This document shows positions 1 to 64,000 of a stretch of 64,000 bases of DNA, piece by piece. Made by a program: the position numbers and the translations under genes. Origin of the DNA: Micromonospora cremea (GTDB lineage Bacteria > Actinomycetota > Actinomycetes > Mycobacteriales > Micromonosporaceae); contig NZ_FSQT01000002.1 in assembly GCF_900143515.1 (NCBI RefSeq), positions 931,501 through 995,500 of the forward strand, given 5' to 3'. The notes beneath the pieces were generated by a model. The model ran no database searches and was not told where the DNA came from. It worked only from the letters and a program-made list of their open reading frames with translations. Position 1 is the first letter of the stretch. Each line of letters starts with the position of its first letter.

Positions 1-880
1 AGTCGAAGTGCCGGGGGCCGTCGTAGGTCGGCCCACCGTCCGGGCCGCCGTTCTCCAGCAGGTCCACCAGGGCGAACGCGTTGAGCAGGTCGCCGTGACC
101 GAAGACCAGGTCCTGGTCGTACTTGACGCCGCGCTGGCCGTTGAGGTCCAGGTGGAACAGCTTGCCCTGCCAGAGCGCCTGGGCGATGCCGTGGGCGTAG
201 TTGAGCCCGGCCATCTGCTCGTGCCCGACCTCCGGGTTGAGGCCGACCAGCTCCGGGTGGGCCAGCTGGGAGATGAAGGCGAGCGCGTGCCCGACGGTCG
301 GCAGCAGGATGTCGCCGCGCGGCTCGTTGGGCTTGGGCTCTAGCGCGAAGCGCAGGTTGTAGCCCTTGTCGATGACGTACTGGGTGAGCAGGTCGACCGC
401 CTCGCGGTAGCGGTCCAGCGCGGCGCGGACGTCCTTGGCGACGTCGTACTCCGAGCCCTCCCGGCCGCCCCACATCACGAAGGTGCTCGCACCCAGCTCG
501 GCGGCCAGGTCGACGTTGCGCAGCACCTTGCGCAGCGCGTAGCGGCGGACCTCGCGGTCGTTGCTGGTGAAGCCGCCGTCCTTGAAGACCGGGTGGTTGA
601 AGAGGTTGGTGGTGACCATCGGTACCACGAGGCCGGTTTCGTCGAGGGCCTTGCGGAACCGGGCGATGTGCTGGTCGCGGGTGGCGGCGTCGACCCCGAA
701 CGGGACCAGGTCGTCGTCGTGGAAGGTGATCCCGTACGCGCCCAGCTCGGCCAGCCGGTTGACCGCCTCGACCGGGTCCAGCTCGGGGCGGGTCGCCTCA
801 CCGAACGGGTCGCGGGCCTGCCAGCCCACGGTCCAGAGCCCGAAGGAGAACTTGTCGGCGGGGGTGGGACGGGGTGCCAT
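1..880 (-). CDS. xylA: Xylose isomerase, N-terminal 293 residues (runs off the window)
   Basis: Catalyses D-xylose to D-xylulose in the cytoplasm. The protein begins [20 protein letters not shown] and continues with the isomerase core: a FHDDDL segment with the active-site His, [15 protein letters not shown], the metal-ligand Glu region ALEPKPNEP, and [11 protein letters not shown] with further ligands. Family members are about 390 residues, so roughly 100 C-terminal residues lie outside the window. The ATG at 880 is preceded by a GGAGG ribosome-binding site at 888-892, which fixes the start. It is divergent from the ROK regulator at 958, with a palindromic operator between them, so xylose control by that regulator is likely. 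Identity is secure; only the truncation by the window edge limits it. Confidence 0.95.
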
Positions 881-913
881 GAGGGCCTCCGGGGTGGTGT
901 CGTCCGCTATTTG

Positions 914-926
914 TTCAACGATTGAA
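914..926. promoter_or_regulatory. Palindromic operator between xylA and xylR
   Basis: TTCAA-CGA-TTGAA is a perfect 5-bp inverted repeat with a 3-nt centre. It sits in an AT-rich patch in the middle of the divergent xylA/xylR intergenic region, about 34 nt from the xylA ATG and 32 nt from the regulator GTG. The position suits autoregulated control of both genes by the ROK protein. It also covers the alternative TTG at 922, arguing against that start. Confidence 0.6.
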
Positions 927-957
927 TTATTTGCGCGACCTGTGGCACTGTCAAGGG

Positions 958-2196
958 GTGAGCCCCACCAACGCTCCGGCCGGCGCGGTCCGTCAGGGCA
1001 GCCTGCGCGAGCTCAACCTCGCCGTGGTGCTCGGCCGGATCGCCGCCGCCGACCGTCCACCATCCCGGGCCGACCTCGCCACGGCGACCGGCCTGACCCG
1101 GGCCACCGTGTCCGCGGTGGTCGAGGACCTGCTCGCCGGCCAACTGGTCGACGAGGCCGACCCGGCGCCCCGGGCCGGCGCCGGCCGCCCGGCCCGGGGT
1201 CTGGTGCTGGCCGACCAGGGGCCGGCCGGTCTCGGCCTGGAGATCAACGTCGACTACCTGGCCGCCTGCGTGGTGGATCTCTCCGGCCAGATCCGGCACC
1301 GCACCGTGCACCGGGCCGACCTGCGCCCGGTCGCCCCCGCCGAGGCACTCGCCCGACTGGTCGCGATGGCCGGGCAGGCCCGCGCCGACGCCGCCCGACA
1401 GGGCCTCACCCTGGCCGGGGCCGCGCTCGCCGTGCCGGGCCTGGTGGACGGCGCCGGGCTGGTCCGGCTCGCGCCGAACCTCGGTTGGCGCGACGTACCG
1501 GTGCCGGCGCTGCTCGCCGGGCACCCGCCGTTGACCGAGCAGGTGCCCGGCGTACCGGCGCTGGTGGTGGACAACGAGGCCAACCTCGCCGCGCTCGGCG
1601 AGCTGCACTCCCGCCCGCCCGGCCCGGCAAGCTTCCTGCACATCTCCGGCGAGGTCGGCATCGGCGCCGGCATCGTGCTGAACGGAGCGCTGTTCCGCGG
1701 CGTGCGTGGTTGGAGCGGTGAGATCGGGCACCTCCCGGTCCACCCACAGGGCCGACCGTGCCGCTGCGGCGGGCAGGGCTGCCTGGAGCAGTACGCCGGT
1801 CAGGAGGCGATCGTGGCCGCCGCCGGGCTGGCCCGGGCGGAACTTCCCGCGGACACCGCGACGGCGCGGTTGGCCGAGCTGGCCGAGGCCGGCGACGCGG
1901 ACGCGCTGCGGGCGCTGCACGACGCCGGGACGGCGCTCGGTGTCGCGGTGGCCGGCGTGGTCAACCTGCTGGACCTGGACACCGTCGTGCTCGGCGGCGG
2001 GTACGCCCCGCTGGCGCCCTGGCTGTGCCCCCCGGTGCTCGCCGAGATCGCCAGCCGGGTGCTCACCGCCGCCTGGTCACCGGTCACGGTCCGACCGGCG
2101 ACACTCGGCGCGGAGGCCGCCGCGGTGGGCGCGGCGGGTTCGGTGGTACGCCAGATCGTCGCTCGTCCCGCAGGCTGGCTGGCCCGCTCCGGCTGA
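958..2196 (+). CDS. xylR: ROK-family transcriptional regulator (XylR-like)
   Basis: Likely xylose-responsive repressor of the divergent xylA. An N-terminal winged helix-turn-helix (about residues 15-70, with [20 protein letters not shown]) precedes a ROK sugar-kinase fold. The fold carries [26 protein letters not shown] and the ROK zinc motif [14 protein letters not shown]. Length (412 residues) is normal for the family. An in-frame TTG lies upstream at 922, but that start would overlap the palindromic operator, so the GTG at 958 is preferred. The sugar effector is inferred from the neighbour, not from the protein itself. Confidence 0.88.
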
Positions 2197-2321
2197 TCGG
2201 GCGTCCGCTTCGGGCGTCCGTCGCAGGGGCTCGGTACGCTTGCCCTCAGGCAACGATCCCCGGGCGAGGAGTCCACGAGCAGCATGCGCACACGTCGTCA
2301 GACGCGGGCCGGCGTCGGGCG

Positions 2322-3993
2322 GTGACCACGACCCGACGGGGCGGCATCGCCGGTCCGGTCAGCGGTGATGGAGCCTCCCCCCGCCGACCGGTCCGGCAGC
2401 CCACCGAGCCACTCCCGGCCGACCCCCGGCTGGCTCGCGAGTTGCTCGACGGGCTCGCCGAGGCCGTGCTGACGACCGACGAGGCCGGCCGGGTGACCCT
2501 GGTCAACGCCATGGCGGCGGAGCTGCTCCCGGAGATCACCGCCGGCACCGAGTTGTCCCGGTGCCCGGTGCCGGCGCTGGCCGGCGCGGTCGCCGCCGAC
2601 GCCGAGTGCTTCGACGCCGAGCATCGCGGCCGGCGGTTGCGCGGCGCCCGACGGCGGCTCGCCGGCGCGCGGTACGCCTGGTACGTCCGGGACGTCACCG
2701 AGGAGCACGCCCGCACCGAGGCCCTGCTGGCCGAACGCTCCCGCACCGCCTTCCTCGCCCAGGCTGGCAGCCGGCTGGGGCGTTCACTGCACCGGGACCA
2801 GACGCTGCGGGCCACCGCGACCCTCGCCGTGCCGTACCTGGCCGACGCCGCCGTGGTGCTGCACCGGCCGCCCGCGCCGGCCGATCAGCGCGCCCGTTGG
2901 ATCCGGTACGCCGACAGCGACCCGACCCCCGTCACGGGGCTGGCCGGGCCGGAGCTGACCGGCACCGCGACCGGGCTGGCCGAGGCGCTGGCCGGCGAGC
3001 TCACCGAGCCGAGTCCCTGGCTGGACGCTGAGCTCGCCGATCTGGCGACCGTGCTGCCGCCCGGGTTCGGCCGACCGGGGACGGCGCTGGTCAGCCCGAT
3101 ACGCAGCGCCGGGCGGTCCGTTGGGCGCCCTGCTGCTGATCCGCCGGGCCGGGCGGGCCGGCTTCGACCCGCGTGACATCGAGCTGGCCCACGAGTTCGG
3201 CGCCCGGGCCGGCGCCGCGCTGGCCACCGCCGAGCTGTACGGCGAGCAGGCCCACCTGGCCCGGGTGCTGCAGACCAGCCTGCTCCCGCCGGAGCTGCCC
3301 CCGGTGCCCGGGGCGAGCCTGGCCGGCGGCTACCGGGCGGCCGGGGAAACGCTGCGCATCGGCGGTGACTTCTACGAGGTCTTCCCGCACCGGAACGTGC
3401 CCTGTTCGCGCTCGGCGACGTGTGCGGCAAGGGCGTCGGCGCGGCCGTGCTGACCGGCCGGGTCCGTCAGTCGTTGCAGACGCTGCGGCTGGTCGAGCAG
3501 CGCCCGCTGGAGCTGATCCACCTGCTCAACCGGGCGCTGTTCGACGCGCCCGACGCGCCGCGGCGCAGCCAGTTCACCACCCTGCTGCTCGGCTCGCTGG
3601 AGCGCGGGCCGGCCGGCGTGGACGTCCGGATCGCCGGTGGCGGCCACCCGGCGCCGCTGCTGATCACCCCCCGGCGGCGCGGTCACCTCGGTCCCGGTCG
3701 GCGGGATGCCGGTCGGCGCGCTGGCCGCCGCCCGGTTCGCCGAGACACGGGTGCACCTCGACCCGGGCGACGTGCTGCTCGCGTACACCGACGGGGTGAC
3801 CGGTGCGCGCGGCGGTCCGCGCGAGGTGGAGATGTTCGGCGAGGACCGGCTGCGCGCCGCGCTCGCCTCGTCCAGCGGGCTGCCACCGGCCGCCCTGGTC
3901 GACCGGCTGCTTCAGCTGGTCGACGAATGGCTGGACGGGCAGGCCCACGACGACGTCGCGGTGCTGGCCGTGTGCGCGTCCGCGCCGGCGTGA
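2322..3993 (+). pseudogene. SpoIIE/PP2C-type phosphatase with PAS and GAF domains, three frameshifts
   Basis: Encodes a stress-signalling Ser/Thr phosphatase of the RsbU type, but only across three frame changes. The first frame gives a PAS-like region (AVLTTDEAGRVTLVNAMAAE) and the start of a GAF domain. Near 3123-3125 (GGG) it moves +1 to GALLLIRRAGRAGFDPRDIE and GGDFYEVFPH. Near 3395-3397 a base seems missing before LFALGDVCGKGVGAAVL. In the C6 run at 3667-3672 an extra C precedes the last segment, which ends HDDVAVLAV. Restoring one base at each site gives a continuous protein of about 556 residues with the metal-binding Asp motifs of the family. The total length of 1672 nt fits +1, -1, +1. 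It is either a pseudogene or run-length sequencing error. The GTG start is tentative. Confidence 0.75.
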
Positions 3994-4050
3994 CCGACGG
4001 CGGCGCCCGGCGGCTCGACGCGGGTGGGGCGCCCGGCCGGACCGGCTGGG

Positions 4051-4692
4051 TCAGGCGGTCCGCGCCACCGGAGGTTCCGCGGTCGGCGACTCCCGGGGCG
4101 GGCCCACCGTCCGTTCGGGGCCAGCCGACGCGCCCGTCCACACCGCCGGCCCCGGCCGGTCCGCGTCCTCCGACCAGTCGGCTGCCGGCCCGGTGGGCGG
4201 GTCCAGGTCGTCCGGCCCGCTCGGGGCCGGCGTCTGCGCCTGCTGCCGGCGGGCGGTCTCGTCGAATTCCCGCATCCCCTGCAGCAGCGCGGTGCGACCC
4301 GCGGGGCTCATCCCGGCCAGCACGACGGCGAGCTGCGCCTGACGGTCGGCTCGCAGCTCGGCGAGGAGCCGGCGGGCCTCCGGGGTGAGGTGCAGGGAGA
4401 TCTCCCGCCGGTCGAAACGGCCCGGCTCACGCTCCAGCATGCCGGCGGCGACCAGCCTGTCACAGAGCCGACTGGCGGAGCTGAGCAGCATGCCGAGTCG
4501 GGAGGCGAGCCGGCGCAGGTTGATCCCGTCGTACTGCTCGACGACCATCACAGCCCGTAGCTGCGCTCCGGACACCCGGTTGGCGGTCCCCTCCCGAGCG
4601 GACTCCCACACGGTCGACAGGGCAGCCGCCGCGGAGTCCAACGCGGCAGCCATACTCGTCTCGGGGTCCGGCGGACCGTGCAGTTCGGCCAT
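4051..4692 (-). CDS. MarR-family transcriptional regulator
   Basis: A 213-residue protein whose central part is a MarR winged helix: SGAQLRAVMVVEQYDGINLR, the recognition region RLASRLGMLLSSASRLCDRL, and a wing with LEREPGRFDRREISLHLT. Helices with TPEARRLLAELRADRQAQL follow. The C-terminal 60 or so residues are Pro/Ala-rich and are not part of the family core. It is divergent from the phosphatase at 4750 with only 57 bp between starts, so it may control that gene. The ligand is unknown. Confidence 0.85.
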   Translation of the reverse strand: MAELHGPPDPETSMAAALDSAAAALSTVWESAREGTANRVSGAQLRAVMVVEQYDGINLRRLASRLGMLLSSASRLCDRLVAAGMLEREPGRFDRREISLHLTPEARRLLAELRADRQAQLAVVLAGMSPAGRTALLQGMREFDETARRQQAQTPAPSGPDDLDPPTGPAADWSEDADRPGPAVWTGASAGPERTVGPPRESPTAEPPVARTA

Positions 4693-4749
4693 GGTTGCCC
4701 GAGACTACTCCGAACCCACTGGTGGTCGAGCTTTGATCAAGGGAGTGTG

Positions 4750-5880
4750 ATGAGCGAACCGGTCAATCGGGCACGACGTACCCTGAACGAGACACCCGCG
4801 GATCGACTCGTCGACTGCGTTGGCGACGTTCTCGCCGGGTCGTACGGGATCACCGAGACGGAGCTGTTCCAGGTCGACTACCGGCTCTCGCAGCTGTTGC
4901 CCCTCACCGAGGGTGACCCCATCACGGGCCCCGGGCACCCCGCCTGGCGCGCCTTCGACCACCAGTCGCCGGTGCTCGCCGACGGCACCGCCTGGCTTCC
5001 GGTCAGCATGCGCGGCGAGCGCCGGGGAGTGCTGCGACTGGCGCCGGTCCCGGACGACCCGGCCTTCCTCGACGAGCTGGCCGACATCGCCACCGCGCTC
5101 GCCCACGAGCTGGCCGCCGTCTCCGCCGGCACCGACGTCTACCGGGCGGCGCGGCGCAGCCAGCGTCTCACCCTGGCCGCGGAGATGCAGTGGGACCTGC
5201 TGCCGGGTCGCAGCCGGATCCGGCCCTCATTCAGTCTGGCCGGGCAGCTGGAGCCGGCGTACACGGTGCGCGGCGACAGCTTCGACTGGTCCGACGACGG
5301 GCAGCGGCTCTGGTTGTCCACCATCAACGGCACCGGTGAGGGTGTCGCTGCCTCCCTGCTCACCTCGCTGGCCACCCACGCGCTCCGCAACGCCCGCCGG
5401 GCCGGGCTCGACCTGGCCGACCAGGCCGCCCTCGCCGACCAGGCGCTCTACGACGAGTACCGGGGTGAACGGCACCTCTCCGCGCTGCTGATGGAGCTGG
5501 ACCTGCGCTCCGGGGTGCTGACGGTGGTCGACGCCGGCTCGCCCCGCCTGGTCCTGCTGCGCGAGGGAAAGGTCACCGAGCAGCCGCTGGAGGCGCAGTT
5601 CCCGCTCGGCATGTTCGAGGCGACCGACTACCACGAGCAGCGGTTCCCGCTGGAGCGCGGCGACCGGATCTTCGTGGTCAGCGACGGGGTGGTGGAGGCC
5701 ACCGGCCAGCACACGCGCTACGGCGAGACGGCGCTGGACCGGTTCCTGCGGCGGACCGGCCCGATGGAGCCGCTGGACGCCGTCCGGTCGCTGATCGGTG
5801 ACCTGCGCGCGTTCGTCTCCGGTGACCTGGTCGACGACGCGGTGGTGGTCTGCCTGGACTGGACCGGCCCGCAGCCGTGA
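4750..5880 (+). CDS. SpoIIE-type PP2C phosphatase
   Basis: A 376-residue protein serine phosphatase of the SpoIIE/RsbU class, probably acting on anti-sigma-factor antagonists. The N-terminal half looks GAF-like. The PP2C half starts near residue 130 (AAEMQWDLLPGRSRIRPSFS), has GDSFDW in place of the usual GGDFYD, then STINGTGEGVAASLLT, FVVSDGVVEATG and a terminal DDAVVVCL. The second metal motif reads NGTGEG where relatives have an Asp, so activity may be altered. The SD GGGAG lies just before the ATG. It is divergent from the MarR gene and near a frameshifted paralogue, so it may be the working copy of the pair. Confidence 0.85.
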   Translation: MSEPVNRARRTLNETPADRLVDCVGDVLAGSYGITETELFQVDYRLSQLLPLTEGDPITGPGHPAWRAFDHQSPVLADGTAWLPVSMRGERRGVLRLAPVPDDPAFLDELADIATALAHELAAVSAGTDVYRAARRSQRLTLAAEMQWDLLPGRSRIRPSFSLAGQLEPAYTVRGDSFDWSDDGQRLWLSTINGTGEGVAASLLTSLATHALRNARRAGLDLADQAALADQALYDEYRGERHLSALLMELDLRSGVLTVVDAGSPRLVLLREGKVTEQPLEAQFPLGMFEATDYHEQRFPLERGDRIFVVSDGVVEATGQHTRYGETALDRFLRRTGPMEPLDAVRSLIGDLRAFVSGDLVDDAVVVCLDWTGPQP

Positions 5881-5884
5881 TGCG

Positions 5885-7432
5885 TCAGTACGCGCCGCGG
5901 CTGTTCAGCACCGCGCCGAAGGTCTTCCAGAGGATGGTGAGATCGGCGGCGAGGGACCAGTTCTCCACGTAGTAGAGGTCGAGCCGGATGCCGTCCTCCC
6001 AGCTCAGGTCGGACCGGCCGCTGACCTGCCACAGACCGGTCATGCCCGGCTTGACCAGCAGCCGCCGGGCCACGTCGCCGCCGTAGCGGGCCACCTCGGA
6101 GGGCAGCGGCGGGCGCGGCCCGACCAGGCTCATCTGGCCCAGCAGCACGTTGACCAGCTGTGGCAGCTCGTCGAGCGACCACTTGCGCAGCAGCCGGCCG
6201 ACCCGGGTGACCCGGGGATCGTCGCGCATCTTGAACATCAGGCCGTCGGTCTCGTTGCGGGCAGCCAGCTCGGCGAGCAGCGCGTCGGCGTTCACCACCA
6301 TGGTCCGGAACTTGAACACGCCGAACTCCTGCCCACCCCGGCCGACCCGGACCTGCCGGAACAGCACCGGGCCCCGGCTGTCCAGCTTGATGGCCAACGC
6401 GATGAACGCGATCAGCGGCAGCAGCAACGCGAGCGCCAGCGACGAGGCGGACCGGTCGACGAAGCCCTTGACCAGTTTTCGTGCACCGCGGAACTCGGGT
6501 GCCTCGACGTGGATCAGCGGCAGCCCGGCGACCGGGCGGGTGTGGATCCGCGGGCCGGCCACGTCCGTCAGCGCGGGTGCCACGACCAGGTCGACGCCGG
6601 TCCCCTCCAGCTGCCAACCCAGCCGGCGCAACCGGGCGGCGGTCAGCTCGCCGGAGGCCGTCACGGCGACCGTGTCCGCGCCGATCGCGGTGGCGGCCTC
6701 CGGGATGCCGCGGAACGATCCCACCACCGGCACGTCGCCCAACCGCTGCGCCACCGGCGCCAGCAGCGCGTCCGGGATGCACGCGCCGACCACGTGGTAG
6801 CCGGCGTACGGCTCCCGGCGCAACGTGTGCACCAGCTCCAGCACGTGCGCGGTGTCGCCGACGACCAGCACCTTCCGGGACCAGCCCGCGCCGCGTGAGC
6901 GGGCCCGGTGCAGACGCTTGCGGGCGGCGAAGCGGGCGACTTCCAGCCCGACGGTGCCCACCGCGAAGGAGATGCCGAGGAAGCCTCGGGAGACGCCGAC
7001 GTCGGCGATGTACCCGGCGATGGCGATCGCACCGGCCAGCCGCAGGCTGGCCGAGCTGACCCGCCGGTACTCGTCCGCCCCGTAACCGATCACCCGGTCG
7101 TCGTAGCAGCCGAGCGCCTTGAGCGAGACCAGCCAGGCCAGCACCAGCCCCGGCGCCACCAGCACGTACGGGACCTCCGTGCCGCTCGGCTGGTCGTCAC
7201 CGAACCGGGTGACGTACCCGACGAGCAGCGCGATGATGAGGACGGTGGTGTCCAGCACGACCAGGACCCGGATGTACGACCGTTCGTCGGCGCGCGTCAC
7301 CAGCCCGGCCGGACGGCCGGCAGGCTTCCCCGACCTGCTGGCGGGGGTCGACAGTGTCGCAGCGGTCACCGGCGCTCCCACTCTGATCAGGACGGCCCCG
7401 GCCGACGGGTCGAACCGGAGGCGGACCGGCAA
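5885..7432 (-). CDS. Polyprenyl-phosphate sugar-1-phosphate transferase (exopolysaccharide initiation)
   Basis: A membrane enzyme that loads the first sugar phosphate onto undecaprenyl phosphate for exopolysaccharide synthesis (WbaP/WcaJ type, 515 residues). The N-terminal half has several membrane helices (VLVVLDTTVLIIALLVGYV, VLVAPGLVLAWLVSLKAL and others) and a nucleotide-binding-like region (RKVLVVGDTAHVLELVHTL). The C-terminal catalytic domain has VLFRQVRVGRGGQEFGVFKF, the SLDELPQL block, SLVGPRPPLPSEV and MTGLWQVSGRSDLSWEDGIR, all diagnostic. No glycosyltransferases or flippase lie beside it. Its stop is 5 bp from that of the phosphatase on the other strand. The exact start is uncertain because a further in-frame start may exist downstream. 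Confidence 0.9.
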   Translation of the reverse strand: MPVRLRFDPSAGAVLIRVGAPVTAATLSTPASRSGKPAGRPAGLVTRADERSYIRVLVVLDTTVLIIALLVGYVTRFGDDQPSGTEVPYVLVAPGLVLAWLVSLKALGCYDDRVIGYGADEYRRVSSASLRLAGAIAIAGYIADVGVSRGFLGISFAVGTVGLEVARFAARKRLHRARSRGAGWSRKVLVVGDTAHVLELVHTLRREPYAGYHVVGACIPDALLAPVAQRLGDVPVVGSFRGIPEAATAIGADTVAVTASGELTAARLRRLGWQLEGTGVDLVVAPALTDVAGPRIHTRPVAGLPLIHVEAPEFRGARKLVKGFVDRSASSLALALLLPLIAFIALAIKLDSRGPVLFRQVRVGRGGQEFGVFKFRTMVVNADALLAELAARNETDGLMFKMRDDPRVTRVGRLLRKWSLDELPQLVNVLLGQMSLVGPRPPLPSEVARYGGDVARRLLVKPGMTGLWQVSGRSDLSWEDGIRLDLYYVENWSLAADLTILWKTFGAVLNSRGAY

Positions 7433-7587
7433 TGCCGGAACACGTCGCCATCCTGCCCTGACAACTGTGACCGCCGATTACTTCCGACGTATTGCCGTCA
7501 CTTTTCTTCAACCGTCGAGGGCTGCCGAGAAAGGGCCCGCCGTACCGGATCGGCGTACGACGGACCCCTTCCTGGCTGTGCCTAGGA

Positions 7588-9384
7588 TCAGCGCGGCGCT
7601 GGCGGGCGGAGCGCGATGGCGTTGAGGAAGATATTGCCGATCTCGCTCGGGTCCTTGGTGACGAAGCTGCCGCCACCGGTCACCTTCGTGATCGACTCCA
7701 GCTCGGCCTTGCTGACGCCCTCACCAATACCGATCATGACCACCTGGACCGGTCGCTCCGGGTCGGCGATCTGCTTCAGCTTGGCGAGCAGCTGGGCCTG
7801 GCTGAGGCCGTTGGTGTCCTCGTTCTTGCCATCGGTGAACAGCACGATCGAGTTGACCCGGCCGGGTTGCCAGTTCTCCTGCACCGCCTGGTACGCGGCG
7901 AACATGGTGTCGTAGAGGCCGGTGCCGCCGTCGGAGGGCTGGATGCCGCCGAGCGCGCCCTCCAACTGGGCCCGCTGGGCGGAGAGCGGGCCGATGGGGA
8001 TCAGCTGGCGGTAGTCCCGGTTGCCAACCAGCTTGGTGGAGAAGGTCCACAGGCCGATCGACCAGGAGTCGTCGAAGAGGCCGAGGCCGCGGCGGGCCGC
8101 GTCCACGGTGACCTCCTCCCGGCTGCGGTTGTTGGCGCTGGGCACCTTCTCCTTCATCGAGCCGGAGACGTCGATGACGGCCAGCATCCGGCCGGACTGG
8201 GTGGCGATCGACCAGCTGGAGACGACACGCTGTATCGCGGCCGGGTCCAGGCCTCCCGCGGCGGTGCCGCCGGCGGCCGGCGCGGTCGACGCGCCGCCGG
8301 CCGGGCTCGGCGCACCCTGCGGCGCCTTGAAACCGGAGCCCCAGTTGCCGTCCGGCGCGCGCAGCGACTGCGCCGCCAGCCGGTCGCGGAACTTGGGGGT
8401 GGTGAGCAACTCGAACAGCACCCGGGCCGCCGAGGCCTTGGTCGGCTCGATGCCGGGCAGCACCGCGTACGGGTAGTCCAGCGGCATCGGCGCCGGCTCC
8501 ATGTAGAGCGCGGCGAGCTTTACCGGCGGCTCTTTGCTGTTGTAGGCGATCACGTCCTCTTCGGACAGGGCCGCCGCGCCGAGGCCGCTGGCGATGGACG
8601 TCGGATCCTTGGCGGTCGGGAAACGGGCCAGCAGGTCGTTGCGGAGCGAGGAACGCCCGGTGGCCAGCGCCCGCAGGGCACCGACGGTGTTGCGCTGGGC
8701 GTCGCCACCGGCGGCGCTGGCCGCCGCGGTCAGCGAGAGCAGGCCGGACAGTCCGGCCGCGTCCCGGGTCGGCTCGACGATCCCAGTGCGCAGAGGGGTG
8801 CCCGGGTTGTTGACCTGCTTGAGCAGGTCCGTCCAGGTGAACTTCTTGTCGGGCCAGCCCAGCCGGATGGCCACCGGCTCGGGCATCGCCACCACGACGG
8901 GACTGCGCGCGATGGAGGCGCTGTTGGTCGGAGCGAACGCCGTGGCGTCCTTCTTCAACCGCAGCAGCCACGTCGAGGAGTCCGGCACCCAGACGTCCGG
9001 GGTGACGGCGGTGCCGCTGGCCTGCCCGACGCCGGCCAGAACGGCACCGTGCTTGGCCGCCAGCACGGCGGCCACGTCGACCGGGTCGGACGCTGAGACG
9101 TCCACCCGGATGCAGGTGGGGCCTACCGCAGCGCCCTCCTTGACCCATTCGGACGCGGCGGCGTCCACCGCAGGCGCGAGCTCGGAGGCGACTGCCACGG
9201 CGAGCCGAATCTCCCCCGAACAGCTGGGCTGGATCAGCTCTCGATAGCCGAACCAGACGCCGGTCGTGACGACGAGCACCGTCGCCGTAGCGGCGGCGGC
9301 TGCTAGATGGAGTTTCGAACGCATGCGATGGCGGCCTGCTGACACGGTGACCATCTTGCGTACAAGGTGCCCTCTCTGCCACAT
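7588..9384 (-). CDS. Secreted/membrane-anchored solute-binding plus von Willebrand A domain protein
   Basis: A signal anchor (LHLAAAAATATVLVVTTGVW) is followed by an extracellular solute-binding-protein-like region (about residues 55-350: IRLAVAVASELAPAVDAAAS, TPDVWVPDSSTWLL, ARSPVVVAMPEPVA). A short Ala/Gly/Pro linker leads to a C-terminal VWA domain starting near residue 390, with the metal-ion-dependent adhesion motif DVSGS, the conserved Thr (DGGTGLYDT) and VLFTDGKNEDT. This architecture is frequent in actinobacteria and is presumed to bind ligands at the cell surface; the ligand is unknown. In-frame ATGs at 9354 and 9324 are alternative starts, and none has a clear SD. Confidence 0.85.
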   Translation of the reverse strand: MWQRGHLVRKMVTVSAGRHRMRSKLHLAAAAATATVLVVTTGVWFGYRELIQPSCSGEIRLAVAVASELAPAVDAAASEWVKEGAAVGPTCIRVDVSASDPVDVAAVLAAKHGAVLAGVGQASGTAVTPDVWVPDSSTWLLRLKKDATAFAPTNSASIARSPVVVAMPEPVAIRLGWPDKKFTWTDLLKQVNNPGTPLRTGIVEPTRDAAGLSGLLSLTAAASAAGGDAQRNTVGALRALATGRSSLRNDLLARFPTAKDPTSIASGLGAAALSEEDVIAYNSKEPPVKLAALYMEPAPMPLDYPYAVLPGIEPTKASAARVLFELLTTPKFRDRLAAQSLRAPDGNWGSGFKAPQGAPSPAGGASTAPAAGGTAAGGLDPAAIQRVVSSWSIATQSGRMLAVIDVSGSMKEKVPSANNRSREEVTVDAARRGLGLFDDSWSIGLWTFSTKLVGNRDYRQLIPIGPLSAQRAQLEGALGGIQPSDGGTGLYDTMFAAYQAVQENWQPGRVNSIVLFTDGKNEDTNGLSQAQLLAKLKQIADPERPVQVVMIGIGEGVSKAELESITKVTGGGSFVTKDPSEIGNIFLNAIALRPPAPR

Positions 9385-9501
9385 CCGTTCGGACGAAAGT
9401 TACGGAGGAGAAACAGTTGATCGCTGTTTAGCGACGTAGAGTGACGATGCGGCCCCATGGTGTTGCCAAATCAGTGTCACCCTCACGTCTCGCTCCGCGG
9501 C

Positions 9502-10539
9502 TCACGCCAGCACGCAGGTCGGGCTCGGCACCGGCACGGGTTCGCCGATCGGCGCCGGGACGCCGGTGCCGGCGTCCCGCCGGAAGACCCGCACCATGTC
9601 CGCCCGCTCGTCGGCGACATAGAGGTGCTCCCCGATCAACGCGAAGTGCCGGGGCCACTCACCACCGGTGTCCACCTCGGCCACCAGCTCGGGCAGTTCG
9701 CCGGCCAGATCGAAGACGGCGATGGTGCCCACCCCCCGGTTGGCGACGTAGAGGAACCGGCCGTCCGGGGCGACCGCGACCTCCGACGGCTGGACATGGC
9801 CGGCTCGCTCGCTCGCCTCGACCCGACCGCGTTGGTGCAGCGCGCCGTCGTCGGTCAGCTCGTACGCGATGACCGAGGCGTCCAGCTCGCCGACGAGGTA
9901 GCAGCGCCGCCGGTCGGGGGGGCGGGCCAGGTGCCGGGGGCCCGTGCCGGGCGCCGTGCGGATCCGGGGCCCGCGGGGCACCAGCCGCCCGCTCGCGCCG
10001 TCCAGGTCGTACCGGTAGACCGAGTCGGTGCCGAGGTCGACCGCCAGAAGCGGCCCTCGGCCCGGGCCCGGCGAAACCATGTGGCAGTGCGCCCGCTCCT
10101 GGCGCTCCGGGTCGGCACCGCGCCCCTCGTGCACCACCAGGTCGGTGCGCTCACCGGGCACGCCCCGCGCGTCGAGCGGGAAGACCGCGACGCTGCCGCC
10201 GCCGTAGTTGGCCGCCACCAGGTGGCCGCCGTCGGGCAGCACCGCCAGGTGGCAGGGCTCGGCGCCGCCGGTCGACCAGTTGCCGAGCGGGTCCAGCGCC
10301 CCGTCGGGGCCGACCTGCCAGGCGCTGACCTCCCCGTCGGTCAGCTCGTTGACCGCGTACAGCACCGGGTGGGTGGGGTGCCGGGCCAGGAAGGAGGGAG
10401 ACGGGGTGATCGCCACCGTGCCGAGCGGGGCCAGGGACCCGGTGGCCGGGTCACGGCGGGCCGCGACGATGCCGCTGCCCCGCCCGCCGCTCTGCGCGGT
10501 GTAACACCCGATGTGGACGACCTCGACCTGACCACTCAC
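9502..10539 (-). CDS. Lactonase-family beta-propeller protein (6-phosphogluconolactonase type)
   Basis: A 345-residue seven-bladed propeller of the YbhE/PF10282 family, possibly hydrolysing 6-phosphogluconolactone or a related lactone. Repeating blade signatures are visible: HPTHPVLYAVNEL, CHLAVLPDGGHLVAANYGGG, PSEVAVAPDGRFLYVANRG and ALIGEHLYVADERADMVRVF. The start is placed at GTG 10539 because GGAGGGG lies eight bases upstream, although in-frame ATGs occur at 10560 and 10575. It is monocistronic. The substrate is not proven by sequence. Confidence 0.85.
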   Translation of the reverse strand: MSGQVEVVHIGCYTAQSGGRGSGIVAARRDPATGSLAPLGTVAITPSPSFLARHPTHPVLYAVNELTDGEVSAWQVGPDGALDPLGNWSTGGAEPCHLAVLPDGGHLVAANYGGGSVAVFPLDARGVPGERTDLVVHEGRGADPERQERAHCHMVSPGPGRGPLLAVDLGTDSVYRYDLDGASGRLVPRGPRIRTAPGTGPRHLARPPDRRRCYLVGELDASVIAYELTDDGALHQRGRVEASERAGHVQPSEVAVAPDGRFLYVANRGVGTIAVFDLAGELPELVAEVDTGGEWPRHFALIGEHLYVADERADMVRVFRRDAGTGVPAPIGEPVPVPSPTCVLA

Positions 10540-10676
10540 GTCCAACCCCTCCGCCGGCATTCTGCGTCGATCCAACCAGAGGCTGCCCGCGATGCCGGCC
10601 CGTTAACCGGCTTTCCGGCCCCGGATCGGCACCGCCAGGGCCCAGCCGCTGCCGCCCGGCCGTGGGCGGCGGCGAC

Positions 10677-11279
10677 TCAGGCGGCTGGCACCGGCTCGCC
10701 GCGCTGCCGGGCCACGTGCTCGACCAGGGAGATCAACACCAGCTTGCCGGACTGCCGGTCCCGCGCGTCGCAGAGCACCATCGGCACGTCCGGGTCCAGG
10801 TCGAGCGCCCGGCGTACGGTCTCCAGGTTGAACCGGCGGGAGTCGTCGAAGCAGTTCACGCCCACCACGAACGGGATGCCGCGCTGCTCGAAGTAGTCGA
10901 TGGAGGGGAAGCAGTCGGCCAGCCGCCGGGTATCGGCGAGCACCACCGCGCCGAGCGCCCCGAAGGCCAGCTCGTCCCAGAGGAACCAGAACCGGTCCTG
11001 GCCCGGGGTGCCGAACAGGTAGACCTGGAGGTCGTCGTTGATGGTGATCCGGCCGAAGTCCATCGCCACCGTGGTGGTCGACTTTCCCTCCACCCCGGAG
11101 ATGTCGTCGGTGCCGATCCCGGCGCCGGTCAGCACCTCCTCGGTCTGCAACGGCCGGACCTCGCTCAGCGCGCTCACCAGCGTCGTCTTGCCCGCTCCGA
11201 AGCCTCCGGCGATGAGGATCTTCAGTGCCAGCGGGACGGTGGTGCCGGAGCCCGCATGGTCATAGCGCACGAAGTCCAC
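10677..11279 (-). CDS. cvnD: CVN conservon GTPase (CvnD-like)
   Basis: A 200-residue small Ras-like/MglA-type GTPase, last gene of a four-gene conservon. The Walker A motif is GGFGAGKTT (about residue 24). Switch regions include GIGTDDISGVEGKSTTTVAM and LFGTPGQDRFWFLWDEL, and VVGVNCFDD stands at the base-recognition position where NKxD is usual. In Streptomyces, conservon proteins form a membrane-associated complex resembling eukaryotic G-protein signalling. The GTG start overlaps the end of the DUF742 gene by 20 bp, indicating translational coupling. Confidence 0.9.
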   Translation of the reverse strand: MDFVRYDHAGSGTTVPLALKILIAGGFGAGKTTLVSALSEVRPLQTEEVLTGAGIGTDDISGVEGKSTTTVAMDFGRITINDDLQVYLFGTPGQDRFWFLWDELAFGALGAVVLADTRRLADCFPSIDYFEQRGIPFVVGVNCFDDSRRFNLETVRRALDLDPDVPMVLCDARDRQSGKLVLISLVEHVARQRGEPVPAA

Positions 11280-11658
11280 TGACCGCCGCCTTGAGGATGT
11301 CGTTGTCGGGAAGGTGGCCGGCGGCCGGCGGCTCGTGCACCGCGACCAGGCCCTGGGCGAGGAGGTCACCGAGCAGCACCCGGACCACCCCGACCGCGAG
11401 GTCCAGCTCGGCCGCCAGCTCGGCCACCGACACCGGCCGGTGGGCCAGCGCGACCAGCCGCCGGTGCTCCGGGAGCAGCCGCGGGTCGGCCGCCGGGTCC
11501 AGATCCGACCCGGCCAGCACGAACGCGACGAGGTCGAACCCATCGACGGCGGAGCGTACCCGGCCGCCGGTGAGGGTGTACGGGCGCACTACCGGGCCGG
11601 CGTCGCCGTCCAGCCACTCGTGCTGCGGCCCGGGCGGCTCAGCTCGCATCACCGGCAC
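11260..11658 (-). CDS. cvnC: CVN conservon DUF742 protein (CvnC-like)
   Basis: A 132-residue DUF742 protein. The core reads GPVVRPYTLTGGRVRSA, then a winged-helix-like segment (RPVSVAELAAELDLAVGVVR, VLLGDLLAQGLVAVHEP) and ends PDNDILKAAVSGLRAL, the usual family ending. It is the third gene of the operon and overlaps both the roadblock gene (11639-11658) and the GTPase gene (11260-11279). An in-frame ATG at 11649 is an alternative start. It probably adapts between sensor and GTPase. Confidence 0.9.
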   Translation of the reverse strand: MPVMRAEPPGPQHEWLDGDAGPVVRPYTLTGGRVRSAVDGFDLVAFVLAGSDLDPAADPRLLPEHRRLVALAHRPVSVAELAAELDLAVGVVRVLLGDLLAQGLVAVHEPPAAGHLPDNDILKAAVSGLRAL

Positions 11659-12061
11659 CCGCCGACGACCGGGCCGGCGCGGTGAGGTTTTCCCCCACCC
11701 GGATCACCAGCATCGCCATCTCGTACGCGACCAGGCCGATGTCCGCGTCGGCGTCACTCACCACGGCCAGGCAGGTGCCCTGCCCGGCGGCGGTGACGAA
11801 GAGGTACGCCGACTCCATCTCCACCACGGTCTGCCGGACCGGGCCACCGTCCACGTGCCGGCTCGCGCCCCGGGCCAGGCTGGAGAAGCCGGCGGCGAGG
11901 GCGCAGAGGTGCTCGGCGTCGGAGCGCTCCAGCTCGGCCGAGGAGCCGAGCAGCAGCCCGTCGGCAGAGAGCACCACCGCCTCCCGGGCCGCCGGTACCC
12001 GTTCCACCAACTCGTCGAGCAGCCAGTCGAGGCCGGCGCTCTGCTTCGTCGAATGCGGCAC
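11639..12061 (-). CDS. cvnB: CVN conservon roadblock/LC7 protein (CvnB-like)
   Basis: A 140-residue roadblock/LC7-fold protein: LDWLLDELVERVPAAREAVV, LSADGLLLGSSAELERSDAE, LCALAAGFSSLARGAS, and a beta strand SAYLFVTAAGQGTCLAVVSD. Such proteins dimerise and regulate small GTPases, here the partner encoded two genes downstream. The GTG start shares one base with the TAG stop of the kinase gene (TAGTG), so the two are translationally coupled. Confidence 0.92.
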   Translation of the reverse strand: MPHSTKQSAGLDWLLDELVERVPAAREAVVLSADGLLLGSSAELERSDAEHLCALAAGFSSLARGASRHVDGGPVRQTVVEMESAYLFVTAAGQGTCLAVVSDADADIGLVAYEMAMLVIRVGENLTAPARSSAGAGDAS

Positions 12062-14619
12062 TAGGCGTCCCTCTCAGTCGCGGTCAGGGGTTCGGAGGCC
12101 GCCGCGGGTGCGGGCGCGGCGACCGGGGCAGGAACCGGGCCGGCGGTCGGCCCGACATCCGGGTCCCCGCCGGCCCGGCTGGCGTTGCCTCCTGGCGCCG
12201 CCGGGTCCGAAGAGGACGACGCGGCGGAGGCGGGACCTGCCGGGGCGGTGACCGGGCCTGCCGGGGCGGCCGGGGTGACGACGGTGGCGCGGCCCCGCGC
12301 GGTGCCGGCCTGGAGAGCCGACATCACCCGACGCACCTCCTCGGGCGATCGGGGCGTCGGGGTGTCGGTGACGGTCGACCGGGGCCGGGATGCCGGGGTA
12401 CGCCGCCGCACCCGACGGGGCAGCCCGTCCAGCTCGTCCACCGCCTCGCCGTCGGCTGGCACCCGGTCGGCCGCACCGTCACCGGGCCCGCCGCCATCGG
12501 CCGGCCCGGTCGGCGGCGGCCCGCCATCGCCTGACCCGTTGGCGTCCGAACCGTTGGCGGGCACCGGGTCCGGCACCGGTGCGCCGGTGGGTCGGGCGGA
12601 CGGGGAGCCGGCGGTGAGTGACCGGCTGCGGCCGGCCCGGGGCCGCGGCATGGCAGCGCGCCGGCCGGTCCTGGCCGGCCGCCGGTCCGGGCCGGGTGGC
12701 GCGGCGCCCAGCCCGGCCGGGTCGGGGCCGGCCGGCGGCTCGGTGGTGATCAGGTCGGTGGGGACCAGCACCACGGCGGTCACCCCACCCTCCCCCGACG
12801 GGCGCAGCCGCACCCGCACCCCGTGCCGGGCGGCCAGCCGGGCCACCACGAAGAGACCGAGGCGGGCGCTCTGCGCCGGGTCGAACTCGGGCGAGCTGGC
12901 CAGCCGGACGTTGGCACTCTCCAGGGCCGCGGCGGACATCCCCAGTCCCTGGTCGGTGATCTCCAGCGCGTACCCGTTGGCCACCTGCTCCCCGGTGACG
13001 GTGACCCGGGTGTCCGGCGGTGAGAAGGCCGTGGCGTTCTCGATCAGCTCGGCGAGCAGGTGGATGACGTCGCCGACGGCCCGGCCCAGCACGCCGGCCG
13101 GCTGCACGGCGGTGATGTCCACCCGCTCGTACGCCTCGACCTCGGAGCTCGCGCCCCGGATCAGGTCGACCATCGCGACCGGGTTGCGCCAGCCCCGGCC
13201 CGGCGCGGAGCCGGCGAGGATGACCAGGTCCTCGGCGTGTCGACGGAGCCGGGTGGCCAGGTGGTCCACCTGGAACAGCTCGGCCAGCTCGTCCGGGTCC
13301 TCGGCGCGCCGCTCCATGCGGTCCAGCAGGTGCAGCTGCCGGTGCACCAGGCTCTGGCTGCGCCGGGCGATGTTGAGGAAGACCTCGTTGAGCCCCCGGC
13401 GCAGGGTGACCTCGTCCACCGCGGCCTGGACCGCGGTGCGCTGCACCTCGGTGAAGGCTCGCCCGACCTCGCCGATCTCGTCGTGGCCGTATTGCAGTGG
13501 AGGCGCCTCCCGGGCGACGTCGACCTGCTCACCACGGCGCAGCCGGGTCACCACGTCCGGCAGCCGGTGCTCGGCCAGCTCCAGCGCGGCGGTGCGGACC
13601 CCGCTGAGCCGTCGGACCAGCGTCCGGCCGACCCGCAGCGCCACCAGCACCGAGATCACCACGGCGACGAGCCCGAGCACCCCGGCGACGGCCAGCCGGA
13701 CCAGGATCCGGACCGCCATCGGCACCGAGCGGTCGGTGAGCCCGTCGGCCTCGGCCAGCTCGAAGTCGCGGAGCTGCTGCTGCACCGCGTCGTGGCTGGC
13801 CTGCCAGGCCGCCGCGTCCACCGGCGGCCGGCCGGACCGGTTGGCCACGACCAGCGCGTCCTGCATGGTCCGCAGGCGGGTGAACGCCGCACCCTCGGTC
13901 AACCGCTGGTACGCGGCCCGACCGGCCTCGGGCAGGTCGGCCACCGCGCTCTCGGTGAGCCACCGCTGGTTGCCGATGGCCTGCACGAGCTGGGTGTGCT
14001 CCCCCTCGGCGAACCGGCCCGCCGTCAGCGCGCCGGCCAGCAGGGCGTCGGCCTGGCCGAGCAGCTCCCGCGAGCGGCCCAGCGCGGTGAGCGCCAGCGC
14101 CTGCCGGTTCAGGGCGGGCTCGGTCAGGTTCGCCATGCCGGCGAACGCCTGGAAGGCCGAGGAGACCATGCCGCTGTAGAGGCCGATGGCGCCGGCCCGG
14201 TCCACCTTGCGGTCGTCGATGAAGTCCCGACCGGTCGGCAGCGCCGCAAGGGCGGTGACCAGTTGGTCGACCCGGGCGTCGAGCTGGTCGTCGGCGGCGT
14301 CGCGCAGCTCTTCCCCGTCGACCCGGCGGCGCAGCTCGGCGACCGCCCGATCGGTACGCTGCCGCTGCTCGACCAGGGCTGGCAGCTCGGTGGCGCCGGC
14401 GAGCTGCACCACCGAGAGCCGGCGTTCGCGTTGCAGCTCGGTGACCACGGCCTCGCCGGGGCGGCCCAGGTCGTACAGCAGGGTGCGGGCGGAGAGCAGG
14501 TTCAGGGCCGGACCGAAGGTCAGCGTGGTGGCGAAGATCCACAACGCCAGTAGCGCGGTCACCGGCGCGACGACCAACGCGGTCAGCTTCGAGCGGATCG
14601 GCCAGTCGCGGGTTCTCAT
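12061..14619 (-). CDS. cvnA: CVN conservon sensor histidine kinase-like protein (CvnA-like)
   Basis: An 852-residue membrane sensor leading the conservon. The first membrane helix is near residues 10-35 (LTALVVAPVTALLALWIFAT). An extracellular nitrate-sensor-like helical domain follows, then a second helix (ILVRLAVAGVLGLVAVVISV) and a HAMP-like segment. The ATPase domain has the N-box HLLAELIENATAFSPP, G1 ITDQGLGMSA and a following Gly-rich LGLFVVARLAARHG. The C-terminal 200 residues are Pro/Ala-rich and disordered. The ATG at 14619 is chosen over an in-frame start at 14709 because the membrane helix then follows at the usual distance. It is the first gene of cvnABCD. Confidence 0.9.
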   Translation of the reverse strand: MRTRDWPIRSKLTALVVAPVTALLALWIFATTLTFGPALNLLSARTLLYDLGRPGEAVVTELQRERRLSVVQLAGATELPALVEQRQRTDRAVAELRRRVDGEELRDAADDQLDARVDQLVTALAALPTGRDFIDDRKVDRAGAIGLYSGMVSSAFQAFAGMANLTEPALNRQALALTALGRSRELLGQADALLAGALTAGRFAEGEHTQLVQAIGNQRWLTESAVADLPEAGRAAYQRLTEGAAFTRLRTMQDALVVANRSGRPPVDAAAWQASHDAVQQQLRDFELAEADGLTDRSVPMAVRILVRLAVAGVLGLVAVVISVLVALRVGRTLVRRLSGVRTAALELAEHRLPDVVTRLRRGEQVDVAREAPPLQYGHDEIGEVGRAFTEVQRTAVQAAVDEVTLRRGLNEVFLNIARRSQSLVHRQLHLLDRMERRAEDPDELAELFQVDHLATRLRRHAEDLVILAGSAPGRGWRNPVAMVDLIRGASSEVEAYERVDITAVQPAGVLGRAVGDVIHLLAELIENATAFSPPDTRVTVTGEQVANGYALEITDQGLGMSAAALESANVRLASSPEFDPAQSARLGLFVVARLAARHGVRVRLRPSGEGGVTAVVLVPTDLITTEPPAGPDPAGLGAAPPGPDRRPARTGRRAAMPRPRAGRSRSLTAGSPSARPTGAPVPDPVPANGSDANGSGDGGPPPTGPADGGGPGDGAADRVPADGEAVDELDGLPRRVRRRTPASRPRSTVTDTPTPRSPEEVRRVMSALQAGTARGRATVVTPAAPAGPVTAPAGPASAASSSSDPAAPGGNASRAGGDPDVGPTAGPVPAPVAAPAPAAASEPLTATERDA

Positions 14620-14809
14620 TAGACCTCGCCCGTGCAGGGGTGGCAGGAGGGGCGCCGGCACCGCCGGGCAGCGCTCCGGCCGGCTGCGCCCGACCAGGAG
14701 GCCGGGCACCGGCGCGGGCGCCTTGGGCAGAATACGTAATCGTGCGGCGTTGCACTACCGCCTGTTGCGCCAACATGGACGCTCCGAAATGCGCTCGGCC
14801 CGGCACGGC

Positions 14810-14841
14810 GAGCGCCCCGCCGGTGGACCGGCGGGGCGCTC
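14810..14841 (-). terminator. Hairpin terminator after katA
   Basis: A perfect 15-bp GC-rich stem (14810-14824 with 14827-14841) and 2-nt loop lie 19 bp beyond the catalase stop. There is no U-tract, which is normal for actinobacterial hairpin terminators. Confidence 0.7.
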
Positions 14842-14859
14842 GTGGTCGTGCGGTACGGG

Positions 14860-16350
14860 TCAGGCGTTGACGGCGATGTCGATCCCCTCGGCGACCCGCC
14901 GGCCGTAGGTCTCGTCGCACTGGCTGAAGTGCCAGACCATCTTCTCCTGGATGTGCTTGTCGCACTGGGCCAGGAGCGTGGTCAGGTTGAGGATCAGGTC
15001 GTCGCGCTCCCAGTCCGCCATCTCACGGAAGCGCCGGCCGGCCTGGGAGTAGTTGTTCTGCCGCTCGATCGGGGCCTTCATGATCTGCCCGGAGACGAAC
15101 GGACGGTACTCCCGGTAGGACTCGTCGGCCTCCTGGAGACCGGCGACCGAGGAGGGCTCGAAGTTGATGTGCGGGTTGCCGCCCCGGTTGTCCACCCCGT
15201 ACGACATCTGGCCGCCACCCTGGTTGGTGCTGACCTGGACGTCCTCCCGAGGACGGTTGACCGGCAGCTGGAGGTAGTTCGGGCCGACCCGGTAGCGCTG
15301 GGTGTCCGAGTAGGAGAAGGTGCGCCCGACCAGCATCTTGTCGTCGGAGAAGTCGATGCCGTCGACCAGCACACCGGTGCCGAAGGCGATCTGCTCGTTC
15401 TCGTTGTGGTGGTCGGTGATGTTGCGGTTGAGCGTCATCATGCCCACCGGCAGGTAGGGGAACTGCTCCTCCGGCCAGATCTTGGTGTCGTCGAGCGGGT
15501 CGAAGTCCAGCTCCGGGTGCTCGTGATCGCTCATGATCTGCACGTTGAGCTCCCACTGCGGGTACTCGCCGCGCTCGATCGCCTCGTAGAGGTCCTTGGA
15601 GGCGTGGCCCAGCTCGGTGGCCTGGATCGCGTCCGCCTCGGCCTGGGTCAGGTTGTGCTCGCCCTGCTGGGTCAGCCAGTGGAACTTGACCAGCACACCC
15701 TCGCCCTGAGCGTTGACGAGACGGTAGGTGTTGACTCCGGAGCCCCGCATGGTGCGGTAGTTCTTCGGGATGCCGTACGGGGAGAAGAGCCAGGTCAGCA
15801 TGTGCATCGACTCCGGCGTGTTCGACATGAAGTCGAAGATCCGGTTGGGCTCCTGGCGGAAGGTCACCGGGTCCGGCTTCAGCGCGTGGATCACGTCGGG
15901 GAACTTGATCGCGTCGCGGATGAAGAAGACTTGGAGGTTGTTGCCCACCACGTCCCAGTTGCCGTCCTCGGTGCGGAACTTGACCGCGAAGCCGCGCGGG
16001 TCGCGGGCGGCCTCGGAGGAGTCCCGGCCGCCGATGACGGTGGAGAACCGGATGGTGACCGGGGTCTTCTTGCCCTTGGTCTGGAACAGCTTGGCGCGGG
16101 TGTACTTCGCCGCCGGTTCGCCACCGATCGTCCCGTACGCCTCGAACTCGCCGTGTGCGACGAAACCACGCGCGTGCACGACCCGCTCCGGGATCCGCTC
16201 CCGGTCGAAGTGGCTGATCTTCTCCAGGAAGTGGTAGTTCTCCAGCGTGGCGGGGCCGCGCGAACCGACCGTCCGCTGCTGCTGGTTGTTGTGCACGGGG
16301 TGGCCCTGTCGGGTGGTCAGGATCGGCTTGCTGGCCTGTGGGTCGCTCAT
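14860..16350 (-). CDS. katA: Monofunctional heme catalase
   Basis: Decomposes hydrogen peroxide in the cytoplasm. The protein (496 residues) is a full-length small-subunit catalase. The distal His lies in [20 protein letters not shown], the distal Asn in [20 protein letters not shown], and the proximal heme-ligand Tyr in [35 protein letters not shown] is the usual signature region. Its ATG overlaps the stop of the damaged furA gene (ATGA), and a FurA-type operator lies upstream of that gene. The ancestral arrangement is therefore peroxide- or iron-regulated furA-katA. With furA broken, expression may be unregulated in cis. Confidence 0.97.
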
Positions 16351-16622
16351 CGCTCTCCTCCGGATAGGTGGTGCGGTGTGCCTGATCGGTCCTGGGACTG
16401 GCAGTCGGGGCAGCGGCCCCAGTGGGTGACCTGGGTGTGATCGACGGCGATCGCGGTGACTTCCGGATCCAGGCAGGGGCCGGGGGCGTCGCTCGGGTCG
16501 ATCGCGTCGGCGTCGAGGTGTGGCCGGTCACGCACCGTCGCGAGCACCGCGAGGCGAGGCTGAGTGACCCGCAGCCCGGCCGCCCGCAGGCGTTCGGAGT
16601 TGACCGGCATCACCCCAGCCAA
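16347..16622 (-). pseudogene. furA: furA-like regulator with an internal in-frame deletion
   Basis: Encodes only about 87-91 residues instead of about 140. The N-terminus matches Fur/CatR proteins (ERLRAAGLRVTQPRLAVLAT, then [11 protein letters not shown]). The C-terminus matches the end of the same family (PCLDPE, then [12 protein letters not shown]). The middle is missing: recognition helix, His-rich metal site and the first CxxC, roughly 55-60 residues. The frame stays open, so a short protein could still be made but should not bind DNA normally. ATG 16610, GTG 16613 and TTG 16622 are candidate starts. The gene is coupled to katA by ATGA overlap. Confidence 0.8.
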
Positions 16623-16627
16623 GCGCG

Positions 16628-16645
16628 TTTTCTGGAATGAGTCAA
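16628..16645 (-). promoter_or_regulatory. FurA-type operator/promoter of furA-katA
   Basis: On the minus strand the sequence TTGACTCATTCCAGAAAA stands just upstream of the furA start. It closely matches the actinobacterial FurA operator described for mycobacterial furA-katG, and TTGACT can serve as the -35 element. It remains intact although furA is deleted internally. Confidence 0.75.
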
Positions 16646-16806
16646 GTTTTGCCCGGACCCCGTGCTGTAGCCCTCGTCATCGCACGAACGGAAACACGTT
16701 CCGCGACAACCGACACGACACCGGACATGGACCGTTGAGGAAAGTGCCCCGGATCGGGATTGGCGATCAGTGCGCCGAGGGAATACGAGGTGACGAAGGA
16801 GGAGCC

Positions 16807-17403
16807 ATGTCGCCCACGCAGATAATCGTCATCGTGCTCGTCGTGCTGGTGGTGGTCGCGGCACTGGCCGTGGCCGTCCGGACGCTCGGCCGGCGCCGCG
16901 CACTTCGCAGCCGCTTCGGGCCGGAGTACGACCGGGTGGTGGCGGAGCAGGACAGCCGATCCGCCGCGGAGCGCGAGCTGCGCGACCGGGAACGCCGGCA
17001 CGCCGAGCTCACGCTCACCCCGCTCAGCCCGGAGTCCCGGGCGCGCTACGCCGCCGCCTGGGAGGAGCTCCAGGTCCGCTTCGTCGACTCGCCGGGCGAG
17101 ACCGTGGGCGACGCGGACGAGCTGGTCACCCGGCTCATCGAGGAACAGGGCTATCCGACCGGGGACTTCTCCGACCAGATCGCCCATCTCTCCGTCGACC
17201 ACGCCCGCACGCTGACCAACTACCGGGACGCGCACGAAATCCACCTGCGCAACTCCCGGGGCGAAGCCAGCACCGAGGAGCTGCGCCAGGCGGTCGTGCA
17301 CTACCGGGCACTCTTCGCCGACCTGCTCGGTGAGGAGCCGGTCGGCCACCGCCCGCCCGAACAGCGCCACCCGGACACCCCGCACGACGCCACGAGCCGC
17401 TGA
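16807..17403 (+). CDS. Single-pass membrane protein, conserved actinobacterial hypothetical
   Basis: A 198-residue protein with one N-terminal membrane helix (IIVIVLVVLVVVAALAVAV), a basic stop-transfer stretch RRRALRSR, and a charged helical cytoplasmic part. The C-terminal region, AAWEELQVRFVDSPGETVGD to VVHYRALFADLLG, is repeated in the C-terminus of the next gene. A strong SD (GGAGGAG, 16797-16803) fixes the ATG. It is the first of a two-gene unit, 11 bp before the next ORF. Function is unknown. Confidence 0.8.
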   Translation: MSPTQIIVIVLVVLVVVAALAVAVRTLGRRRALRSRFGPEYDRVVAEQDSRSAAERELRDRERRHAELTLTPLSPESRARYAAAWEELQVRFVDSPGETVGDADELVTRLIEEQGYPTGDFSDQIAHLSVDHARTLTNYRDAHEIHLRNSRGEASTEELRQAVVHYRALFADLLGEEPVGHRPPEQRHPDTPHDATSR

Positions 17404-17414
17404 GGAGGCCACCG

Positions 17415-18338
17415 ATGCGCCAGGAAGAGCCGCAAGTGGACAACGACCATCCGGAGGCCGTCCGGTCCGCGCCGGTGCCGGTGCCGCCGGCCGGCGACCG
17501 GGCCGGTCGCGCGGACGTGCCCGAGGACGCCCTGGACGACCGGGGCACCTTCGACGACCCGTCGCCCGCCGAGGAGCGGACCGACGAGGGCGGGTTCCAT
17601 GAGCCCGGACCGCTGCCGACCGTCTTCGGCGCCACCACGGTGGCCGATGCGGTGGCGGCGTCCGCTCTGGCCAGCCCACGCCGACAGGATCAGCCGGACC
17701 CCCGGGCCGAGCGGACCGCCGAGCCCGGCGACGGCGCCGAGGACGGCGAGCGTGAAGGCCTGCGCGCCGACCCCACCGCCGAGCTGCACCGCCGGGACAC
17801 CGATCCGGAGACCGACGACGCCCGCGCCGGCGCGTCCACGCGGACCGTCGCTCCGCCGGGAAGCCCGAACGGTGGACCTGAGCGGCGCAGTGATCTGACC
17901 TCGGCCGGCGGCGACCCGGGCGCGGCCGCCTACGGCAGCGCCACGCCGGGGATGGTCGATCCGGACGCGGTCTCGCCGGATGCCGACCCGGTGCTGGCCC
18001 CCAGTGGCGCCGGCACCTCGTTGGAGTCGGCCGGCACGTCGCGACCCGCCGGCTCGACCGTGGCGGCCGAGCCGGCCACGCTTCTCGACGCGGACACCGC
18101 ACAGCGTTTCCGGGACCGCTGGCGGGACGTGCAGCTGCGCTTCGTGGACGATCCGCACGCCGCGGCCGGCGAGGCGCAGTCGCTGGTGGAGGAGGCCATC
18201 CAGGCGCTCGCGTCGGCGCTGGCCGCGCAGAAGAACGCGCTGGGCGGGTGGCAGGACGCCGGCTCGGCGGACACCGAGGAACTGCGGATGGCGGTACGCC
18301 GTTACCGGGACTTCCTGGACCGCGTGCTGGGTCGCTGA
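17415..18338 (+). CDS. Conserved hypothetical with disordered N-terminus and helical C-terminal domain
   Basis: 307 residues. Residues 1-220 are rich in Asp, Glu, Pro, Ala and Thr with no recognisable fold. Residues of about 225-307 (RFRDRWRDVQLRFVDDPHAA to AVRRYRDFLDRVLG) are clearly related to the C-terminal domain of the preceding gene, including the shared patterns W-x-x-x-Q-x-RFVD-x-P and EELR-x-AV-x-x-YR-x-x. GAGGAGG precedes the ATG. The two products probably arose by duplication and may interact. Function is unknown. Confidence 0.78.
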   Translation: MRQEEPQVDNDHPEAVRSAPVPVPPAGDRAGRADVPEDALDDRGTFDDPSPAEERTDEGGFHEPGPLPTVFGATTVADAVAASALASPRRQDQPDPRAERTAEPGDGAEDGEREGLRADPTAELHRRDTDPETDDARAGASTRTVAPPGSPNGGPERRSDLTSAGGDPGAAAYGSATPGMVDPDAVSPDADPVLAPSGAGTSLESAGTSRPAGSTVAAEPATLLDADTAQRFRDRWRDVQLRFVDDPHAAAGEAQSLVEEAIQALASALAAQKNALGGWQDAGSADTEELRMAVRRYRDFLDRVLGR

Positions 18339-18350
18339 GCGACAAACCAC

Positions 18351-18392
18351 GTGCGGGGGCGCCCTGGCCAGCCGGCCGGGGCGCCCCCGCAC
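18351..18392 (+). terminator. Hairpin terminator
   Basis: A 13-bp perfect GC stem (18351-18363 with 18380-18392) with a 16-nt loop starts 12 bp after the stop of the upstream two-gene unit. Confidence 0.7.
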
Positions 18393-18550
18393 GCCCGGCG
18401 AGCCACCCCCGCCCGTTCGACCGCTGATCGGCCCGGTCAAGACCGCCCCAGCAGGCCCGAACAGGGCCGACTCGACATCCAGGCGTGAAATCACCCGTTC
18501 GGGGTAATAGGGCGCGCGATCGAACGGGCGGCGGACGAGGGGTGACGGCG

Positions 18551-20212
18551 ATGGACGGCGGCGGCGGTCTTCGGCTCGACATGAACGGCCTGGACTACCT
18601 CATCCTGGCCCTCTACTTCATCACCGTCCTCGGGGTCGGCTTCGCCGCCCGTCGGGCGATCCGCACCAGCGTCGACTTCTTCCTCTCCGGCCGGTCCCTG
18701 CCGGCCTGGGTGACCGGTCTCGCCTTCGTCTCGGCGAACCTGGGCGCGCTGGAGATCATCGGGATGGCCGCGAACGGCGCCCAGTACGGCGTGATGACGG
18801 TCCACTACTACTGGATCGGCGCGGTGCCGGCGATGGTCTTCCTGGGCATCGTGATGATGCCCTTCTACTACGGATCCAAGGTCCGCAGCGTGCCGGAGTA
18901 CCTGCGGCTGCGGTTCAACCGCCCCACCCACCTGCTGAACGCGCTCAGCTTCGCCGTCGCCCAGGTGCTGATCGCCGGGGTGAACCTGTACGCGCTGGCC
19001 CTGGTGATGCAGGCCCTGCTCGGTTGGCCGCTCTGGACCGCCATCGTGGTCGGCGCGGCGATCGTGCTGGCGTACATCACCATCGGCGGTCTGTCCGGGG
19101 CGATCTACAACGAGGTGCTCCAGTTCTTCGTCATCCTGGCCGGCCTCATCCCGGTCACCGTGATCGGCCTGGTGAAGGTGGGCGGGGTGTCCGGGTTGAT
19201 GGACGCGGTCCGCGACTCCAAGCTCGGGGAGGCGGGCCTGCACGCCTGGCAGGACACCGGCACCACCGCCAACCCCCTCGGCGCGCACTGGATCGGCATC
19301 GTCTTCGGCCTCGGCTTCGTGCTCTCGTTCGGCTACTGGACGACCAACTTCGCCGAGGTGCAGCGGGCGTTGTCGGCGAAGAACATGAGCGCGGCCCGGC
19401 GTACGCCGATCATCGCCGCGTACCCGAAGCTGCTCATCCCCCTGGTCACGGTCATACCCGGCCTGGTGGCCCTGGTGACGGTGAAGGGCCTCGGCGCGGA
19501 GAGCGGCGACCTGCAGTACAACAACGCGATCCCGCTGCTGATGCGCGACCTGCTCCCCAACGGCGTGCTCGGCGTCGCGGTCACCGGCCTGCTCGCCTCG
19601 TTCATGGCCGGCATGGCGGCCAACGTGAGCGGCTTCAACACCGTCTTCACCTACGACATCTGGCAGGCATACATCCGCCGCGACCGGTCGGACGAGTACT
19701 ACCTGCGCATCGGTCGGTGGGCGACGGTCGCGGCCGTGGTGATCGGGATCGGCACCGCGTTCATCGCGGCCGGGTTCAGCAACATCATGAACTACATCCA
19801 GGCGCTCTTCTCCGTCTTCAACGCGCCACTGTTCGCCACGTTCATCATCGGCATGTTCTGGAAGCGGATGAGCGCGCTGGCCGGCTTCTGGTCGCTGCTG
19901 CTGGGCACCCTGGTGTCGCTGAGCCTCTACCTGCTCTACAAGGGCGGCGTGGTCGACTTCAACTCCGACCTGGAGGAGAGCTTCTGGGGTGCCGGCCTCG
20001 CGTTCGCCACGGCGGTGGTGGTCGCCGCGATCATCACCCCGCTCACCGCACCGAAACGCGACGAGGAGCTGCGCGGGCTGGTCTACGGCATGGGCGGTGT
20101 CGACCTGAAGGGCGACGTGCTCGCGGGTGACGCCGCCTGGTACCGCTCCCCCGTGCTGCTCGGCGTGATCGCGGTCGCGCTGGCCGCCCTCTTCTACATC
20201 CCGGTCTTCTAG
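18551..20212 (+). CDS. Sodium:solute symporter family (SSS) permease
   Basis: A 553-residue inner-membrane secondary transporter with about 13-14 hydrophobic helices. The first is DYLILALYFITVLGVGFAA, followed by the family segment SVDFFLSGRSLPAWVTGLAF and SANLGALEIIGMAANGAQYG. Also visible are TIGGLSGAIYNEVLQFFVIL, FGYWTTNFAEVQRALSAKNM and FNTVFTYDIWQAYIRRDRSD. These resemble the sugar-transporting SGLT-like branch, so a sugar or polyol substrate is plausible but unproven. The ATG at 18551 is preceded by GAGGGG. The next gene starts 16 bp after the stop, so the two are probably co-transcribed. Confidence 0.88.
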   Translation: MDGGGGLRLDMNGLDYLILALYFITVLGVGFAARRAIRTSVDFFLSGRSLPAWVTGLAFVSANLGALEIIGMAANGAQYGVMTVHYYWIGAVPAMVFLGIVMMPFYYGSKVRSVPEYLRLRFNRPTHLLNALSFAVAQVLIAGVNLYALALVMQALLGWPLWTAIVVGAAIVLAYITIGGLSGAIYNEVLQFFVILAGLIPVTVIGLVKVGGVSGLMDAVRDSKLGEAGLHAWQDTGTTANPLGAHWIGIVFGLGFVLSFGYWTTNFAEVQRALSAKNMSAARRTPIIAAYPKLLIPLVTVIPGLVALVTVKGLGAESGDLQYNNAIPLLMRDLLPNGVLGVAVTGLLASFMAGMAANVSGFNTVFTYDIWQAYIRRDRSDEYYLRIGRWATVAAVVIGIGTAFIAAGFSNIMNYIQALFSVFNAPLFATFIIGMFWKRMSALAGFWSLLLGTLVSLSLYLLYKGGVVDFNSDLEESFWGAGLAFATAVVVAAIITPLTAPKRDEELRGLVYGMGGVDLKGDVLAGDAAWYRSPVLLGVIAVALAALFYIPVF

Positions 20213-20227
20213 GAAAGGGGTCGGCAG

Positions 20228-20536
20228 ATGGACAACCAGGGCCAGCCGGCACAGGACCCGCTGATCGACGAGGCGCAGGCGGAGCAGCGCCGCTCCGCCG
20301 CGGCGCGGCTGTTCGACATCCGCCGGGTGATCGGCGGGCTCTTCGTGGCCTACGGCGTCATCGTGACGCTGATCGGCATCTTCGACAGCCGAGCCGAGAT
20401 CGACAAGGCCGAGGGCGTCCGGATCAATCTGTGGGCCGGCCTGGTGATGCTCGCCTTCGGCCTGCTCATGCTGCTCTGGCAGTGGCTGCGCCCGGCCGAG
20501 CCACCCGCCGCGAACGAGAAGGATCCCGGTAGCTGA
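20228..20536 (+). CDS. Small two-helix membrane protein
   Basis: 102 residues with two membrane helices (VIGGLFVAYGVIVTLIGIF and GLVMLAFGLLMLLWQWL) separated by a short charged loop. Soluble ends are rich in Gln, Glu and Pro. AGGAAAGGGG lies upstream of the ATG. It follows the SSS transporter by 16 bp, a position often held by small accessory membrane proteins of such carriers. That role is inferred from position only. Confidence 0.75.
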   Translation: MDNQGQPAQDPLIDEAQAEQRRSAAARLFDIRRVIGGLFVAYGVIVTLIGIFDSRAEIDKAEGVRINLWAGLVMLAFGLLMLLWQWLRPAEPPAANEKDPGS

Positions 20537-20615
20537 CCGGGCGCGGCGCATGGGCGCGGCCCGAGAGGGTACGCGAGGGGGATCAGGCACCGTGTCGGAC
20601 ACAGGAGGCAGCACC

Positions 20616-21002
20616 ATGACCGATCGCGACCGCCGGTCCCCGCTGGAGGAGAGCCCGGAGATGGCCGCGGCGGCGGACGATGACAGCACCGTCCCGCAGC
20701 TGCGGACGGGGGGCGGCCCGGACCGGGACACCCCGGCCTTCGCCGAGCCGCGCAACCGGCCGGACGACCTCGCGCCGGACACCGACGACCTGCTCGGCGA
20801 CCCGTACGCTGCCGGCACCGGGGCGACCGGAACGGGCACCGGCGCCGGTGGGGACAACATCCGTACCGGCGCGGAACAGCCCTGGGAGCCGGAGGACCTG
20901 GTGATGGCCCGCGGGCAGGACCTCACCCCGGAGAACCTGGACAAGGCCCGCCGCGACCTGGCCGAGCAGGGCCGGGCGGCGATCGAGCGCACCGTGCCCT
21001 GA
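20616..21002 (+). CDS. Small acidic hypothetical protein
   Basis: 128 residues, very acidic and Gly/Thr-rich in the middle (GTGATGTGTGAGGDN), with a conserved-looking C-terminal helix DLTPENLDKARRDLAEQGRA. AGGAGG directly upstream supports the ATG; an in-frame GTG at 20592 is less likely. It has no membrane segment and no recognised domain. It lies 79 bp after the small membrane protein and before a strong terminator. Function is unknown. Confidence 0.7.
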   Translation: MTDRDRRSPLEESPEMAAAADDDSTVPQLRTGGGPDRDTPAFAEPRNRPDDLAPDTDDLLGDPYAAGTGATGTGTGAGGDNIRTGAEQPWEPEDLVMARGQDLTPENLDKARRDLAEQGRAAIERTVP

Positions 21003-21017
21003 GCAGGGCGTAGGGGT

Positions 21018-21056
21018 GGGTCCCCGGCCCGACAGTGACGGTCGGACCGGGGACCC
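21018..21056 (+). terminator. Hairpin terminator of the symporter unit
   Basis: A 16-bp stem with one wobble pair (21018-21033 with 21041-21056) starts 15 bp after the last gene of the plus-strand unit. Confidence 0.7.
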
Positions 21057-21066
21057 GGGGGAACCT

Positions 21067-21099
21067 GCCGCCGGCAGTGCCTCACCTACTGCCGGCGGC
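21067..21099 (-). terminator. Hairpin terminator of the cellulase gene
   Basis: A perfect 12-bp stem (21067-21078 with 21088-21099) lies 24 bp beyond the cellulase stop on the minus strand. Together with the hairpin at 21018 it separates the convergent units. Confidence 0.65.
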
Positions 21100-21122
21100 G
21101 GGTGGATGCGGGAGCGATCCGG

Positions 21123-22879
21123 TCAGAGCGCCGGGTACGCGTTGCGCATCAGCTCCTGGAACTGGGCGGAGAACCACGCGCCGGAGATCGGTGCGTTCGG
21201 CAGGGCGCCCGTCGCGCTGTTGCCGTTGCGGGGGTTGCCGGTGTACGTCGGGTCGCACATCCGGTCGAAACCCTTGCCCTCGTCGTTCGGGATCAGCTCG
21301 CTGGAGCCGTCCGACTCGCCCGGAGGCTTCACCCAGACGTACGCGTCGATGCCCGGCTCGGGAGCCGACCGGGGCCGCTCGCCGAGGCCCGCGCCGGCCT
21401 GGTTGCACCAGTTGCCGGCGTTGGATCCGGCGGTCGATCCGACCGCCGTTGACGTAGGTGTCCACGCTGGTCGTCGCGCCCGGTCCGGTGGGCCGGGCGG
21501 AGCCGCCCCAGCCGTTGCGGGAGGTGTCGATCAGCATGCCGATGCCGGAGTTGAAGCCGACCGAGACCAGCTTGTCGCGGAACGCCTGGGCGAACGACAG
21601 CTCGTCGACGTAGAAGTTCCAGTCGATCCACTTGGACTGCCGCACCGACTGGCCGTTCACCGTGTCGGTGATCTTGACGTACGGCTCTCGCAGCGCCGAG
21701 TAGTTCGCCGTGTTGACGATGAAGCCGTGCACGTTCGCCACCGTGCTGCCGGAGGCGACCGCCGCGCTCTTCAACATATCGGCGGTCGGGCCGAAGTTGC
21801 TGTCCCAGCCGATCCAGCCGTGGTGCGCGGCGTCGATGTAGTTGTAGACGTTGCCGAGGGCACCCAGCTTCGCCAGGGCGTAGCCGACGCCGTTGACGTA
21901 CGCGCCGTTGGCCTTGACCGTGTCGCACATCGCCGTCCCGCCGGCCTGGCCGGAGGTGTTGGTCACCAGGTTGGGCAGCGAGTCGATCTCGATGATGCGG
22001 ATGTTCCGGTACTTCGGGTCGGCCTGGATGGCGGCGATCGGGTCGATGTACTCGGCCTTGTACCGGGGCAGGTCGTTCGGGCCCAGCTCACCGTTGGAGG
22101 CGAGTGCGGCGCAGTCCCGGCCAGGCAGGTTGTAGATCACGAACTGGATGTAGCCGGCGCCCTGGCGCAGCGCCTCCTCCAGGTGGTCGCGCACTCCGAA
22201 GGCGCCGTTGGAGCTGCTGTCCGGGGTGCCGTTGATGGGCGATCCGGTCCAGCCACACCGCGGTCGGGTTGTTGGAAATCCTGCTGCCGCCCGACTCGGC
22301 GTCCGCCTTGGCCTTCCACTCGGGGTTCACGTATCCCCGGGCCCCGGCGTACGGGTTGTCCACCTTGCTGCCGGCGGGCGGCGGCGTGGTCGGCGGAGGC
22401 GTGGTCGGCGGTGGCGTGGTGGGCGGCGGAGTGGTCGGGGGCGTCGTCGTGCCGCCGTTACAGGTCACCCCGTTGAGGGTGAACGACGCCGGCTTGGGGT
22501 TGCTGCCGCTCCACGCGCCGTTGAACCCGAGGCTGATGGACGCACCGGTGGCGAGGCTGCCGTTGTAGGACAGGCTGCGCGCGGTGACCTGGCTGCCGGA
22601 CTGGGTGAACTCGGCCGACCAGCCCTGCTGCACCCGCTGGCCGGAGGCCGGGAAGGTCCAGCCGAGGGTCCAGCCGTTGACCGGGTCGCCGAGGTTCTTG
22701 AGGGTGATGCTCGCGGTGAAGCCACCGGGCCACTCGTTCGTCGAGTAGGCGACGTCGCACTGCGTCGCGGCCTGTGCCGCGGTGACGGGGATCGTCACCA
22801 ACCCGCCGGCGACCAGGACGCCCGCGCCGGCGAGCGCGAGGGCCCGGCGTGGGCCGGACAGCCTTCTCCACACATTCAT
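21123..22879 (-). pseudogene. Secreted CBM2-GH6 cellulase (endoglucanase/cellobiohydrolase), two frameshifts
   Basis: A signal peptide (ALALAGAGVLVAGGLVTIPV, cleavage near AQA-A) leads to a family 2 cellulose-binding module starting at TQCDVAYSTNEWPGGFTASI. A TTPPP repeat linker and a GH6 catalytic domain follow (NPTAVWLDRIA, QFVIYNLPGRDCAA, IIEIDSLPNL, WIDWNFYVDELSFAQAFRDK, ending DGSSELIPNDEGKGFDRMC). The frame breaks at 22237-22239 (GGG on the plus strand) and at 21421-21422 (TT). Deleting one base at each restores an uninterrupted protein of about 584 residues, and the length of 1757 nt fits two insertions. AAGGAGA precedes the ATG. As given, the enzyme would be truncated soon after the linker. 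It is either a recent pseudogene or sequence error. A CebR-like box lies upstream. Confidence 0.85.
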
Positions 22880-23485
22880 GCCACTGATCTCCTTGGGCGA
22901 GACCGGGCCCGCGTACGGCCCGGCGAGACGGCCCGGTGGGGCGTCCTGCACGGACGGCCGCCGGCGCCAACGGGATTTCGGGGGTGCCCGACCCGGACGG
23001 GCGGTGGGTGGTGTGGTGAACGACCGGCAACCGGCCGGTCGGCGGCGGGATGTCGTCCGGCGGACCGGATGCCCTCGACTCTCCTGCCTGCGCGGTGTGG
23101 CTCCCCGAACCGCGTACGCCGATTCTTGCATGGGAGCGCTTCCATGGCAATGGCTCGATGCGTTCAGGCGGTTGCGCCCGTGCCGGAGTCGGACGATACC
23201 TCCGACTGAGCGCGACTGGCACGAGCGGAACCACGCTGGCCGCTACCGGATGACGCGACCGGGCCGGCACAGCGAGCGCGGAACACCCTGGTTCCACGCG
23301 GCACCGGAGTCGCGCTCCCAGACGGCGTTCGCCGTGAGGAAAGCCACGTAGCACTCCTTCGCCACTTACCAACAGCAAAGGTCAAAACACGAATCTTTCC
23401 CGTCATAGTTCATGAAACGGTCTAACGTCGGTCTTAGCTCGGTTGTCGCCGGGCTCAGGACAACAGGGATGGAGTGACGCAGGTC
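22880..23485. other. 606-bp intergenic region between cellulase and repeat-protein genes
   Basis: I see no credible gene here; the open frames lack domains or SDs. The part next to the cellulase is its leader and contains a CebR-like box at 23131. The right part, around 23330-23460, is the least GC-rich and presumably holds the promoter of the repeat protein, but I cannot assign -35/-10 boxes. Confidence 0.6.
23131..23144. promoter_or_regulatory. CebR-like cellulose-utilisation operator
   Basis: TGGGAGCGCTTCCA differs by one base from the CebR/CelR box TGGGAGCGCTCCCA known from Streptomyces and Thermobifida. Flanking bases extend it to an 18-bp palindrome (23129-23146) with one mismatch pair. 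It lies about 250 bp upstream of the GH6 start, in its leader direction, suggesting repression lifted by cellobiose. Confidence 0.75.
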
Positions 23486-24814
23486 ATGGCTAAGAAGATG
23501 CTGGGGAAGGTCGTTGCGGGCGCCGCGCTGGGCGGCGCGTCGCTCCTGGTGTTCACGCCGGGGATCGCGTTCGCCGATGGGCACCACGACGGTGGCAAGG
23601 ACCGTGACGGCAAGGTTTTCGCCAAGCCACACATCGTCAAGGCCGGCGAAGAGGTCAAGCTCCTCGAGATCTGCCCGGATCGCCAGGAACACGCGTTCGT
23701 GTGGTCCAAGGTCACCGGCAAGGTCAAGCTCAAGCCGGTGCACGACGACCGGGGCGACGACCGGGGCGAGTGGCGCGATGACGAGCACGGCAAGGACGAC
23801 AAGGGCAAGGACGAGCACGGCAAGGACGACAAGGGCAAGGACCACAACGGCAAGGACGAGAACGGCAAGGACGAGCACGACAAGGACGACAAGGGCAAGG
23901 ACCACAACGGCAAGGACGAGAACGGCAAGGACGAGCACGACAAGGACGACAAGGGCAAGGACCACAACGGCAAGGACGAGAACGGCAAGGACGAGCACGA
24001 CAAGGACGACAAGGGCAAGGACCACAACGGCAAGGACGAGAACGGCAAGGACGAGCACGACAAGGACGACAAGGGCAAGGACGACAAGGGCAAGGACGAG
24101 AACGGCAAGGACCACAACGGCAAGGACGAGAACGGCGGCCAGGGCGCCGACGCTGCCGCTGACGGGTACAGCGACGAGAACCGCAAGGACGAGGACCGCA
24201 AGGACGAGGACCGCAAGGACGAGGACCGCAAGGACGAGGACCGCAAGGACGAGGACCGCAAGGACGAGGACCGCAAGGACGAGGACCGCAAGGACTGGAA
24301 GGGCGACGAGCACGGCCAGGACGCGGACCACGGCCGCGACAAGAAGGACTGGGACTCCAAGGACGAGGACAAGAAGGACTGGGAGTCCAAGGACAACGGC
24401 TCCGAGTACGGCTCGGACAACGGCAAGGACCGTGACGAGTACGGCTCGGACGAGCGCGGCGATCGCGGCGACCACGGCAAGGACCGTGACGACCACGGCA
24501 AGGACCGTGACGACCACGGCGACAACGGCAAGGACCGTGACGAGGACCGCTGGGAGCACAAGCGGGACTTCGTCTACTACGGCGAGGCCAAGGTCGACAA
24601 GGACGCCCGCCCGGGTCGCTACGAGCTCAAGGGCTCGTGCGGCGACGGTGAGCTCATCGTGCTGCCCCGCGGCGGGGTCGACGGTGGTGACGGGGGCGCG
24701 AGCACCGGCACCGACCGTGGCCTGGCCACCGGCGGGGCGAGCCTGCTCGGCGCTGCCGCGCTGGGCGGGATCGTGCTGATGCGTCGTCGGCGGACCGATG
24801 GTTCGCTCGTCTGA
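23486..24814 (+). CDS. Secreted Lys/Asp-rich repeat protein with C-terminal surface-anchor-like tail
   Basis: 442 residues. The signal peptide ends near residue 30 (TPGIAFA-D). Residues of about 33-90 (KPHIVKAGEEVKLLEICPDR, VTGKVKLKP) and about 355-400 (FVYYGEAKVDKDARPGRYEL, then CGDGELIVLPRG) look like the two halves of one Ig-like beta domain, with one Cys in each. Between them sits a roughly 260-residue hydrophilic block of K, D, E, G, H and N repeats: four perfect 60-bp units, then seven perfect 15-bp DEDRK units, then looser DHGKDR copies. The tail has DRGLATGG, a hydrophobic stretch and RRRR, resembling a sortase sorting signal. A class F sortase gene overlaps the 3' end. Polyampholyte surface protein; function unknown. 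ATG 23486 is chosen; an in-frame GTG at 23474 is possible. Confidence 0.85.
   Translation: MAKKMLGKVVAGAALGGASLLVFTPGIAFADGHHDGGKDRDGKVFAKPHIVKAGEEVKLLEICPDRQEHAFVWSKVTGKVKLKPVHDDRGDDRGEWRDDEHGKDDKGKDEHGKDDKGKDHNGKDENGKDEHDKDDKGKDHNGKDENGKDEHDKDDKGKDHNGKDENGKDEHDKDDKGKDHNGKDENGKDEHDKDDKGKDDKGKDENGKDHNGKDENGGQGADAAADGYSDENRKDEDRKDEDRKDEDRKDEDRKDEDRKDEDRKDEDRKDWKGDEHGQDADHGRDKKDWDSKDEDKKDWESKDNGSEYGSDNGKDRDEYGSDERGDRGDHGKDRDDHGKDRDDHGDNGKDRDEDRWEHKRDFVYYGEAKVDKDARPGRYELKGSCGDGELIVLPRGGVDGGDGGASTGTDRGLATGGASLLGAAALGGIVLMRRRRTDGSLV
23821..24060 (+). repeat. Four perfect 60-bp tandem repeats
   Basis: Four consecutive identical 60-bp units, each encoding 20 residues (KDDKGKDHNGKDENGKDEHD in one phase), lie within the repeat-protein gene. 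Partial diverged units flank them on both sides. Perfect identity at wobble positions shows recent amplification or ongoing homogenisation. Confidence 0.95.
24188..24292 (+). repeat. Seven perfect 15-bp tandem repeats (DEDRK)
   Basis: Seven exact copies of GACGAGGACCGCAAG, preceded by one variant encoding DENRK. This is a second, independent array inside the same gene. Confidence 0.95.
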
Positions 24815-25508
24815 CGTGACGACGACACGGGCCGGCGGCCGTCACGGGAAACCGTGGCGCGCCGCCGGCGCGGTGGTCGTCGTCACCCTGGCCACGATCG
24901 GTGCCGGCATGATCGGCGCCTCGTTGAAGGACACGCCCGCCCCCCGCCCGCCGCAGCCGCTGGCCCAGGCCGGACCCGAGGTGACGGGCCCGGCGGCCAC
25001 CGACGCCGACATCCCTTCGACCGGCGGCGAGGGGAACGTGCCGGCCGGGCTGGCACGTTCCGCCCCGACCAGCATCGAGATCCCCAAGATCGGCGTCGAC
25101 GCGACGATCATGTCGCTCGGCACCAATCCGGACGGCACCGTCCAGGTCCCCCCGCTGGAGCAGGCCGACAAGGCCGGCTGGTACGAACCGGGCGCGAGCC
25201 CCGGCGAAACCGGTAACGCGGTCATCGTCGGACACGTGGACTCGGCGAAGCTCGGGCCGGCCGTCTTCTTCGACCTCGGGTCTCTCGTCCCCGGCGACAC
25301 GATCACGGTCCGCCGGGCGGACGACCGACCGGTCGCCTTCAAGGTCGACTCCGTGAAGTCGTACCCGAAGACGTCCTTCCCCACCGATCTGGTGTACGGG
25401 CCGAACGACCGGCCCGGCCTACGGGTGGTCACCTGCGGCGGCCAGTTCGACCAGGCGGCCAAGAGCTACCCGGACAACGTGGTCGTCTTCGCCACCCTGG
25501 TGGAGTGA
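24798..25508 (+). CDS. Class F sortase-like transpeptidase
   Basis: A 236-residue membrane-anchored sortase. The N-terminal helix is AGAVVVVTLATIGAGMIGAS, then a Pro-rich linker and a sortase beta-barrel starting SIEIPKIGVDATIMSLGTN. The catalytic His is in AVIVGHVDSAKLGPAVFFDL and the Cys in LRVVTCGGQFDQ. After the Cys there is no Arg before the C-terminus, so the usual third catalytic residue is not evident. It overlaps the repeat-protein gene by 17 bp, a common arrangement for a dedicated sortase and its substrate. An in-frame GTG at 24816 is an alternative start. Confidence 0.85.
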   Translation: MVRSSDVTTTRAGGRHGKPWRAAGAVVVVTLATIGAGMIGASLKDTPAPRPPQPLAQAGPEVTGPAATDADIPSTGGEGNVPAGLARSAPTSIEIPKIGVDATIMSLGTNPDGTVQVPPLEQADKAGWYEPGASPGETGNAVIVGHVDSAKLGPAVFFDLGSLVPGDTITVRRADDRPVAFKVDSVKSYPKTSFPTDLVYGPNDRPGLRVVTCGGQFDQAAKSYPDNVVVFATLVE

Positions 25509-25528
25509 CCCGCGACAGCGAACGCGAT

Positions 25529-25558
25529 CCGGCCGGTCGGGGTGACCCGACCGGCCGG
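25529..25558. terminator. Bidirectional hairpin between the sortase and GDH genes
   Basis: A perfect 13-bp stem (25529-25541 with 25546-25558) with a GTGA loop lies between the convergent stops at 25508 and 25579. It can serve both transcripts. Confidence 0.7.
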
Positions 25559-25578
25559 ACCGCGTCCGGCGTACCTGA

Positions 25579-28500
25579 TCAGGCGGCGGCGGAGGTCCGC
25601 ACCAGGGTGCGGATCTGGCGCAGCAGCACGGACAGGGCGGCCAGATCCGCCCGCGACTCGTCGAACTCCCCCATCGCCCGACGGGCCCGGTGGATCGAGG
25701 TGGCGTTCGACTGCTCCCACTGCTGCACCCGCTCGTGCGGCGGCAGCTCGTCCGGGGTGGAGTCGAGCACCTCCGCGGTGAGCGCGGCCAGCGCGGCGTA
25801 CAGGTCGTAGCGCAGCGCCATCCGGGCCAGCGTCTGCCAGCGGTCCTCCCGCGGCAGCAGGGAGATCTTCGACAGCAGCGAGTCCACCCGGAACAGGTCG
25901 GAGAGCACGAAGTAGACCGAGGCCACCTCGCCCACGTCCCGACCGCTGCGGGTCGCGGTCTCCACCACGTCCAGCAGGCCGAAGCTGTACATCAGCCGGG
26001 TCGCCTGCTCCGCCAGCTCCCGAGGCAGCCCACGCTCGGTCGACGAGTCGATGTGCGCCGCGATGGCCTGGCGCTCGCTGCCGTAGAACAGCTCCTCCAG
26101 CCCCGGCAGCAGCCGGGCCACCCCGTCCCGCAGGCGGGCGATCTCGGTCGGCACGTCGATCGGCGAGCGCCGGTTGGTCACCAGCCAGCGCACCGCGCGG
26201 TCGAGCAGCCGGCGGGTGTCCAGGTAGACGCTGGTCTGCAGCTCCGGCGAGACCTTGTTGTCCAGCGCCTCAACCGCGTCCCACAGCTCACGCAGCCCGA
26301 ACACCTCGCGGACCACCACGTACGCCCGGATCACGTCGGCCGCGCTGGCCGCGGTCTCCTCGACCACCCGGAAGACGAACGAGATGCCGCCCCGGTTGAT
26401 CGCCTCGTTGACCAGCACGGTGGTGACAATGTCCCGGCGCAGCCGGTGCCGGCCCATCCGGTCGGCGAACCGCTCGCGCATCGGCGTCGGGAAGTAGTTG
26501 ACCAGGACCTCGGTCGTCCACTCCTCGTCCGCCAACCCCTCGGTGAGGATCTCCCGCTCAAGGACGATCTTCACGTACGCGAGCAGCACCGCGAACTCCG
26601 GCGCGGTGAGCCCGGACTCGCTGCGGACCGCCAGCTCCTCGTCCGGCGGCAGCGCCTCCAGCGCCCGGTCCAACGCGCCGGAGCGCTCCAGGTCATTGAT
26701 CATCCGGCGGTGCACCGGGAGCAGCGAGGCGGCCTGGGCCTGGGCGTTGTTGATCGCCCGGGCCTGGTCGTAGTTGTCCCGCAGCACCAGCTCCCTGACC
26801 TCGTCGGTCATCTCGGCCAGCAGCTCGTCCCGGTCGGCCGTGGTCAGCTCCCCGTCGGCGACCGCGGTGTTCAGCAGGATCTTGATGTTCACCTCGTGGT
26901 CGGAGGTGTCGACCCCGGCCGCGTTGTCGATGAAGTCGGTGTAGATCCGGCCACCGGTCAACGCGTACTCGATCCGACCGAGCTGGGTCCAGCCCAGGTT
27001 GCCGCCCTCGCCGGCCACCCGGCAGCGCAGGCTGCGCCCGTCCACCCGGATCGCGTCGTTGGACTTGTCGCCCACCTCGGCGTTGGTCTGGCTGGACGCC
27101 TTGACGTAGGTGCCGATGCCGCCGTTCCAGAACAGGTCGACCGGCGCGGTGAGGATCGCCTTCATCAACTCCTGTGGCGACATCTGCGTGACGTCGTCGT
27201 CCAAGCCGATCGCCGCCCGGACCTGTGGAGTGATCGGGATGGACTTGGCGGTACGCGAGAAGATGCCGCCGCCGGCCGAGATCAACTCCGGGTTGTAGTC
27301 CTCCCAGGACGATCGGGTCAGGTCGAACAGCCGCTTGCGCTCGGCGTACGAGGTGGCCGCGTCCGGGTCCGGGTCCAGGAAGATGTGCCGGTGGTCGAAG
27401 GCGGCCACCAACCGGATGTGCTCGGAGAGCAGCATCCCGTTCCCGAACACGTCGCCGGACATGTCGCCAACGCCTACCACGGTGAAGTCCTGGGTCTGGG
27501 TGTCCAGGCCCAACTCCCGGAAGTGCCGCTTGACCGACTCCCAGGCGCCCCGGGCGGTGATGCCCATCTTCTTGTGGTCGTAGCCAGCCGAACCGCCGGA
27601 GGCGAACGCGTCGCCCAGCCAGAAGTTGTGGGCCGCGGAGATCTCGTTGGCGATGTCGGAGAACGTCGCGGTGCCCTTGTCCGCCGCCACGACCAGGTAC
27701 GGGTCGTCGCCGTCGTGGCGGACCACGTCGACGGGCGGCACGATCTGCCCGCTGACGATGTTGTCGGTGACGTCCAGCATCGCGCCGACGAACTCCTGGT
27801 AGCAGGCGACCGCCTCGTCCCGGTCGCCCGGCTTCTGCTTGAGCACGAAGCCACCCTTGGCGCCCACCGGCACGATCACGGTGTTCTTCACCATCTGCGC
27901 CTTGACCAGGCCGAGCACCTCGGTGCGGAAGTCCTCCCGACGGTCGGACCAGCGCAGCCCGCCCCGGGCCACCGGCCCGAACCGCAGGTGCACGCCCTCG
28001 AACCGCGGCGAGTAGACGAAGATCTCGAACTTCGGCCGCGGGGCCGGCAGGTCCGGAATGGCCTGCGGATCGAGCTTGAATGCCACGTACGCCTTCGGCC
28101 GCCCGCCGACCGGCTTCTGGTAGAAGCTGGTCCGCAGGGTCGCCTCGATCAGCGTCAGGTACGAGCGCAGGATCCGGTCCTGGTCGAGGCTGGCCACGTC
28201 GTCCAGTGCGCCCCGGATCGTCTCCACCAGCTCACCGCTGCGCTGCTGGCGCTGCTCCGTGCTGAGCTCGCCCGGCGCGAACCGGGTCTCGAAGAGCTCC
28301 ACCAGCAGCGCGGCTACCTTCGGGTACGCGATGAAGGTCTGCTCCATGTAGTCCTGCGAGAAGACCGTGCCGGCCTGCCGCAGGTACTTCGCGTACGCCC
28401 GCAGCACCACCACCTGTCGCCAGGTCAGCCCGCCGCGCAGCACCAGCTCGTTGAACCGGTCCACCTCGGCCTCGCCGCGCCAGGCCGCCGCGAACGCGTT

Positions 28501-30660
28501 CTCCACGTGCGGGCGCACCTCGGCCAGCTCCTGGTGCCCCTCGGGCAGCATGAGGCCGAAGTCGTAGAGGTACACCCGGCCGTCGACCCGGTCCACCTCG
28601 TACGGGTGCTCGTCGACCACGCGGACGCCGAGCGAGTGCAGCACCGGCAGTACCGCGGAGAGCATCATCGGCTCGCCGTACCGGTAGACCTTGAACCGGA
28701 CGTCCATGGCCTCGATCAGGTCGGCCCCCGGGACCCGGGTGCCGGGCCGGGGGGCGAGCTGCTTGCGGAACAGGTGCATCTCCAGCTGGCCGGGCTCCTC
28801 CAGCAGCTCCAGCTTGGCCAGGTCCTTCATCGCCTCGTACGGCGTGTGCCCGTCCTTGTAGCCCTCCGGGAACGCGTCGGCGTACCGGGCGAACAGGTGC
28901 TTGGCCTGCTCGTCGCCGAGCTTGCGCTCCAGCACCAGCCGGTAGTCGTCGTCCCAGAGCCGGGTCGCGTCGGCCAACTCCTCGGCGAGCAGGTCGGCGT
29001 CGATCTCGCCGGGTGGCCGGGTCGGGTCGGTGCGCACGATGAAGTGGACCCGGGCCAGCATCGACTCGGTGACCCGGGTGGTGTAGTCCACCCCGACACC
29101 GTTCAGCTCGCGCAGCAGGATGTCCTGCATCCGTAGCCGGTTCTGAGTAGTGAACCGGTCCCGGGGCAGGTAGATCAGGCAGGAGATGAACCGCCCGTAC
29201 GCGTCCCGGCGCAGGAAGACCCGCAGCTGCCGGCGGCCGGCCATCCGCAGCACGCCGATCACCGCGTGGTACAGGTCGTCGGTCTTGATCTGGAACAGCT
29301 CGTCGCGCGGGTAGGTCTCCAGGATCTGGAGCAGGTCCTTGCCGGAGTGGCTGCGCCGGCTCAGGCCGGAGCGGTCCAGGACCTCGGCCACCTTGCGGCG
29401 CACCACCGGCAGCTCCCGCACGCTGGTCCGGTACGCGGCGGTGGAGAACAGCCCCAGGAAGCGGCGCTCACCGATCACCTCGCCGGCCTCGTTGAAGATC
29501 TTGAAGCCGATGTAGTCCAGGTACGCCGAGCGGTGCACGGTGGCCCGGGAGTTGGCCTTGGTGATGATGAGCAGGCGCTTCTCCAGCACCTTCTCGTGGG
29601 CCTCCGGCGTCATCGACGCCAGTGAACGGGCCTCCGGGGAGTCCGACCGCAGGATGCCCAGACCGGTGCCGAGCACCGCCTCCAGCGCCTTGCCGTCGAC
29701 CACGTCAGCGCCCTCACCACCGGGAGCATCCACCAACCGGTACTCCCGGTAGCCGAGGAAGGTGAAGTGGTCCTGGGCGAGCCAGCGCAGCAGCTCCACC
29801 GAGTCGGTGATGTCCTTCTCCGGAACCGGCGGGCGGTTGTCGGAGGTCCGCGCGGCGGCCAACTCGTCGGCCAGAGCCAGGGCGCGCTGGCGCATCTTGG
29901 GCCAGTCCTCCACCGCCTCCCGCACGTCGGTGAGCACCCGCTGCAACTCGCGGCGCAGCCGCTCCCGTTCGGCCGCGTCCCGGACCGGGTCGATCTCGAT
30001 CCGCATCCAGCTCTCGATGATGTCCCCGGCGATCGCGTCGTCCGGCTCCACATCCGCGGAGACCTCGGTGAGGCGGCCCAGCGGCTCCCGCCGGACCACG
30101 ACCAGCGGGTGCACCAGCAGGTGCACGTCCAGGTGGTACGAGTTGAGCAGCGCGGTCACCGAGTCGACCAGGAAGGGCATGTCGTCGGTGACGATCTCGA
30201 CGACCGTGTGGTGCTGGTCCGCGTGCGGTTCGTGGATCCGCAGCTTCAGCTCGCCGGGCACCCGCTGCTGGGCGAGATCCCGGTGCGCGCGGGCCGCGTC
30301 GAGCATCTCCTCCGCCGTGAAGCCGACCAACTCCTCGTCCGGGGCGAACCGCCAGAAGCGCCCCACCAGGGTCGCCGCGTCGTGGTCGTCCCCGGCGAGC
30401 GCGACAGCCTGCGCCACAAGGCGCTCCGCGTTGGGCACCGGTTCGTCGAGCTCGGCGTCCTCCACGTCGTCGGCCAACGCCTCGGTCGGCAGGCCCAGAT
30501 CGTAGATGGTGTCGATGCTCGACCCGGTCAGCCCGGTCGCTCCCGAGTCGAGCCGGCCGTAGCCGTCCCCGTCGGTCGCCGAATCGAAGCTGTCGTCGTC
30601 CCGGCCGGAGTCATCCTGCCGGAGGTCGGGTTCCGGTTTGATCGCCGGACGCCGGTCCAT
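25579..30660 (-). CDS. gdh: NAD-specific glutamate dehydrogenase, large (about 180 kDa) class
   Basis: Oxidatively deaminates glutamate to 2-oxoglutarate with NAD. The 1693-residue length matches the L180 class of Streptomyces and Caulobacter. The long N-terminal part holds ACT-like regulatory segments (ELKLRIHEPHADQHHTVVEI and others). The catalytic region lies near residues 800-1150, with VARGGLRWSDRREDFRTEVL, KAQMVKNTVIVPVGAKGGFV (substrate-binding Lys), VVGVGDMSGDVFGNGMLLS and WNGGIGTYVKASSQTNAEVG. A long helical C-terminal domain follows. The ATG at 30660 is preferred over a GTG at 30669 because GAGGGG is better spaced. It is a single-gene unit, convergent with the sortase. Confidence 0.95.
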   Translation of the reverse strand: MDRRPAIKPEPDLRQDDSGRDDDSFDSATDGDGYGRLDSGATGLTGSSIDTIYDLGLPTEALADDVEDAELDEPVPNAERLVAQAVALAGDDHDAATLVGRFWRFAPDEELVGFTAEEMLDAARAHRDLAQQRVPGELKLRIHEPHADQHHTVVEIVTDDMPFLVDSVTALLNSYHLDVHLLVHPLVVVRREPLGRLTEVSADVEPDDAIAGDIIESWMRIEIDPVRDAAERERLRRELQRVLTDVREAVEDWPKMRQRALALADELAAARTSDNRPPVPEKDITDSVELLRWLAQDHFTFLGYREYRLVDAPGGEGADVVDGKALEAVLGTGLGILRSDSPEARSLASMTPEAHEKVLEKRLLIITKANSRATVHRSAYLDYIGFKIFNEAGEVIGERRFLGLFSTAAYRTSVRELPVVRRKVAEVLDRSGLSRRSHSGKDLLQILETYPRDELFQIKTDDLYHAVIGVLRMAGRRQLRVFLRRDAYGRFISCLIYLPRDRFTTQNRLRMQDILLRELNGVGVDYTTRVTESMLARVHFIVRTDPTRPPGEIDADLLAEELADATRLWDDDYRLVLERKLGDEQAKHLFARYADAFPEGYKDGHTPYEAMKDLAKLELLEEPGQLEMHLFRKQLAPRPGTRVPGADLIEAMDVRFKVYRYGEPMMLSAVLPVLHSLGVRVVDEHPYEVDRVDGRVYLYDFGLMLPEGHQELAEVRPHVENAFAAAWRGEAEVDRFNELVLRGGLTWRQVVVLRAYAKYLRQAGTVFSQDYMEQTFIAYPKVAALLVELFETRFAPGELSTEQRQQRSGELVETIRGALDDVASLDQDRILRSYLTLIEATLRTSFYQKPVGGRPKAYVAFKLDPQAIPDLPAPRPKFEIFVYSPRFEGVHLRFGPVARGGLRWSDRREDFRTEVLGLVKAQMVKNTVIVPVGAKGGFVLKQKPGDRDEAVACYQEFVGAMLDVTDNIVSGQIVPPVDVVRHDGDDPYLVVAADKGTATFSDIANEISAAHNFWLGDAFASGGSAGYDHKKMGITARGAWESVKRHFRELGLDTQTQDFTVVGVGDMSGDVFGNGMLLSEHIRLVAAFDHRHIFLDPDPDAATSYAERKRLFDLTRSSWEDYNPELISAGGGIFSRTAKSIPITPQVRAAIGLDDDVTQMSPQELMKAILTAPVDLFWNGGIGTYVKASSQTNAEVGDKSNDAIRVDGRSLRCRVAGEGGNLGWTQLGRIEYALTGGRIYTDFIDNAAGVDTSDHEVNIKILLNTAVADGELTTADRDELLAEMTDEVRELVLRDNYDQARAINNAQAQAASLLPVHRRMINDLERSGALDRALEALPPDEELAVRSESGLTAPEFAVLLAYVKIVLEREILTEGLADEEWTTEVLVNYFPTPMRERFADRMGRHRLRRDIVTTVLVNEAINRGGISFVFRVVEETAASAADVIRAYVVVREVFGLRELWDAVEALDNKVSPELQTSVYLDTRRLLDRAVRWLVTNRRSPIDVPTEIARLRDGVARLLPGLEELFYGSERQAIAAHIDSSTERGLPRELAEQATRLMYSFGLLDVVETATRSGRDVGEVASVYFVLSDLFRVDSLLSKISLLPREDRWQTLARMALRYDLYAALAALTAEVLDSTPDELPPHERVQQWEQSNATSIHRARRAMGEFDESRADLAALSVLLRQIRTLVRTSAAA

Positions 30661-30949
30661 CGGTGCCACTCCCCTCGACCCACCGCGTTGTGGGTCACTC
30701 TGCCGCCCAGCCTAGGCCTACCGCTCTGCACCTTCGTCGGTGGACCACTGGCCGGACGTCCGGATCGGGACTCTGTCCTTTCACCCGTTGCGGGTCCGAG
30801 GTTGGCCGGTTGCGGGATACCCCGCCACGCGATGTTCATCACACCGGCGCGGTCCGTCTTTCCGCACGTCGGGCGGCACTAAGGGACGCTGGGAACAGCG
30901 GTCGCGTACTACCGTGCAGGGGCAGTCCGAGATCGGAAGGACCCGCTCC

Positions 30950-32914
30950 ATGCCCTTGTCGTACCCCCGGCCCCACCGGCCGAACCACCGGCGGAGTGTC
31001 GCCGCCCTCGCCGCGACCCTGCTCACCGCCGGTCTCCTGGCCGCCTGTTCGGGCGAGGACGGGCCGCAGCGCAGCGTCGACGCCTTCCTCGCCGGCTGGC
31101 GCAGCGGCGACCTGCAGGCGGTCGGCCTGGTCGACACGACCGGCGCCAAGCTGCCGGCCGCCGAGGTGACGCGCGAGATCAAGGAGCTCTCCGGCGAGCT
31201 GGCGGCCACCCCGCCCACGCTGACCCGGCGCGGTGAGCCGAAGATCACCGCCGACACCGCGACCGCGAGCGTCCGGGTGGAGTGGCAGCTTCCCGGTGAG
31301 ACCCGCTGGGCGTACGACCGGGAGGTGCGGCTCACCCACGGCGACGACGACCAGTGGCAGGTGATCTGGGAGCCCCGGGTGGTGCACGAACAGCTCACCA
31401 AGGGCGACCGGCTGGCGCTGCGCCGCGACACCGGTCCCCGGGCCGGGCTCCTGGACGCCGCCGGCCAACCGATCGTGGCACCCCGCCCGGTGGTCCGGGT
31501 GGGTGTGCAGCCGAGTGAGGTCACCGACGTCAAGAAGCTGGTCAAGGACCTCGACGGGGCCTTCAAGGCGATCCGCCCGGCGCTGGTCCCCGCGGTCGAT
31601 CTGACCGATCTGCCGCAGCGGGTGGCCAAGGCCGAGCCGGGCGCCTTCGTCGAGGTGGTGACGCTGCGCGAGGAGGCGTACCGGCAGATCAAGCCCCGGA
31701 TCTACGACCTGCCCGGCACCAAGTTCCAGTCCGACAAGCTCGACCTGGCCCCGACCCGGGAGTTCGCCCGGGCACTGCTCGGCTCGGTCGACCCGGCGCA
31801 GGCCGACGACCTGGCCGCGCACCCCGACCGGTACGTAGCCGGCGACCTGGTCGGGCACGGTGGGCTGCAGGGCCGCTACGACGAGCGGCTGCGCGGTGGC
31901 CCGGGGCTGACCGTGCTGGTCGAGCGCCCCGCCGAGGACGGCAAGCTGGCGCCCACCGGCACCGAACTGTTCCGCCGGGAGCCGCAGCCCGGGCAGGCGG
32001 TGAAGACCACCCTGGACGTGGCCGCCCAGAACGCGGCCGACGGGGCGCTGCGCGCCGAGCCGCGCCGCTCCGCCCTGGTGGCGGTGCGGATCAGCGACGG
32101 CGCGGTGCTCGCCGCGGCGAACGGGCCCGGGCCGGCCGGGGAGAACCTGGCCTTCACCGCCCAGGTGCCGCCGGGGTCGACGTTCAAGATGGTCAGCGCG
32201 TTGGGTCTGCTGGACCGCGGCGCGGTCACGCTGGACGGGCCGGTGGACTGCCCGAAGACCTTCACCGTCGACGGTCGGTCGTTCAAGAACTCGGACAACT
32301 TCGCACTCGGCTCGGTGCCGTTCCGCACCGACTTCGCCAAGTCCTGCAACACGGCGTTCGCCGCGCTGGCTCCGAAGCTGGGAGGCGACGGGCTGGCCGC
32401 CGCCGGCCGCTCGCTGGGCCTGGAGGGGCAGTGGGACCTCGGCACGGACGCGTTCACCGGCAAGGTGTCGGCGGGCGGCAGCCCCGCCGAGCAGGCCGCC
32501 GCCTCGTTCGGGCAGGGCACCACACTGGTCAGCCCGCTGGCGATGGCCGGCGCCACCGCCGCGGTCGCCCGGGGCCGCTTCGAGCAGCCGAAGCTGCTGG
32601 TCGAACCGGCGCCGGCCAAGCCGGCCGCCGCCGGCGAGCCGCTCAAGGCGGAGTCGGTCGAGGCGCTGCGCACCATGATGCGCGAGGTGGTCACCACCGG
32701 CACCGGCAGCGCGCTCAAGGACGTGCCGGGCGGCGAGGTGTACGGCAAGACCGGCACCGCCGAGTACGACGACAATCCGGCCCACACGCACGCCTGGTTC
32801 GTCGGCTGGCGGGGTGACGTCGCGTTCGCCGTCTTCGTGGAGAAGGGCGGTGCCAGCACCGCGTCGGCCGTCCCGATCGCCGAGCGCTTCCTGCGCGCCC
32901 TCCCGGCCCGCTGA
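30950..32914 (+). CDS. Lipoprotein class B penicillin-binding protein with MecA-type N-terminal domain
   Basis: A cell-wall transpeptidase of 654 residues. A lipobox (LLTAGLLAAC) predicts a lipid-anchored extracellular enzyme. An NTF2-like MecA_N domain (residues about 40-150) and a PBP dimerisation region follow. The transpeptidase has the three motifs: SxxK in PPGSTFKM, SxN in SCNTAF and KTG in YGKTGTAEY. GGAAGG upstream fixes the ATG at 30950. Such PBPs act in peptidoglycan cross-linking and may have low beta-lactam affinity, but the sequence does not show resistance. It is monocistronic. Confidence 0.93.
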   Translation: MPLSYPRPHRPNHRRSVAALAATLLTAGLLAACSGEDGPQRSVDAFLAGWRSGDLQAVGLVDTTGAKLPAAEVTREIKELSGELAATPPTLTRRGEPKITADTATASVRVEWQLPGETRWAYDREVRLTHGDDDQWQVIWEPRVVHEQLTKGDRLALRRDTGPRAGLLDAAGQPIVAPRPVVRVGVQPSEVTDVKKLVKDLDGAFKAIRPALVPAVDLTDLPQRVAKAEPGAFVEVVTLREEAYRQIKPRIYDLPGTKFQSDKLDLAPTREFARALLGSVDPAQADDLAAHPDRYVAGDLVGHGGLQGRYDERLRGGPGLTVLVERPAEDGKLAPTGTELFRREPQPGQAVKTTLDVAAQNAADGALRAEPRRSALVAVRISDGAVLAAANGPGPAGENLAFTAQVPPGSTFKMVSALGLLDRGAVTLDGPVDCPKTFTVDGRSFKNSDNFALGSVPFRTDFAKSCNTAFAALAPKLGGDGLAAAGRSLGLEGQWDLGTDAFTGKVSAGGSPAEQAAASFGQGTTLVSPLAMAGATAAVARGRFEQPKLLVEPAPAKPAAAGEPLKAESVEALRTMMREVVTTGTGSALKDVPGGEVYGKTGTAEYDDNPAHTHAWFVGWRGDVAFAVFVEKGGASTASAVPIAERFLRALPAR

Positions 32915-32942
32915 TCCGCAGTTCCGCGCGCTCCTCAAGCGC

Positions 32943-33019
32943 TGATCCACTCGATGTCGCCGACGTCGGGGTATCCGAGCCGTCTGGACACCCCGACATC
33001 GGCGATACCGCGTTGATCT
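32943..33019. repeat. Copy A of a 78-bp dispersed palindrome
   Basis: An imperfect palindrome with outer TGATC ends and inner arms TCGCCGACGTCGGGGT and ACCCCGACATCGGCGA. It lies between the convergent stops of the PBP and arginase-fold genes. Copies B (40761-40838) and C (60340-60417) share ends, length and core. It may double as a terminator. Confidence 0.8.
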
Positions 33020-33052
33020 TGAGCAGGCGACCGCCCTGGTCGGGCGGAGGGG

Positions 33053-34387
33053 TCAGGCCGTGTCCGCGTTCGAGCGGTCGGTGGGGTCCGGGGCGGTTGG
33101 CGAGGGTCGCCGTAGCAGGCCCGGGCCGGCCGATGCAGGGGGGCCGACCGGTTCCCGCTCGACCGGAGCCGGAATGCCGGCCGGCTCCGAGTGGACCGGC
33201 CCGAGGATGCCGAGCGGCTCCGGCTCGGCCGGGGCCGGAACGCCGAGGGACAGCCGGCCCACCGACGGGCGGACGCCGGAAGGCTCGGCGTCGGCGGGCG
33301 AGCCGGCGGTGACGGGAAAGTCGAGCGCGGCGGGATCGCCGAGCCGTGCCTCGTCGCTGGCCGCGGGACGCGGTCCGTCGGGTCGCTCGGCGGCGACCGC
33401 GGGCCGGCCGTTGCCGCGCCGTGGGGTGGGGGCGGCCGGCCGGGCCGACAGCAACCGGGGCGGCACCGCCTCGGGGGCGGTGACCGGGGCCAGGCCGGCC
33501 ACCACCGTGTTGACGATCTCGGCCGCGTAGGAGCCGTCCGGGTCGTAGTCGGGGTCGAAGACGGTCAGCTCGACGCCGAGACAGTGCGGGGTGTCGACCA
33601 GGCCGGCAAGCAGGATCTCCAGCTCGGCAAAGGCGATCCCGCCCGGGTCCGGCGCGTCCACGGCGGGCATCACCGCCGGGTCGAGCACGTCCACGTCGAT
33701 GTGCACCCAGTAGCCCGCGCAGTCGGCGAGCTGTTCGTGTGCCCACTGGGCCGTCCGGGCGGCGCCCTCGGCGCGCAGCGCCGGCACCGGCCGGGTGACG
33801 ATCCCGGCGGCCTGGAGGTCGAGCCGGTATTCGTCCTGCGCCCGGATGCCGAGCACCACCACGTCGATGTCCCGGAAGTAGGGTCGGCGCCCCTCCAGCG
33901 CGGCCAGGTCGGCCTGCCCGCGCCCGGTGACCAGGGCCAGGTCCTCGCCGGCCGCCGCGCCCACGTAGGAGGCGTTGCCGGGGTGCCGGAAGTCGGAGTG
34001 CCCGTCCACGAAGACCAGCCCGATCCGCCCGCCGACCGCTTCACCGAGGCGGTGCATGGCCAGCGCCGAGCCGAGCAGCACCGAGCAGTCGCCGCCCAGC
34101 ACCACCGGGAACTCCCCCCGGTCGATGATGGAGCCGATCCGCTCGGCGAGCGCCAGCGAGTAGTCGGCGATCTCCCGGGCGTGGCACACCCCGTCGCCGG
34201 GCCGCCAGTCACCCGGGTCGTACCGGGGTGGTGTGATGCAGCCGGCGTCGCGGGCCCGCAGTCGGGCCAGCAGGTCGTGGTCGCGCAGCGCACCGGGCGC
34301 CTTGGCGCAGCCCGGGACCGAGGTGGACGTCGGCGGCCGCAGACCGAGATTTGTCGGCGCGTCGAGGACGGCGATCCGGCGCATCAT
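33053..34387 (-). CDS. Arginase/agmatinase-fold protein with variant metal motif and Pro-rich tail
   Basis: Residues 1-310 form a ureohydrolase fold: FPVVLGGDCSVLLGSALA, IGLVFVDGHSDFRHPGNASY and WVHIDVDVLDPAVMPAVDAP. The Asp ligands and one His are present. The first metal motif, GGDHS in arginases, reads GGDCS, replacing a manganese-ligand His by Cys, and the second reads DGHSD instead of DAHxD. Residues of about 320-444 are a low-complexity Pro/Glu/Gly/Ala tail with loosely repeated EPxGIPAPVEREP-like units. It lies 66 bp downstream of the thioredoxin-like gene. Substrate unknown; classical arginase activity is doubtful. Confidence 0.8.
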   Translation of the reverse strand: MMRRIAVLDAPTNLGLRPPTSTSVPGCAKAPGALRDHDLLARLRARDAGCITPPRYDPGDWRPGDGVCHAREIADYSLALAERIGSIIDRGEFPVVLGGDCSVLLGSALAMHRLGEAVGGRIGLVFVDGHSDFRHPGNASYVGAAAGEDLALVTGRGQADLAALEGRRPYFRDIDVVVLGIRAQDEYRLDLQAAGIVTRPVPALRAEGAARTAQWAHEQLADCAGYWVHIDVDVLDPAVMPAVDAPDPGGIAFAELEILLAGLVDTPHCLGVELTVFDPDYDPDGSYAAEIVNTVVAGLAPVTAPEAVPPRLLSARPAAPTPRRGNGRPAVAAERPDGPRPAASDEARLGDPAALDFPVTAGSPADAEPSGVRPSVGRLSLGVPAPAEPEPLGILGPVHSEPAGIPAPVEREPVGPPASAGPGLLRRPSPTAPDPTDRSNADTA

Positions 34388-34453
34388 GAGCTCCCGTCCT
34401 CGGTGGTCGGGCGGGCCGGCCGGAACGCCGGCCCGCGCTGGCGTGCTACGAAC

Positions 34454-35377
34454 TCAGAACAGGGCGCTGGCCAGGGCCCGGCGTGCCGAGGCGACCGCCG
34501 GATCATCCGGGCCGGCGATGGTGAACAGCGAGACCAGGTGCTGGCGTACCGTCTCGCGGTCCTCGCCGGCGGTGCGCCGAACCAGGCCGACGAGCCGGGC
34601 GTACGCCTGCTCGGCCAGGCCGCTGAGCACCTCGATGTCGGCGGCCAGCAGTTGGGCCGCCACGTCGTCGGGGGCGCTCTCGGCGGCGGCCAGCGCGGTT
34701 GCCGGGTCGGCGCCGGCAACCCGGCGGGCCACCCCGACCTGGGCCAGGCCCGCCTCGGCGGCGGCGTCCGCCGGGCTGTCGGCCAGGATCTTGCGGTACG
34801 CCCGCTCGGCTGCGTCCAGATCGCCGCTCATCAGCGCGTCGTCCGCCTCGTCGAGGCGGGGGTCCTCCGGCTCTGCGACGGCCACGCCCCCGGCCTTCAG
34901 CACGGCCTGGATCCACTGGCGCAACTGCGCCTCGGGCACCACGCCGGAGAAGGCGTCGATCGGCTGGCCGCCAACCACCGCGTAGACCATGGGGATGCCC
35001 TGGACCCGGAACATCTGGGCGATCCGGGGGTTTTCCTGCACGTCGACCCGGGCCAGGACCCACGTGCCGCCGCTCTCGGCGGCCAGCCGCTCCAACACCG
35101 GGGCGAACTCGTCGCTCTCCGGGAAGCCGGCCGCGCCGAAGAAGACGATGACGGGCATGGCCATCGACCGCTCGAGCACGTCGGACTGGATGGTCGCCTC
35201 GGTGACGTCGACGATGGCGGCGTTACCGGCGGCGGTGGGCGCGCCGGGATTGCCGGCGGACGGGCCGCCCTGCGGGGGTGTGCCGGGGCGGGTACTGGCT
35301 GGTGCGGGGCCGCGCAGCGTGCTGAGGTCGACCGCGCCGCGGGTGAAGATCGACGAGGTGATCCGTGGGTCGCTCAT
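34454..35377 (-). CDS. Thioredoxin-fold/TPR co-chaperone (CnoX/YbbN-like) lacking CxxC
   Basis: 307 residues. A thioredoxin domain (about 55-170: MPVIVFFGAAGFPESDEFAP, ESGGTWVLARVDVQENPRIA, FRVQGIPMVYAVVGGQPIDA) is followed by TPR-like helices (RLDEADDALMSGDLDAAERA, YRKILADSPADAAAEAGLAQ). This order matches CnoX/YbbN chaperedoxins. The redox CxxC is replaced by AGFP, so it should act as a holdase or adaptor rather than an oxidoreductase. This replacement is common in actinobacterial homologues. It is upstream of the arginase-fold gene and probably co-transcribed with it. Confidence 0.85.
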   Translation of the reverse strand: MSDPRITSSIFTRGAVDLSTLRGPAPASTRPGTPPQGGPSAGNPGAPTAAGNAAIVDVTEATIQSDVLERSMAMPVIVFFGAAGFPESDEFAPVLERLAAESGGTWVLARVDVQENPRIAQMFRVQGIPMVYAVVGGQPIDAFSGVVPEAQLRQWIQAVLKAGGVAVAEPEDPRLDEADDALMSGDLDAAERAYRKILADSPADAAAEAGLAQVGVARRVAGADPATALAAAESAPDDVAAQLLAADIEVLSGLAEQAYARLVGLVRRTAGEDRETVRQHLVSLFTIAGPDDPAVASARRALASALF

Positions 35378-35474
35378 GGTTACCTAGTCTCGCACGTGAG
35401 CCCGCGATCTCCGCTCACCCGCAACTGGGACGTTGCAACTCTCACCCACACCGACCCCGCACCGCCCCGCACCG

Positions 35475-35570
35475 CCCCCAACCCCCGTGATCATGCACTT
35501 TCTGTCCTCGAGACGCGGCATCTGCGGCATCTGTCGGGGCAGCAGGTGCAAGATCGACGGGGGTTGGGGG
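35475..35570. repeat. Large imperfect palindrome downstream of icmA
   Basis: The left arm at 35475-35498 (C-rich, ending GATCATGCAC) pairs with the right arm at 35546-35570 (GTGCAAGATC, then G-rich), with one mismatch and one bulge over about 24 bp. The 47-nt centre contains GCGGCATCT repeated. It lies directly after the icmA stop on the minus strand and overlaps the start of the G-tract. Confidence 0.75.
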
Positions 35571-35593
35571 GACGGGGGGACGGGGGTTGGGGG
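35559..35593 (+). other. G-quadruplex-forming tract abutting the icmA stop
   Basis: Five G-runs (5, 6, 6, 5, 5) separated by only 2-nt TT or AC steps lie on the plus strand, the template strand for icmA. The tract touches the TAA stop at 35594-35596. A G-quadruplex here would be expected to stall RNA polymerase at the end of the gene. Confidence 0.7.
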
Positions 35594-37282
35594 TTAGAAG
35601 CGGGCGGGTTCTCGGTAGGTGCCCCACTCGGCGCGGAGGGCGTCGCAGATCTCGCCGAGGGTGGCCTCGGCGCGGACGGCGTCCAGCATGGCGGGGATCA
35701 TGTTCTGGTCGGTGCGACTGACGTCGACCATCCGGGCGATCGCCGCGCGGACCGCGGACTCGTCCCGGGCGCTCTTGCGCTCGGCGAGCACCCGGCGCTG
35801 CTCCAGCTCCACCTCGTGCGAGATGCGCAGGATCTCCAGCTCCTTGGCGACCGTGCCGGTGTGGCAGTTGACGCCGACGATCTTCTTGTCGCCCTTCTCC
35901 AGCGCCTGCTGGTAGACGAAGGCCGACTCGGCGATGTGCCCGGTGAACCAGCCGTCCTCGATGCCGCGCAGGATGCCGGAGGTCATCGGGCCGATCTGGT
36001 GCGGGCCCTCCCCACCGAGCTGCCGGATCCGGGCGAAGATCTCCTCCGCCTCTGCCTCGATCTTGTCGGTCAGCGCCTCCACGTACCAGGAGCCGCCGAG
36101 CGGGTCGGCCACGTTGACCACGCCGGTCTCCTCCATCAGCACCTGCTGGGTACGCAGGGCGATCTCGGCCGACTCGTCGGTGGGCAGTGCCAGGGTCTCG
36201 TCCAGCGCGTTGGTGTGCAGCGAGTTGGTCCCGCCGAGCACCGCGGCCAACGCCTCGACGGCGGTGCGTACGACGTTGTTGACCGGCTGCTGGGCGGTCA
36301 GCGACACCCCGGCGGTCTGCGTGTGGAACCGCAGCCAGAGGGCCTTCTCGCTGGTCGCCCCGTAGACGTCGCGCAGCCAACGGGCCCAGATCCGCCGGGC
36401 GGCGCGGAACTTGGCGATCTCCTCGAAGAAGTCGAGGTGCGAGTCGAAGAAGAAGCTGAGCCCCGGCGCGAAGACGTTGACGTCCAGCCCGCGGCTCAAG
36501 CCCAGCTCCACGTAGCCGAATCCGTCGGCCAGGGTGTACGCCAACTCCTGCGCGGCGGTCGAGCCGGCCTCGCGGATGTGGTAGCCGGAGACCGACAGCG
36601 GCTTGTAGCGCGGGATCTCCCGGGCGCAGTACTCCATCAGGTCGCCGATCAGGCGCAGGTGCGGCTCGGGGTCGAACAGCCACTCCTTCTGCGCGATGTA
36701 TTCCTTGAAGATGTCGGTCTGCAGGGTGCCGTCCAGTTTGGACAGGTCGGCGCCCTGCCGCTCGGCGGCCACCAGGTACATGCAGAACACCGGCACGGCC
36801 GGCCCGGAGATGGTCATCGAGGTGGTGACGCCGGCCAGGTCGATGCCGTCGAAGAGCGCCGCCATGTCGGTGGCGGTGTCGATGGCGACGCCGCAGTGGC
36901 CGACCTCACCGAGCGCCTGCGGGTCGTCGGAGTCGCGCCCCATCAGGGTCGGCATGTCGAACGCGACCGAGAGGCCACCGCCGCCCGCGCCGAGGATCAT
37001 CTTGTAGCGCTCGTTGGTCTGCTGGGCGTTGCCGAAGCCGGCGAACTGCCGGATCGTCCAGGTCCGACCGCGGTAGCCGGTCGGATACAGACCCCGGGTG
37101 TACGGGTACTCGCCCGGCCAGCCGATCCGCTCGAACCCCGGGTAGGCGGCACCCTCGGGCGGCCCGTAGACCGGTTCGACCGGCATCCCGGAGAGCGTGG
37201 TGAAGTCCGCGTCCCGCTTGCGCGCGGAGTCGTACCGGGCCTGCCAGCGTGCCCGTCCGGCGGCGATCTCGTCGGCGTCCAT
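35594..37282 (-). CDS. icmA: Acyl-CoA mutase large subunit, isobutyryl-CoA mutase type
   Basis: An adenosylcobalamin-dependent radical mutase subunit of 562 residues: the TIM-barrel substrate domain without a cobalamin-binding domain, so a separate small subunit is needed and is not in this window. Two positions separate methylmalonyl- from isobutyryl-CoA mutases. The Tyr of RQYAG is Phe here ([15 protein letters not shown]) and the Arg of the TYIFPP region is Gln ([10 protein letters not shown]). Both match IcmA, so butyryl/isobutyryl-CoA isomerisation is the likely reaction. Other core segments are [19 protein letters not shown] and [20 protein letters not shown]. The MeaB chaperone gene is upstream. 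A 16-bp motif shared with ccr and ecm lies at 37335. Confidence 0.88.
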
Positions 37283-37334
37283 GCGCAGGGCTCCTCCTCG
37301 GTCCTCGACTGCACGTCGAGTGTAGAGCCCTTGC

Positions 37335-37350
37335 CTGAACGATCGCTAAG
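37335..37350. promoter_or_regulatory. Candidate shared operator upstream of icmA
   Basis: CTGAACGATCGCTAAG, a 16-bp pseudo-palindrome 53 bp upstream of the icmA start. It is identical at 14 of 16 positions to the site before the 3-hydroxyacyl-CoA dehydrogenase (53971). Confidence 0.6.
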
Positions 37351-37389
37351 TCACGTCGTACCGGCGGGTAACCTGAGCTGCCCCGACGG

Positions 37390-37854
37390 TCAGGCGGTCG
37401 GCGTCGCCGGCCCGCCCATCGCCACGTCGTCGACCCGGATGTTGACCTCGTCCACCCGCAGCCCGTAGGCCTCGACCGCCTCGGTGACCCGGGCCCGCAC
37501 CTGCCCGGTGATCTCCGGCACCGGCTGGCCGGCCTGAATGACCAGCACCAGGTTGACCACGGCCGCGTCCCCGGTCACGTGCGCCGAGCAGCCCCGCCGG
37601 GCATCGCCCACCTGGTCCAGCCCGACCCGGTCGAGGACCGAGTTGAAGAACCGGGCGACGTCCCCGCCCAGCTCGGCCACCCCGGGGACCGCGCGGGCCG
37701 CCGCGACGGCGATCTTCTCGACCACCTCGTCGGAGACCTGCGTCGTGCCGCCAGCCACCGCCGGCACCGTGGTCAGCTCCCGCGTCGCCTCGTCGCTCAC
37801 GTCCCGCTCCCCGCTCTCATCCACGCTGCCGTCCTCCGGCCGCACGCGAACCAC
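37390..37854 (-). CDS. Asp23/Gls24-family envelope stress protein
   Basis: 154 residues. After a short acidic N-terminus comes the Asp23 domain: VSDEVVEKIAVAAARAVPGV, GDAAVVNLVLVIQAGQPVPE and RARVTEAVEAYGLRVDEVNI. These proteins are linked to cell-envelope homeostasis. The start is uncertain; shorter in-frame starts would remove the acidic leader. It sits between icmA and meaB on the same strand, with a palindrome and G-tract separating it from meaB, so it may be a separate unit. Confidence 0.85.
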   Translation of the reverse strand: MVRVRPEDGSVDESGERDVSDEATRELTTVPAVAGGTTQVSDEVVEKIAVAAARAVPGVAELGGDVARFFNSVLDRVGLDQVGDARRGCSAHVTGDAAVVNLVLVIQAGQPVPEITGQVRARVTEAVEAYGLRVDEVNIRVDDVAMGGPATPTA

Positions 37855-37880
37855 CCCGCGCGTCCGCGAGCCTACTGCCT

Positions 37881-37944
37881 CGTCGATCTAGGGACTATCG
37901 TCGCTTGTGGAGATCAACTCACGACGATGCGCCCTAGATCGACG
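37881..37944. repeat. Two-tier palindrome downstream of meaB
   Basis: Outer arms CGTCGATCTAGGG (37881-37893) and CCCTAGATCGACG (37932-37944) are perfect 13-bp complements. Inner arms ATCGTCG (37897-37903) and CGACGAT (37922-37928) extend the hairpin, leaving an 18-nt loop. It lies between the Asp23 and meaB genes. Confidence 0.8.
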
Positions 37945-37955
37945 GGAGCGGCGGC

Positions 37956-37993
37956 GGGGGGCGGGGGGCCGGGGGCGGGACGGGGCGGGGGGG
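37956..37993 (+). other. G-quadruplex-forming tract abutting the meaB stop
   Basis: G-runs of 6, 6, 5, 3, 4 and 7 with 1-2 nt spacers lie on the plus strand (template for meaB) and touch the TAA stop at 37994-37996. The arrangement is the same as after icmA. Confidence 0.7.
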
Positions 37994-38998
37994 TTAGCGG
38001 GCTAGCTGGGATAGCAGGCGGTTTGCGGCTGCGTAGGGGTCCTGGGCGCCTTCGGCGACCTTGGCGGCCAGCGTCTGCAGCTCGGTGCCGTCGCGTAGGG
38101 AGCCGATGCGGGCGCGGAGCACACCGAGCGCGATGGCCTCGATCTCGGCGGCGGCCCGCGCCTCCTGGCGGCGGCGCAGCTCACCGTGTTCGACCAGCCA
38201 GCCACGATGTTTGTCGATGGCGGCGGCGATGTCGTCGATGCCCTCACCACGCGCCGCGACCGAGCGGACCACCTGCGGTCGCCACTGCCCCGGGCCGCGC
38301 TCACCGAGGGCGATCATGCCCTGGATGTCGCGGACGGTGGCGTCGACGCCGTCGCGGTCGGCCTTGTTGACCACGAACACGTCGGCGATCTCCAGGATGC
38401 CGGCCTTGACCGCCTGGATCGCGTCACCCATGCCGGGGGCGAGCAGCACCAGCGTGGTGTCGGCCAGCGAGGCGACCTCCACCTCGGCCTGCCCGACGCC
38501 GACGGTCTCCACCAGCACCACGTCGCAGCCGGCGCCCTCCAGCACCCGGACCGCCTGCGGTGTCGCCGCGGCCAGCCCGCCGAGGTGCCCGCGGCTGGAC
38601 ATTGACCGGATGTAGACGCCCGGGTCGGTGGCGTGGTCCTGCATCCGCACCCGGTCGCCGAGGATCGCTCCGCCGGTGAACGGGCTGGACGGATCGACCG
38701 CCAGCACGCCGACCCGGTGCCCACGCGCCCGCAGCGCGCGGACCAGCTCGTTGGTGGTGGTCGACTTGCCCACCCCGGGTGAACCCGTCAGCCCCACCAC
38801 CTGGGCCTGCCCGGCGTACGGCGCCAGGGCGGCGGCGATCTCCGGCAGCAGCTCGTCGCCGTTCTCCACCAGCGTGATCAGTCGGGCCACCGCGCGGGGG
38901 TCACCCGCGCGGGCCCGCTCGACCAGCAGCGGTACGTCCCGGCTCCGGCGCACCGACGGTGCGCCGGCCGCCGGAACGTGCTCGACCGCTTCGCTCAC
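37994..38998 (-). CDS. meaB: MeaB/ArgK-type GTPase chaperone of cobalamin mutases
   Basis: A 334-residue G3E GTPase that protects and reloads adenosylcobalamin in acyl-CoA mutases. Walker A is [12 protein letters not shown] (about residue 70), followed by [20 protein letters not shown], the switch region [31 protein letters not shown] and the guanine-specificity motif VVNKAD. A C-terminal dimerisation arm follows. Its ATG overlaps the thiolase stop (ATGA), so the two are coupled. It fits with the mutases IcmA (35594) and Ecm (61432). Confidence 0.95.
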
Positions 38999-40194
38999 TG
39001 GTTGGTCTCAGCCTTTCCCGGAACGTGGATGATCAGGGCGTCCCCCTGGCCGCCGCCGCCGCAGAGCGCCGCCGCGCCGGTGCCGCCGCCGCGCCGCTTC
39101 AACTCCAGCGCGAGGGTGAGCACCAGCCGGGCTCCGGACATGCCGATCGGGTGCCCCAGCGCGATCGCTCCGCCGTTGACGTTGACCTTGTCCGGGCTGA
39201 TGCCCAGGTCACGGGTGGACTGGATGCCGACCTGGGCGAACGCCTCGTTGATCTCGATGAGGTCCAGGTCCTCGACGCTCAGGCCGCCCTTCTTCAGGGC
39301 GTGGTTGATCGCGTTGGACGGCTGCGAGTGCAGGGAGTTGTCCGGGCCCGCCACGTTGCCGTGCGCGCCGATCTCGGCCAGCCAGGTCAGCCCCAGCTCC
39401 TTGGCCTTCGCCATGCTCATCACGACCACCGCGGCGGCGCCGTCGGAGATCGGCGAGGAGCTGCCGGCGGTGATGGTGCCGTCCTTGGTGAACGCGGGAC
39501 GCAGCTTGGCCAGCGACTCGACGGTGGTGTCCGGGCGGATGCCCTCGTCCTCGCTGATCACCAGCGGGTCGCCCTTGCGCTGTGGGATCACCACGGGGGC
39601 GATCTCGTCCGCGAAGTGGCCGTTCTTCTGGGCGGCGGCGGCCCGCTGGTGGCTGGCCGCGGCGAAGGCGTCCTGCTCCTCGCGGGAGATGCCGTGCCTG
39701 GTGCCGAGCCGCTCGGTGGACTCACCCATCGAGCAGCAGTCCCAGGCGTCGCTGAGCCCGTCGTGGGCCATGTGGTCCTTGACCACCACGTCGCCGTACT
39801 TGTAGCCCGAGCGCTGGCCGAGCAGCAGGTGCGGGGCGTTGGTCATCGACTCCATGCCGCCGGCCACCACGATGTCGAACTCGCCGGCCCGGATGAGCTG
39901 GTCGGCCAGGGCGATCGCGTCCAGGCCGGAGAGGCACACCTTGTTGATGGTCAGCGCCGGCACGGACATCGGCACGCCGGCCTCGACCGCCGCCTGCCGG
40001 GCCGGGATCTGGCCGGCGCCGGCCTGCAACACCTGCCCCATGATCACGTACTGGACCTGGTCCGGGCTGACGCCGGCGCGCTCCAGCGCCGCCTTGATCG
40101 CGATCCCGCCGAGCTTCGTGGCCGGGAGGTCCTTGAGGTTGCCCAGCAGCCGCCCCATCGGGGTCCGCGCGCCGCTGACGATCACCGAAGCCAT
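38995..40194 (-). CDS. Acetyl-CoA C-acetyltransferase (thiolase)
   Basis: Condenses two acetyl-CoA to acetoacetyl-CoA, the entry step of the ethylmalonyl-CoA pathway, or works in reverse. The 399-residue protein has the nucleophilic Cys in [20 protein letters not shown], the His in [20 protein letters not shown] and the C-terminal Cys in [33 protein letters not shown] is a standard thiolase N-terminus. It is translationally coupled to meaB and divergent from the epimerase gene, with 62 bp between starts containing a copy of the shared operator motif. Confidence 0.95.
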
Positions 40195-40227
40195 GCCTGC
40201 CTCCGAGGGGGGTGCCGAGCTGTACGC

Positions 40228-40243
40228 CTTAACGATTGTTCGG
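40228..40243. promoter_or_regulatory. Candidate shared operator between thiolase and epimerase genes
   Basis: The minus strand reads CCGAACAATCGTTAAG, matching the icmA site at 13 of 16 positions. It sits in the 62-bp divergent promoter region and could control both directions. Confidence 0.55.
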
Positions 40244-40256
40244 CCAGACTAGCGCC

Positions 40257-40730
40257 ATGGCTGAGAACTCCCCCGCCGAGCCCGGTGCGGACTACGTCAC
40301 AGACATCGGGCTTCGCAAGATTGACCACGTCGGGATCGCCGTGGCCGACCTGGACGCCGCGATCGACTTCTACCAGCGGACGTTCGGGATGCGCTGCGTG
40401 CACATTGAAACCAACGCTGAGCAGGGCGTCCGGGAAGCGATGCTGGCCGTCGGGCCGACCGCCGAGGGCGGCTGCGTGCAGTTGCTCGCCCCGCTCACCC
40501 CGGAGTCGACGATCGCCAAGTTCCTGGACCGCAACGGGCCGGGCGTGCAGCAGGTCGCGTACACCGTGGTGGACATCGACGTGGCCTGCGCCGCGCTGCG
40601 GGCGCGCGGGATGCGGCTGCTCTACGACGCACCGCGGCGCGGCACCGCGGACTCCCGGATCAACTTCGTGCACCCGAAGGACGCCGGCGGCGTCCTGGTC
40701 GAACTGGTCGAACCCGCCGCCACCCACTGA
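40257..40730 (+). CDS. epi: Methylmalonyl-CoA/ethylmalonyl-CoA epimerase
   Basis: Interconverts the 2R and 2S forms of methylmalonyl- or ethylmalonyl-CoA. It is a 157-residue vicinal-oxygen-chelate protein with two modules: IGLRKIDHVGIAVADLDAAI (metal His), a central QLLAPLTPESTIAKFLDRNG, GPGVQQVAYTVVDIDVACAA (a Gln where relatives often have the second metal His; QQ is seen in some), and a terminal GGVLVELVEP Glu. It lies between thiolase (divergent) and ccr (downstream), as expected for the pathway. Confidence 0.93.
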   Translation: MAENSPAEPGADYVTDIGLRKIDHVGIAVADLDAAIDFYQRTFGMRCVHIETNAEQGVREAMLAVGPTAEGGCVQLLAPLTPESTIAKFLDRNGPGVQQVAYTVVDIDVACAALRARGMRLLYDAPRRGTADSRINFVHPKDAGGVLVELVEPAATH

Positions 40731-40760
40731 CCGCCCCGGCACGCCGCTCGCCGGCGGCTC

Positions 40761-40838
40761 TGATCGACACCCGGATCGCCGATGTGGCGGTGTCCAGACG
40801 CCCTGGACACCGCCACATCGGCGAGATGGAGTCGATCA
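40761..40838. repeat. Copy B of the 78-bp dispersed palindrome
   Basis: The best copy. A perfect 22-bp inner stem (40776-40797 with 40803-40824, loop ACGCC) is enclosed by perfect 8-bp ends TGATCGAC/GTCGATCA, with mismatched 6-7 nt between. It is located 31 bp after the epimerase stop. Confidence 0.9.
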
Positions 40839-40946
40839 AGTGTCGGGGCCGAAAAACGGCGCGCGAGCACGTGAGTGCGCGGTTGGCGGGACGGCCGGAC
40901 ACCTTCACGCATCGGCGGATGCAGTTTTTCACAGAGGACTTCCCGG

Positions 40947-40962
40947 CCTAGCTACCGTTCAG
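40947..40962. promoter_or_regulatory. Candidate shared operator upstream of ccr
   Basis: The minus strand reads CTGAACGGTAGCTAGG; on the plus strand it overlaps the palindrome TACCGTTCAGTA. It is 30 bp upstream of the ccr start. The core TACCGTTCAGTAA recurs exactly upstream of ecm. Confidence 0.6.
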
Positions 40963-40991
40963 TAACGTCCCGGCCCACAGGAGCGCGACCG

Positions 40992-42446
40992 GTGCCGGAT
41001 GTGTCGAATGCCGACATGGCGGTCGTGCCCACCGGCGCCGACGATGGCAGCACCCGGGCCCGTGCGGGTGCGGACGAACCGGAGGTCACCGTGCAGGACA
41101 TCCTCGAAGCGATCATGGCGGCGGAGGAATCGAGCGATCCGGACCGCGAGCTCGCCGGCGTCGCCGGGCTGCCCGTTCCGGAGAGCTATCGGGGCGTGGT
41201 CGTCCGCGCCGTAGAGGCCCGGATGTTCGACGGCATGGCCACCCGGGACAAGGACCCCCGCAAGGCGCTGCACGTGCAGGAGGTGCCGACGCCGGAGCTC
41301 GGACCGGGCGAGGCGCTGGTCGCGGTGATGGCCAGCGCGATCAACTACAACACGGTGTGGACCAGCATCTTCGAGCCGGTGTCCACCTTCAAGTTCCTCC
41401 AGCGCTACGGCCGGGTCTCCGAGCTGACCCGCCGGCACGACCTGCCGTACCACGTGGTCGGCTCGGACGCGGCCGGCGTGGTGCTGCGCACCGGCCCCGG
41501 GGTGACCCGGTGGGCCGCCGGCGACGAGGTGGTCGCGCACTGCCTCTCCGTCGAGCTGGAGGACGCGGCCGGGCACGACGACACCATGCTCGACCCGCAG
41601 CAGCGGATCTGGGGCTTCGAGACCAACTTCGGCGGGCTGGCCGAGCTGGCCGTGGTCAAGGCCAATCAGCTGATGCCCAAGCCCCGGCACCTGACCTGGG
41701 AGGAGGCGGCCAGCCCGGGGCTGGTGAACTCCACCGCGTACCGGCAGCTCGTCTCGCACCACGGGGCCAACATGAAGCAGGGCGACGTGGTGCTGATCTG
41801 GGGCGCCTCCGGCGGCCTCGGCGGGTACGCCACCCAGATGGCGCTGAACGGCGGGGCGATCCCGGTCTGCGTCGTCTCCTCGCCGGAGAAGGCCGAGCTG
41901 TGCCGCCGGATGGGCGCGGAGCTGGTCATCGACCGGGCGGCGGAGGGCTTCCGGTTCTGGAAGGACGAGGAGACCCAGGACCCGGACGAGTGGAAGCGCC
42001 TGGGTGAGCGGATCCGCGAGCTGACCGGGGGCGAGGACCCGGACATCGTCTTCGAGCACCCGGGCCGGGAGACCTTCGGCGCGAGCGTCTACGTGGCCCG
42101 GCGCGGCGGCACCATCGTCACCTGCGCCTCCACCAGCGGCTTCCAGCACCAGTACGACAACCGCTACCTGTGGATGCACCTCAAGCGGATCGTCGGCAGC
42201 CACTTCGCGAACTACCACGAGGCCTGGCAGGCCAACCGCCTGGTCGCGCTCGGCAAGGTGCACCCCACGGTGTCCCGCACCTACGCCCTGGAGCAGACCG
42301 GGCAGGCGGCGTATGAGGTGCACCGCAACGCTCATCAGGGCAAGGTCGGCGTGCGCTGCCTTGCCCCCACGGACGGACTGGGCGTGCGCGACGGGGAGCT
42401 GCGGGCCAGGCACGAGGACGCGATCAACCGGTTCCGGGGGCACTGA
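40992..42446 (+). CDS. ccr: Crotonyl-CoA carboxylase/reductase
   Basis: NADPH-dependent reductive carboxylation of crotonyl-CoA to (2S)-ethylmalonyl-CoA. The 484-residue protein is a medium-chain reductase with the CO2-binding residues of true Ccr enzymes: Asn in ASAINYNTVWTSIFEPV, Phe-Glu in WGFETNFGGLAELAV, and His in RIVGSHFANYHEAWQANRL. The NADPH-binding loop is LIWGASGGLGGYATQM. The GTG at 40992 has AGGAG eight bases upstream. The product supplies ethylmalonyl-CoA to Ecm (61432) or to polyketide synthesis. It is a single-gene unit ended by a strong terminator. Confidence 0.95.
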   Translation: MPDVSNADMAVVPTGADDGSTRARAGADEPEVTVQDILEAIMAAEESSDPDRELAGVAGLPVPESYRGVVVRAVEARMFDGMATRDKDPRKALHVQEVPTPELGPGEALVAVMASAINYNTVWTSIFEPVSTFKFLQRYGRVSELTRRHDLPYHVVGSDAAGVVLRTGPGVTRWAAGDEVVAHCLSVELEDAAGHDDTMLDPQQRIWGFETNFGGLAELAVVKANQLMPKPRHLTWEEAASPGLVNSTAYRQLVSHHGANMKQGDVVLIWGASGGLGGYATQMALNGGAIPVCVVSSPEKAELCRRMGAELVIDRAAEGFRFWKDEETQDPDEWKRLGERIRELTGGEDPDIVFEHPGRETFGASVYVARRGGTIVTCASTSGFQHQYDNRYLWMHLKRIVGSHFANYHEAWQANRLVALGKVHPTVSRTYALEQTGQAAYEVHRNAHQGKVGVRCLAPTDGLGVRDGELRARHEDAINRFRGH

Positions 42447-42543
42447 CCGGGCCGCCGGCCGGACGGCGAGCACCGGACGGCCAATGCGGTGAACGGCCAT
42501 TGTTCTTCCAACGCCAATTGCGGGATACCCACCCGGATCGAAC

Positions 42544-42573
42544 AAAGGGCCACGGGACGTCCCGTGGCCCTTT
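42544..42573 (+). terminator. Rho-independent terminator of ccr
   Basis: A 15-bp self-complementary sequence (AAAGGGCCACGGGAC and its complement) is followed by a short T-run at 42571-42574. It lies 98 bp after the ccr stop and is the most classical terminator in the window. Confidence 0.85.
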
Positions 42574-42730
42574 TCCGCGTCACGCTGCGTGGCGTCCGAC
42601 CCGCCCGGGACCTGCCAAGATCGCCCATTGGTCCGGGCTCGTCGAGCGCGGAAGTTGACCATGTAAAGAGGACACGAAAGCTGCGCACCGCTCTTGCGAA
42701 GCACCCTGGGGCGTCTGCCAGTATGTCCCA

Positions 42731-43990
42731 ATGCCCCAGCAGCAGTCCTCCCCTCTCGCGTTCTTCGATAACGCGAACTCGCAGCCAGATTTCACCGTTG
42801 GCCTGCGCGGATACAACACCCACCAGGTCGACGACTTCATCGGCCGGATGACGGCCGCGCTGACCCAGTCCGAGCAGGCCCGCGCCGAGGCCGAGCAGCG
42901 GATGAACGACGCCCAGCGTCGGCTCCGCCAAGCCGAACAGCGCATGAGTGCGCTGGAGCAGAAGCTCACCGACACGAACAAGCAGCTCGAGGAGAACAGC
43001 CGGCCCACCCTCTCCGGGCTCGGCACCCGCGTCGAGCAGATCCTCCGGCTCGCGGAGGAGCAGGCCAACGACCACCGCAACGAGGCCAAGCGCGAGTCGG
43101 AGGGCATCCTCTCCGCCGCCCGCCTCGAGGCTCGTGAGATCACCGACAAGGCCCGCGCCGAGGCCGCCGCGATGAAGGCCAGCGCCGAGCGCGAGGCCGG
43201 CAACCTGCGCACCGCCGCCGAGCGCGAGGCCGCCGAGGTCCGGGTGCAGGCCCGCCGCGAGGCCGACACGCTGCGCGCCGACGCCGACCGCGAGACCAAG
43301 CAGCTGCGTACCGTCACCGCGCACGAGGTGGCCGAGCTGAAGTCGACCGTGGAGCGGGAGGTGGCCACCCTCCGGGCCACCGCCGAGCGCGAGATCACTC
43401 AGCAGCGCGCCAAGGCGGCCCGTGAGGCCGAGGAGAAGCGCGCCGAGGCGACCAAGCTGCTCACCGACGCGCGGGACAAGCGCGACAAGGACCTCCAGGC
43501 CCTGGAGCTCCAGCTGGCCGAGCGGCGCGAGAAGTCCGAGCGCGAGGAGTCCGAGCGGCACGCCGCCCAGGTGGCGCAGACCCAGAAGATGGTCAGCGAA
43601 GCCGAGCAGCGGGCCCGGGCCGCGCAGGAGCGCGCCAAGGAGATCGAGCAGCGCGCCGAGGCCCGCCGGGTCGAGTCGGAGCGCAGCGCCAACGAGACGA
43701 TCGACAAGGCCAAGGCGCTGTCCGAGAAGACGCTCAACGAGGCCAAGGCCGAGTCGCAGCGCCTGCTCACCGAGGCCCGCACCGAGGCGGAGCTGACCAC
43801 CCAGGCCGCCCGCCGCGAGGTCGAGGACCTCACCCGGCAGAAGGACGCGGTCACCTCGCAGCTCGGTCAGATGCTCTCCGGGCTCGCCGGCATCGTCCCC
43901 GGCGTTCCGGCGGCGAAGCCGGAAGCCAAGCCGGAGGCCAAGAAGGCTGACGGCGGTCAGGAGCGGGTGACCGCGGAGACCGCCGGCTGA
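42731..43990 (+). CDS. DivIVA-domain long coiled-coil protein
   Basis: 419 residues. A DivIVA-like N-terminal motif (DFTVGLRGYNTHQVDDFIGR) is followed by an almost continuous coiled coil to about residue 385, dominated by A, E, R, K and Q, and a short Ala/Pro/Lys tail. Such proteins (FilP/Scy/DivIVA relatives; some homologues are annotated as cellulose-binding) organise polar growth or cytoskeletal filaments in hyphal actinobacteria. A second protein of the same design follows. No membrane segment. The exact orthologue cannot be assigned without comparison. Confidence 0.85.
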   Translation: MPQQQSSPLAFFDNANSQPDFTVGLRGYNTHQVDDFIGRMTAALTQSEQARAEAEQRMNDAQRRLRQAEQRMSALEQKLTDTNKQLEENSRPTLSGLGTRVEQILRLAEEQANDHRNEAKRESEGILSAARLEAREITDKARAEAAAMKASAEREAGNLRTAAEREAAEVRVQARREADTLRADADRETKQLRTVTAHEVAELKSTVEREVATLRATAEREITQQRAKAAREAEEKRAEATKLLTDARDKRDKDLQALELQLAERREKSEREESERHAAQVAQTQKMVSEAEQRARAAQERAKEIEQRAEARRVESERSANETIDKAKALSEKTLNEAKAESQRLLTEARTEAELTTQAARREVEDLTRQKDAVTSQLGQMLSGLAGIVPGVPAAKPEAKPEAKKADGGQERVTAETAG

Positions 43991-44167
43991 CGCGAGGCGT
44001 CAGGTCGGGGCATCGACGGCGCGAGGTGACACCGGGTGACCGGTGTGACCTCGCGCCGTATGCGTTTCCCACCCCTTGACATCCCGGTCTGCGAACCAAG
44101 TGAAGTAGGTCCCACAAGGGGCGTCCGTATCGCCCCAGCAGGGCCCGATGCGTGTGAGGATGGGGGC

Positions 44168-46336
44168 ATGTCGCACGGCGAGGAACTGTTCGCACTCGGC
44201 GGGGACGTGACCACGGAGCCCAGCTTCGAGTCCGCTCTGCGGGGTTACGAGAAACGACAGGTCGACCGGTACGTGGCGCGTGCGGAGCACGAGATCGCCA
44301 CCCTCGCCGCCGAACGGGAACAGGCGTACACACAGATCCACAAGCTCGCCGGCCAGGTCGAAGTGCTCCAGCGGGATCTCGCCCAGGTGCGCAAACAGAT
44401 GAACGTGGTGGACCGCGCCTCGTTCCGGCACCTCGGCCCCCGCGTCGAGTCGATCCTCACCCTCGCCGAGGAGCAGGCGGAGCAGATCCTGTCCGCGGCG
44501 CACGAAGAGATCGAGGCCCGCCGCGCCGCCGCCGAGCACATCATCGAGGAGGCCCGCGAGCAGGCCGCCCGGGCATTGAAGGATTTCGAGATCGCCCTCG
44601 CCGCGCGACGCGCGGAGGAGGAGCGGCACAGCGCCGCCCTACGCACCGAGGCGGAGTCGACCCTGCGGTCGGCTAAGGACGAGTCGGCGAAGCTGCGCAA
44701 GACGGCGCAGGACGCGCTGGCGAAGGCCCAGCAGGAGGCCACCCAGCTGCGGGACACCGCCAAGGAGATCCACACCCGGGCCCAGCAGGAGTCCACAAAG
44801 CTGCGCGAGACGGCCCGCGAGGCGCTGGCCACCGCCCGGCAGGAGGCCAGCGAGCTGCGCGAGGCCGCCAAGGAGGTGCACGCCAAGGCCCTTCAGGAGG
44901 CCAAGCGGCTCACCGACACCGCGACCGAGGCCGGCCGGGCCACCCACGCGAAGGCGCAGCGGGAGGCCAAGCAGATCATCGACGATGCGTCGATGGCCGG
45001 ACGGGCCACCCGGGCGAAGGCCCAGCAGGAGGCGGAGCGGGTGGTCACGCAGGCCACCGAGTCGGCCAAGCGCAGCCGGGCCGAGACCGAGTCGTACGTG
45101 CAGCGGATGCGGAGCGAGACCGAGGCGTACGTGCAGCACGCGCGGGCGCAGACCCAGCAGGAGCTGGGCGCCTGGCGGGCCGGGGTGGAGCAGGAGGTCA
45201 ACTCCCGACGGGAGACGGCCGACCGGGAGCTGGCCCAGCGGCGGTCCGCCGCCGAGCAGGAGTTCGCCAAGCGCCGCGACGACCTGGAAAAGCAGTACAA
45301 GTCCCGCCTGCAGGAGCTGGAGACCGGGTTCACCAGTCGTCAGCAGGAGCTGGAGAGCACCTTCAGCGGCCGCCAGCAGGAGCTGGAGACGGGCTTCACC
45401 ACCCGTCGCGACCAGCTGGAGACCGAGTACACCAGCCGCAAGAACGAGATCGAGCAGGGTGCCGCAGCGATCCGCCAGGCGGCCGAGCAGGATGCGCTGA
45501 CCATGCGCGTACGGGCCGAGGAGGAGGCCGCCGAGCTGTTGAGCCGGGCCGAGACCGAGGCGGGCGGCAAGCGCCGCAAGGCGGACGAGCACGTCGCGGC
45601 CTCCCGCCGCCAGTTCGAGGAGTACGCGGCCACCACGCAGCAGCACCTGGCCACCACCCAGCAGCATCTGGCGGCCACCCAGCAGGAGGCGGCGGCCGGC
45701 CGGCAGCAGCTCGCCCAGGTGATGCTGGAGATCGCCCAGGCCCAGCAGCAGCTCGCCGACCTGCGGCAGGAGACCTGGAAGTCCCGGCAGGAGTCCGACG
45801 AGCTCCAACGGCAGGTCGCCGAGCTGCGGTTGCAGAGCGCCACCGTTCCGGTCGCCAGCGACGGCCCGCCCACCAGTCCCGCGCCCGCCGCAGCGGCCAC
45901 CAAGGCCGCGCCGGCCAGGATGGCGAACGACGCGACAGCGGGAGCCGGAGCAGCTACGACGGCGAGCGGTGCGGCAGCCGCCGGAGCCGGCACGGCCAAC
46001 GGGGTCAAGGCCGACGCCGCCGACGCCGGGCGGCCCGCCGAGGTCGGAAAGCCGGCCGACTCCGGGAAGCCGGCCGACTCCGGGGCGGAGCCGGCGAAGG
46101 ACGCCGGGCAGACCAGGGCCCGGCCGGTGGCCGAGCCGGTGACGACTGTCGACGGCGGAGCGGCCAGCGCCGGGGTGGACGGCGAGCCGACCGTGGCCGC
46201 TGTCCCGGGCGCGGGCGGCCGGGGCGCCAAGCCGACCAAGATCACCAGCGCTGGCGAGAACGGCAAGCGGCCCTCCAAGCCGACCACCGACGAGCGCAGC
46301 GCCAAGCCCAGCAAGGTCACCGTCGAGAAGGACTGA
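44168..46336 (+). CDS. Large DivIVA/Scy-like coiled-coil protein
   Basis: 722 residues. The N-terminus has the same DivIVA-like signature as its neighbour (PSFESALRGYEKRQVDRYVA). A very long coiled coil of about 500 residues follows, with repeating 11-mer-like units (AKAQQEATQLRDTAKEI, TRAQQESTKLRETAREA). A Gln-rich segment with near-identical TTQQHLATTQQHLA units and a disordered Ala/Pro/Gly/Lys tail complete it. It resembles Scy, a tip-organising scaffold of Streptomyces. The ATG lacks a strong SD (GGGGGC). The two genes are separated by 177 bp and may have separate promoters. Confidence 0.82.
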   Translation: MSHGEELFALGGDVTTEPSFESALRGYEKRQVDRYVARAEHEIATLAAEREQAYTQIHKLAGQVEVLQRDLAQVRKQMNVVDRASFRHLGPRVESILTLAEEQAEQILSAAHEEIEARRAAAEHIIEEAREQAARALKDFEIALAARRAEEERHSAALRTEAESTLRSAKDESAKLRKTAQDALAKAQQEATQLRDTAKEIHTRAQQESTKLRETAREALATARQEASELREAAKEVHAKALQEAKRLTDTATEAGRATHAKAQREAKQIIDDASMAGRATRAKAQQEAERVVTQATESAKRSRAETESYVQRMRSETEAYVQHARAQTQQELGAWRAGVEQEVNSRRETADRELAQRRSAAEQEFAKRRDDLEKQYKSRLQELETGFTSRQQELESTFSGRQQELETGFTTRRDQLETEYTSRKNEIEQGAAAIRQAAEQDALTMRVRAEEEAAELLSRAETEAGGKRRKADEHVAASRRQFEEYAATTQQHLATTQQHLAATQQEAAAGRQQLAQVMLEIAQAQQQLADLRQETWKSRQESDELQRQVAELRLQSATVPVASDGPPTSPAPAAAATKAAPARMANDATAGAGAATTASGAAAAGAGTANGVKADAADAGRPAEVGKPADSGKPADSGAEPAKDAGQTRARPVAEPVTTVDGGAASAGVDGEPTVAAVPGAGGRGAKPTKITSAGENGKRPSKPTTDERSAKPSKVTVEKD

Positions 46337-46378
46337 CCGACAGGGGTGTCACCCTGCCCCCGCGCACGAGGCACGACA

Positions 46379-46423
46379 ATCTTGGACAGTTTCCGTTCCC
46401 GATGAACGGAAACTGTCCAAGAT
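46379..46423. terminator. Perfect 20-bp-stem hairpin terminator
   Basis: Arms at 46379-46398 and 46404-46423 are perfectly complementary with a 5-nt CCGAT loop. The stem is only about half GC, unusual here. It lies between the convergent coiled-coil gene and the gene ending at 46449, so it can serve both. Confidence 0.75.
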
Positions 46424-46448
46424 CTGCATGCCGGAGCCGGGCGTCAGA

Positions 46449-46904
46449 TCATGGCTCGGTGGCGGGCGGGTCGATGACCGGGCGGCGGAACGGGCCCCAC
46501 GCCACGAAGCGTTCGAACAGCTCCCGTGGCGTCGGGCCGTCGTAGGGGTTGAGCTGGTACAGGTCGTGTGCCGCCTCGTGATAGAGCCCGGCCAGGTAGA
46601 TGGTCAGGGCCGCCGGGTCCGCGTCGAACTCCGCCTTGAGCAGCAGCCGGGCCTCCGCACACGGCCACGGCCGGCCGTCGGCCCGGCAGCACCACATCGG
46701 CCGCAGCGGAGTGTGCGGCGTCCGGTCACCGCAGGGTCGGGGATGGGCGGGGTACGGCCCGAGCCGCGGCTGTGGCAGCCCGGCCAGCGGCGTACGGGCG
46801 CGGCGCGGTAGGCCGGAGTCCGGCGGGCAGCCAGCGGACGACCTCGGTGCCATTCCGGCGGTCAGGGACCGTCCGAGGGGGCCGGCACGGCTGGAGCTGG
46901 GCAT
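46449..46904 (-). CDS. Small hypothetical protein divergent from the XRE regulator
   Basis: 151 residues. The first 65 are Pro/Arg-rich and poorly structured. The rest (HTPLRPMWCCRADGRPWPCA, LLKAEFDADPAALTIYLAGL, HEAAHDLYQLNP, LFERFVAWGPFRRP) is a conserved short domain often found beside XRE/DUF397 regulator pairs in actinobacteria. The Cys and His positions might bind a metal. The SD GAGGAGG directly before ATG 46904 supports this start. Function unknown. Confidence 0.7.
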   Translation of the reverse strand: MPSSSRAGPLGRSLTAGMAPRSSAGCPPDSGLPRRARTPLAGLPQPRLGPYPAHPRPCGDRTPHTPLRPMWCCRADGRPWPCAEARLLLKAEFDADPAALTIYLAGLYHEAAHDLYQLNPYDGPTPRELFERFVAWGPFRRPVIDPPATEP

Positions 46905-47122
46905 GGGGTACCTCCTCGACTGGGGCCGGGGCCGCGCGCCGCCGGGTGACGGCGGCCCGGCGCGGTGGGACCGGGGTGACCGGCAGCAGATCCGGTACGT
47001 GACAGTCTGCTGATCACACCGCTACGGTCGGAAGGCGTCGGCGCTCGCGGAGGCGTGACTGCGTCGATGGCGGGATCCGCCGGGCGGGCCGGTGGAGACG
47101 ACCTGCGAGCTGCGGAGGCACT

Positions 47123-47932
47123 GTGGAAGGTGACGCCGCGCCGACGGCCGACATGATCCGCGCTCAACTGCGCCGGCTGCGAACCGCTGCCGGGATGAGC
47201 CAAGAGGAGTTCGGCCGGCTGGTGCACTACTCCGGCTCGATGGTGTCGGCGCTGGAGCTGGGTCAGCGTCCGCTGGACCGGCTCTTCCTGGCCCGGGCCG
47301 ACGAGGTGCTGGCCACCGGCGGCCTGCTGGTCTACCTGCTCAAGCTCGCCGAGCGGGACGGCCAGCCGAGCTGGTTCCGGCCCTGGCTGGACGCCGAGCG
47401 CAGCGCCCGCCAGCTGCGCTGCTTCCAGCCGACGCTGATCCCCGGCCTGCTCCAGACCGAAAACTACGCCCGCGCGGTCATTCGTTGCGACGACATGCTC
47501 AGCGACGACGAGGTGGAGCGTCGGGTGCACGCCCGGCTGGACCGACAGTCGCTGCTGGTCCAGCCGGAACCGCCGCAGTTCATCGCAGTCGTCGACGAGT
47601 TGGTGCTGCGGCGTGCCGGGGAGGACGTCCGGGGGCTGATGGTCGAGCAGATCACTCATCTGGTCGCCAGCCTGGAACGGCCGCACGTCAGCTTGCACAT
47701 CATTCCGGCCGAGGTCGGGCTGCACGTAGGCCTGTCGGGGCCGTTCAATCTGGCCCGGGGCGCGGACGGTGGTTGGGTGGGGCACATGGAGCACCAGATT
47801 GACGGCCTGGTGGTCGATGGCGACGATGAGGTGGCTACGCTGCTGGCTCGCTGGGAGATGATCAGGAATGGTGCCCTGTCCCGCCGGCAGTCGATCGAGC
47901 TGATGAAGGAAGTTGTGACCTCATGGACCTGA
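47123..47932 (+). CDS. XRE-family regulator with DUF5753 domain
   Basis: 269 residues. The N-terminal helix-turn-helix (IRAQLRRLRTAAGMSQEEFG, RLVHYSGSMVSALELGQRPL) is followed by the actinobacterial DUF5753 domain (LRCFQPTLIPGLLQTENYAR, RQSLLVQPEPPQFIAVVDEL, GHMEHQIDGLVVDGDDEVAT). These WhiJ-like regulators normally pair with a DUF397 protein, here overlapping by 10 bp. The GTG start has GGAGG upstream. It probably controls development or antibiotic-type functions; targets are unknown. Confidence 0.9.
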   Translation: MEGDAAPTADMIRAQLRRLRTAAGMSQEEFGRLVHYSGSMVSALELGQRPLDRLFLARADEVLATGGLLVYLLKLAERDGQPSWFRPWLDAERSARQLRCFQPTLIPGLLQTENYARAVIRCDDMLSDDEVERRVHARLDRQSLLVQPEPPQFIAVVDELVLRRAGEDVRGLMVEQITHLVASLERPHVSLHIIPAEVGLHVGLSGPFNLARGADGGWVGHMEHQIDGLVVDGDDEVATLLARWEMIRNGALSRRQSIELMKEVVTSWT

Positions 47933-48111
47933 CCGACGCCCGGTGGCGGACGTCCAGCCGGAGCGGCAACGGAGAGTGCGTCGAGGTGGCGGACAATCTG
48001 CCCGGGGTGGTGGGCGTGCGGGACAGCAAGGACCCGGCCGGTCCGGTGCTGGTGTTCGCGCCGGCGGCCTGGCGGGCGTTCGTGGCCGTCGCCCGTCGCC
48101 CCACCGTCTGA
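47923..48111 (+). CDS. DUF397 small protein
   Basis: 62 residues, full-length DUF397: ARWRTSSRSGNGECVEVADN, GVVGVRDSKDPAGPVLVFAP, AAWRAFVAVAR. The ATG lies inside the end of the XRE gene. DUF397 proteins are thought to modulate the partner XRE protein, similar to an antitoxin or co-regulator pair. Confidence 0.92.
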   Translation: MDLTDARWRTSSRSGNGECVEVADNLPGVVGVRDSKDPAGPVLVFAPAAWRAFVAVARRPTV

Positions 48112-48125
48112 CCGGGAGGTCCCTG

Positions 48126-49316
48126 GTGCCGCAGCACGACCCGCCGGCCGACGATCCGGACTCAACACCCGGTCACCCGCCGGTCGGTCCCCCGCCAGCC
48201 GAGGCGCCACGCCCGGTGCCGATCCCCGACCCGGACGTCGACCCGGACGAGCCGCCGGCCGTCCCGTCCGGGAAGTTCGGCACGCCGGGGCGTCCACTGC
48301 GGCGCAGCAGCTTCCTGATCGGCTTCACGGGCGCGCTCGGCGTGCTGCTGGCGTACACCCTCTATCTGGGGATTCGCAACGCCGGCGGCATCCTGGTGCT
48401 GGTCGTGATCGCGCTCTTCCTGGCGGTCGGCCTCTACCCGGCGGTGGCCCGGCTACGCCGCTGGGGGCTCCCCCACGGCCTGGCGGTCGCGGTGGTGGCG
48501 CTGACCCTGGTGCTGCTGCTCTGCGGCGGCGTGGTGGCGCTGGTCCCGCCGATCGTGACCCAGTCCGGACAGTTCATCGACCAGCTGCCCAGCTACGTCG
48601 AGGAGCTGCGCCGTAACCCGACGGTCAACGACCTGGTGGAGCGGTACGACCTGGTGGAGCGGGTGCAGGGCGCGGTCAACGCGGGCACCGTCGGCCGGGC
48701 GCTCGGCGGGGTGCTCGGCGGCGCCCAACTGATCTTCGGCACGGTGTTCCGGGCGCTGACCGTCCTGGTGCTGACCATCTACTTCCTGGCGTACTTCAAC
48801 CGGCTACGTTCCCTGGGCTACGCGCTGGTGCCCCGGTCGAGGCGCGAGCGGGTGCAGTTGATCGGCGACGAGATGCTGGCCAAGGTCGGCGCGTACATGG
48901 TCGGCGCGCTCAGCATCGCGGTGCTGGCCGGGGCGACCACCTTCGTCTTCGCGCTGATCGTCGGGTTGCCGTACCCCTTCGCGCTGGCCGTGGTGGTCGC
49001 GGTGACCGACCTGATCCCGCAGATCGGCGCCACCCTGGGCGCGGTGATCGTGAGCCTGGTCGGTTTCGCCACCGACCTGCCGACCGGCATCGCCTGCGCG
49101 GTCTTCTTCCTCATCTACCAGCAGGTGGAGAACTACCTGATCTACCCGAAGGTGATGCGGCGCTCGGTGGAGGTCAACGAGGTGGCCGCCCTGCTGGCCG
49201 CGCTGCTCGGAGTGGCGCTGCTGGGCGTGGTGGGCGCGCTGATCGCCATTCCCACGGTGGCCGCGCTGCAACTGATCCTGCGCGAGGTGGTGCTGCCCCG
49301 CCAGGAAACCCGCTGA
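48126..49316 (+). CDS. AI-2E-family (PF01594) transporter
   Basis: 396 residues. A Pro/Asp-rich cytoplasmic N-terminus (about 55 residues) is followed by about eight membrane helices in the family pattern: LIGFTGALGVLLAYTLYLGI, GILVLVVIALFLAVGLYPAV, GLAVAVVALTLVLLLCGGVV, an extracellular amphipathic part (FIDQLPSYVEELRRNPTVND), LPYPFALAVVVAVTDLIPQI and VALLGVVGALIAIPTVAALQ. The GTG start has GGGAGG. Substrate unknown; not necessarily autoinducer-2. It starts 14 bp after the DUF397 gene and may be read from the same promoter. Confidence 0.88.
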   Translation: MPQHDPPADDPDSTPGHPPVGPPPAEAPRPVPIPDPDVDPDEPPAVPSGKFGTPGRPLRRSSFLIGFTGALGVLLAYTLYLGIRNAGGILVLVVIALFLAVGLYPAVARLRRWGLPHGLAVAVVALTLVLLLCGGVVALVPPIVTQSGQFIDQLPSYVEELRRNPTVNDLVERYDLVERVQGAVNAGTVGRALGGVLGGAQLIFGTVFRALTVLVLTIYFLAYFNRLRSLGYALVPRSRRERVQLIGDEMLAKVGAYMVGALSIAVLAGATTFVFALIVGLPYPFALAVVVAVTDLIPQIGATLGAVIVSLVGFATDLPTGIACAVFFLIYQQVENYLIYPKVMRRSVEVNEVAALLAALLGVALLGVVGALIAIPTVAALQLILREVVLPRQETR

Positions 49317-49328
49317 CCGCCTGACGGG

Positions 49329-50138
49329 TCAGTCTGCCCTGTTGGCGAGCGGGCCGGGAACGGGAGTGTCGGCGAACGAGGCCACCGTCCGGTCGGCGTA
49401 CGCGCTGACGTCGCCGGTCTCCATCGGGCCGTCCCAGGTCGTCGGCAGCGGCACCGCGACCGCCGGGTTCACCCGCCGGACGATCTCGTCGAGCACCGTC
49501 TCCGCGTCGCCGACCCAGAGGTGCTTGGCGTTCGGCACGCCCACCACCTCGGCCTGCGGGACCGCGGCGAACCGCTCCCGGGCCTCGGCCGGGCGCAGGT
49601 AGTCGTCGAACTCCGGCACCAGGGCCACCAGCGGGCGACCGGAGCCGGCCCAGGTGGCCAGATCCTCGGGAGCCGAGAAGCGCAGCGGCGGGGAGAGCAG
49701 GATCGCGCCCGCCACCGCCGGGTCGCAGCCGTACTTGAGCGCCAGGTCGGTGCCGAACGACCAGCCGACCAGCCAGATGTTCGGCAGCTCGGCGAACTCC
49801 GCGTACTCGATGGCGGCGGCCACGTCGTAGCGCTCGCCGACGGCCGCGTCGAAGGCCCCCTCGCTGGTGCCGCGCAGGCTGCTGGTTCCCCGCGTGTTGA
49901 ACCGGAGCACGGCCACGTCGGCCAGCGCCGGCAGCCGCCAGGCCGCCTTGCGGAACACGTGGCTGTCCATCATCCCGCCGTGGGTGGGCAGCGGGTGCAG
50001 GCAGATCAGGGTGGCCGCCGGCGGCCGGTCGGCCGGCAGGGCCAGCTCACCGACCAGCCGCAGGCCGTCGGCGGTGTGCAGCTCGATGTCCTCCCGGTGA
50101 CCGGGCAGGACCGACGACGCGCGGATCGGTTTGCTCAC
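49329..50138 (-). CDS. Alpha/beta hydrolase (CocE/dienelactone-like)
   Basis: 269 residues. ATLICLHPLPTHGGMMDSHV holds the oxyanion region, VLRFNTRGTSSLRGTSEGAF follows, the nucleophile elbow is LVGWSFGTDLALKYG (GWSFG), the acid lies in ALVPEFDDYLRP and the His in VVGVPNAKHLWVGDAE. No signal peptide, so cytoplasmic. The specific ester or amide substrate is unknown. Convergent with the transporter. Confidence 0.85.
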   Translation of the reverse strand: MSKPIRASSVLPGHREDIELHTADGLRLVGELALPADRPPAATLICLHPLPTHGGMMDSHVFRKAAWRLPALADVAVLRFNTRGTSSLRGTSEGAFDAAVGERYDVAAAIEYAEFAELPNIWLVGWSFGTDLALKYGCDPAVAGAILLSPPLRFSAPEDLATWAGSGRPLVALVPEFDDYLRPAEARERFAAVPQAEVVGVPNAKHLWVGDAETVLDEIVRRVNPAVAVPLPTTWDGPMETGDVSAYADRTVASFADTPVPGPLANRAD

Positions 50139-50204
50139 CCGTCAAGTCTGTCGCGAAGTCGCCGCCGCCGCCCGCCCGGGCGCGAACAGGGTGATCCAGG
50201 TCGC

Positions 50205-50537
50205 TCAGCCGTAGCGCGGGGTGCCCCGGCCGCGCTGCACCGCCGGGCCACGCCGGTCGCGTGCGCGCCAGCAGCCGCTGTGCCAGTGCCGCCGGTCGGT
50301 CAGGTCACCCAGGCCGTCCGCCGGCCAGGCCACCAGGTGCGCCACCCCGGGCCGGATCTCCTGGTTACAGCCTGGGCAGCGGTACGTCTTGACCGACGCG
50401 CCCGCGCCGATCCCGCGTACCTGCCAGGCGCCGTCGGTCCACTGCTGCACCGAGGCGACGCCCTGCCGGACCCGATCGGCGTCCAGGTTGGCGTTCTCGT
50501 CCCGGCGAGGGCGATTGCGACGGGGGCTCACAGTCAC
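50205..50537 (-). CDS. Small zinc-finger-like conserved protein
   Basis: 110 residues. A basic N-terminus (SPRRNRPRRDENANL) is followed by a likely metal site: SVKTYRCPGCNQEIRPGVAH with CPGC, and LTDRRHWHSGCWRARDRRG with His and Cys. This family is widespread in actinobacteria, sometimes labelled ATP/GTP-binding, though no nucleotide motif is visible. GTG 50537 is assumed; GTG 50531 is possible. Function unknown. Confidence 0.75.
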   Translation of the reverse strand: MTVSPRRNRPRRDENANLDADRVRQGVASVQQWTDGAWQVRGIGAGASVKTYRCPGCNQEIRPGVAHLVAWPADGLGDLTDRRHWHSGCWRARDRRGPAVQRGRGTPRYG

Positions 50538-50574
50538 CAAGCGTACGTCCGGCGGGTGAGGCCGCCCGGGGCGG

Positions 50575-51618
50575 TCACCAGGTCGCGGGCCGGTCCAGGT
50601 GCTTGGCGACCTGCGCCCCGCCGAGCACGGTGGTCGCGTCGTCCTCGGTGAACCCCTCGTTCGGCCGGCCCCAATCGGCGGTGAGACGGGCCTGCGGTAT
50701 GCCCAGTAGCTCCATCTTCCCGCCCTGCGGGTGGCGGTAGGCCGGCCGACCGGCCACCGTCGCGTTGGGTTTCGTGCCCTCACCAGCGGTGTTGCGGGCG
50801 TACTGGAGCCGCACCTCCATCGAGCGAAACCCGCTCCCGTCGACGATCAGCGAGACGTCCAGCGTGGCCGGGAAGTTGGTCACGGTGACCTCACAGCCGG
50901 CCGGCCACGCCCCGGCCGGCAACGCGGTCAGCCGCACCGGGGCGCTGCACCGGTGCGCCACATCCAGCCGGAGGGCGCTCCTCGCCGCCTGCAGCGCCGC
51001 GTCGGTGGGCGCCACCGTGCGCAGGCGGGCGAAGAGGCCGGGCACCGGCTGCCACCGCAGCACCCAGATCGGAACGGCGCCTCCCATGGAGAACCGATCC
51101 ATTTGGCCGTCGTAGGGCGGGTCCGCCGGTTGCGGGATGTACCTGGCCCCCTCCAGGTGAACCTCCTCGGCCACGGCTGCGCTGCGGGCGAGGTAGAAAC
51201 TGACCGGCGCGGAGCCACCCAGATCCAGCTGGGCGCTCTCCAGGCCGGCCGCCGATCGCCAGCTCAGGTAGCGAGCGTGGGCCGGGTCGAAGCCGAAATG
51301 CAGCAGACCGGGGTCCTTTCCGACCAGATCAGGTCGGGCGAGTGCGCCCGGCACCCCGGCCGCCAGCGCCGGCGTGGCCGCCTGGGTTGCCGGTTTCGCC
51401 CCTGTCCAGGGCATCTCCACGGGCAGCCCACCGCCGCCCGCCACCCCGAGGCCGAGCACCGCCGCCACGCCGAGCGCCGTCCCGCCCACTGCGGCCCGTC
51501 GCCGCGCGCGCCGGGCCCGGCCCCGGGCAACCGCCCCGCTGGTCAGCTGGCCGATGTCGACCTGGCCCTCAGCGTGCTCCCGCAGGGTTGAGATGATCCG
51601 CTGGTCGAGGTCTGTCAC
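50575..51618 (-). CDS. Single-pass membrane protein, putative partner of the ECF sigma factor
   Basis: 347 residues. A short cytoplasmic region (DLDQRIISTLREHAEGQVDI), a basic stretch RGRARRARRRAA, one membrane helix (VGGTALGVAAVLGLGVAGGG) and a large extracytoplasmic domain of unknown fold. The GTG start overlaps the sigma-factor stop (GTGA), the typical layout for an anti-sigma factor. No zinc-binding anti-sigma motif is visible, so the role is inferred from context. Confidence 0.75.
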   Translation of the reverse strand: MTDLDQRIISTLREHAEGQVDIGQLTSGAVARGRARRARRRAAVGGTALGVAAVLGLGVAGGGGLPVEMPWTGAKPATQAATPALAAGVPGALARPDLVGKDPGLLHFGFDPAHARYLSWRSAAGLESAQLDLGGSAPVSFYLARSAAVAEEVHLEGARYIPQPADPPYDGQMDRFSMGGAVPIWVLRWQPVPGLFARLRTVAPTDAALQAARSALRLDVAHRCSAPVRLTALPAGAWPAGCEVTVTNFPATLDVSLIVDGSGFRSMEVRLQYARNTAGEGTKPNATVAGRPAYRHPQGGKMELLGIPQARLTADWGRPNEGFTEDDATTVLGGAQVAKHLDRPATW

Positions 51619-52109
51619 GGTCGGCTCCCGTTGGCGGTCGGGGCACCGCAGCGCTCCCGGAGGTTGGCGAGCGCCCGCATCGCGTGCGTGCGGACGGTGA
51701 CCGGCGAGCAGTCCAGGATCTGCGCGATGGTCGCGTCGTCGAGGTCCTCGTAGTAGCGCAGCACGAGCACCGCCCGCTGGCGGTCGGGCAGGTCGAGGAC
51801 CAGGCGCCACATCTCGTCCCGGTCGGCCGCCTCGCCACCGAGGTCGCCGCGGTGCGGCCGGTCGGCAAAGTTGTCGGTGGCCAGTTCCCGGTTCGACCGG
51901 CGGCGCCACCAGGAGATGTTGGCGTTGACCAGCATCCGGCGCACGTACACGTCGGGCCGGTCGGCCCGGGCGATCTTGCGCCACTGCACGTACGCCCGGG
52001 CCAGCACCTCCTGCGTGAGGTCCTCGGCCCGGTGCTCGTCACCGGTCAGTAGTCGAGCAAGTCGGACCAGGGCCGGACCTCGGCTGCCGACGTACTCCTC
52101 GAAGGTCAC
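51615..52109 (-). CDS. SigE-family ECF RNA polymerase sigma factor
   Basis: 164 residues. Region 2 (LVRLARLLTGDEHRAEDLTQ, VLARAYVQWRKI, DVYVRRMLVNANISWWRRRS) and region 4 (LPDRQRAVLVLRYYEDLDDA, TIAQILDCSPVTVRTHAMRA) are complete. It belongs to the small SigE-like ECF group common in actinomycetes. GTG start; overlaps its membrane partner downstream. Probably responds to an envelope signal through that partner. Confidence 0.92.
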   Translation of the reverse strand: MTFEEYVGSRGPALVRLARLLTGDEHRAEDLTQEVLARAYVQWRKIARADRPDVYVRRMLVNANISWWRRRSNRELATDNFADRPHRGDLGGEAADRDEMWRLVLDLPDRQRAVLVLRYYEDLDDATIAQILDCSPVTVRTHAMRALANLRERCGAPTANGSRP

Positions 52110-52148
52110 ACCATGCAGACGCCGTCGGCACCCTCCGGCGTTGACCGG

Positions 52149-53939
52149 TCAGCGGTGCGAGTGGTCGCGGAAGCCCCGGCGGGTCTTGCGGCCCAGGTAG
52201 CCGGCGGTGACCAGGTGCTCCAACAGCGGGGCCGGAGCGAAGCCGGGCTCGCGCAGCTCCAGGTACAGCTCCCGCTGGATGGCCAGTGAGACGTCCAGCC
52301 CGACCACGTCGAGCAGCTCGAACGGGCCCATCGGGTAGCCGCAGCCCAGCTTCATCGCGTGGTCGATGTCGTCGGCCGTGGAGTAGCTGGCCTCCAGCAT
52401 CTTCACCGCGTCGTTGAGGTACGGGAAGAGCAGCGCGTTGACGATGAACCCGGACCGGTCTCCGCACACCACGCCGGTCTTGCCCAGCGCGGCGCAGACC
52501 GCCCGGGCGGTCGCGGTGGTCTCCGGGGAGGTGCGGATGGTGCGGACCACCTCGACCAGCGGCATGATCGGCGCCGGGTTGAAGAAGTGCAGCCCCACCA
52601 CGTCGGCGGGCCGGTGGGTGGCCATCGCCACGTCGATCACCGGCAGCGAGGAGGTGGTGGTCGCCAGCACCACGCCCGGCTTGCAGATCTCGTCGAGGCT
52701 GGCGAAGAGCGCCTTCTTCACGCTCAACTCCTCGACGACCGCCTCGACCACCAGGTCGACGTCGGCGAGGTGGTCGAGCGTGGCGGACCAGCTGATCCGG
52801 CCCAGCGCGGCGTCCCGGTCGGCCTCGGCGAGCTTGCCGCGCACCACGCCCTTGTTCAGCGAGGTCTTCACCGCCTCGCAGACCTTCGCGGACTTCTCCG
52901 CGCCCCGGGTCACCGAGATGACCTCGTAGCCGGCCTTCGCGAACACCTCGATGATCCCGGTGGCCATCGTCCCGGAGCCCACCACGCCCACCTTGGCGAG
53001 CGCGCGCGCGCCGTCGGCGAGCGCGGCCTCCGTGGCCAGCGGCGTCGCCTCGTCGGGTACGACCACCGGCGAGCCGGGCCGCTCGTAGGTGTAGAAGCCC
53101 CGGCCGGACTTCCGGCCCAGCAGCCCCGCGGTCACCATCTGCTTGAGCAGCGGCACCGGGGCGTGCCGGCGGTCCCGCCCGCCGCGCCGGTACATGGTGT
53201 CCAGAATCTCGTACGCGGTGTCCAGGCCGATCAGGTCCATCAGCGCCAGCGGACCCATCGGCAGGCCGCAACCGAGCTTCATCGCGGCGTCGATGTCCTC
53301 CCGGGTCGCGTAGTGCGACTCGAACATGCCGACCGCGTGGTTGAGGTAGCCGAAGAGGAGCGCGTTCGCGATGAAGCCGGCCCGGTCGTTGATGGTGACG
53401 TCGACCTTGCCGAGCCGGGCGCAGAGCGCTTCGACGTCGGCGACCACCGCGGGCGCGGTGACCACGGTGCGGACCACCTCGACCAGCTTCATCACCGGCG
53501 CCGGGTTGAAGAAGTGGATGCCGATCACCTGGTTGGGCCGCGTGGTGGCCACCGAAATCTCGGTGACGCTCAGCGACGAGGTGTTGGTGGCCAGGATGGT
53601 CTCCGGCCGGCAGACCCGGTCCAGCTCCGCGAAGATCCGCTGCTTGAGGTCAAGGTGCTCGGGCACCGCCTCGATGACCAGGTCGACGGAGTGCAGCGCG
53701 TCCAGCCCGACCGCGAAGTGCACCCGGTCGAGCAGCGCGTCCCGGTCCTCCGGGGCGAGCTTGCCCTTGGCCACCGCCCGGTCGGTGGAGCCGGTGAGGG
53801 TGACCCGGCCACGCTCCAGCGCCGGCTCGGAGATCTCGACCGCCACCACGTCGATGCCGTTGCGGGCGAAGACCTCGACGATGCCGGCACCCATGGTGCC
53901 CAGCCCCACCACACCCACGGTGCTGAACTCGCGCGCCAC
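52149..53939 (-). CDS. Tandem-fused 3-hydroxyacyl-CoA (3-hydroxybutyryl-CoA) dehydrogenase
   Basis: 596 residues made of two complete copies of the dehydrogenase. Copy 1 starts VGVVGLGTMGAGIVEVFARN (NAD-binding) and has EAVPEHLDLK, ATNTSSLSVT, the catalytic HFFNPAPVMKLVEVVRT and the C-terminal GFIANALLFGYLNHAV. Copy 2 repeats these from about residue 315: VGVVGSGTMATGIIEVFAKA, EAVVEELSVK, ATTTSSLPVI, HFFNPAPIMPLVEVVRT. Both catalytic His are kept. It would reduce acetoacetyl-CoA between thiolase and Ccr in the ethylmalonyl-CoA pathway. The shared operator motif lies 32 bp upstream. Confidence 0.93.
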   Translation of the reverse strand: MAREFSTVGVVGLGTMGAGIVEVFARNGIDVVAVEISEPALERGRVTLTGSTDRAVAKGKLAPEDRDALLDRVHFAVGLDALHSVDLVIEAVPEHLDLKQRIFAELDRVCRPETILATNTSSLSVTEISVATTRPNQVIGIHFFNPAPVMKLVEVVRTVVTAPAVVADVEALCARLGKVDVTINDRAGFIANALLFGYLNHAVGMFESHYATREDIDAAMKLGCGLPMGPLALMDLIGLDTAYEILDTMYRRGGRDRRHAPVPLLKQMVTAGLLGRKSGRGFYTYERPGSPVVVPDEATPLATEAALADGARALAKVGVVGSGTMATGIIEVFAKAGYEVISVTRGAEKSAKVCEAVKTSLNKGVVRGKLAEADRDAALGRISWSATLDHLADVDLVVEAVVEELSVKKALFASLDEICKPGVVLATTTSSLPVIDVAMATHRPADVVGLHFFNPAPIMPLVEVVRTIRTSPETTATARAVCAALGKTGVVCGDRSGFIVNALLFPYLNDAVKMLEASYSTADDIDHAMKLGCGYPMGPFELLDVVGLDVSLAIQRELYLELREPGFAPAPLLEHLVTAGYLGRKTRRGFRDHSHR

Positions 53940-53970
53940 GACCGGCCTCCCCAGACACTCCGCACGACCA

Positions 53971-53986
53971 CTGAACGGCCGCTAAG
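53971..53986. promoter_or_regulatory. Candidate shared operator upstream of the 3-hydroxyacyl-CoA dehydrogenase
   Basis: CTGAACGGCCGCTAAG, differing at two central positions from the icmA site, 32 bp before the start codon. Confidence 0.6.
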
Positions 53987-54079
53987 GCTATGCGCGCGAG
54001 TCTGCCACGTGACGATCGGTTGTCGAGACGCCGTGGGATATTTCACCCATGACGCCGCCCGGGGTGGCCGGGCCGGCGC

Positions 54080-55153
54080 TCAGCTGGCCGGGACGGTGGT
54101 CAGCGCGAGCAGCTCCGCGACGAACTCCGCCGGGCGCTCCAGGTGCGGGCTGTGCCCGCAACCGGGCAGCACCACCTCGTGGTACGCGCCCCCGGCCGCC
54201 GCGTACCGCTCCAGCACCGCCCGGGTCTGGCCGACCATCGGCTGCGGCGGGCACTCCGCCTCGCCGGGCCATCCGGGTACGACCCCCAGCGAGCCCAGGT
54301 ACGCCAGGTCGAACAGTGAGGTGTCCGAGACGATCACGTCGGCGTCGCCGCGTACCCAGGTGACCGGAGGCTTGTCGGCGACGGCCACCAGCTCGTCGGC
54401 GAGCCGGAACCAGGTCGGCGCGAGCGCGTTGAGCACCCCACGCTCTCCCGGCGCCATGCCCGGCCAGTTCTCCGAGGACGCGGCCGTGCCGGGGTAGTTG
54501 TCGTCCCCCGTGGCGGTGGAGAGCAGGCTGTCGAGCAGTAGTTCCTCGTCGCTGCCCAGCGACACCGGATCGGCCACATAGGTGGCTCGAAGCACGGCGC
54601 GCGGGCTGGTCGGGGCGTCGGTGCCGCGATCACCGGCGGTGAGCCGGGCGACGAAGTCCGGATTCGCCGTGCCGGCGCCGGTGCCGGCGAAGTCGGGCGT
54701 CGTCGGCGTGCCGGCCAGGTCGCGGGTGCCACCGAAGCCGTACGGGGAGACCGGCGCGGCGAGCAGCAGGGCGCCCACCCGGTGCGGGTGGTCGACCAGC
54801 AGTCGCATCGCCACGCCCCCGCCGAGGGAGTGCCCGACCACCACCGGGCGGGCGTCGGCGGCGCCGAAGAGCGCCGGGTCGTCCAGCAGGGCGGCCACGT
54901 CGTCGGAGAAGTCCCGAAGGCCGCGGGTCGCGTTCACCGGTGCGGTCTCGGAGGCGCCGTAACCGCGCAGGTCCGGGGCGACCACCCGCAGCGTCGGCGG
55001 CAGTCGCCGGACCAGCGGCTCCCAGAACGGCGCGGACGAGCAGTTGCCGTGGATCAGCAGCACGGGGGTGCCGTCCGGCGGGCCGGCCACCCGTACCGCC
55101 TGGGTGATGCCGTTCGCCGTCACGGTCCGCTGCTCGGTCTCCATCCGCGGCAT
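54080..55153 (-). CDS. Alpha/beta hydrolase
   Basis: 357 residues. TPVLLIHGNCSSAPFWEPLV (oxyanion HG), VVAPDLRGYGASETAPVNAT, the nucleophile elbow PVVVGHSLGGGVAMRL (GHSLG), the acid region VTWVRGDADVIVSD and the His in VLPGCGHSPHLERPAEF are all present, so it should be active. No secretion signal. ATG 55153 is chosen over 55231, which would add unstructured residues; 55144 is also possible. Substrate unknown. Confidence 0.85.
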   Translation of the reverse strand: MPRMETEQRTVTANGITQAVRVAGPPDGTPVLLIHGNCSSAPFWEPLVRRLPPTLRVVAPDLRGYGASETAPVNATRGLRDFSDDVAALLDDPALFGAADARPVVVGHSLGGGVAMRLLVDHPHRVGALLLAAPVSPYGFGGTRDLAGTPTTPDFAGTGAGTANPDFVARLTAGDRGTDAPTSPRAVLRATYVADPVSLGSDEELLLDSLLSTATGDDNYPGTAASSENWPGMAPGERGVLNALAPTWFRLADELVAVADKPPVTWVRGDADVIVSDTSLFDLAYLGSLGVVPGWPGEAECPPQPMVGQTRAVLERYAAAGGAYHEVVLPGCGHSPHLERPAEFVAELLALTTVPAS

Positions 55154-55244
55154 GCTGCCACGCCGGTCCGCGCCGGTCCAGGTGCCCGACAGCCACCCGG
55201 GGAGCGCCCCGAGTGTGGGCGCACCAAGCACAGCGTGCGGTCAC

Positions 55245-55661
55245 TCAGCGGCGTGCGGTGGGCGGGGTGGCCAGCGGCAGCGGCAGCGTCGGCCGGACGT
55301 CACGCCGGGACGGGCCGAAGCTGAGCCCGACCGGATCGGTGTGGGCCACTCCCGGATCGAACAGGCGCAGCTCGGTGCGGCCGAGCCGGATCACGTCGCC
55401 GTCGGAGAGGAGTTCCACCTCGGTGATCCGGCGGTCGTTGAGCCAGGTGCCGTTGGTCGAGCCCAGGTCCCGCAGCGACGGGCCGTCCGGCGCCAGCCAC
55501 ACCTCCGCGTGCTGCCGGCTCAGGTGCGGGTCGTTGATGACGACGTGCCCGGTCGGCGCCCGACCGATCACCTGCGACTCGGCCCGCAGCCGAAAGCTCG
55601 CCCCGCGCATCGGCCCACCCGCGACCGTCAACAGCGGCATCAGTTCCGGATGTTCCTCCAT
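55245..55661 (-). CDS. FHA-domain protein
   Basis: 138 residues: one forkhead-associated domain that binds phosphothreonine peptides. SQVIGRAPTGHVVINDPHLS supplies the GR and SR elements (LSRQHAEVW), and DLGSTNGTWLND the conserved ST-NGT loop. Probably a target or adaptor of Ser/Thr kinases, although no kinase gene is nearby. The Pro/Thr-rich C-terminus may be unstructured. Confidence 0.9.
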   Translation of the reverse strand: MEEHPELMPLLTVAGGPMRGASFRLRAESQVIGRAPTGHVVINDPHLSRQHAEVWLAPDGPSLRDLGSTNGTWLNDRRITEVELLSDGDVIRLGRTELRLFDPGVAHTDPVGLSFGPSRRDVRPTLPLPLATPPTARR

Positions 55662-55915
55662 GGACAGTCAGCCCTCCACCCCACACCACTACTCCGCGCG
55701 TCAGCCTGCCATCAGACGGTAATCGTCAGTACCGACCAGCCGGTCAGCTCCTCGCCACCTCCCGGCCATCTCCCGTTCCACGGTTCGGGCGGTCGAGATC
55801 CGACGCAGAGGCCCTGCCTGCTCTGATCAACGAGCCGACGACCCGGTGCGACTCCCGTATCGCCGGGCCGAATCGCGCCCTACCGACGAGTAATCTTCGG
55901 GTCTAGACTTCCGCC

Positions 55916-57412
55916 ATGACGGCTGTGCATGTCCCCGGCAACCCGGTCATCGAGGCGGGCGAACTGGTTTCCACCAGTCCAGCCACCGGCGTCGAGGCCG
56001 GTCGCCTCCCGGTCGCCACCGACGCCGACGTCCGGCGGGCCGTCGACCGCGCCCGCACCGCCAACGAATGGTGGGCCGGGCTGGGCTTCACCGGCCGTCG
56101 CGAACGGCTGCTGCGCTGGCGCGCCCTGCTCGCGAAGCGGATCGAGCAGCTCGCCGAGCTGGTGCACGTCGAGGGTGGCAAGCCGGTCGCCGACGCCATC
56201 GTCGAGATCGTCACCGCGATCGAGCACATCGACTGGGCCGCCCGCAACGCCAACCGCGTGCTCGGCCCGCGTCGGGTGCGGTCCCGGCTCATCCTCGCCG
56301 AGTTCTCCGGGCACCTCGAATACCAGCCGTACGGCGTGGTGGGCGTGATCGGGCCGTGGAACTATCCGGTCTTCACCCCGATCGGTTCCGCCGCGTACGC
56401 GCTGGCCGCCGGCAACGCCGTCGTGCTCAAGCCGAGCGAGTACACGCCCGTGGTCGGTCAGTGGCTGGTGGACAGCTTCGCCGAGGTCGTACCCGAGCAA
56501 CCCGTCTTCACCGCCGTGCACGGGCTGGGCGAGGTGGGCGCGGCGCTGTGCCGTTCAGGGGTGAACAAACTCGCCTTCACCGGCTCCACCGCCACCGCCC
56601 GCAAGGTCATGGCCGCCTGCGCCGAGACGTTGACCCCGGTGCTGATCGAGGGCGGCGGCAAGGACGCCATGATCGTCGACAGTGATGCCGACCTGGACGC
56701 CGCCGCCGAGGCGTGCGTCTGGGGCGGCATGACCAACGCTGGCCAGACCTGCATCGGCATCGAGCGGGTGTACGCCGTCGACCAGGTCTTCGACACCTTC
56801 GTCGACAAGGTGGTGGCCCGCGCGGGCCGGCTGACCGTCGGGCCCGAGGGCACCGACATCGGCCCGATCACCATGCCCGGCCAGGTCGACGTGATCCGCC
56901 GCCACATCGAGGCCGCGGTCAGCTCCGGCGGGCGCGCCGTGCTCGGCGGACCGAGCGCGGTGCAGCCGCCGTACGTGCATCCGACCGTGCTGGTGGACGT
57001 GCCGGAGGAGTCGGCCGCCGTCCGCGAGGAGACCTTCGGGCCGACGCTCACCATCAGCCGGGTCCGCGACGCCGACGAGGCCCTCGCCCGGGCCAACGCG
57101 CTGCCGTACGGCCTGGGCGGTTCGGTCTTCGGCCGGCGGCGTGCGGTCGCCATCGCCCGACGGCTGCGCTCCGGGATGGCTTCGGTCAACTCCACCCTCA
57201 CCTTCGCCGGGATGTCCACCCTGCCGTTCGGCGGGGTCGGTGACTCCGGCTTCGGGCGGATCCACGGCGAGGACGGGCTGCGCGAGTTCGGCCGGGCCAA
57301 GGCGATCACCCGCCGGCGGGCCCGTTCGCTGCTGCCGTCCATGACCTTCGAGCGGACACCGACCGACGTGGCCCGACTCGTCAAGGTCATCAAGACGATG
57401 TACGGCAGGTGA
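55916..57412 (+). CDS. NAD(P)-dependent aldehyde dehydrogenase
   Basis: 498 residues. The Rossmann region has VGVIGPWNYPVFTPIGSAAY and VLKPSEYTP. The general-base Glu is in TPVLIEGGGKDAMIV and the catalytic Cys in TNAGQTCIGIERVYAV. EETFGPTLTISRV and STLPFGGVGDSGFGRIHGED are usual family blocks. It resembles class-3/succinate-semialdehyde-type enzymes, but the substrate cannot be read from the sequence. Single gene; downstream is a decayed methyltransferase. Confidence 0.93.
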   Translation: MTAVHVPGNPVIEAGELVSTSPATGVEAGRLPVATDADVRRAVDRARTANEWWAGLGFTGRRERLLRWRALLAKRIEQLAELVHVEGGKPVADAIVEIVTAIEHIDWAARNANRVLGPRRVRSRLILAEFSGHLEYQPYGVVGVIGPWNYPVFTPIGSAAYALAAGNAVVLKPSEYTPVVGQWLVDSFAEVVPEQPVFTAVHGLGEVGAALCRSGVNKLAFTGSTATARKVMAACAETLTPVLIEGGGKDAMIVDSDADLDAAAEACVWGGMTNAGQTCIGIERVYAVDQVFDTFVDKVVARAGRLTVGPEGTDIGPITMPGQVDVIRRHIEAAVSSGGRAVLGGPSAVQPPYVHPTVLVDVPEESAAVREETFGPTLTISRVRDADEALARANALPYGLGGSVFGRRRAVAIARRLRSGMASVNSTLTFAGMSTLPFGGVGDSGFGRIHGEDGLREFGRAKAITRRRARSLLPSMTFERTPTDVARLVKVIKTMYGR

Positions 57413-57452
57413 GTGTCGGATAACCAATCTCCACCCAGATCGCTCTATCCAC

Positions 57453-57786
57453 ATGTTTCGACGCAGTGTTCACGGCGGTTCCTTGTGTCGACAGTGACCG
57501 GTCGTGGAGCGCTCGGCAGCGGCGGCGCCGCCCGGACTCGCTGGCGCGCACGTACCCGGAGATCGGCGAGATGCACGTGGTCGATCTCGGCTGCCGGCTC
57601 GGCACCTGGAATCGCCCGGAACGCAGTTCCTGCCGGTCCGGCTTCGCACTGCGGTCGCCCGACGTTGGCCGCTGGATTACAAGCCGACCCGCAGCCACGA
57701 CGCCGCCATCCACCGGTGCTCTGGACCGAACTGCTGGACCGGTCGCGCTGCCGAAGTCGCTGATCGCGGTGCGAACCGGGGAGTGA
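57453..57786 (+). pseudogene. Remnant of a class I SAM-dependent methyltransferase
   Basis: Pieces of one protein are spread over the three forward frames. First comes RRRRPDSLARTYPEIGEMHV with VVDLGCRLGTW, an SAM-binding motif I with Cys for the usual Gly. After an internal loss, another frame gives FLPVRLRTAVARRWPLDYKP and TRSHDAAIH. A third frame gives VLWTELLDR, and the first frame ends LPKSLIAVRT. Order and wording match the two ends of actinomycete methyltransferases of about 220-250 residues. Multiple breaks plus a deletion make sequencing error an unlikely explanation. Confidence 0.65.
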
Positions 57787-57791
57787 GCCGG

Positions 57792-58451
57792 TCAGAAGAG
57801 GGTCAGCTCGTCCTTCTCGATGCCGCGCAGCTTGTCGTAGTCCACGACCACGCACCGGATGCCCCGGTCGGCGGCGAGCACCCGCGCCTGCGGCTTGATC
57901 TCCTGCGCGGCGAAGACGCCGGTGACCGGACTGAGCAGCGGATCGCGGTTCATCAGTTCGAGATAACGGGTGAGCTGCTCGACGCCGTCGATCTCACCGC
58001 GCCGCTTGACCTCGACGGCGACCGCGCCGGAGTTGGCGTCCCGGCAGAGCAGGTCGACCGGGCCGATCGCCGTCATGTACTCGCGGCGGACCAACGTGTA
58101 CCCGTCGCCCAACGCACTCGGGTTGGCCGCCAGCAACTCCTGGAGGTGCGCCTCCACCCCGTCCTTGCGCAGGCCGGGATCCACCCCCAGCTCGTACGAG
58201 GTGTCCTGGAAGATCTCCTCCAGGGTGATCCGCAGCTCCTCGCCGGCCTTGTTGACCACCCGCCACACGCCGGGGGCCTCCTCCAGCCGACAGGGCGGGC
58301 TCATCCAGTTCAACGGCTTGTACGCCCGGTCGTCGGCATGGATCGACACCGACCCGTCCGCCTTCACCATCAACAGCCGGGTCGCCAGCGGCAGGTGAGC
58401 CGAGAGCCGTCCGACGTAGTCCACCGAGCACTTCGCAATGACCAACCGCAC
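57792..58451 (-). CDS. nucS: Mismatch-specific endonuclease NucS (EndoMS)
   Basis: Cuts mismatched DNA in actinobacteria that lack MutS/MutL. The 219-residue protein starts [20 protein letters not shown] and has an N-terminal DNA-binding half and a RecB-like nuclease half with catalytic Asp in [10 protein letters not shown] and Glu/Lys in [40 protein letters not shown] follows, and the C-terminal ELTLF may be the clamp-binding end. The GTG at 58451 gives the normal length; a longer frame to 58496 adds unconserved residues. Confidence 0.95.
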
Positions 58452-58522
58452 CCGACGAGGGTAGCCGAGCACCCACCGGTCGCCAGCGAGCGGCACTGGC
58501 GCGTCGATGGGATGCTGAGACG

Positions 58523-59140
58523 GTGCTCGAAGTCCTCACCGGTACCGGTCTCGCCGCCTCGGCGGGGCTGAACGCGTACATACCCCTGCTCACCCTCGGT
58601 CTGCTCGCCCGCTACACGGACCTGATCGACCTGCCCAGCGGCTGGACGTGGCTCGGCAACGGTTGGGTCATCGCCATCCTGGCCCTGCTGCTCGCCGTCG
58701 AGATGGTCGCGGACAAGGTGCCGGTGGTCGACCACATCAACGACGTGGTGCAGACGGTGGTCCGACCCACCGCCGGCGGCCTGGCCTTCGGCGCCGGATC
58801 GTCGTCGGAGACGGTGACGGTCACCGACCCGGGGAGCTTCTTCTCGTCGCACCAGTGGGTGCCCGTGGTCACCGGCGTTCTGCTCGCGTTCGGCGTACAC
58901 CTGCTCAAGTCCGCCGCCCGGCCGGTCGTCAACGCGACCACCGCCGGGTTCGGTGCCCCGGTGGCCAGCACCGCCGAGGACGCCACCAGCGTGGTGGTCT
59001 CCCTGGTGGCGATCATCCTGCCGGTGCTGGTGCTCGCTTTCCTGCTCGGCCTGGTGGCGTTCGTCTACTGGTTCCTGCGCCGACGCTCCGAACGCCGCCG
59101 GGAACGCGAGGCAGCCCGCGCCGCCGGCTTCCGCGTCTGA
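58523..59140 (+). CDS. DUF4126 membrane protein
   Basis: 205 residues, about four to five membrane helices: [60 protein letters not shown] and [20 protein letters not shown]. The N-terminal half with GLNAYIPLL and [19 protein letters not shown] is typical of DUF4126. The tail is strongly basic. Divergent from nucS with 71 bp between. Function unknown. Confidence 0.85.
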
Positions 59141-59183
59141 CGAGACCGCCTGGCCGTGGCGGTTCCCGCCAGATCCAGACATG

Positions 59184-59223
59184 CCGCTGGCCGGCACCCC
59201 AGGGTTGGGGTGCCGGCCAGCGG
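59184..59223. terminator. Bidirectional hairpin terminator
   Basis: A perfect 17-bp GC stem (59184-59200 with 59207-59223) with a 6-nt AGGGTT loop lies between the convergent stops at 59140 and 59261. Confidence 0.8.
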
Positions 59224-59260
59224 TCGATGTCACGCGGTCATGCGGGTGGTGCTTGGGGTG

Positions 59261-59815
59261 TCACTTGTTCCAGTGCTGGGCGACCAGGTCGGTGGCCTGC
59301 TGCTCCCACTGGGCGTAGGCATCGGGGTAGGCCGAGACCTGCACGGTCTGCGCGGCGTCGGTCAACGCCATGTCCTGCCACCCGTCAACCTGCTTGAGAC
59401 CCTTGAGGAACGCGGTCGTCGAGTAGGCGGGGTCGGTGATCTGCTCCGGCGTACCCCAACCCGAGCTGGGGCGCTGCTGGAACAGGCCCAGCGAGTCGTG
59501 GTCGTTCTTGTCGCCGAGGTGACCCAGGTTCTCCAGCTTCGACTCCTGCAGGCTGGTGGCGATCGAGATGACCGCGGCCCGCTCAGGCAGATCGGCCTTC
59601 TTCGTCGCGGCGATGATCGCCTTGACGTTCGCAATCTGCTCGTCGTTGAGGTCGATGTGCGACTGCGCGCCCTGCGCCTTGACCGTCTGCACCGCCACGG
59701 CGGCGGGCTTGCCGTCGACGGGGGCGGCGTGGGCGGCGATCGGGCCGGCGAAGACACCACCGGCGAACGCGAGACCAGCAACGGACAGCATGCTCTTACG
59801 AATGATCGTGTTCAT
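59261..59815 (-). CDS. Secreted lytic-transglycosylase-like protein
   Basis: 184 residues. Signal peptide (SMLSVAGLAFAGGVFAGPIA, cleavage near AHA-A), then an Ala/Val-rich spacer and an SLT/lysozyme-like domain: ANVKAIIAATKKADLPERAA, VISIATSLQESKLENLGHLG (Glu in the position of the catalytic acid), NDHDSLGLFQQRPSSGWGTP and TTAFLKGLKQVDGWQDMALT. Probably trims peptidoglycan during growth or resuscitation. SD AAGGAG before ATG 59815. A strong hairpin sits in its leader. Confidence 0.82.
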   Translation of the reverse strand: MNTIIRKSMLSVAGLAFAGGVFAGPIAAHAAPVDGKPAAVAVQTVKAQGAQSHIDLNDEQIANVKAIIAATKKADLPERAAVISIATSLQESKLENLGHLGDKNDHDSLGLFQQRPSSGWGTPEQITDPAYSTTAFLKGLKQVDGWQDMALTDAAQTVQVSAYPDAYAQWEQQATDLVAQHWNK

Positions 59816-59841
59816 GGGGGTGAGCTCCTTCAGGGGGTAGA

Positions 59842-59878
59842 CACCCACCGCCCAGTTCGGGGGAACGGCGTGTGGGTG
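59842..59878 (-). promoter_or_regulatory. Leader hairpin upstream of the transglycosylase-like gene
   Basis: CACCCAC, CGCC and GTTC on the plus strand (59842-59858) pair with GAAC, GGCG and GTGGGTG (59863-59878), interrupted by a 2-nt and a 1-nt bulge. This gives a nearly continuous 15-bp stem. It ends about a dozen bases upstream of the SD, so it could act as an attenuator or other RNA control element. No known riboswitch motif was recognised. Confidence 0.5.
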
Positions 59879-59954
59879 CAAGCACCTCGTCCGGCGCTTT
59901 CAACACGGGGGAAAGTCTTTCGGCGGCCTACGGGCGGGGGCCTCGTGGCGCCGG

Positions 59955-60180
59955 GACCGTGTGTAACGACCGGCGGGCCGGGGTCATTCCGGGGCTGGCC
60001 CATCCGTCGACACCCGGTAGATCAGGTGCTGGTGCGGTCGTTCAGGGAGTCTGCAACGACCGCGCACCCGCGGGCATTCCAACCCGCCTGGCTGCCATCC
60101 CAACCCCGAGGCGGGGTGGCGGGCCGGTGGTGCTGCGATCGTCAGGGTGTGTAACGACCCCGGGCCGGCCACGATTCCAG
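59955..60180. repeat. Degenerate 90-98-bp tandem repeats
   Basis: Three related units begin with AACGAC at 59965, 60055 and 60153. Each is preceded by a TGTGT/TCTGC-like stretch and followed about 20-25 bp later by ATTCC. The units end in related GGTGCTG...GATCGTCAGGG sequences. Inverted GGTCGTT/AACGACC pairs link adjacent units. Confidence 0.5.
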
Positions 60181-60339
60181 CCCACGGGTGCGGCCGGTCA
60201 CAGGCCAGACACCCCCGATACCGGACATCCGGCACGAGATCGGCGAGCCGTTTCCATCAGGCCGTCCGCCCGAGGGCTCGGCTCGATCCGGAGGGGCTGT
60301 CCAATCGGCTGCCCGGCATCGGATGGGCCTGTTGGGGGT

Positions 60340-60417
60340 TGATCGACTCGATATCGCCGATGTCGGGGTATCCGGTGGCCGTGGATACCGCAATATCGGC
60401 GAGGTCGAAGTCGATCA
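60340..60417. repeat. Copy C of the 78-bp dispersed palindrome
   Basis: Starts TGATCGACTCGATATCGCCG and ends GTCGATCA, exactly 78 bp like copy B. The core GATGTCGGGGTATCC is close to copy A. The right arm has mismatches (GATACCGCAATATCGGCGA). Confidence 0.8.
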
Positions 60418-60614
60418 TCCCGGGCGAAGGCGATCCGGGGGCGAGGTGGCCAGCGAGCGGTATACCTCAGAGGCATATGTATGACTCACAGGTATACCGC
60501 TCACAACACCGACCGCTCCCCCGGATCGCCCGCTGGTCCGCGTCGGAGAGACGGTGGCCTGGCCGCATCCACCGCCAGGGCCAGGCCGGGGCCGCCAGCC
60601 AGATGCGCCCTAAT

Positions 60615-60975
60615 CCCGGCGCCGGGATCAGAGCCCACGACGACCCCGACGGAAGGCGACACATCGCACCTGGCAAGGGAATCCGGGGCGGACAGCGATC
60701 GCCGACGGTATGGGACTGACCGCACGTTGCGCAGGGATTGGTGCGGGACAACGACCGCCGGCCAAAACGGGACCAACCCGCGCCCTGGCGCAGGGAGCAG
60801 AGCCGATGGCGATCGCCGCCGGGGTCGGGGCTTGCCCGACCCGCGCAGGAATCGGACCGGACCGAACAACCCGCCGGGATGGGACGTGCCGGACCCCGGG
60901 TTCCGAACGGACGGCGACCACCGGCGGGGTGGGGCCCGCCGTGCCCGGCGCAGGGATCAAGCCTGACCGCCCGGA
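60615..60975. repeat. Degenerate tandem repeats of about 57 bp
   Basis: Units anchored on GCGCAGGGATC-like sequence recur at about 60624, 60677, 60734, 60793, 60848 and 60953. The 60848-60953 gap spans two units, one of which has lost the anchor. Each is followed by GGAC-x-x-CGA(C/T)CGCCGG-like sequence. Identity between units is moderate, but the spacing of 50-59 bp is regular. Confidence 0.5.
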
Positions 60976-60997
60976 GCCGGGCACGGCGGGCCCCACC
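60928..60997. terminator. Perfect 22-bp-stem hairpin
   Basis: Arms 60928-60949 and 60976-60997 are perfect complements with a 26-nt loop. It closes the repeat block 119 bp before the DUF1540 gene. It may be a terminator or part of the repeat structure. Confidence 0.55.
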
Positions 60998-61116
60998 ACG
61001 CCCCACACGGACCCGGCAAGCCGGTCAACGAGCCGGCGCAAACCAGCTCACGGGATAGCCAGGGTCACGAAGCCGGCAAAAGCCTACGATCGGGCAAGAG
61101 CCTAGAGGAGGTCGGC

Positions 61117-61413
61117 ATGACCGCAGCGATGGAGATGCCCCGAGTCCAGGAGTGCGTTGTCGTAGCTTGCGCCTACAACGACGCCGGCGACTGCCACGCC
61201 TTCGCGATCACGATCGGCAGCATGGATCACGCGCACTGCCACACCTTCGTTGAGTCGCCGGTACGCGGCGGCGTGGAGAGCCTGATCGCCCAGGTGGGCG
61301 CCTGCCAGCGGTCCGACTGCCGGCACAATGAGCAGCTCGAGTGCCACGCGTCGTCCATCAGGGTCGGCCCGGACAACGACATGGCCGACTGCATGACCTA
61401 CGACGGCCGCTGA
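61117..61413 (+). CDS. Double DUF1540 cysteine-rich protein
   Basis: 98 residues with two DUF1540 modules. The first is VVACAYNDAGDCHAFAITIG with a following HAHCHTF; the second is GACQRSDCRHNEQLECHASS with a following MADCMTY. Each supplies four Cys in the C-x(3-5)-C-x(6)-C pattern plus a later Cys, suggesting metal binding. GAGGAGG before the ATG is a strong SD. Function unknown. Convergent with ecm. Confidence 0.85.
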   Translation: MTAAMEMPRVQECVVVACAYNDAGDCHAFAITIGSMDHAHCHTFVESPVRGGVESLIAQVGACQRSDCRHNEQLECHASSIRVGPDNDMADCMTYDGR

Positions 61414-61431
61414 CCTGCCACACCCGCCCGG

Positions 61432-63438
61432 TCAGGGCAGGTCGTTGGCGCGGCGGATGACCGTCACCAGGTCGTCGATGATGCCGGTGAGGGCGAAGTC
61501 CTTCGGGGTGAAGACCCGGGCCACCCCGGCCGCCCGCAGCGTGTCGGCGTCAGCGGCGGGGATGATGCCTCCCACGACCACCGGCAGGTCCGCCCGGCCG
61601 GCGGCGCGCAGCCCGTCGAGCACGGCCGGCACGGCTGCCAGGTGCGAACCGGAGAGCACGGACAGCCCGACCAGGTCGACGTCCTCCTCTACGGCCGCGG
61701 CGACGATCTGCCCGGCGGTCAGCCGGATGCCCTGGTAGACGACCTCGAAGCCGGCGTCGCGGGCGCGTACCGCGATCTGCTCGGCGCCATTGGAGTGCCC
61801 GTCCAGGCCGGGCTTGCCGACCAGCAGTCGCAGCCGGCCGCTGCCCAGCTCGCGGGCGGTGGCGGTGACCCGCTCGCGGACGGCCGCGAGGCCCGGGTCG
61901 CCGCCGGTGCCGGTGGCCCCGGCCAGCCCGGTGGGCGCCCGGTACTCGCCGAAGACCTGGCGCAGCGCACCGGCCCACTCGCCGGTGGTCACACCGGCCC
62001 GCACGCACTCCAGGGTGGCCGGCATCAGGTTCGTGGTGGACGCGGCGTCCGCGCGGAGCCGGGCCAGGGCCGCGTCGACGGCCGCGCCGTCCCGGTCGGC
62101 CCGCCACCGGCGTACGCCGTCCACGGCTGCGGCCTCGACCGCCGGATCGACCTGCTCGACCGCCTCCGCTCCGGCCGCGGTAAGCGGGGAGGGCTCGGTC
62201 TCGGTGAACCGATTGACGCCGACCACCACGTCGGCGCCGGACTCCATCCGGCTGCGGCGCTCGGCCAGCGAGGCGACCAGCGCGCTCTTGAGGTAGCCGG
62301 TCTCCACGGCGGTTACCACGCCGCCCAGCTCCAGCACCTTGTCCAGCTCGGCTCGGGCACCGGTGACGATCTCGTCGACCAGCGCGGTCATCACGTGCGA
62401 GCCGGCGAAGAGGTCGGGGTGTTCGAGCAGATCCGACTCGTACGCCAGAACCTGCTGCATCCGCAGCGACCACTGCTGGTCCCAAGGGCGGGGCAGGCCG
62501 AGCGCCTCGTTCCAGGCGGGCAGCTGCACCGCGCGAGCCCGGGCGTCGCGGGACAGCGTCACGCCGAGCATCTCCAGCACGATTCGCTGGATGTTGTTTT
62601 CCGGCTGCGCTTCGGTCAGGCCGAGCGAGTTGACCTGCACGCCATAGCGGAACCGGCGCTGCCTGGCCTCGGTGACTCCGTACCGGTCGCGGGTGATCTC
62701 ATCCCAGAGCACGCCGAACGCGCGCATCTTCCCGATCTCCTCCACGAACCGCACCCCGGCGTTGACGAAGAACGAGATCCGCTGCACCACGTCACCCATC
62801 CGCTCGGCGGGCACCTGGCCGGAGTCGCGCACCGCGTCGAGCACGGCGACCGCGGTGGCCAGCGCGAAACCGACCTCCTGCACCGGCGTGGCACCGGCTT
62901 CCTGGAGGTGGTACGAGCAGATGTTGACCGGGTTCCACCGCGGCATCTCGCGCAGCGTGTACGCCACCACGTCGGCGGTGAGCCGCAGCGACGCCGCCGG
63001 CGGGAAGATGTACGTCCCCCGGGACAGGTACTCCTTGATGATGTCGTTCTGCGTGGTGCCGGCGCAGCGGGCCAGCTCGGCATTCTGCTCCAGCCCCACG
63101 GTGCCGTAGAGGGCGAGCAGCCACATCGTCGGCGCGTTGATGGTCATCGAGGTGTTCATGTCGGCCAGCGGGAGGCCGTCGAAGAGCGCCCGCATGTCGC
63201 CCAGGTGGGCCACCGGCACGCCGACCCGGCCGACCTCGCCGGCGGCCAGCTCGTGGTCGGGGTCGTACCCGGTCTGGGTGGGCAGGTCGAAGGCGACCGA
63301 GAGACCGGTCTGCCCCTTCGCCAGGTTGCGGCGGAAGAGGGCGTTGGTCGCGGCGGCCGACGAGTGGCCGGCGTAGGTGCGCATCACCCACGGACGGTCC
63401 CGCTCGGGCAACCGCCCCGAAGATGCCTTCTCATCCAT
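61432..63438 (-). CDS. ecm: Ethylmalonyl-CoA mutase (MeaA/Ecm type)
   Basis: Adenosylcobalamin-dependent conversion of (2R)-ethylmalonyl-CoA to methylsuccinyl-CoA. The single chain of 668 residues carries both the TIM-barrel domain (WVMRTYAGHSSAAATNALFR, GLSVAFDLPTQTGYDPDHEL, KEYLSRGTYIFPPAASLRLT, CSYHLQEAGATPVQEVGFAL) and a C-terminal cobalamin domain with the DxHxxG motif in LLVGKPGLDGHSNGAEQIAV. The intact Tyr/Arg pair differs from IcmA. Length and layout match MeaA rather than methylmalonyl-CoA mutase. Its operator-like site lies 10 bp upstream. It is 19 kb from ccr, unlike the adjacent arrangement in many streptomycetes. Confidence 0.92.
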   Translation of the reverse strand: MDEKASSGRLPERDRPWVMRTYAGHSSAAATNALFRRNLAKGQTGLSVAFDLPTQTGYDPDHELAAGEVGRVGVPVAHLGDMRALFDGLPLADMNTSMTINAPTMWLLALYGTVGLEQNAELARCAGTTQNDIIKEYLSRGTYIFPPAASLRLTADVVAYTLREMPRWNPVNICSYHLQEAGATPVQEVGFALATAVAVLDAVRDSGQVPAERMGDVVQRISFFVNAGVRFVEEIGKMRAFGVLWDEITRDRYGVTEARQRRFRYGVQVNSLGLTEAQPENNIQRIVLEMLGVTLSRDARARAVQLPAWNEALGLPRPWDQQWSLRMQQVLAYESDLLEHPDLFAGSHVMTALVDEIVTGARAELDKVLELGGVVTAVETGYLKSALVASLAERRSRMESGADVVVGVNRFTETEPSPLTAAGAEAVEQVDPAVEAAAVDGVRRWRADRDGAAVDAALARLRADAASTTNLMPATLECVRAGVTTGEWAGALRQVFGEYRAPTGLAGATGTGGDPGLAAVRERVTATARELGSGRLRLLVGKPGLDGHSNGAEQIAVRARDAGFEVVYQGIRLTAGQIVAAAVEEDVDLVGLSVLSGSHLAAVPAVLDGLRAAGRADLPVVVGGIIPAADADTLRAAGVARVFTPKDFALTGIIDDLVTVIRRANDLP

Positions 63439-63447
63439 GGCCGGAGT

Positions 63448-63463
63448 CTAAGTTACCGTTCAG
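63448..63463. promoter_or_regulatory. Candidate shared operator upstream of ecm
   Basis: The minus strand reads CTGAACGGTAACTTAG, starting 10 bp before the ATG. The overlapping TTACCGTTCAGTAA (63453-63466) is itself palindromic at its ends and shares TACCGTTCAGTAA with the ccr site. Confidence 0.6.
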
Positions 63464-63589
63464 TAAAACGGGCTGTGGAAAACCACACAGGTCCATGTCG
63501 CGGACGTCTGGGTGCGAAGTGCCCGCAGTGTCCCGGACCACCACACCCCGGGCGCCGCACCGCCCTGGCTAGGACGCACACTGGACGTC

Positions 63590-64000
63590 ATGGATGACGA
63601 GCTGGCCATCTCCGTCCGGGGACTGCGCAAGGCGTACGGCGACAACGTGGCCGTGGCCGGCGTGGACCTCGACGTCGACCGCGGCGAGGTGTTCGCCCTG
63701 CTCGGCCCGAACGGCGCCGGCAAGACCACAACGGTGGAGATCCTCGAGGGCTACCGGCGCCGGGACGCCGGCGAGGTCACCGTGCTCGGCGCGGACCCGG
63801 CGCACCCGGACGCCGGCTGGCGATCCCGGGTGGGCATCGTGCTGCAGGGCACCGGCGAGTTCGACGAGCTGACCGTGGCCGAGGTGATTCGCCACTTCTC
63901 CGGCTTCTACCCGGACGCCGACGACCCGGACAAGGTGATCGAGCGGGTCGGGCTGGCCGGCAAGGCGAAGGCCCGCACGCACACCCTCTCCGGCGGGCAG
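63590..64000 (+). CDS. ABC transporter ATP-binding protein (N-terminal 137 residues, runs off the window)
   Basis: DrrA/CcmA-like ATPase. Walker A is LLGPNGAGKTTTVEILEGYR, the Q-loop lies in RVGIVLQGTGEFDELTVAEV, and the signature LSGGQ is the last thing in the window. This type usually pairs with an ABC-2 permease encoded downstream, presumably beyond the edge. The substrate cannot be inferred. Confidence 0.93.
   Translation, partial: MDDELAISVRGLRKAYGDNVAVAGVDLDVDRGEVFALLGPNGAGKTTTVEILEGYRRRDAGEVTVLGADPAHPDAGWRSRVGIVLQGTGEFDELTVAEVIRHFSGFYPDADDPDKVIERVGLAGKAKARTHTLSGGQ

Follow-up and report, generated by a model that had tools for sequence, protein, structure and literature searches.

Two predicted palindromic operators, and candidate TetR-type readers, for short-chain acyl-CoA genes in Micromonospora cremea

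Acyl-CoA genes and two types of predicted operator

Ethylmalonyl- and methylmalonyl-CoA are building blocks of polyketide antibiotics, and their supply is governed by crotonyl-CoA carboxylase/reductase and the acyl-CoA mutases. The stretch of DNA analyzed here, a 64-kb window of the Micromonospora cremea genome, carries the following genes.

35594..37282, minus strand: icmA-type isobutyryl/methylmalonyl-CoA mutase large subunit (PF01642, 1.5e-203; TIGR00641 above cutoff)
37390..37854, minus strand: Asp23-family protein (PF03780), downstream of meaB in the thiolase unit
37994..38998, minus strand: meaB, mutase-associated GTPase (TIGR00750 above cutoff)
38995..40194, minus strand: acetyl-CoA acetyltransferase (thiolase; TIGR01930 above cutoff)
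40257..40730, plus strand: methylmalonyl-CoA epimerase (TIGR03081 above cutoff)
41091..42446, plus strand: ccr, crotonyl-CoA carboxylase/reductase (TIGR01751 above cutoff)
52149..53939, minus strand: hbd, 3-hydroxybutyryl-CoA dehydrogenase duplicated in tandem within a single protein (3HCDH_N and 3HCDH domains, two of each)
55916..57412, plus strand: aldehyde dehydrogenase (PF00171)
61432..63438, minus strand: putative ecm-type acyl-CoA mutase with B12 domain (PF01642 and PF02310)

The nearest model for the aldehyde dehydrogenase is succinic semialdehyde dehydrogenase NF006916, at 373.7 bits and below the cutoff of 521. The open frame of ccr runs from 40875 and was scanned from 40992; in 62 of 80 homologues the alignment begins only at residue 20 of the 40992 frame or beyond, and a GTG codon with GGAGG ahead of it lies at 41091, making 41091 the likelier predicted start over 40992.

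The sequence-only reading of this window had proposed a single 16-bp pseudo-palindrome in front of five transcription units. All five 16-mers lie exactly where it placed them, and taken together they are more than chance would give: a consensus of the kind it used, with up to three mismatches, has six matches in the window (the five and one at 35843), and the same consensus averages 1.63 matches in shuffled windows and reaches six in none of 100. The five do not, however, share one motif. They split into type A, CTGAACGATCGTTCAG, present at thiolase/epimerase, icmA, and hbd, and type B, GTTACYSRYSRGTAAC, found at ccr and ecm. Further B sites lie at the aldehyde dehydrogenase and, as a second site, at icmA. 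The predicted operators are listed below.

37335..37350, strand not given: type A, icmA, 52 bp upstream of the start; 19.8 bits, window rank 2
40228..40243, strand not given: type A, thiolase/epimerase; 21.2 bits, window rank 1
53971..53986, strand not given: type A, hbd, 31 bp from the start; 15.7 bits, window rank 3
37357..37372, strand not given: type B, icmA, upstream of the A site; 14.2 bits, B rank 5
40951..40966, strand not given: type B, ccr, GCTACCGTTCAGTAAC; 21.3 bits, B rank 1; replaces 40947-40962 of the earlier reading
55879..55894, strand not given: type B, aldehyde dehydrogenase, 21 bp upstream of the gene; 18.7 bits, B rank 2; new
63452..63467, strand not given: type B, ecm, 13 bp from the start; 18.6 bits; replaces 63448-63463 of the earlier reading

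The A profile was trained only on promoters of one TetR gene (R_A, described below) from 27 other Micromonosporaceae genera, so that the window was held out. Across 200 random sequences the best score averaged 13.9 bits (95% point 17.1, maximum 21.4); taken singly, hbd, ccr, and ecm fall below that 95% point, the last two scoring 10.3 (rank 6) and 9.4 bits (rank 8) in the frames first given for them. Ranks 4 (23016) and 5 (48161) of the A scan have no adjoining acyl-CoA gene and were treated as chance. The top-ranking site separates the thiolase-meaB-asp23 unit from the divergent epimerase unit, at 33 bp from the start of the former and 13 bp from that of the latter, and thus may serve both.

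The B profile came from an unsupervised search, with symmetry enforced, of 34 ccr promoters from several orders outside Micromonospora and Streptomyces; Micromonospora/Salinispora loci, 20 Streptomyces loci, and L091 were omitted, and L088 was lost to a late alignment start. The motif occurs at 14 bits or more in 33 of the 34 training promoters and fits all 24 further Micromonosporaceae ccr loci, none of which had been used in training, and it was found in 0 of the 20 Streptomyces ccr promoters scored afterwards. Five window positions reach 14 bits for B (null mean 0.14, maximum 2; 95% point of the null, 15.0 bits). One match, at 52038 (14.9 bits), lies within the 5' end of a sigma-70-like gene and was treated as chance.

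The register originally assigned at ccr and ecm was rejected as 4 bp off: on the B profile those frames score −4.4 and −7.7, against 21.3 and 18.6 in the B register. In the frames first given, the five 16-mers do not all fit one profile. The proposed spacing of 10 to 55 bp from a start codon is doubtful for ccr, where the GTG at 41091 is 124 bp from the B site. Nor are the five the only sites, though none had been noticed elsewhere; the B sites at 37357 and 55879 had been overlooked, and more precede acyl-CoA genes elsewhere in the genome. The motif of GlnR is GTNAC-N6-GAAAC. The six central bases of B have mirrored preferences on both sides, a feature of the sequence that would fit a palindrome-bound dimer better than GlnR; the search enforced symmetry, and the mirroring can also be read from the listed sites.

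Conservation and genome-wide distribution

Against a background in which 1.6% (A) and 1.3% (B) of random 160-bp segments reach 12 bits, a site of either type at that level occurs in 21 of 21 icmA promoters, 24 of 27 thiolase promoters, and 28 of 29 ccr promoters (5 of the 29 being training loci). The icmA promoters, all from Micromonosporaceae and many from close relatives, have A in 21/21 and B in 15/21. Among orthologous promoters counted with our own, hbd has A in 10, B in 2, and neither in 5 of 17, and ecm has B in 8 of 12. B is missing in 3 of 14 ccr genes of the family, two of which are distant (63 to 69% identity). For each gene most orthologous promoters keep A or B at 12 bits or more, and the idea of conserved, predicted palindromic operators ahead of ethylmalonyl/butyryl-CoA genes is supported.

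The predicted regulon is genome-wide rather than confined to 28 kb, and the candidate regulator genes lie about 1.2 to 1.3 Mb from the window. Among 43 A-like or B-like places picked from pattern listings, nine adjoin acyl-CoA enzyme genes or R_A: accD, R_A itself, a second hbd, biotin carboxylase, carboxylase beta, a fadE5-like gene (by eye), icmB, and mesaconyl-CoA hydratase-like and malyl-CoA lyase-like genes. One further place is at pyruvate phosphate dikinase, one lies about 100 bp before aceE (by eye), and 32 have nothing related by eye. When the 64 places of two complete pattern lists are ordered by the A profile, acyl-CoA genes make up 8 of the top 23; the profile is thus only moderately selective genome-wide. 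The core of type B, TTACYGNNCRGTAA, occurs exactly at only 2 places in 7.76 Mb, one of them the ecm site, far from the thousands of random hits that would have undermined the motif. B sites also precede genes whose products were judged by eye to be fadE5-like (two sites; no NCBIfam match was obtained), an EtfD-like membrane protein of electron transfer, and a reductase of the SDR type.

Candidate regulators of types A and B

R_A is a TetR gene at G000:C2:2168614, outside the window and adjoining accA, hmgL, and accD; its product has a TetR-type N-terminal DNA-binding domain (PF00440, 2.4e-17). In 20 stretches of the family around R_A (7 to 13 kb, one ending at a contig end), accA is present in 20, hmgL in 19, and accD in 16, and all 16 accD promoters found there carry type A. 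An unsupervised palindrome search of R_A promoters from the 27 other genera itself returned CTGAACGATCGTTCAG, with a search score of 245.5 versus 52 to 66 in six shuffled sets; the motif reaches 18 bits or more in 15 of the 27 promoters, and 12 lack a strong A site. Over 29 R_A promoters, A reaches 12 bits in 15 and B in 4. The R_A promoter of this genome scores 14.7 bits for B and 9.9 for A; of the 77 remaining TetR promoters, 8 or more have a higher A score (up to 18.8). No palindrome of the GTTAA-N6-TTAAC type was found in this R_A promoter.

In other orders, where 18 of 28 loci were taken for the search, R_A orthologues have GTTAACGATCGTTAAC-type palindromes, at 21 bits or more in all 18 training promoters, and the R_A orthologues of Streptomyces carry the exact published AccR motif in their own promoters in 4 of 4 cases. 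Type A sites are best explained as predicted targets of R_A, a TetR protein and putative member of the AccR/BkaR group. The best 120 homology matches for R_A bear general TetR names, none being labeled AccR or BkaR.

A TetR gene at C2:1046486 has a double CTGACCGATCGGTCAG operator that reaches 18.8 bits on the A profile, and it is followed by an MmpL-like transporter gene (by eye). Its product is a possible cross-reader of A, and not the preferred one.

According to the accessible part of a review, AccR of Streptomyces avermitilis is a TetR regulator that recognizes GTTAA-N6-TTAAC and targets accD1A1-hmgL-fadE4, echA8, echA9, and fadE2 (PMC10933834). On that account R_A resembles AccR as a TetR gene beside accA, hmgL, and accD, its four Streptomyces orthologues have operators of the AccR form, and AccR controls short-chain acyl-CoA genes. 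R_A differs in that the operator in Micromonosporaceae has drifted to CTGAACGATCGTTCAG and that icmA, the epimerase, the thiolase, and hbd are among its predicted targets. For BkaR of mycobacteria, the portion of the source available describes a palindromic 16-bp site, GTTA(N)T(N4)A(N)TAAC, control of the accD1-accA1 operon, 10 directly controlled genes in Mycobacterium smegmatis, and, for the thiolase gene fadA4 (MSMEG_4920), both a shift and repression (PMC3920632). As far as that portion goes, BkaR is like what is predicted for R_A, a TetR repressor with a 16-bp palindrome and with carboxylase-operon and thiolase targets, but its half-site is TTANT rather than TGAAC/TTAAC. R_A also matches NF050111, the model of the SACE_7040 family of actinomycete TetR proteins, at 223.6 bits, short of its 250-bit cutoff. 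For PccD, also a TetR regulator of actinomycetes, the site reported from Saccharopolyspora, as given in the accessible text, is unlike A or B.

For type B, the leading candidate in this genome is R_B, a TetR gene at C2:2291903 beside acyl-CoA dehydrogenase and fadD-like genes. Eighteen of 20 R_B promoters have B at 12 bits or more and none has A, and of the 78 TetR genes identified in this genome by scoring 150 of 271 candidates, only R_A (14.7) and R_B (13.3) have a promoter above 8 bits for B. R_B orthologues from other orders at about 50% identity or more have B at 12 bits in 6 of 9 promoters; two from Amycolatopsis have none. R_B's own operators have a TTACGC half, unlike the ccr site, and a profile built on R_B promoters gives 12.0 bits and rank 1 at the aldehyde dehydrogenase site, 6.6 bits (rank 4) at ecm, and 6.1 bits (rank 6) at ccr. 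No R_B match was obtained at E ≤ 1e-50 in G007 and G026 (99 of 136 and 99 of 173 candidates scored), though the ccr B site scores 25.2 bits, or at E ≤ 1e-30 in four Geodermatophilales and one Frankia, whose candidates were all scored and whose ccr has B. Because B stands at ccr in genomes without an R_B match, it is unlikely that B is generally read by R_B; from these sequence comparisons, that it reads type B here may be put at slightly under even odds. Among TetR genes near ccr in other orders, those upstream of ccr in Pseudonocardiales were set aside as candidates; they share about 31 to 35% identity over 50 residues with R_A, and their start regions score low for both A and B.

A two-regulon model and its alternatives

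We favor, at a probability of about 0.72, a pair of operators of which R_A reads A but not B. Because A and B share a register when aligned, R_A alone might be thought to read both as one degenerate palindrome, TTA[A/C]CGRYCG[T/G]TAA. Sites that suit both profiles point that way, namely, the ecm site GTTAACGATCGGTAAC of L183 and L185 (20.4 bits for A, 19.1 for B) and a mixed site at icmB in this genome (A 18.2, B 7.1), as do the B in place of A in the hbd promoters of L201 and L205, the 7 of 29 ccr loci at which A also reaches 12 bits, and the B-like site in this genome's R_A promoter. Against this, each profile gives low scores to the best sites of the other type, A is absent from the 20 R_B promoters, Geodermatophilales have GTTAAC-type sites at R_A and TTAC[C/T]-type sites at ccr, and the B palindrome is kept at ccr in four genomes with no R_A match at E ≤ 1e-25 (L059, 25.0 bits; L070, 14.3; L074, 14.5; L081, 15.1; candidates in L059 and L070 scored in part). 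We therefore consider it improbable that one protein reads both; the earlier suggestion of a TetR-type regulator stands for the type A sites through their link to R_A, and its extension to all five sites as a single regulator is not supported.

Another possibility, to which we give somewhat less than an even chance, is that R_A reads A while B is read by a third regulator widespread in actinobacteria, the R_B operator being a look-alike. The persistence of B at ccr in genomes without an R_B match speaks for it, as do the B sites at fadE5-like, EtfD-like, and SDR reductase genes, which would suit a general fatty-acid regulator; the promoter survey, which covered the TetR family only, speaks against it, having singled out R_A and R_B. 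That the five 16-mers are a functionless chance grouping has next to no probability. The 34 of 43 genomic places without an adjoining acyl-CoA enzyme gene or R_A, and the sites that fall singly under the 95% point of the A null, would be in keeping with chance, but profiles learned elsewhere rank the sites among the best-scoring window positions and orthologous promoters retain them, and on these held-out ranks and this conservation we rejected it.

Under the two-operator reading, two overlapping TetR-type repressor regulons would govern short-chain acyl-CoA metabolism. We infer that, when its acyl-CoA ligand is scarce, an R_A dimer would sit on the type A operator, at or beside the promoter, and that a rise in short-chain acyl-CoAs would release it, allowing expression of thiolase/meaB, epimerase, icmA, and hbd as well as the carboxylase operon. 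A second regulator on type B, possibly R_B, would gate ccr, ecm, and the aldehyde dehydrogenase, and icmA, with both operators, would answer to both signals. More broadly, we tentatively suggest, with the odds somewhat against it, that ccr, which encodes the entry enzyme of the ethylmalonyl-CoA pathway and has its own GTTACYSRYSRGTAAC operator in several orders of actinobacteria (though in none of the Streptomyces loci examined), is under a fatty-acid-type repressor and the neighboring butyryl/propionyl-CoA steps under an AccR-type one, icmA and the ecm of some genera carrying both operators and being two-input gates at the junction of fatty-acid and short-chain acyl-CoA supply.

The AccR/BkaR regulon would thereby take in icmA, the epimerase gene, and hbd in addition to carboxylase and thiolase genes, and the two-operator map makes ethylmalonyl- and methylmalonyl-CoA supply directly testable and tunable. 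Among the titles listed on ccr or ethylmalonyl-CoA with TetR, in a literature collection that covers only a minority of subscription-journal papers, none describes such regulation in actinobacteria, and the papers of that collection contain none of six type B 14-mers. The accessible part of a report on the valine response of Streptomyces albus (PMC8176718) has no bearing on type B, since B is missing from the Streptomyces ccr promoters scored.

The nearest solved structure to R_B is 3f1b, a TetR-like regulator. In the part of the source available, FdmR (Rv0238) is a repressor of genes for fatty-acid degradation that responds to long-chain acyl-CoA (PMC12403877), a function resembling what the neighbors of R_B suggest; FdmR is a lead by this likeness of function.

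Two palindromes behind five sites

The window lies at C2:931501-995500 of a 7.76-Mb genome in two contigs, and the closest protein to its ccr product among the matches listed is from Micromonospora acroterricola (98% identical). The gene identities checked were an icmA-type mutase, meaB, a thiolase, a methylmalonyl-CoA epimerase, ccr, a double-domain 3-hydroxybutyryl-CoA dehydrogenase (hbd), and an ecm-type mutase with a B12 domain. The sequence-only reading had placed five copies of one 16-bp motif before icmA, the thiolase and epimerase genes, ccr, hbd, and ecm, and had assigned them to one TetR-like regulator. All five 16-mers are present at the positions it gave, and a consensus in its style, with at most three mismatches, matched six places in the 64 kb (those five and 35843), a number reached in 0 of 100 shuffles (mean, 1.63). 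Matches across the genome did not run to thousands, and yet a single-genome scan was only moderately selective.

A single shared motif was not borne out. The thiolase/epimerase, icmA, and hbd sites score 21.2, 19.8, and 15.7 bits on a palindrome that we call type A and −7.6, 0.5, and 0.0 bits on a second one, type B; the ccr and ecm sites fit type B, on which the originally proposed frames score −4.4 and −7.7 bits, versus 21.3 and 18.6 bits for shifted frames. The sites are a real, conserved regulatory feature that was wrongly unified; there are two operators, probably with two repressors instead of one.

Features of the window (window coordinates)
40951-40966: type B site before ccr, GCTACCGTTCAGTAAC, 4 bp from the frame first proposed
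52038-52053: probably a chance resemblance to type B (14.9 bits), located within the 5' end of a minus-strand sigma-70-like gene (51615-52109)
52149-53939: hbd, two copies fused into one 596-aa protein
55879-55894: type B site with a strong match, missed by the sequence-only reading; an aldehyde dehydrogenase gene begins 21 bp downstream

Conservation in orthologous promoters is a stronger argument than the single-genome scan. At a threshold of 12 bits, reached by 1.6% (type A) and 1.3% (type B) of random 160-bp segments, type A was found in 21/21 icmA promoters (type B in 15/21) and 24/27 thiolase promoters, and type B in 28/29 ccr promoters (type A in 7/29), these three sets being rich in close relatives and five of the ccr loci having also been used in type B training. 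In the hbd and ecm sets, which include the window's own genome, 10 of 17 hbd promoters carry type A, 2 type B, and 5 neither, and 8 of 12 ecm promoters carry type B, including all 4 with type A. The remaining four ecm promoters comprise three loci (L182, L187, and L188) with no recognizable site and one (L180) in which GTTACTGAACGTTCAC falls slightly below the threshold (type A, 11.1; type B, 10.9).

Type A and a probable AccR/BkaR-like regulator

Genome pattern searches followed by inspection of 43 chosen places led to a locus outside the window in which a TetR gene, R_A (C2:2168614), accompanies genes for a biotin carboxylase, an HMG-CoA lyase, and a carboxyltransferase. R_A is present in 29 of 31 Micromonosporaceae genomes (E ≤ 1e-30). 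An unsupervised search of its promoters from 27 other genera returned the palindrome CTGAACGATCGTTCAG (at least 18 bits in 15/27), with a score of 245.5 versus 52 to 66 in six shuffled sets. The resulting profile, which left out the window's genus and so never saw the window, ranked the thiolase/epimerase, icmA, and hbd sites 1, 2, and 3 among all window positions. Type A also occurs at the accD promoter near R_A in 16/16 cases where accD was found (20 stretches fetched). In other orders (best match per genome, 18 genomes, out of 28 loci), R_A orthologues share the consensus GTTAACGATCGTTAAC, at least 21 bits in 18/18, some with GTTAGC or GTTAGT halves, and the four Streptomyces orthologues carry GTTAATGANCGTTAAC, in agreement with the published AccR motif. 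Judged by its locus and by these operators, R_A would belong to the AccR/BkaR group. Its own-genome promoter has a B-like site and no type A site (type A score, 9.9); at least 8 of the 77 other TetR promoters score higher for type A, so that this genome alone would not single out R_A.

BkaR of M. smegmatis is described as a TetR regulator beside accD1 and accA1 that binds as a dimer, represses, and shifts a site before the thiolase gene fadA4, for which a 4.9-fold rise in the mutant is given (PMC3920632). This site is similar to the palindromes described above. A mycobacterial PccD is reported to be 68% homologous to BkaR and 45% homologous to AccR (PMC11596240), and the AccR ligands named are methylcrotonyl-, propionyl-, and acetyl-CoA (PMC8546615). 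The AccR-type half of the finding would add a member to a known regulon and extend it to targets linked to ethylmalonyl-CoA. By analogy, dimer binding, repression, and an acyl-CoA ligand may carry over to the type A operators; since these sit 13 to 52 bp from start codons (icmA, 52; thiolase, 33; epimerase, 13; hbd, 31), a bound dimer would lie over the promoter or close against it.

Type B and its candidate reader

The ccr type B operator is the less expected half of the finding. Upstream regions of ccr were inspected at 45 of 80 related loci, followed by icmA, thiolase, and epimerase promoters. An unsupervised palindrome search of 34 ccr upstream regions, with Micromonospora and Streptomyces left out, yielded GTTACCGGCCGGTAAC (GTTACYSRYSRGTAAC), which reaches at least 14 bits in 33 of the 34 (sole miss, L075). 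It recurs at ccr in 24/24 Micromonosporaceae loci outside the training set (mostly close relatives) and, at 12 bits or more, in 11 of 14 further ccr genes of the family, being missed at L319, L323, and L324; the ccr products of L323 and L324 share only 69% and 63% identity with the query. We narrow the claim on its spread because type B was found at ccr in 0 of 20 Streptomyces loci, none used in training. Within the window, five places reach 14 bits (ccr, 55879, ecm, 52038, and a site before icmA), whereas the null gives 0.14 such places on average and never more than 2; best scores under the null have their 95% point at 15.0 and reach 19.2 at most. At three Pseudonocardiales loci (L057, L079, and L106), TTGATTGGCCGGCCGGTCAA forms a second palindrome upstream of ccr, where there is also a TetR gene.

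A reader of type B was sought among the TetR promoters of the own genome (77 plus R_A; 78 TetR matches, 150 of 271 candidates scored). Only two of these 78 exceed 8 bits for type B, R_A (14.7) and R_B (13.3), the latter a TetR gene at C2:2291903, outside the window, adjoining an acyl-CoA dehydrogenase gene and a fadD-like gene. R_A is disfavored because type B at ccr is kept in four genomes (those of L059, L070, L074, and L081) with no R_A match at E ≤ 1e-25 (134/158 and 134/147 candidates scored for L059 and L070), and because Geodermatophilales have GTTAAC-type sites at R_A versus TTAC[C/T]-type sites at ccr; the same four genomes speak against a single regulator for all sites. The R_B promoters of 20 family genomes have mostly paired sites, of TTACTSNNGCGTAAC and CTTACGCNCGAGTAGG forms, with type B at 12 bits or more in 18/20 and type A in 0/20. 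Among R_B orthologues of about 50% identity or more in the genomes of named loci, 6 of 9 reach 12 bits for type B; one (L328) scores 10.2, and two from Amycolatopsis have no site. A profile built from R_B promoters ranks the aldehyde dehydrogenase, ecm, icmA type B, and ccr sites 1, 4, 5, and 6 in the window, at only 12.0 to 6.1 bits. R_B is a candidate and not a proven reader because it had no match in genomes G007 and G026 (E ≤ 1e-50; 99/136 and 99/173 candidates scored), where the ccr type B site scores 25.2 bits, or in four Geodermatophilales and one Frankia genome (E ≤ 1e-30; all candidates scored). We regard R_B as the best candidate reader of type B in this genome, at slightly less than even odds.

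Some sites mix both types: in two genera the site before ecm is GTTAACGATCGGTAAC, at 20.4 bits for type A and 19.1 for type B, and the own-genome icmB site has halves of both (18.2 and 7.1). Together with the B-like R_A promoter, such sites would be compatible with cross-reading or with cross-control of R_A by the type B reader. At L126, an icmB-type small B12 subunit gene (3615-4070) has a hybrid site 35 bp upstream and is followed by what we take to be sucC and sucD.

Further sites in the genome

The type B core TTACYGNNCRGTAA occurs exactly at two genome places, ecm and a presumably fadE5-like gene that has two type B sites and no NCBIfam match at 1e-60. With at most one mismatch it occurs at 19 places versus 5 for a reversed control; the type A core, with at most three, occurs at 37 versus 6 for the control. 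Acyl-CoA genes make up 8 of the 23 best type A profile places (64 places listed).

A separate single-copy hbd just outside the window (L109:1532-2380) has its own weaker A-like site. A loose cluster of malyl-CoA lyase-like, acyl-CoA dehydrogenase-like, and mesaconyl-CoA hydratase-like genes (L148:6177-16701), with A-like sites at two of its genes, is possibly the remainder of the ethylmalonyl-CoA pathway. The A-like site CTTAACGAAGGTTCAG (L110:4070-4085) directly adjoins the start predicted for pyruvate phosphate dikinase and may link the regulon to gluconeogenesis. Two perfect CTGACCGATCGGTCAG palindromes stand in tandem (L288:2389-2423) upstream of a further TetR gene and of a transporter gene that we take to be MmpL-like, and two type B-like sites with one mismatch each, 64 bp apart (L118:4167-4260), precede a gene of unknown role.
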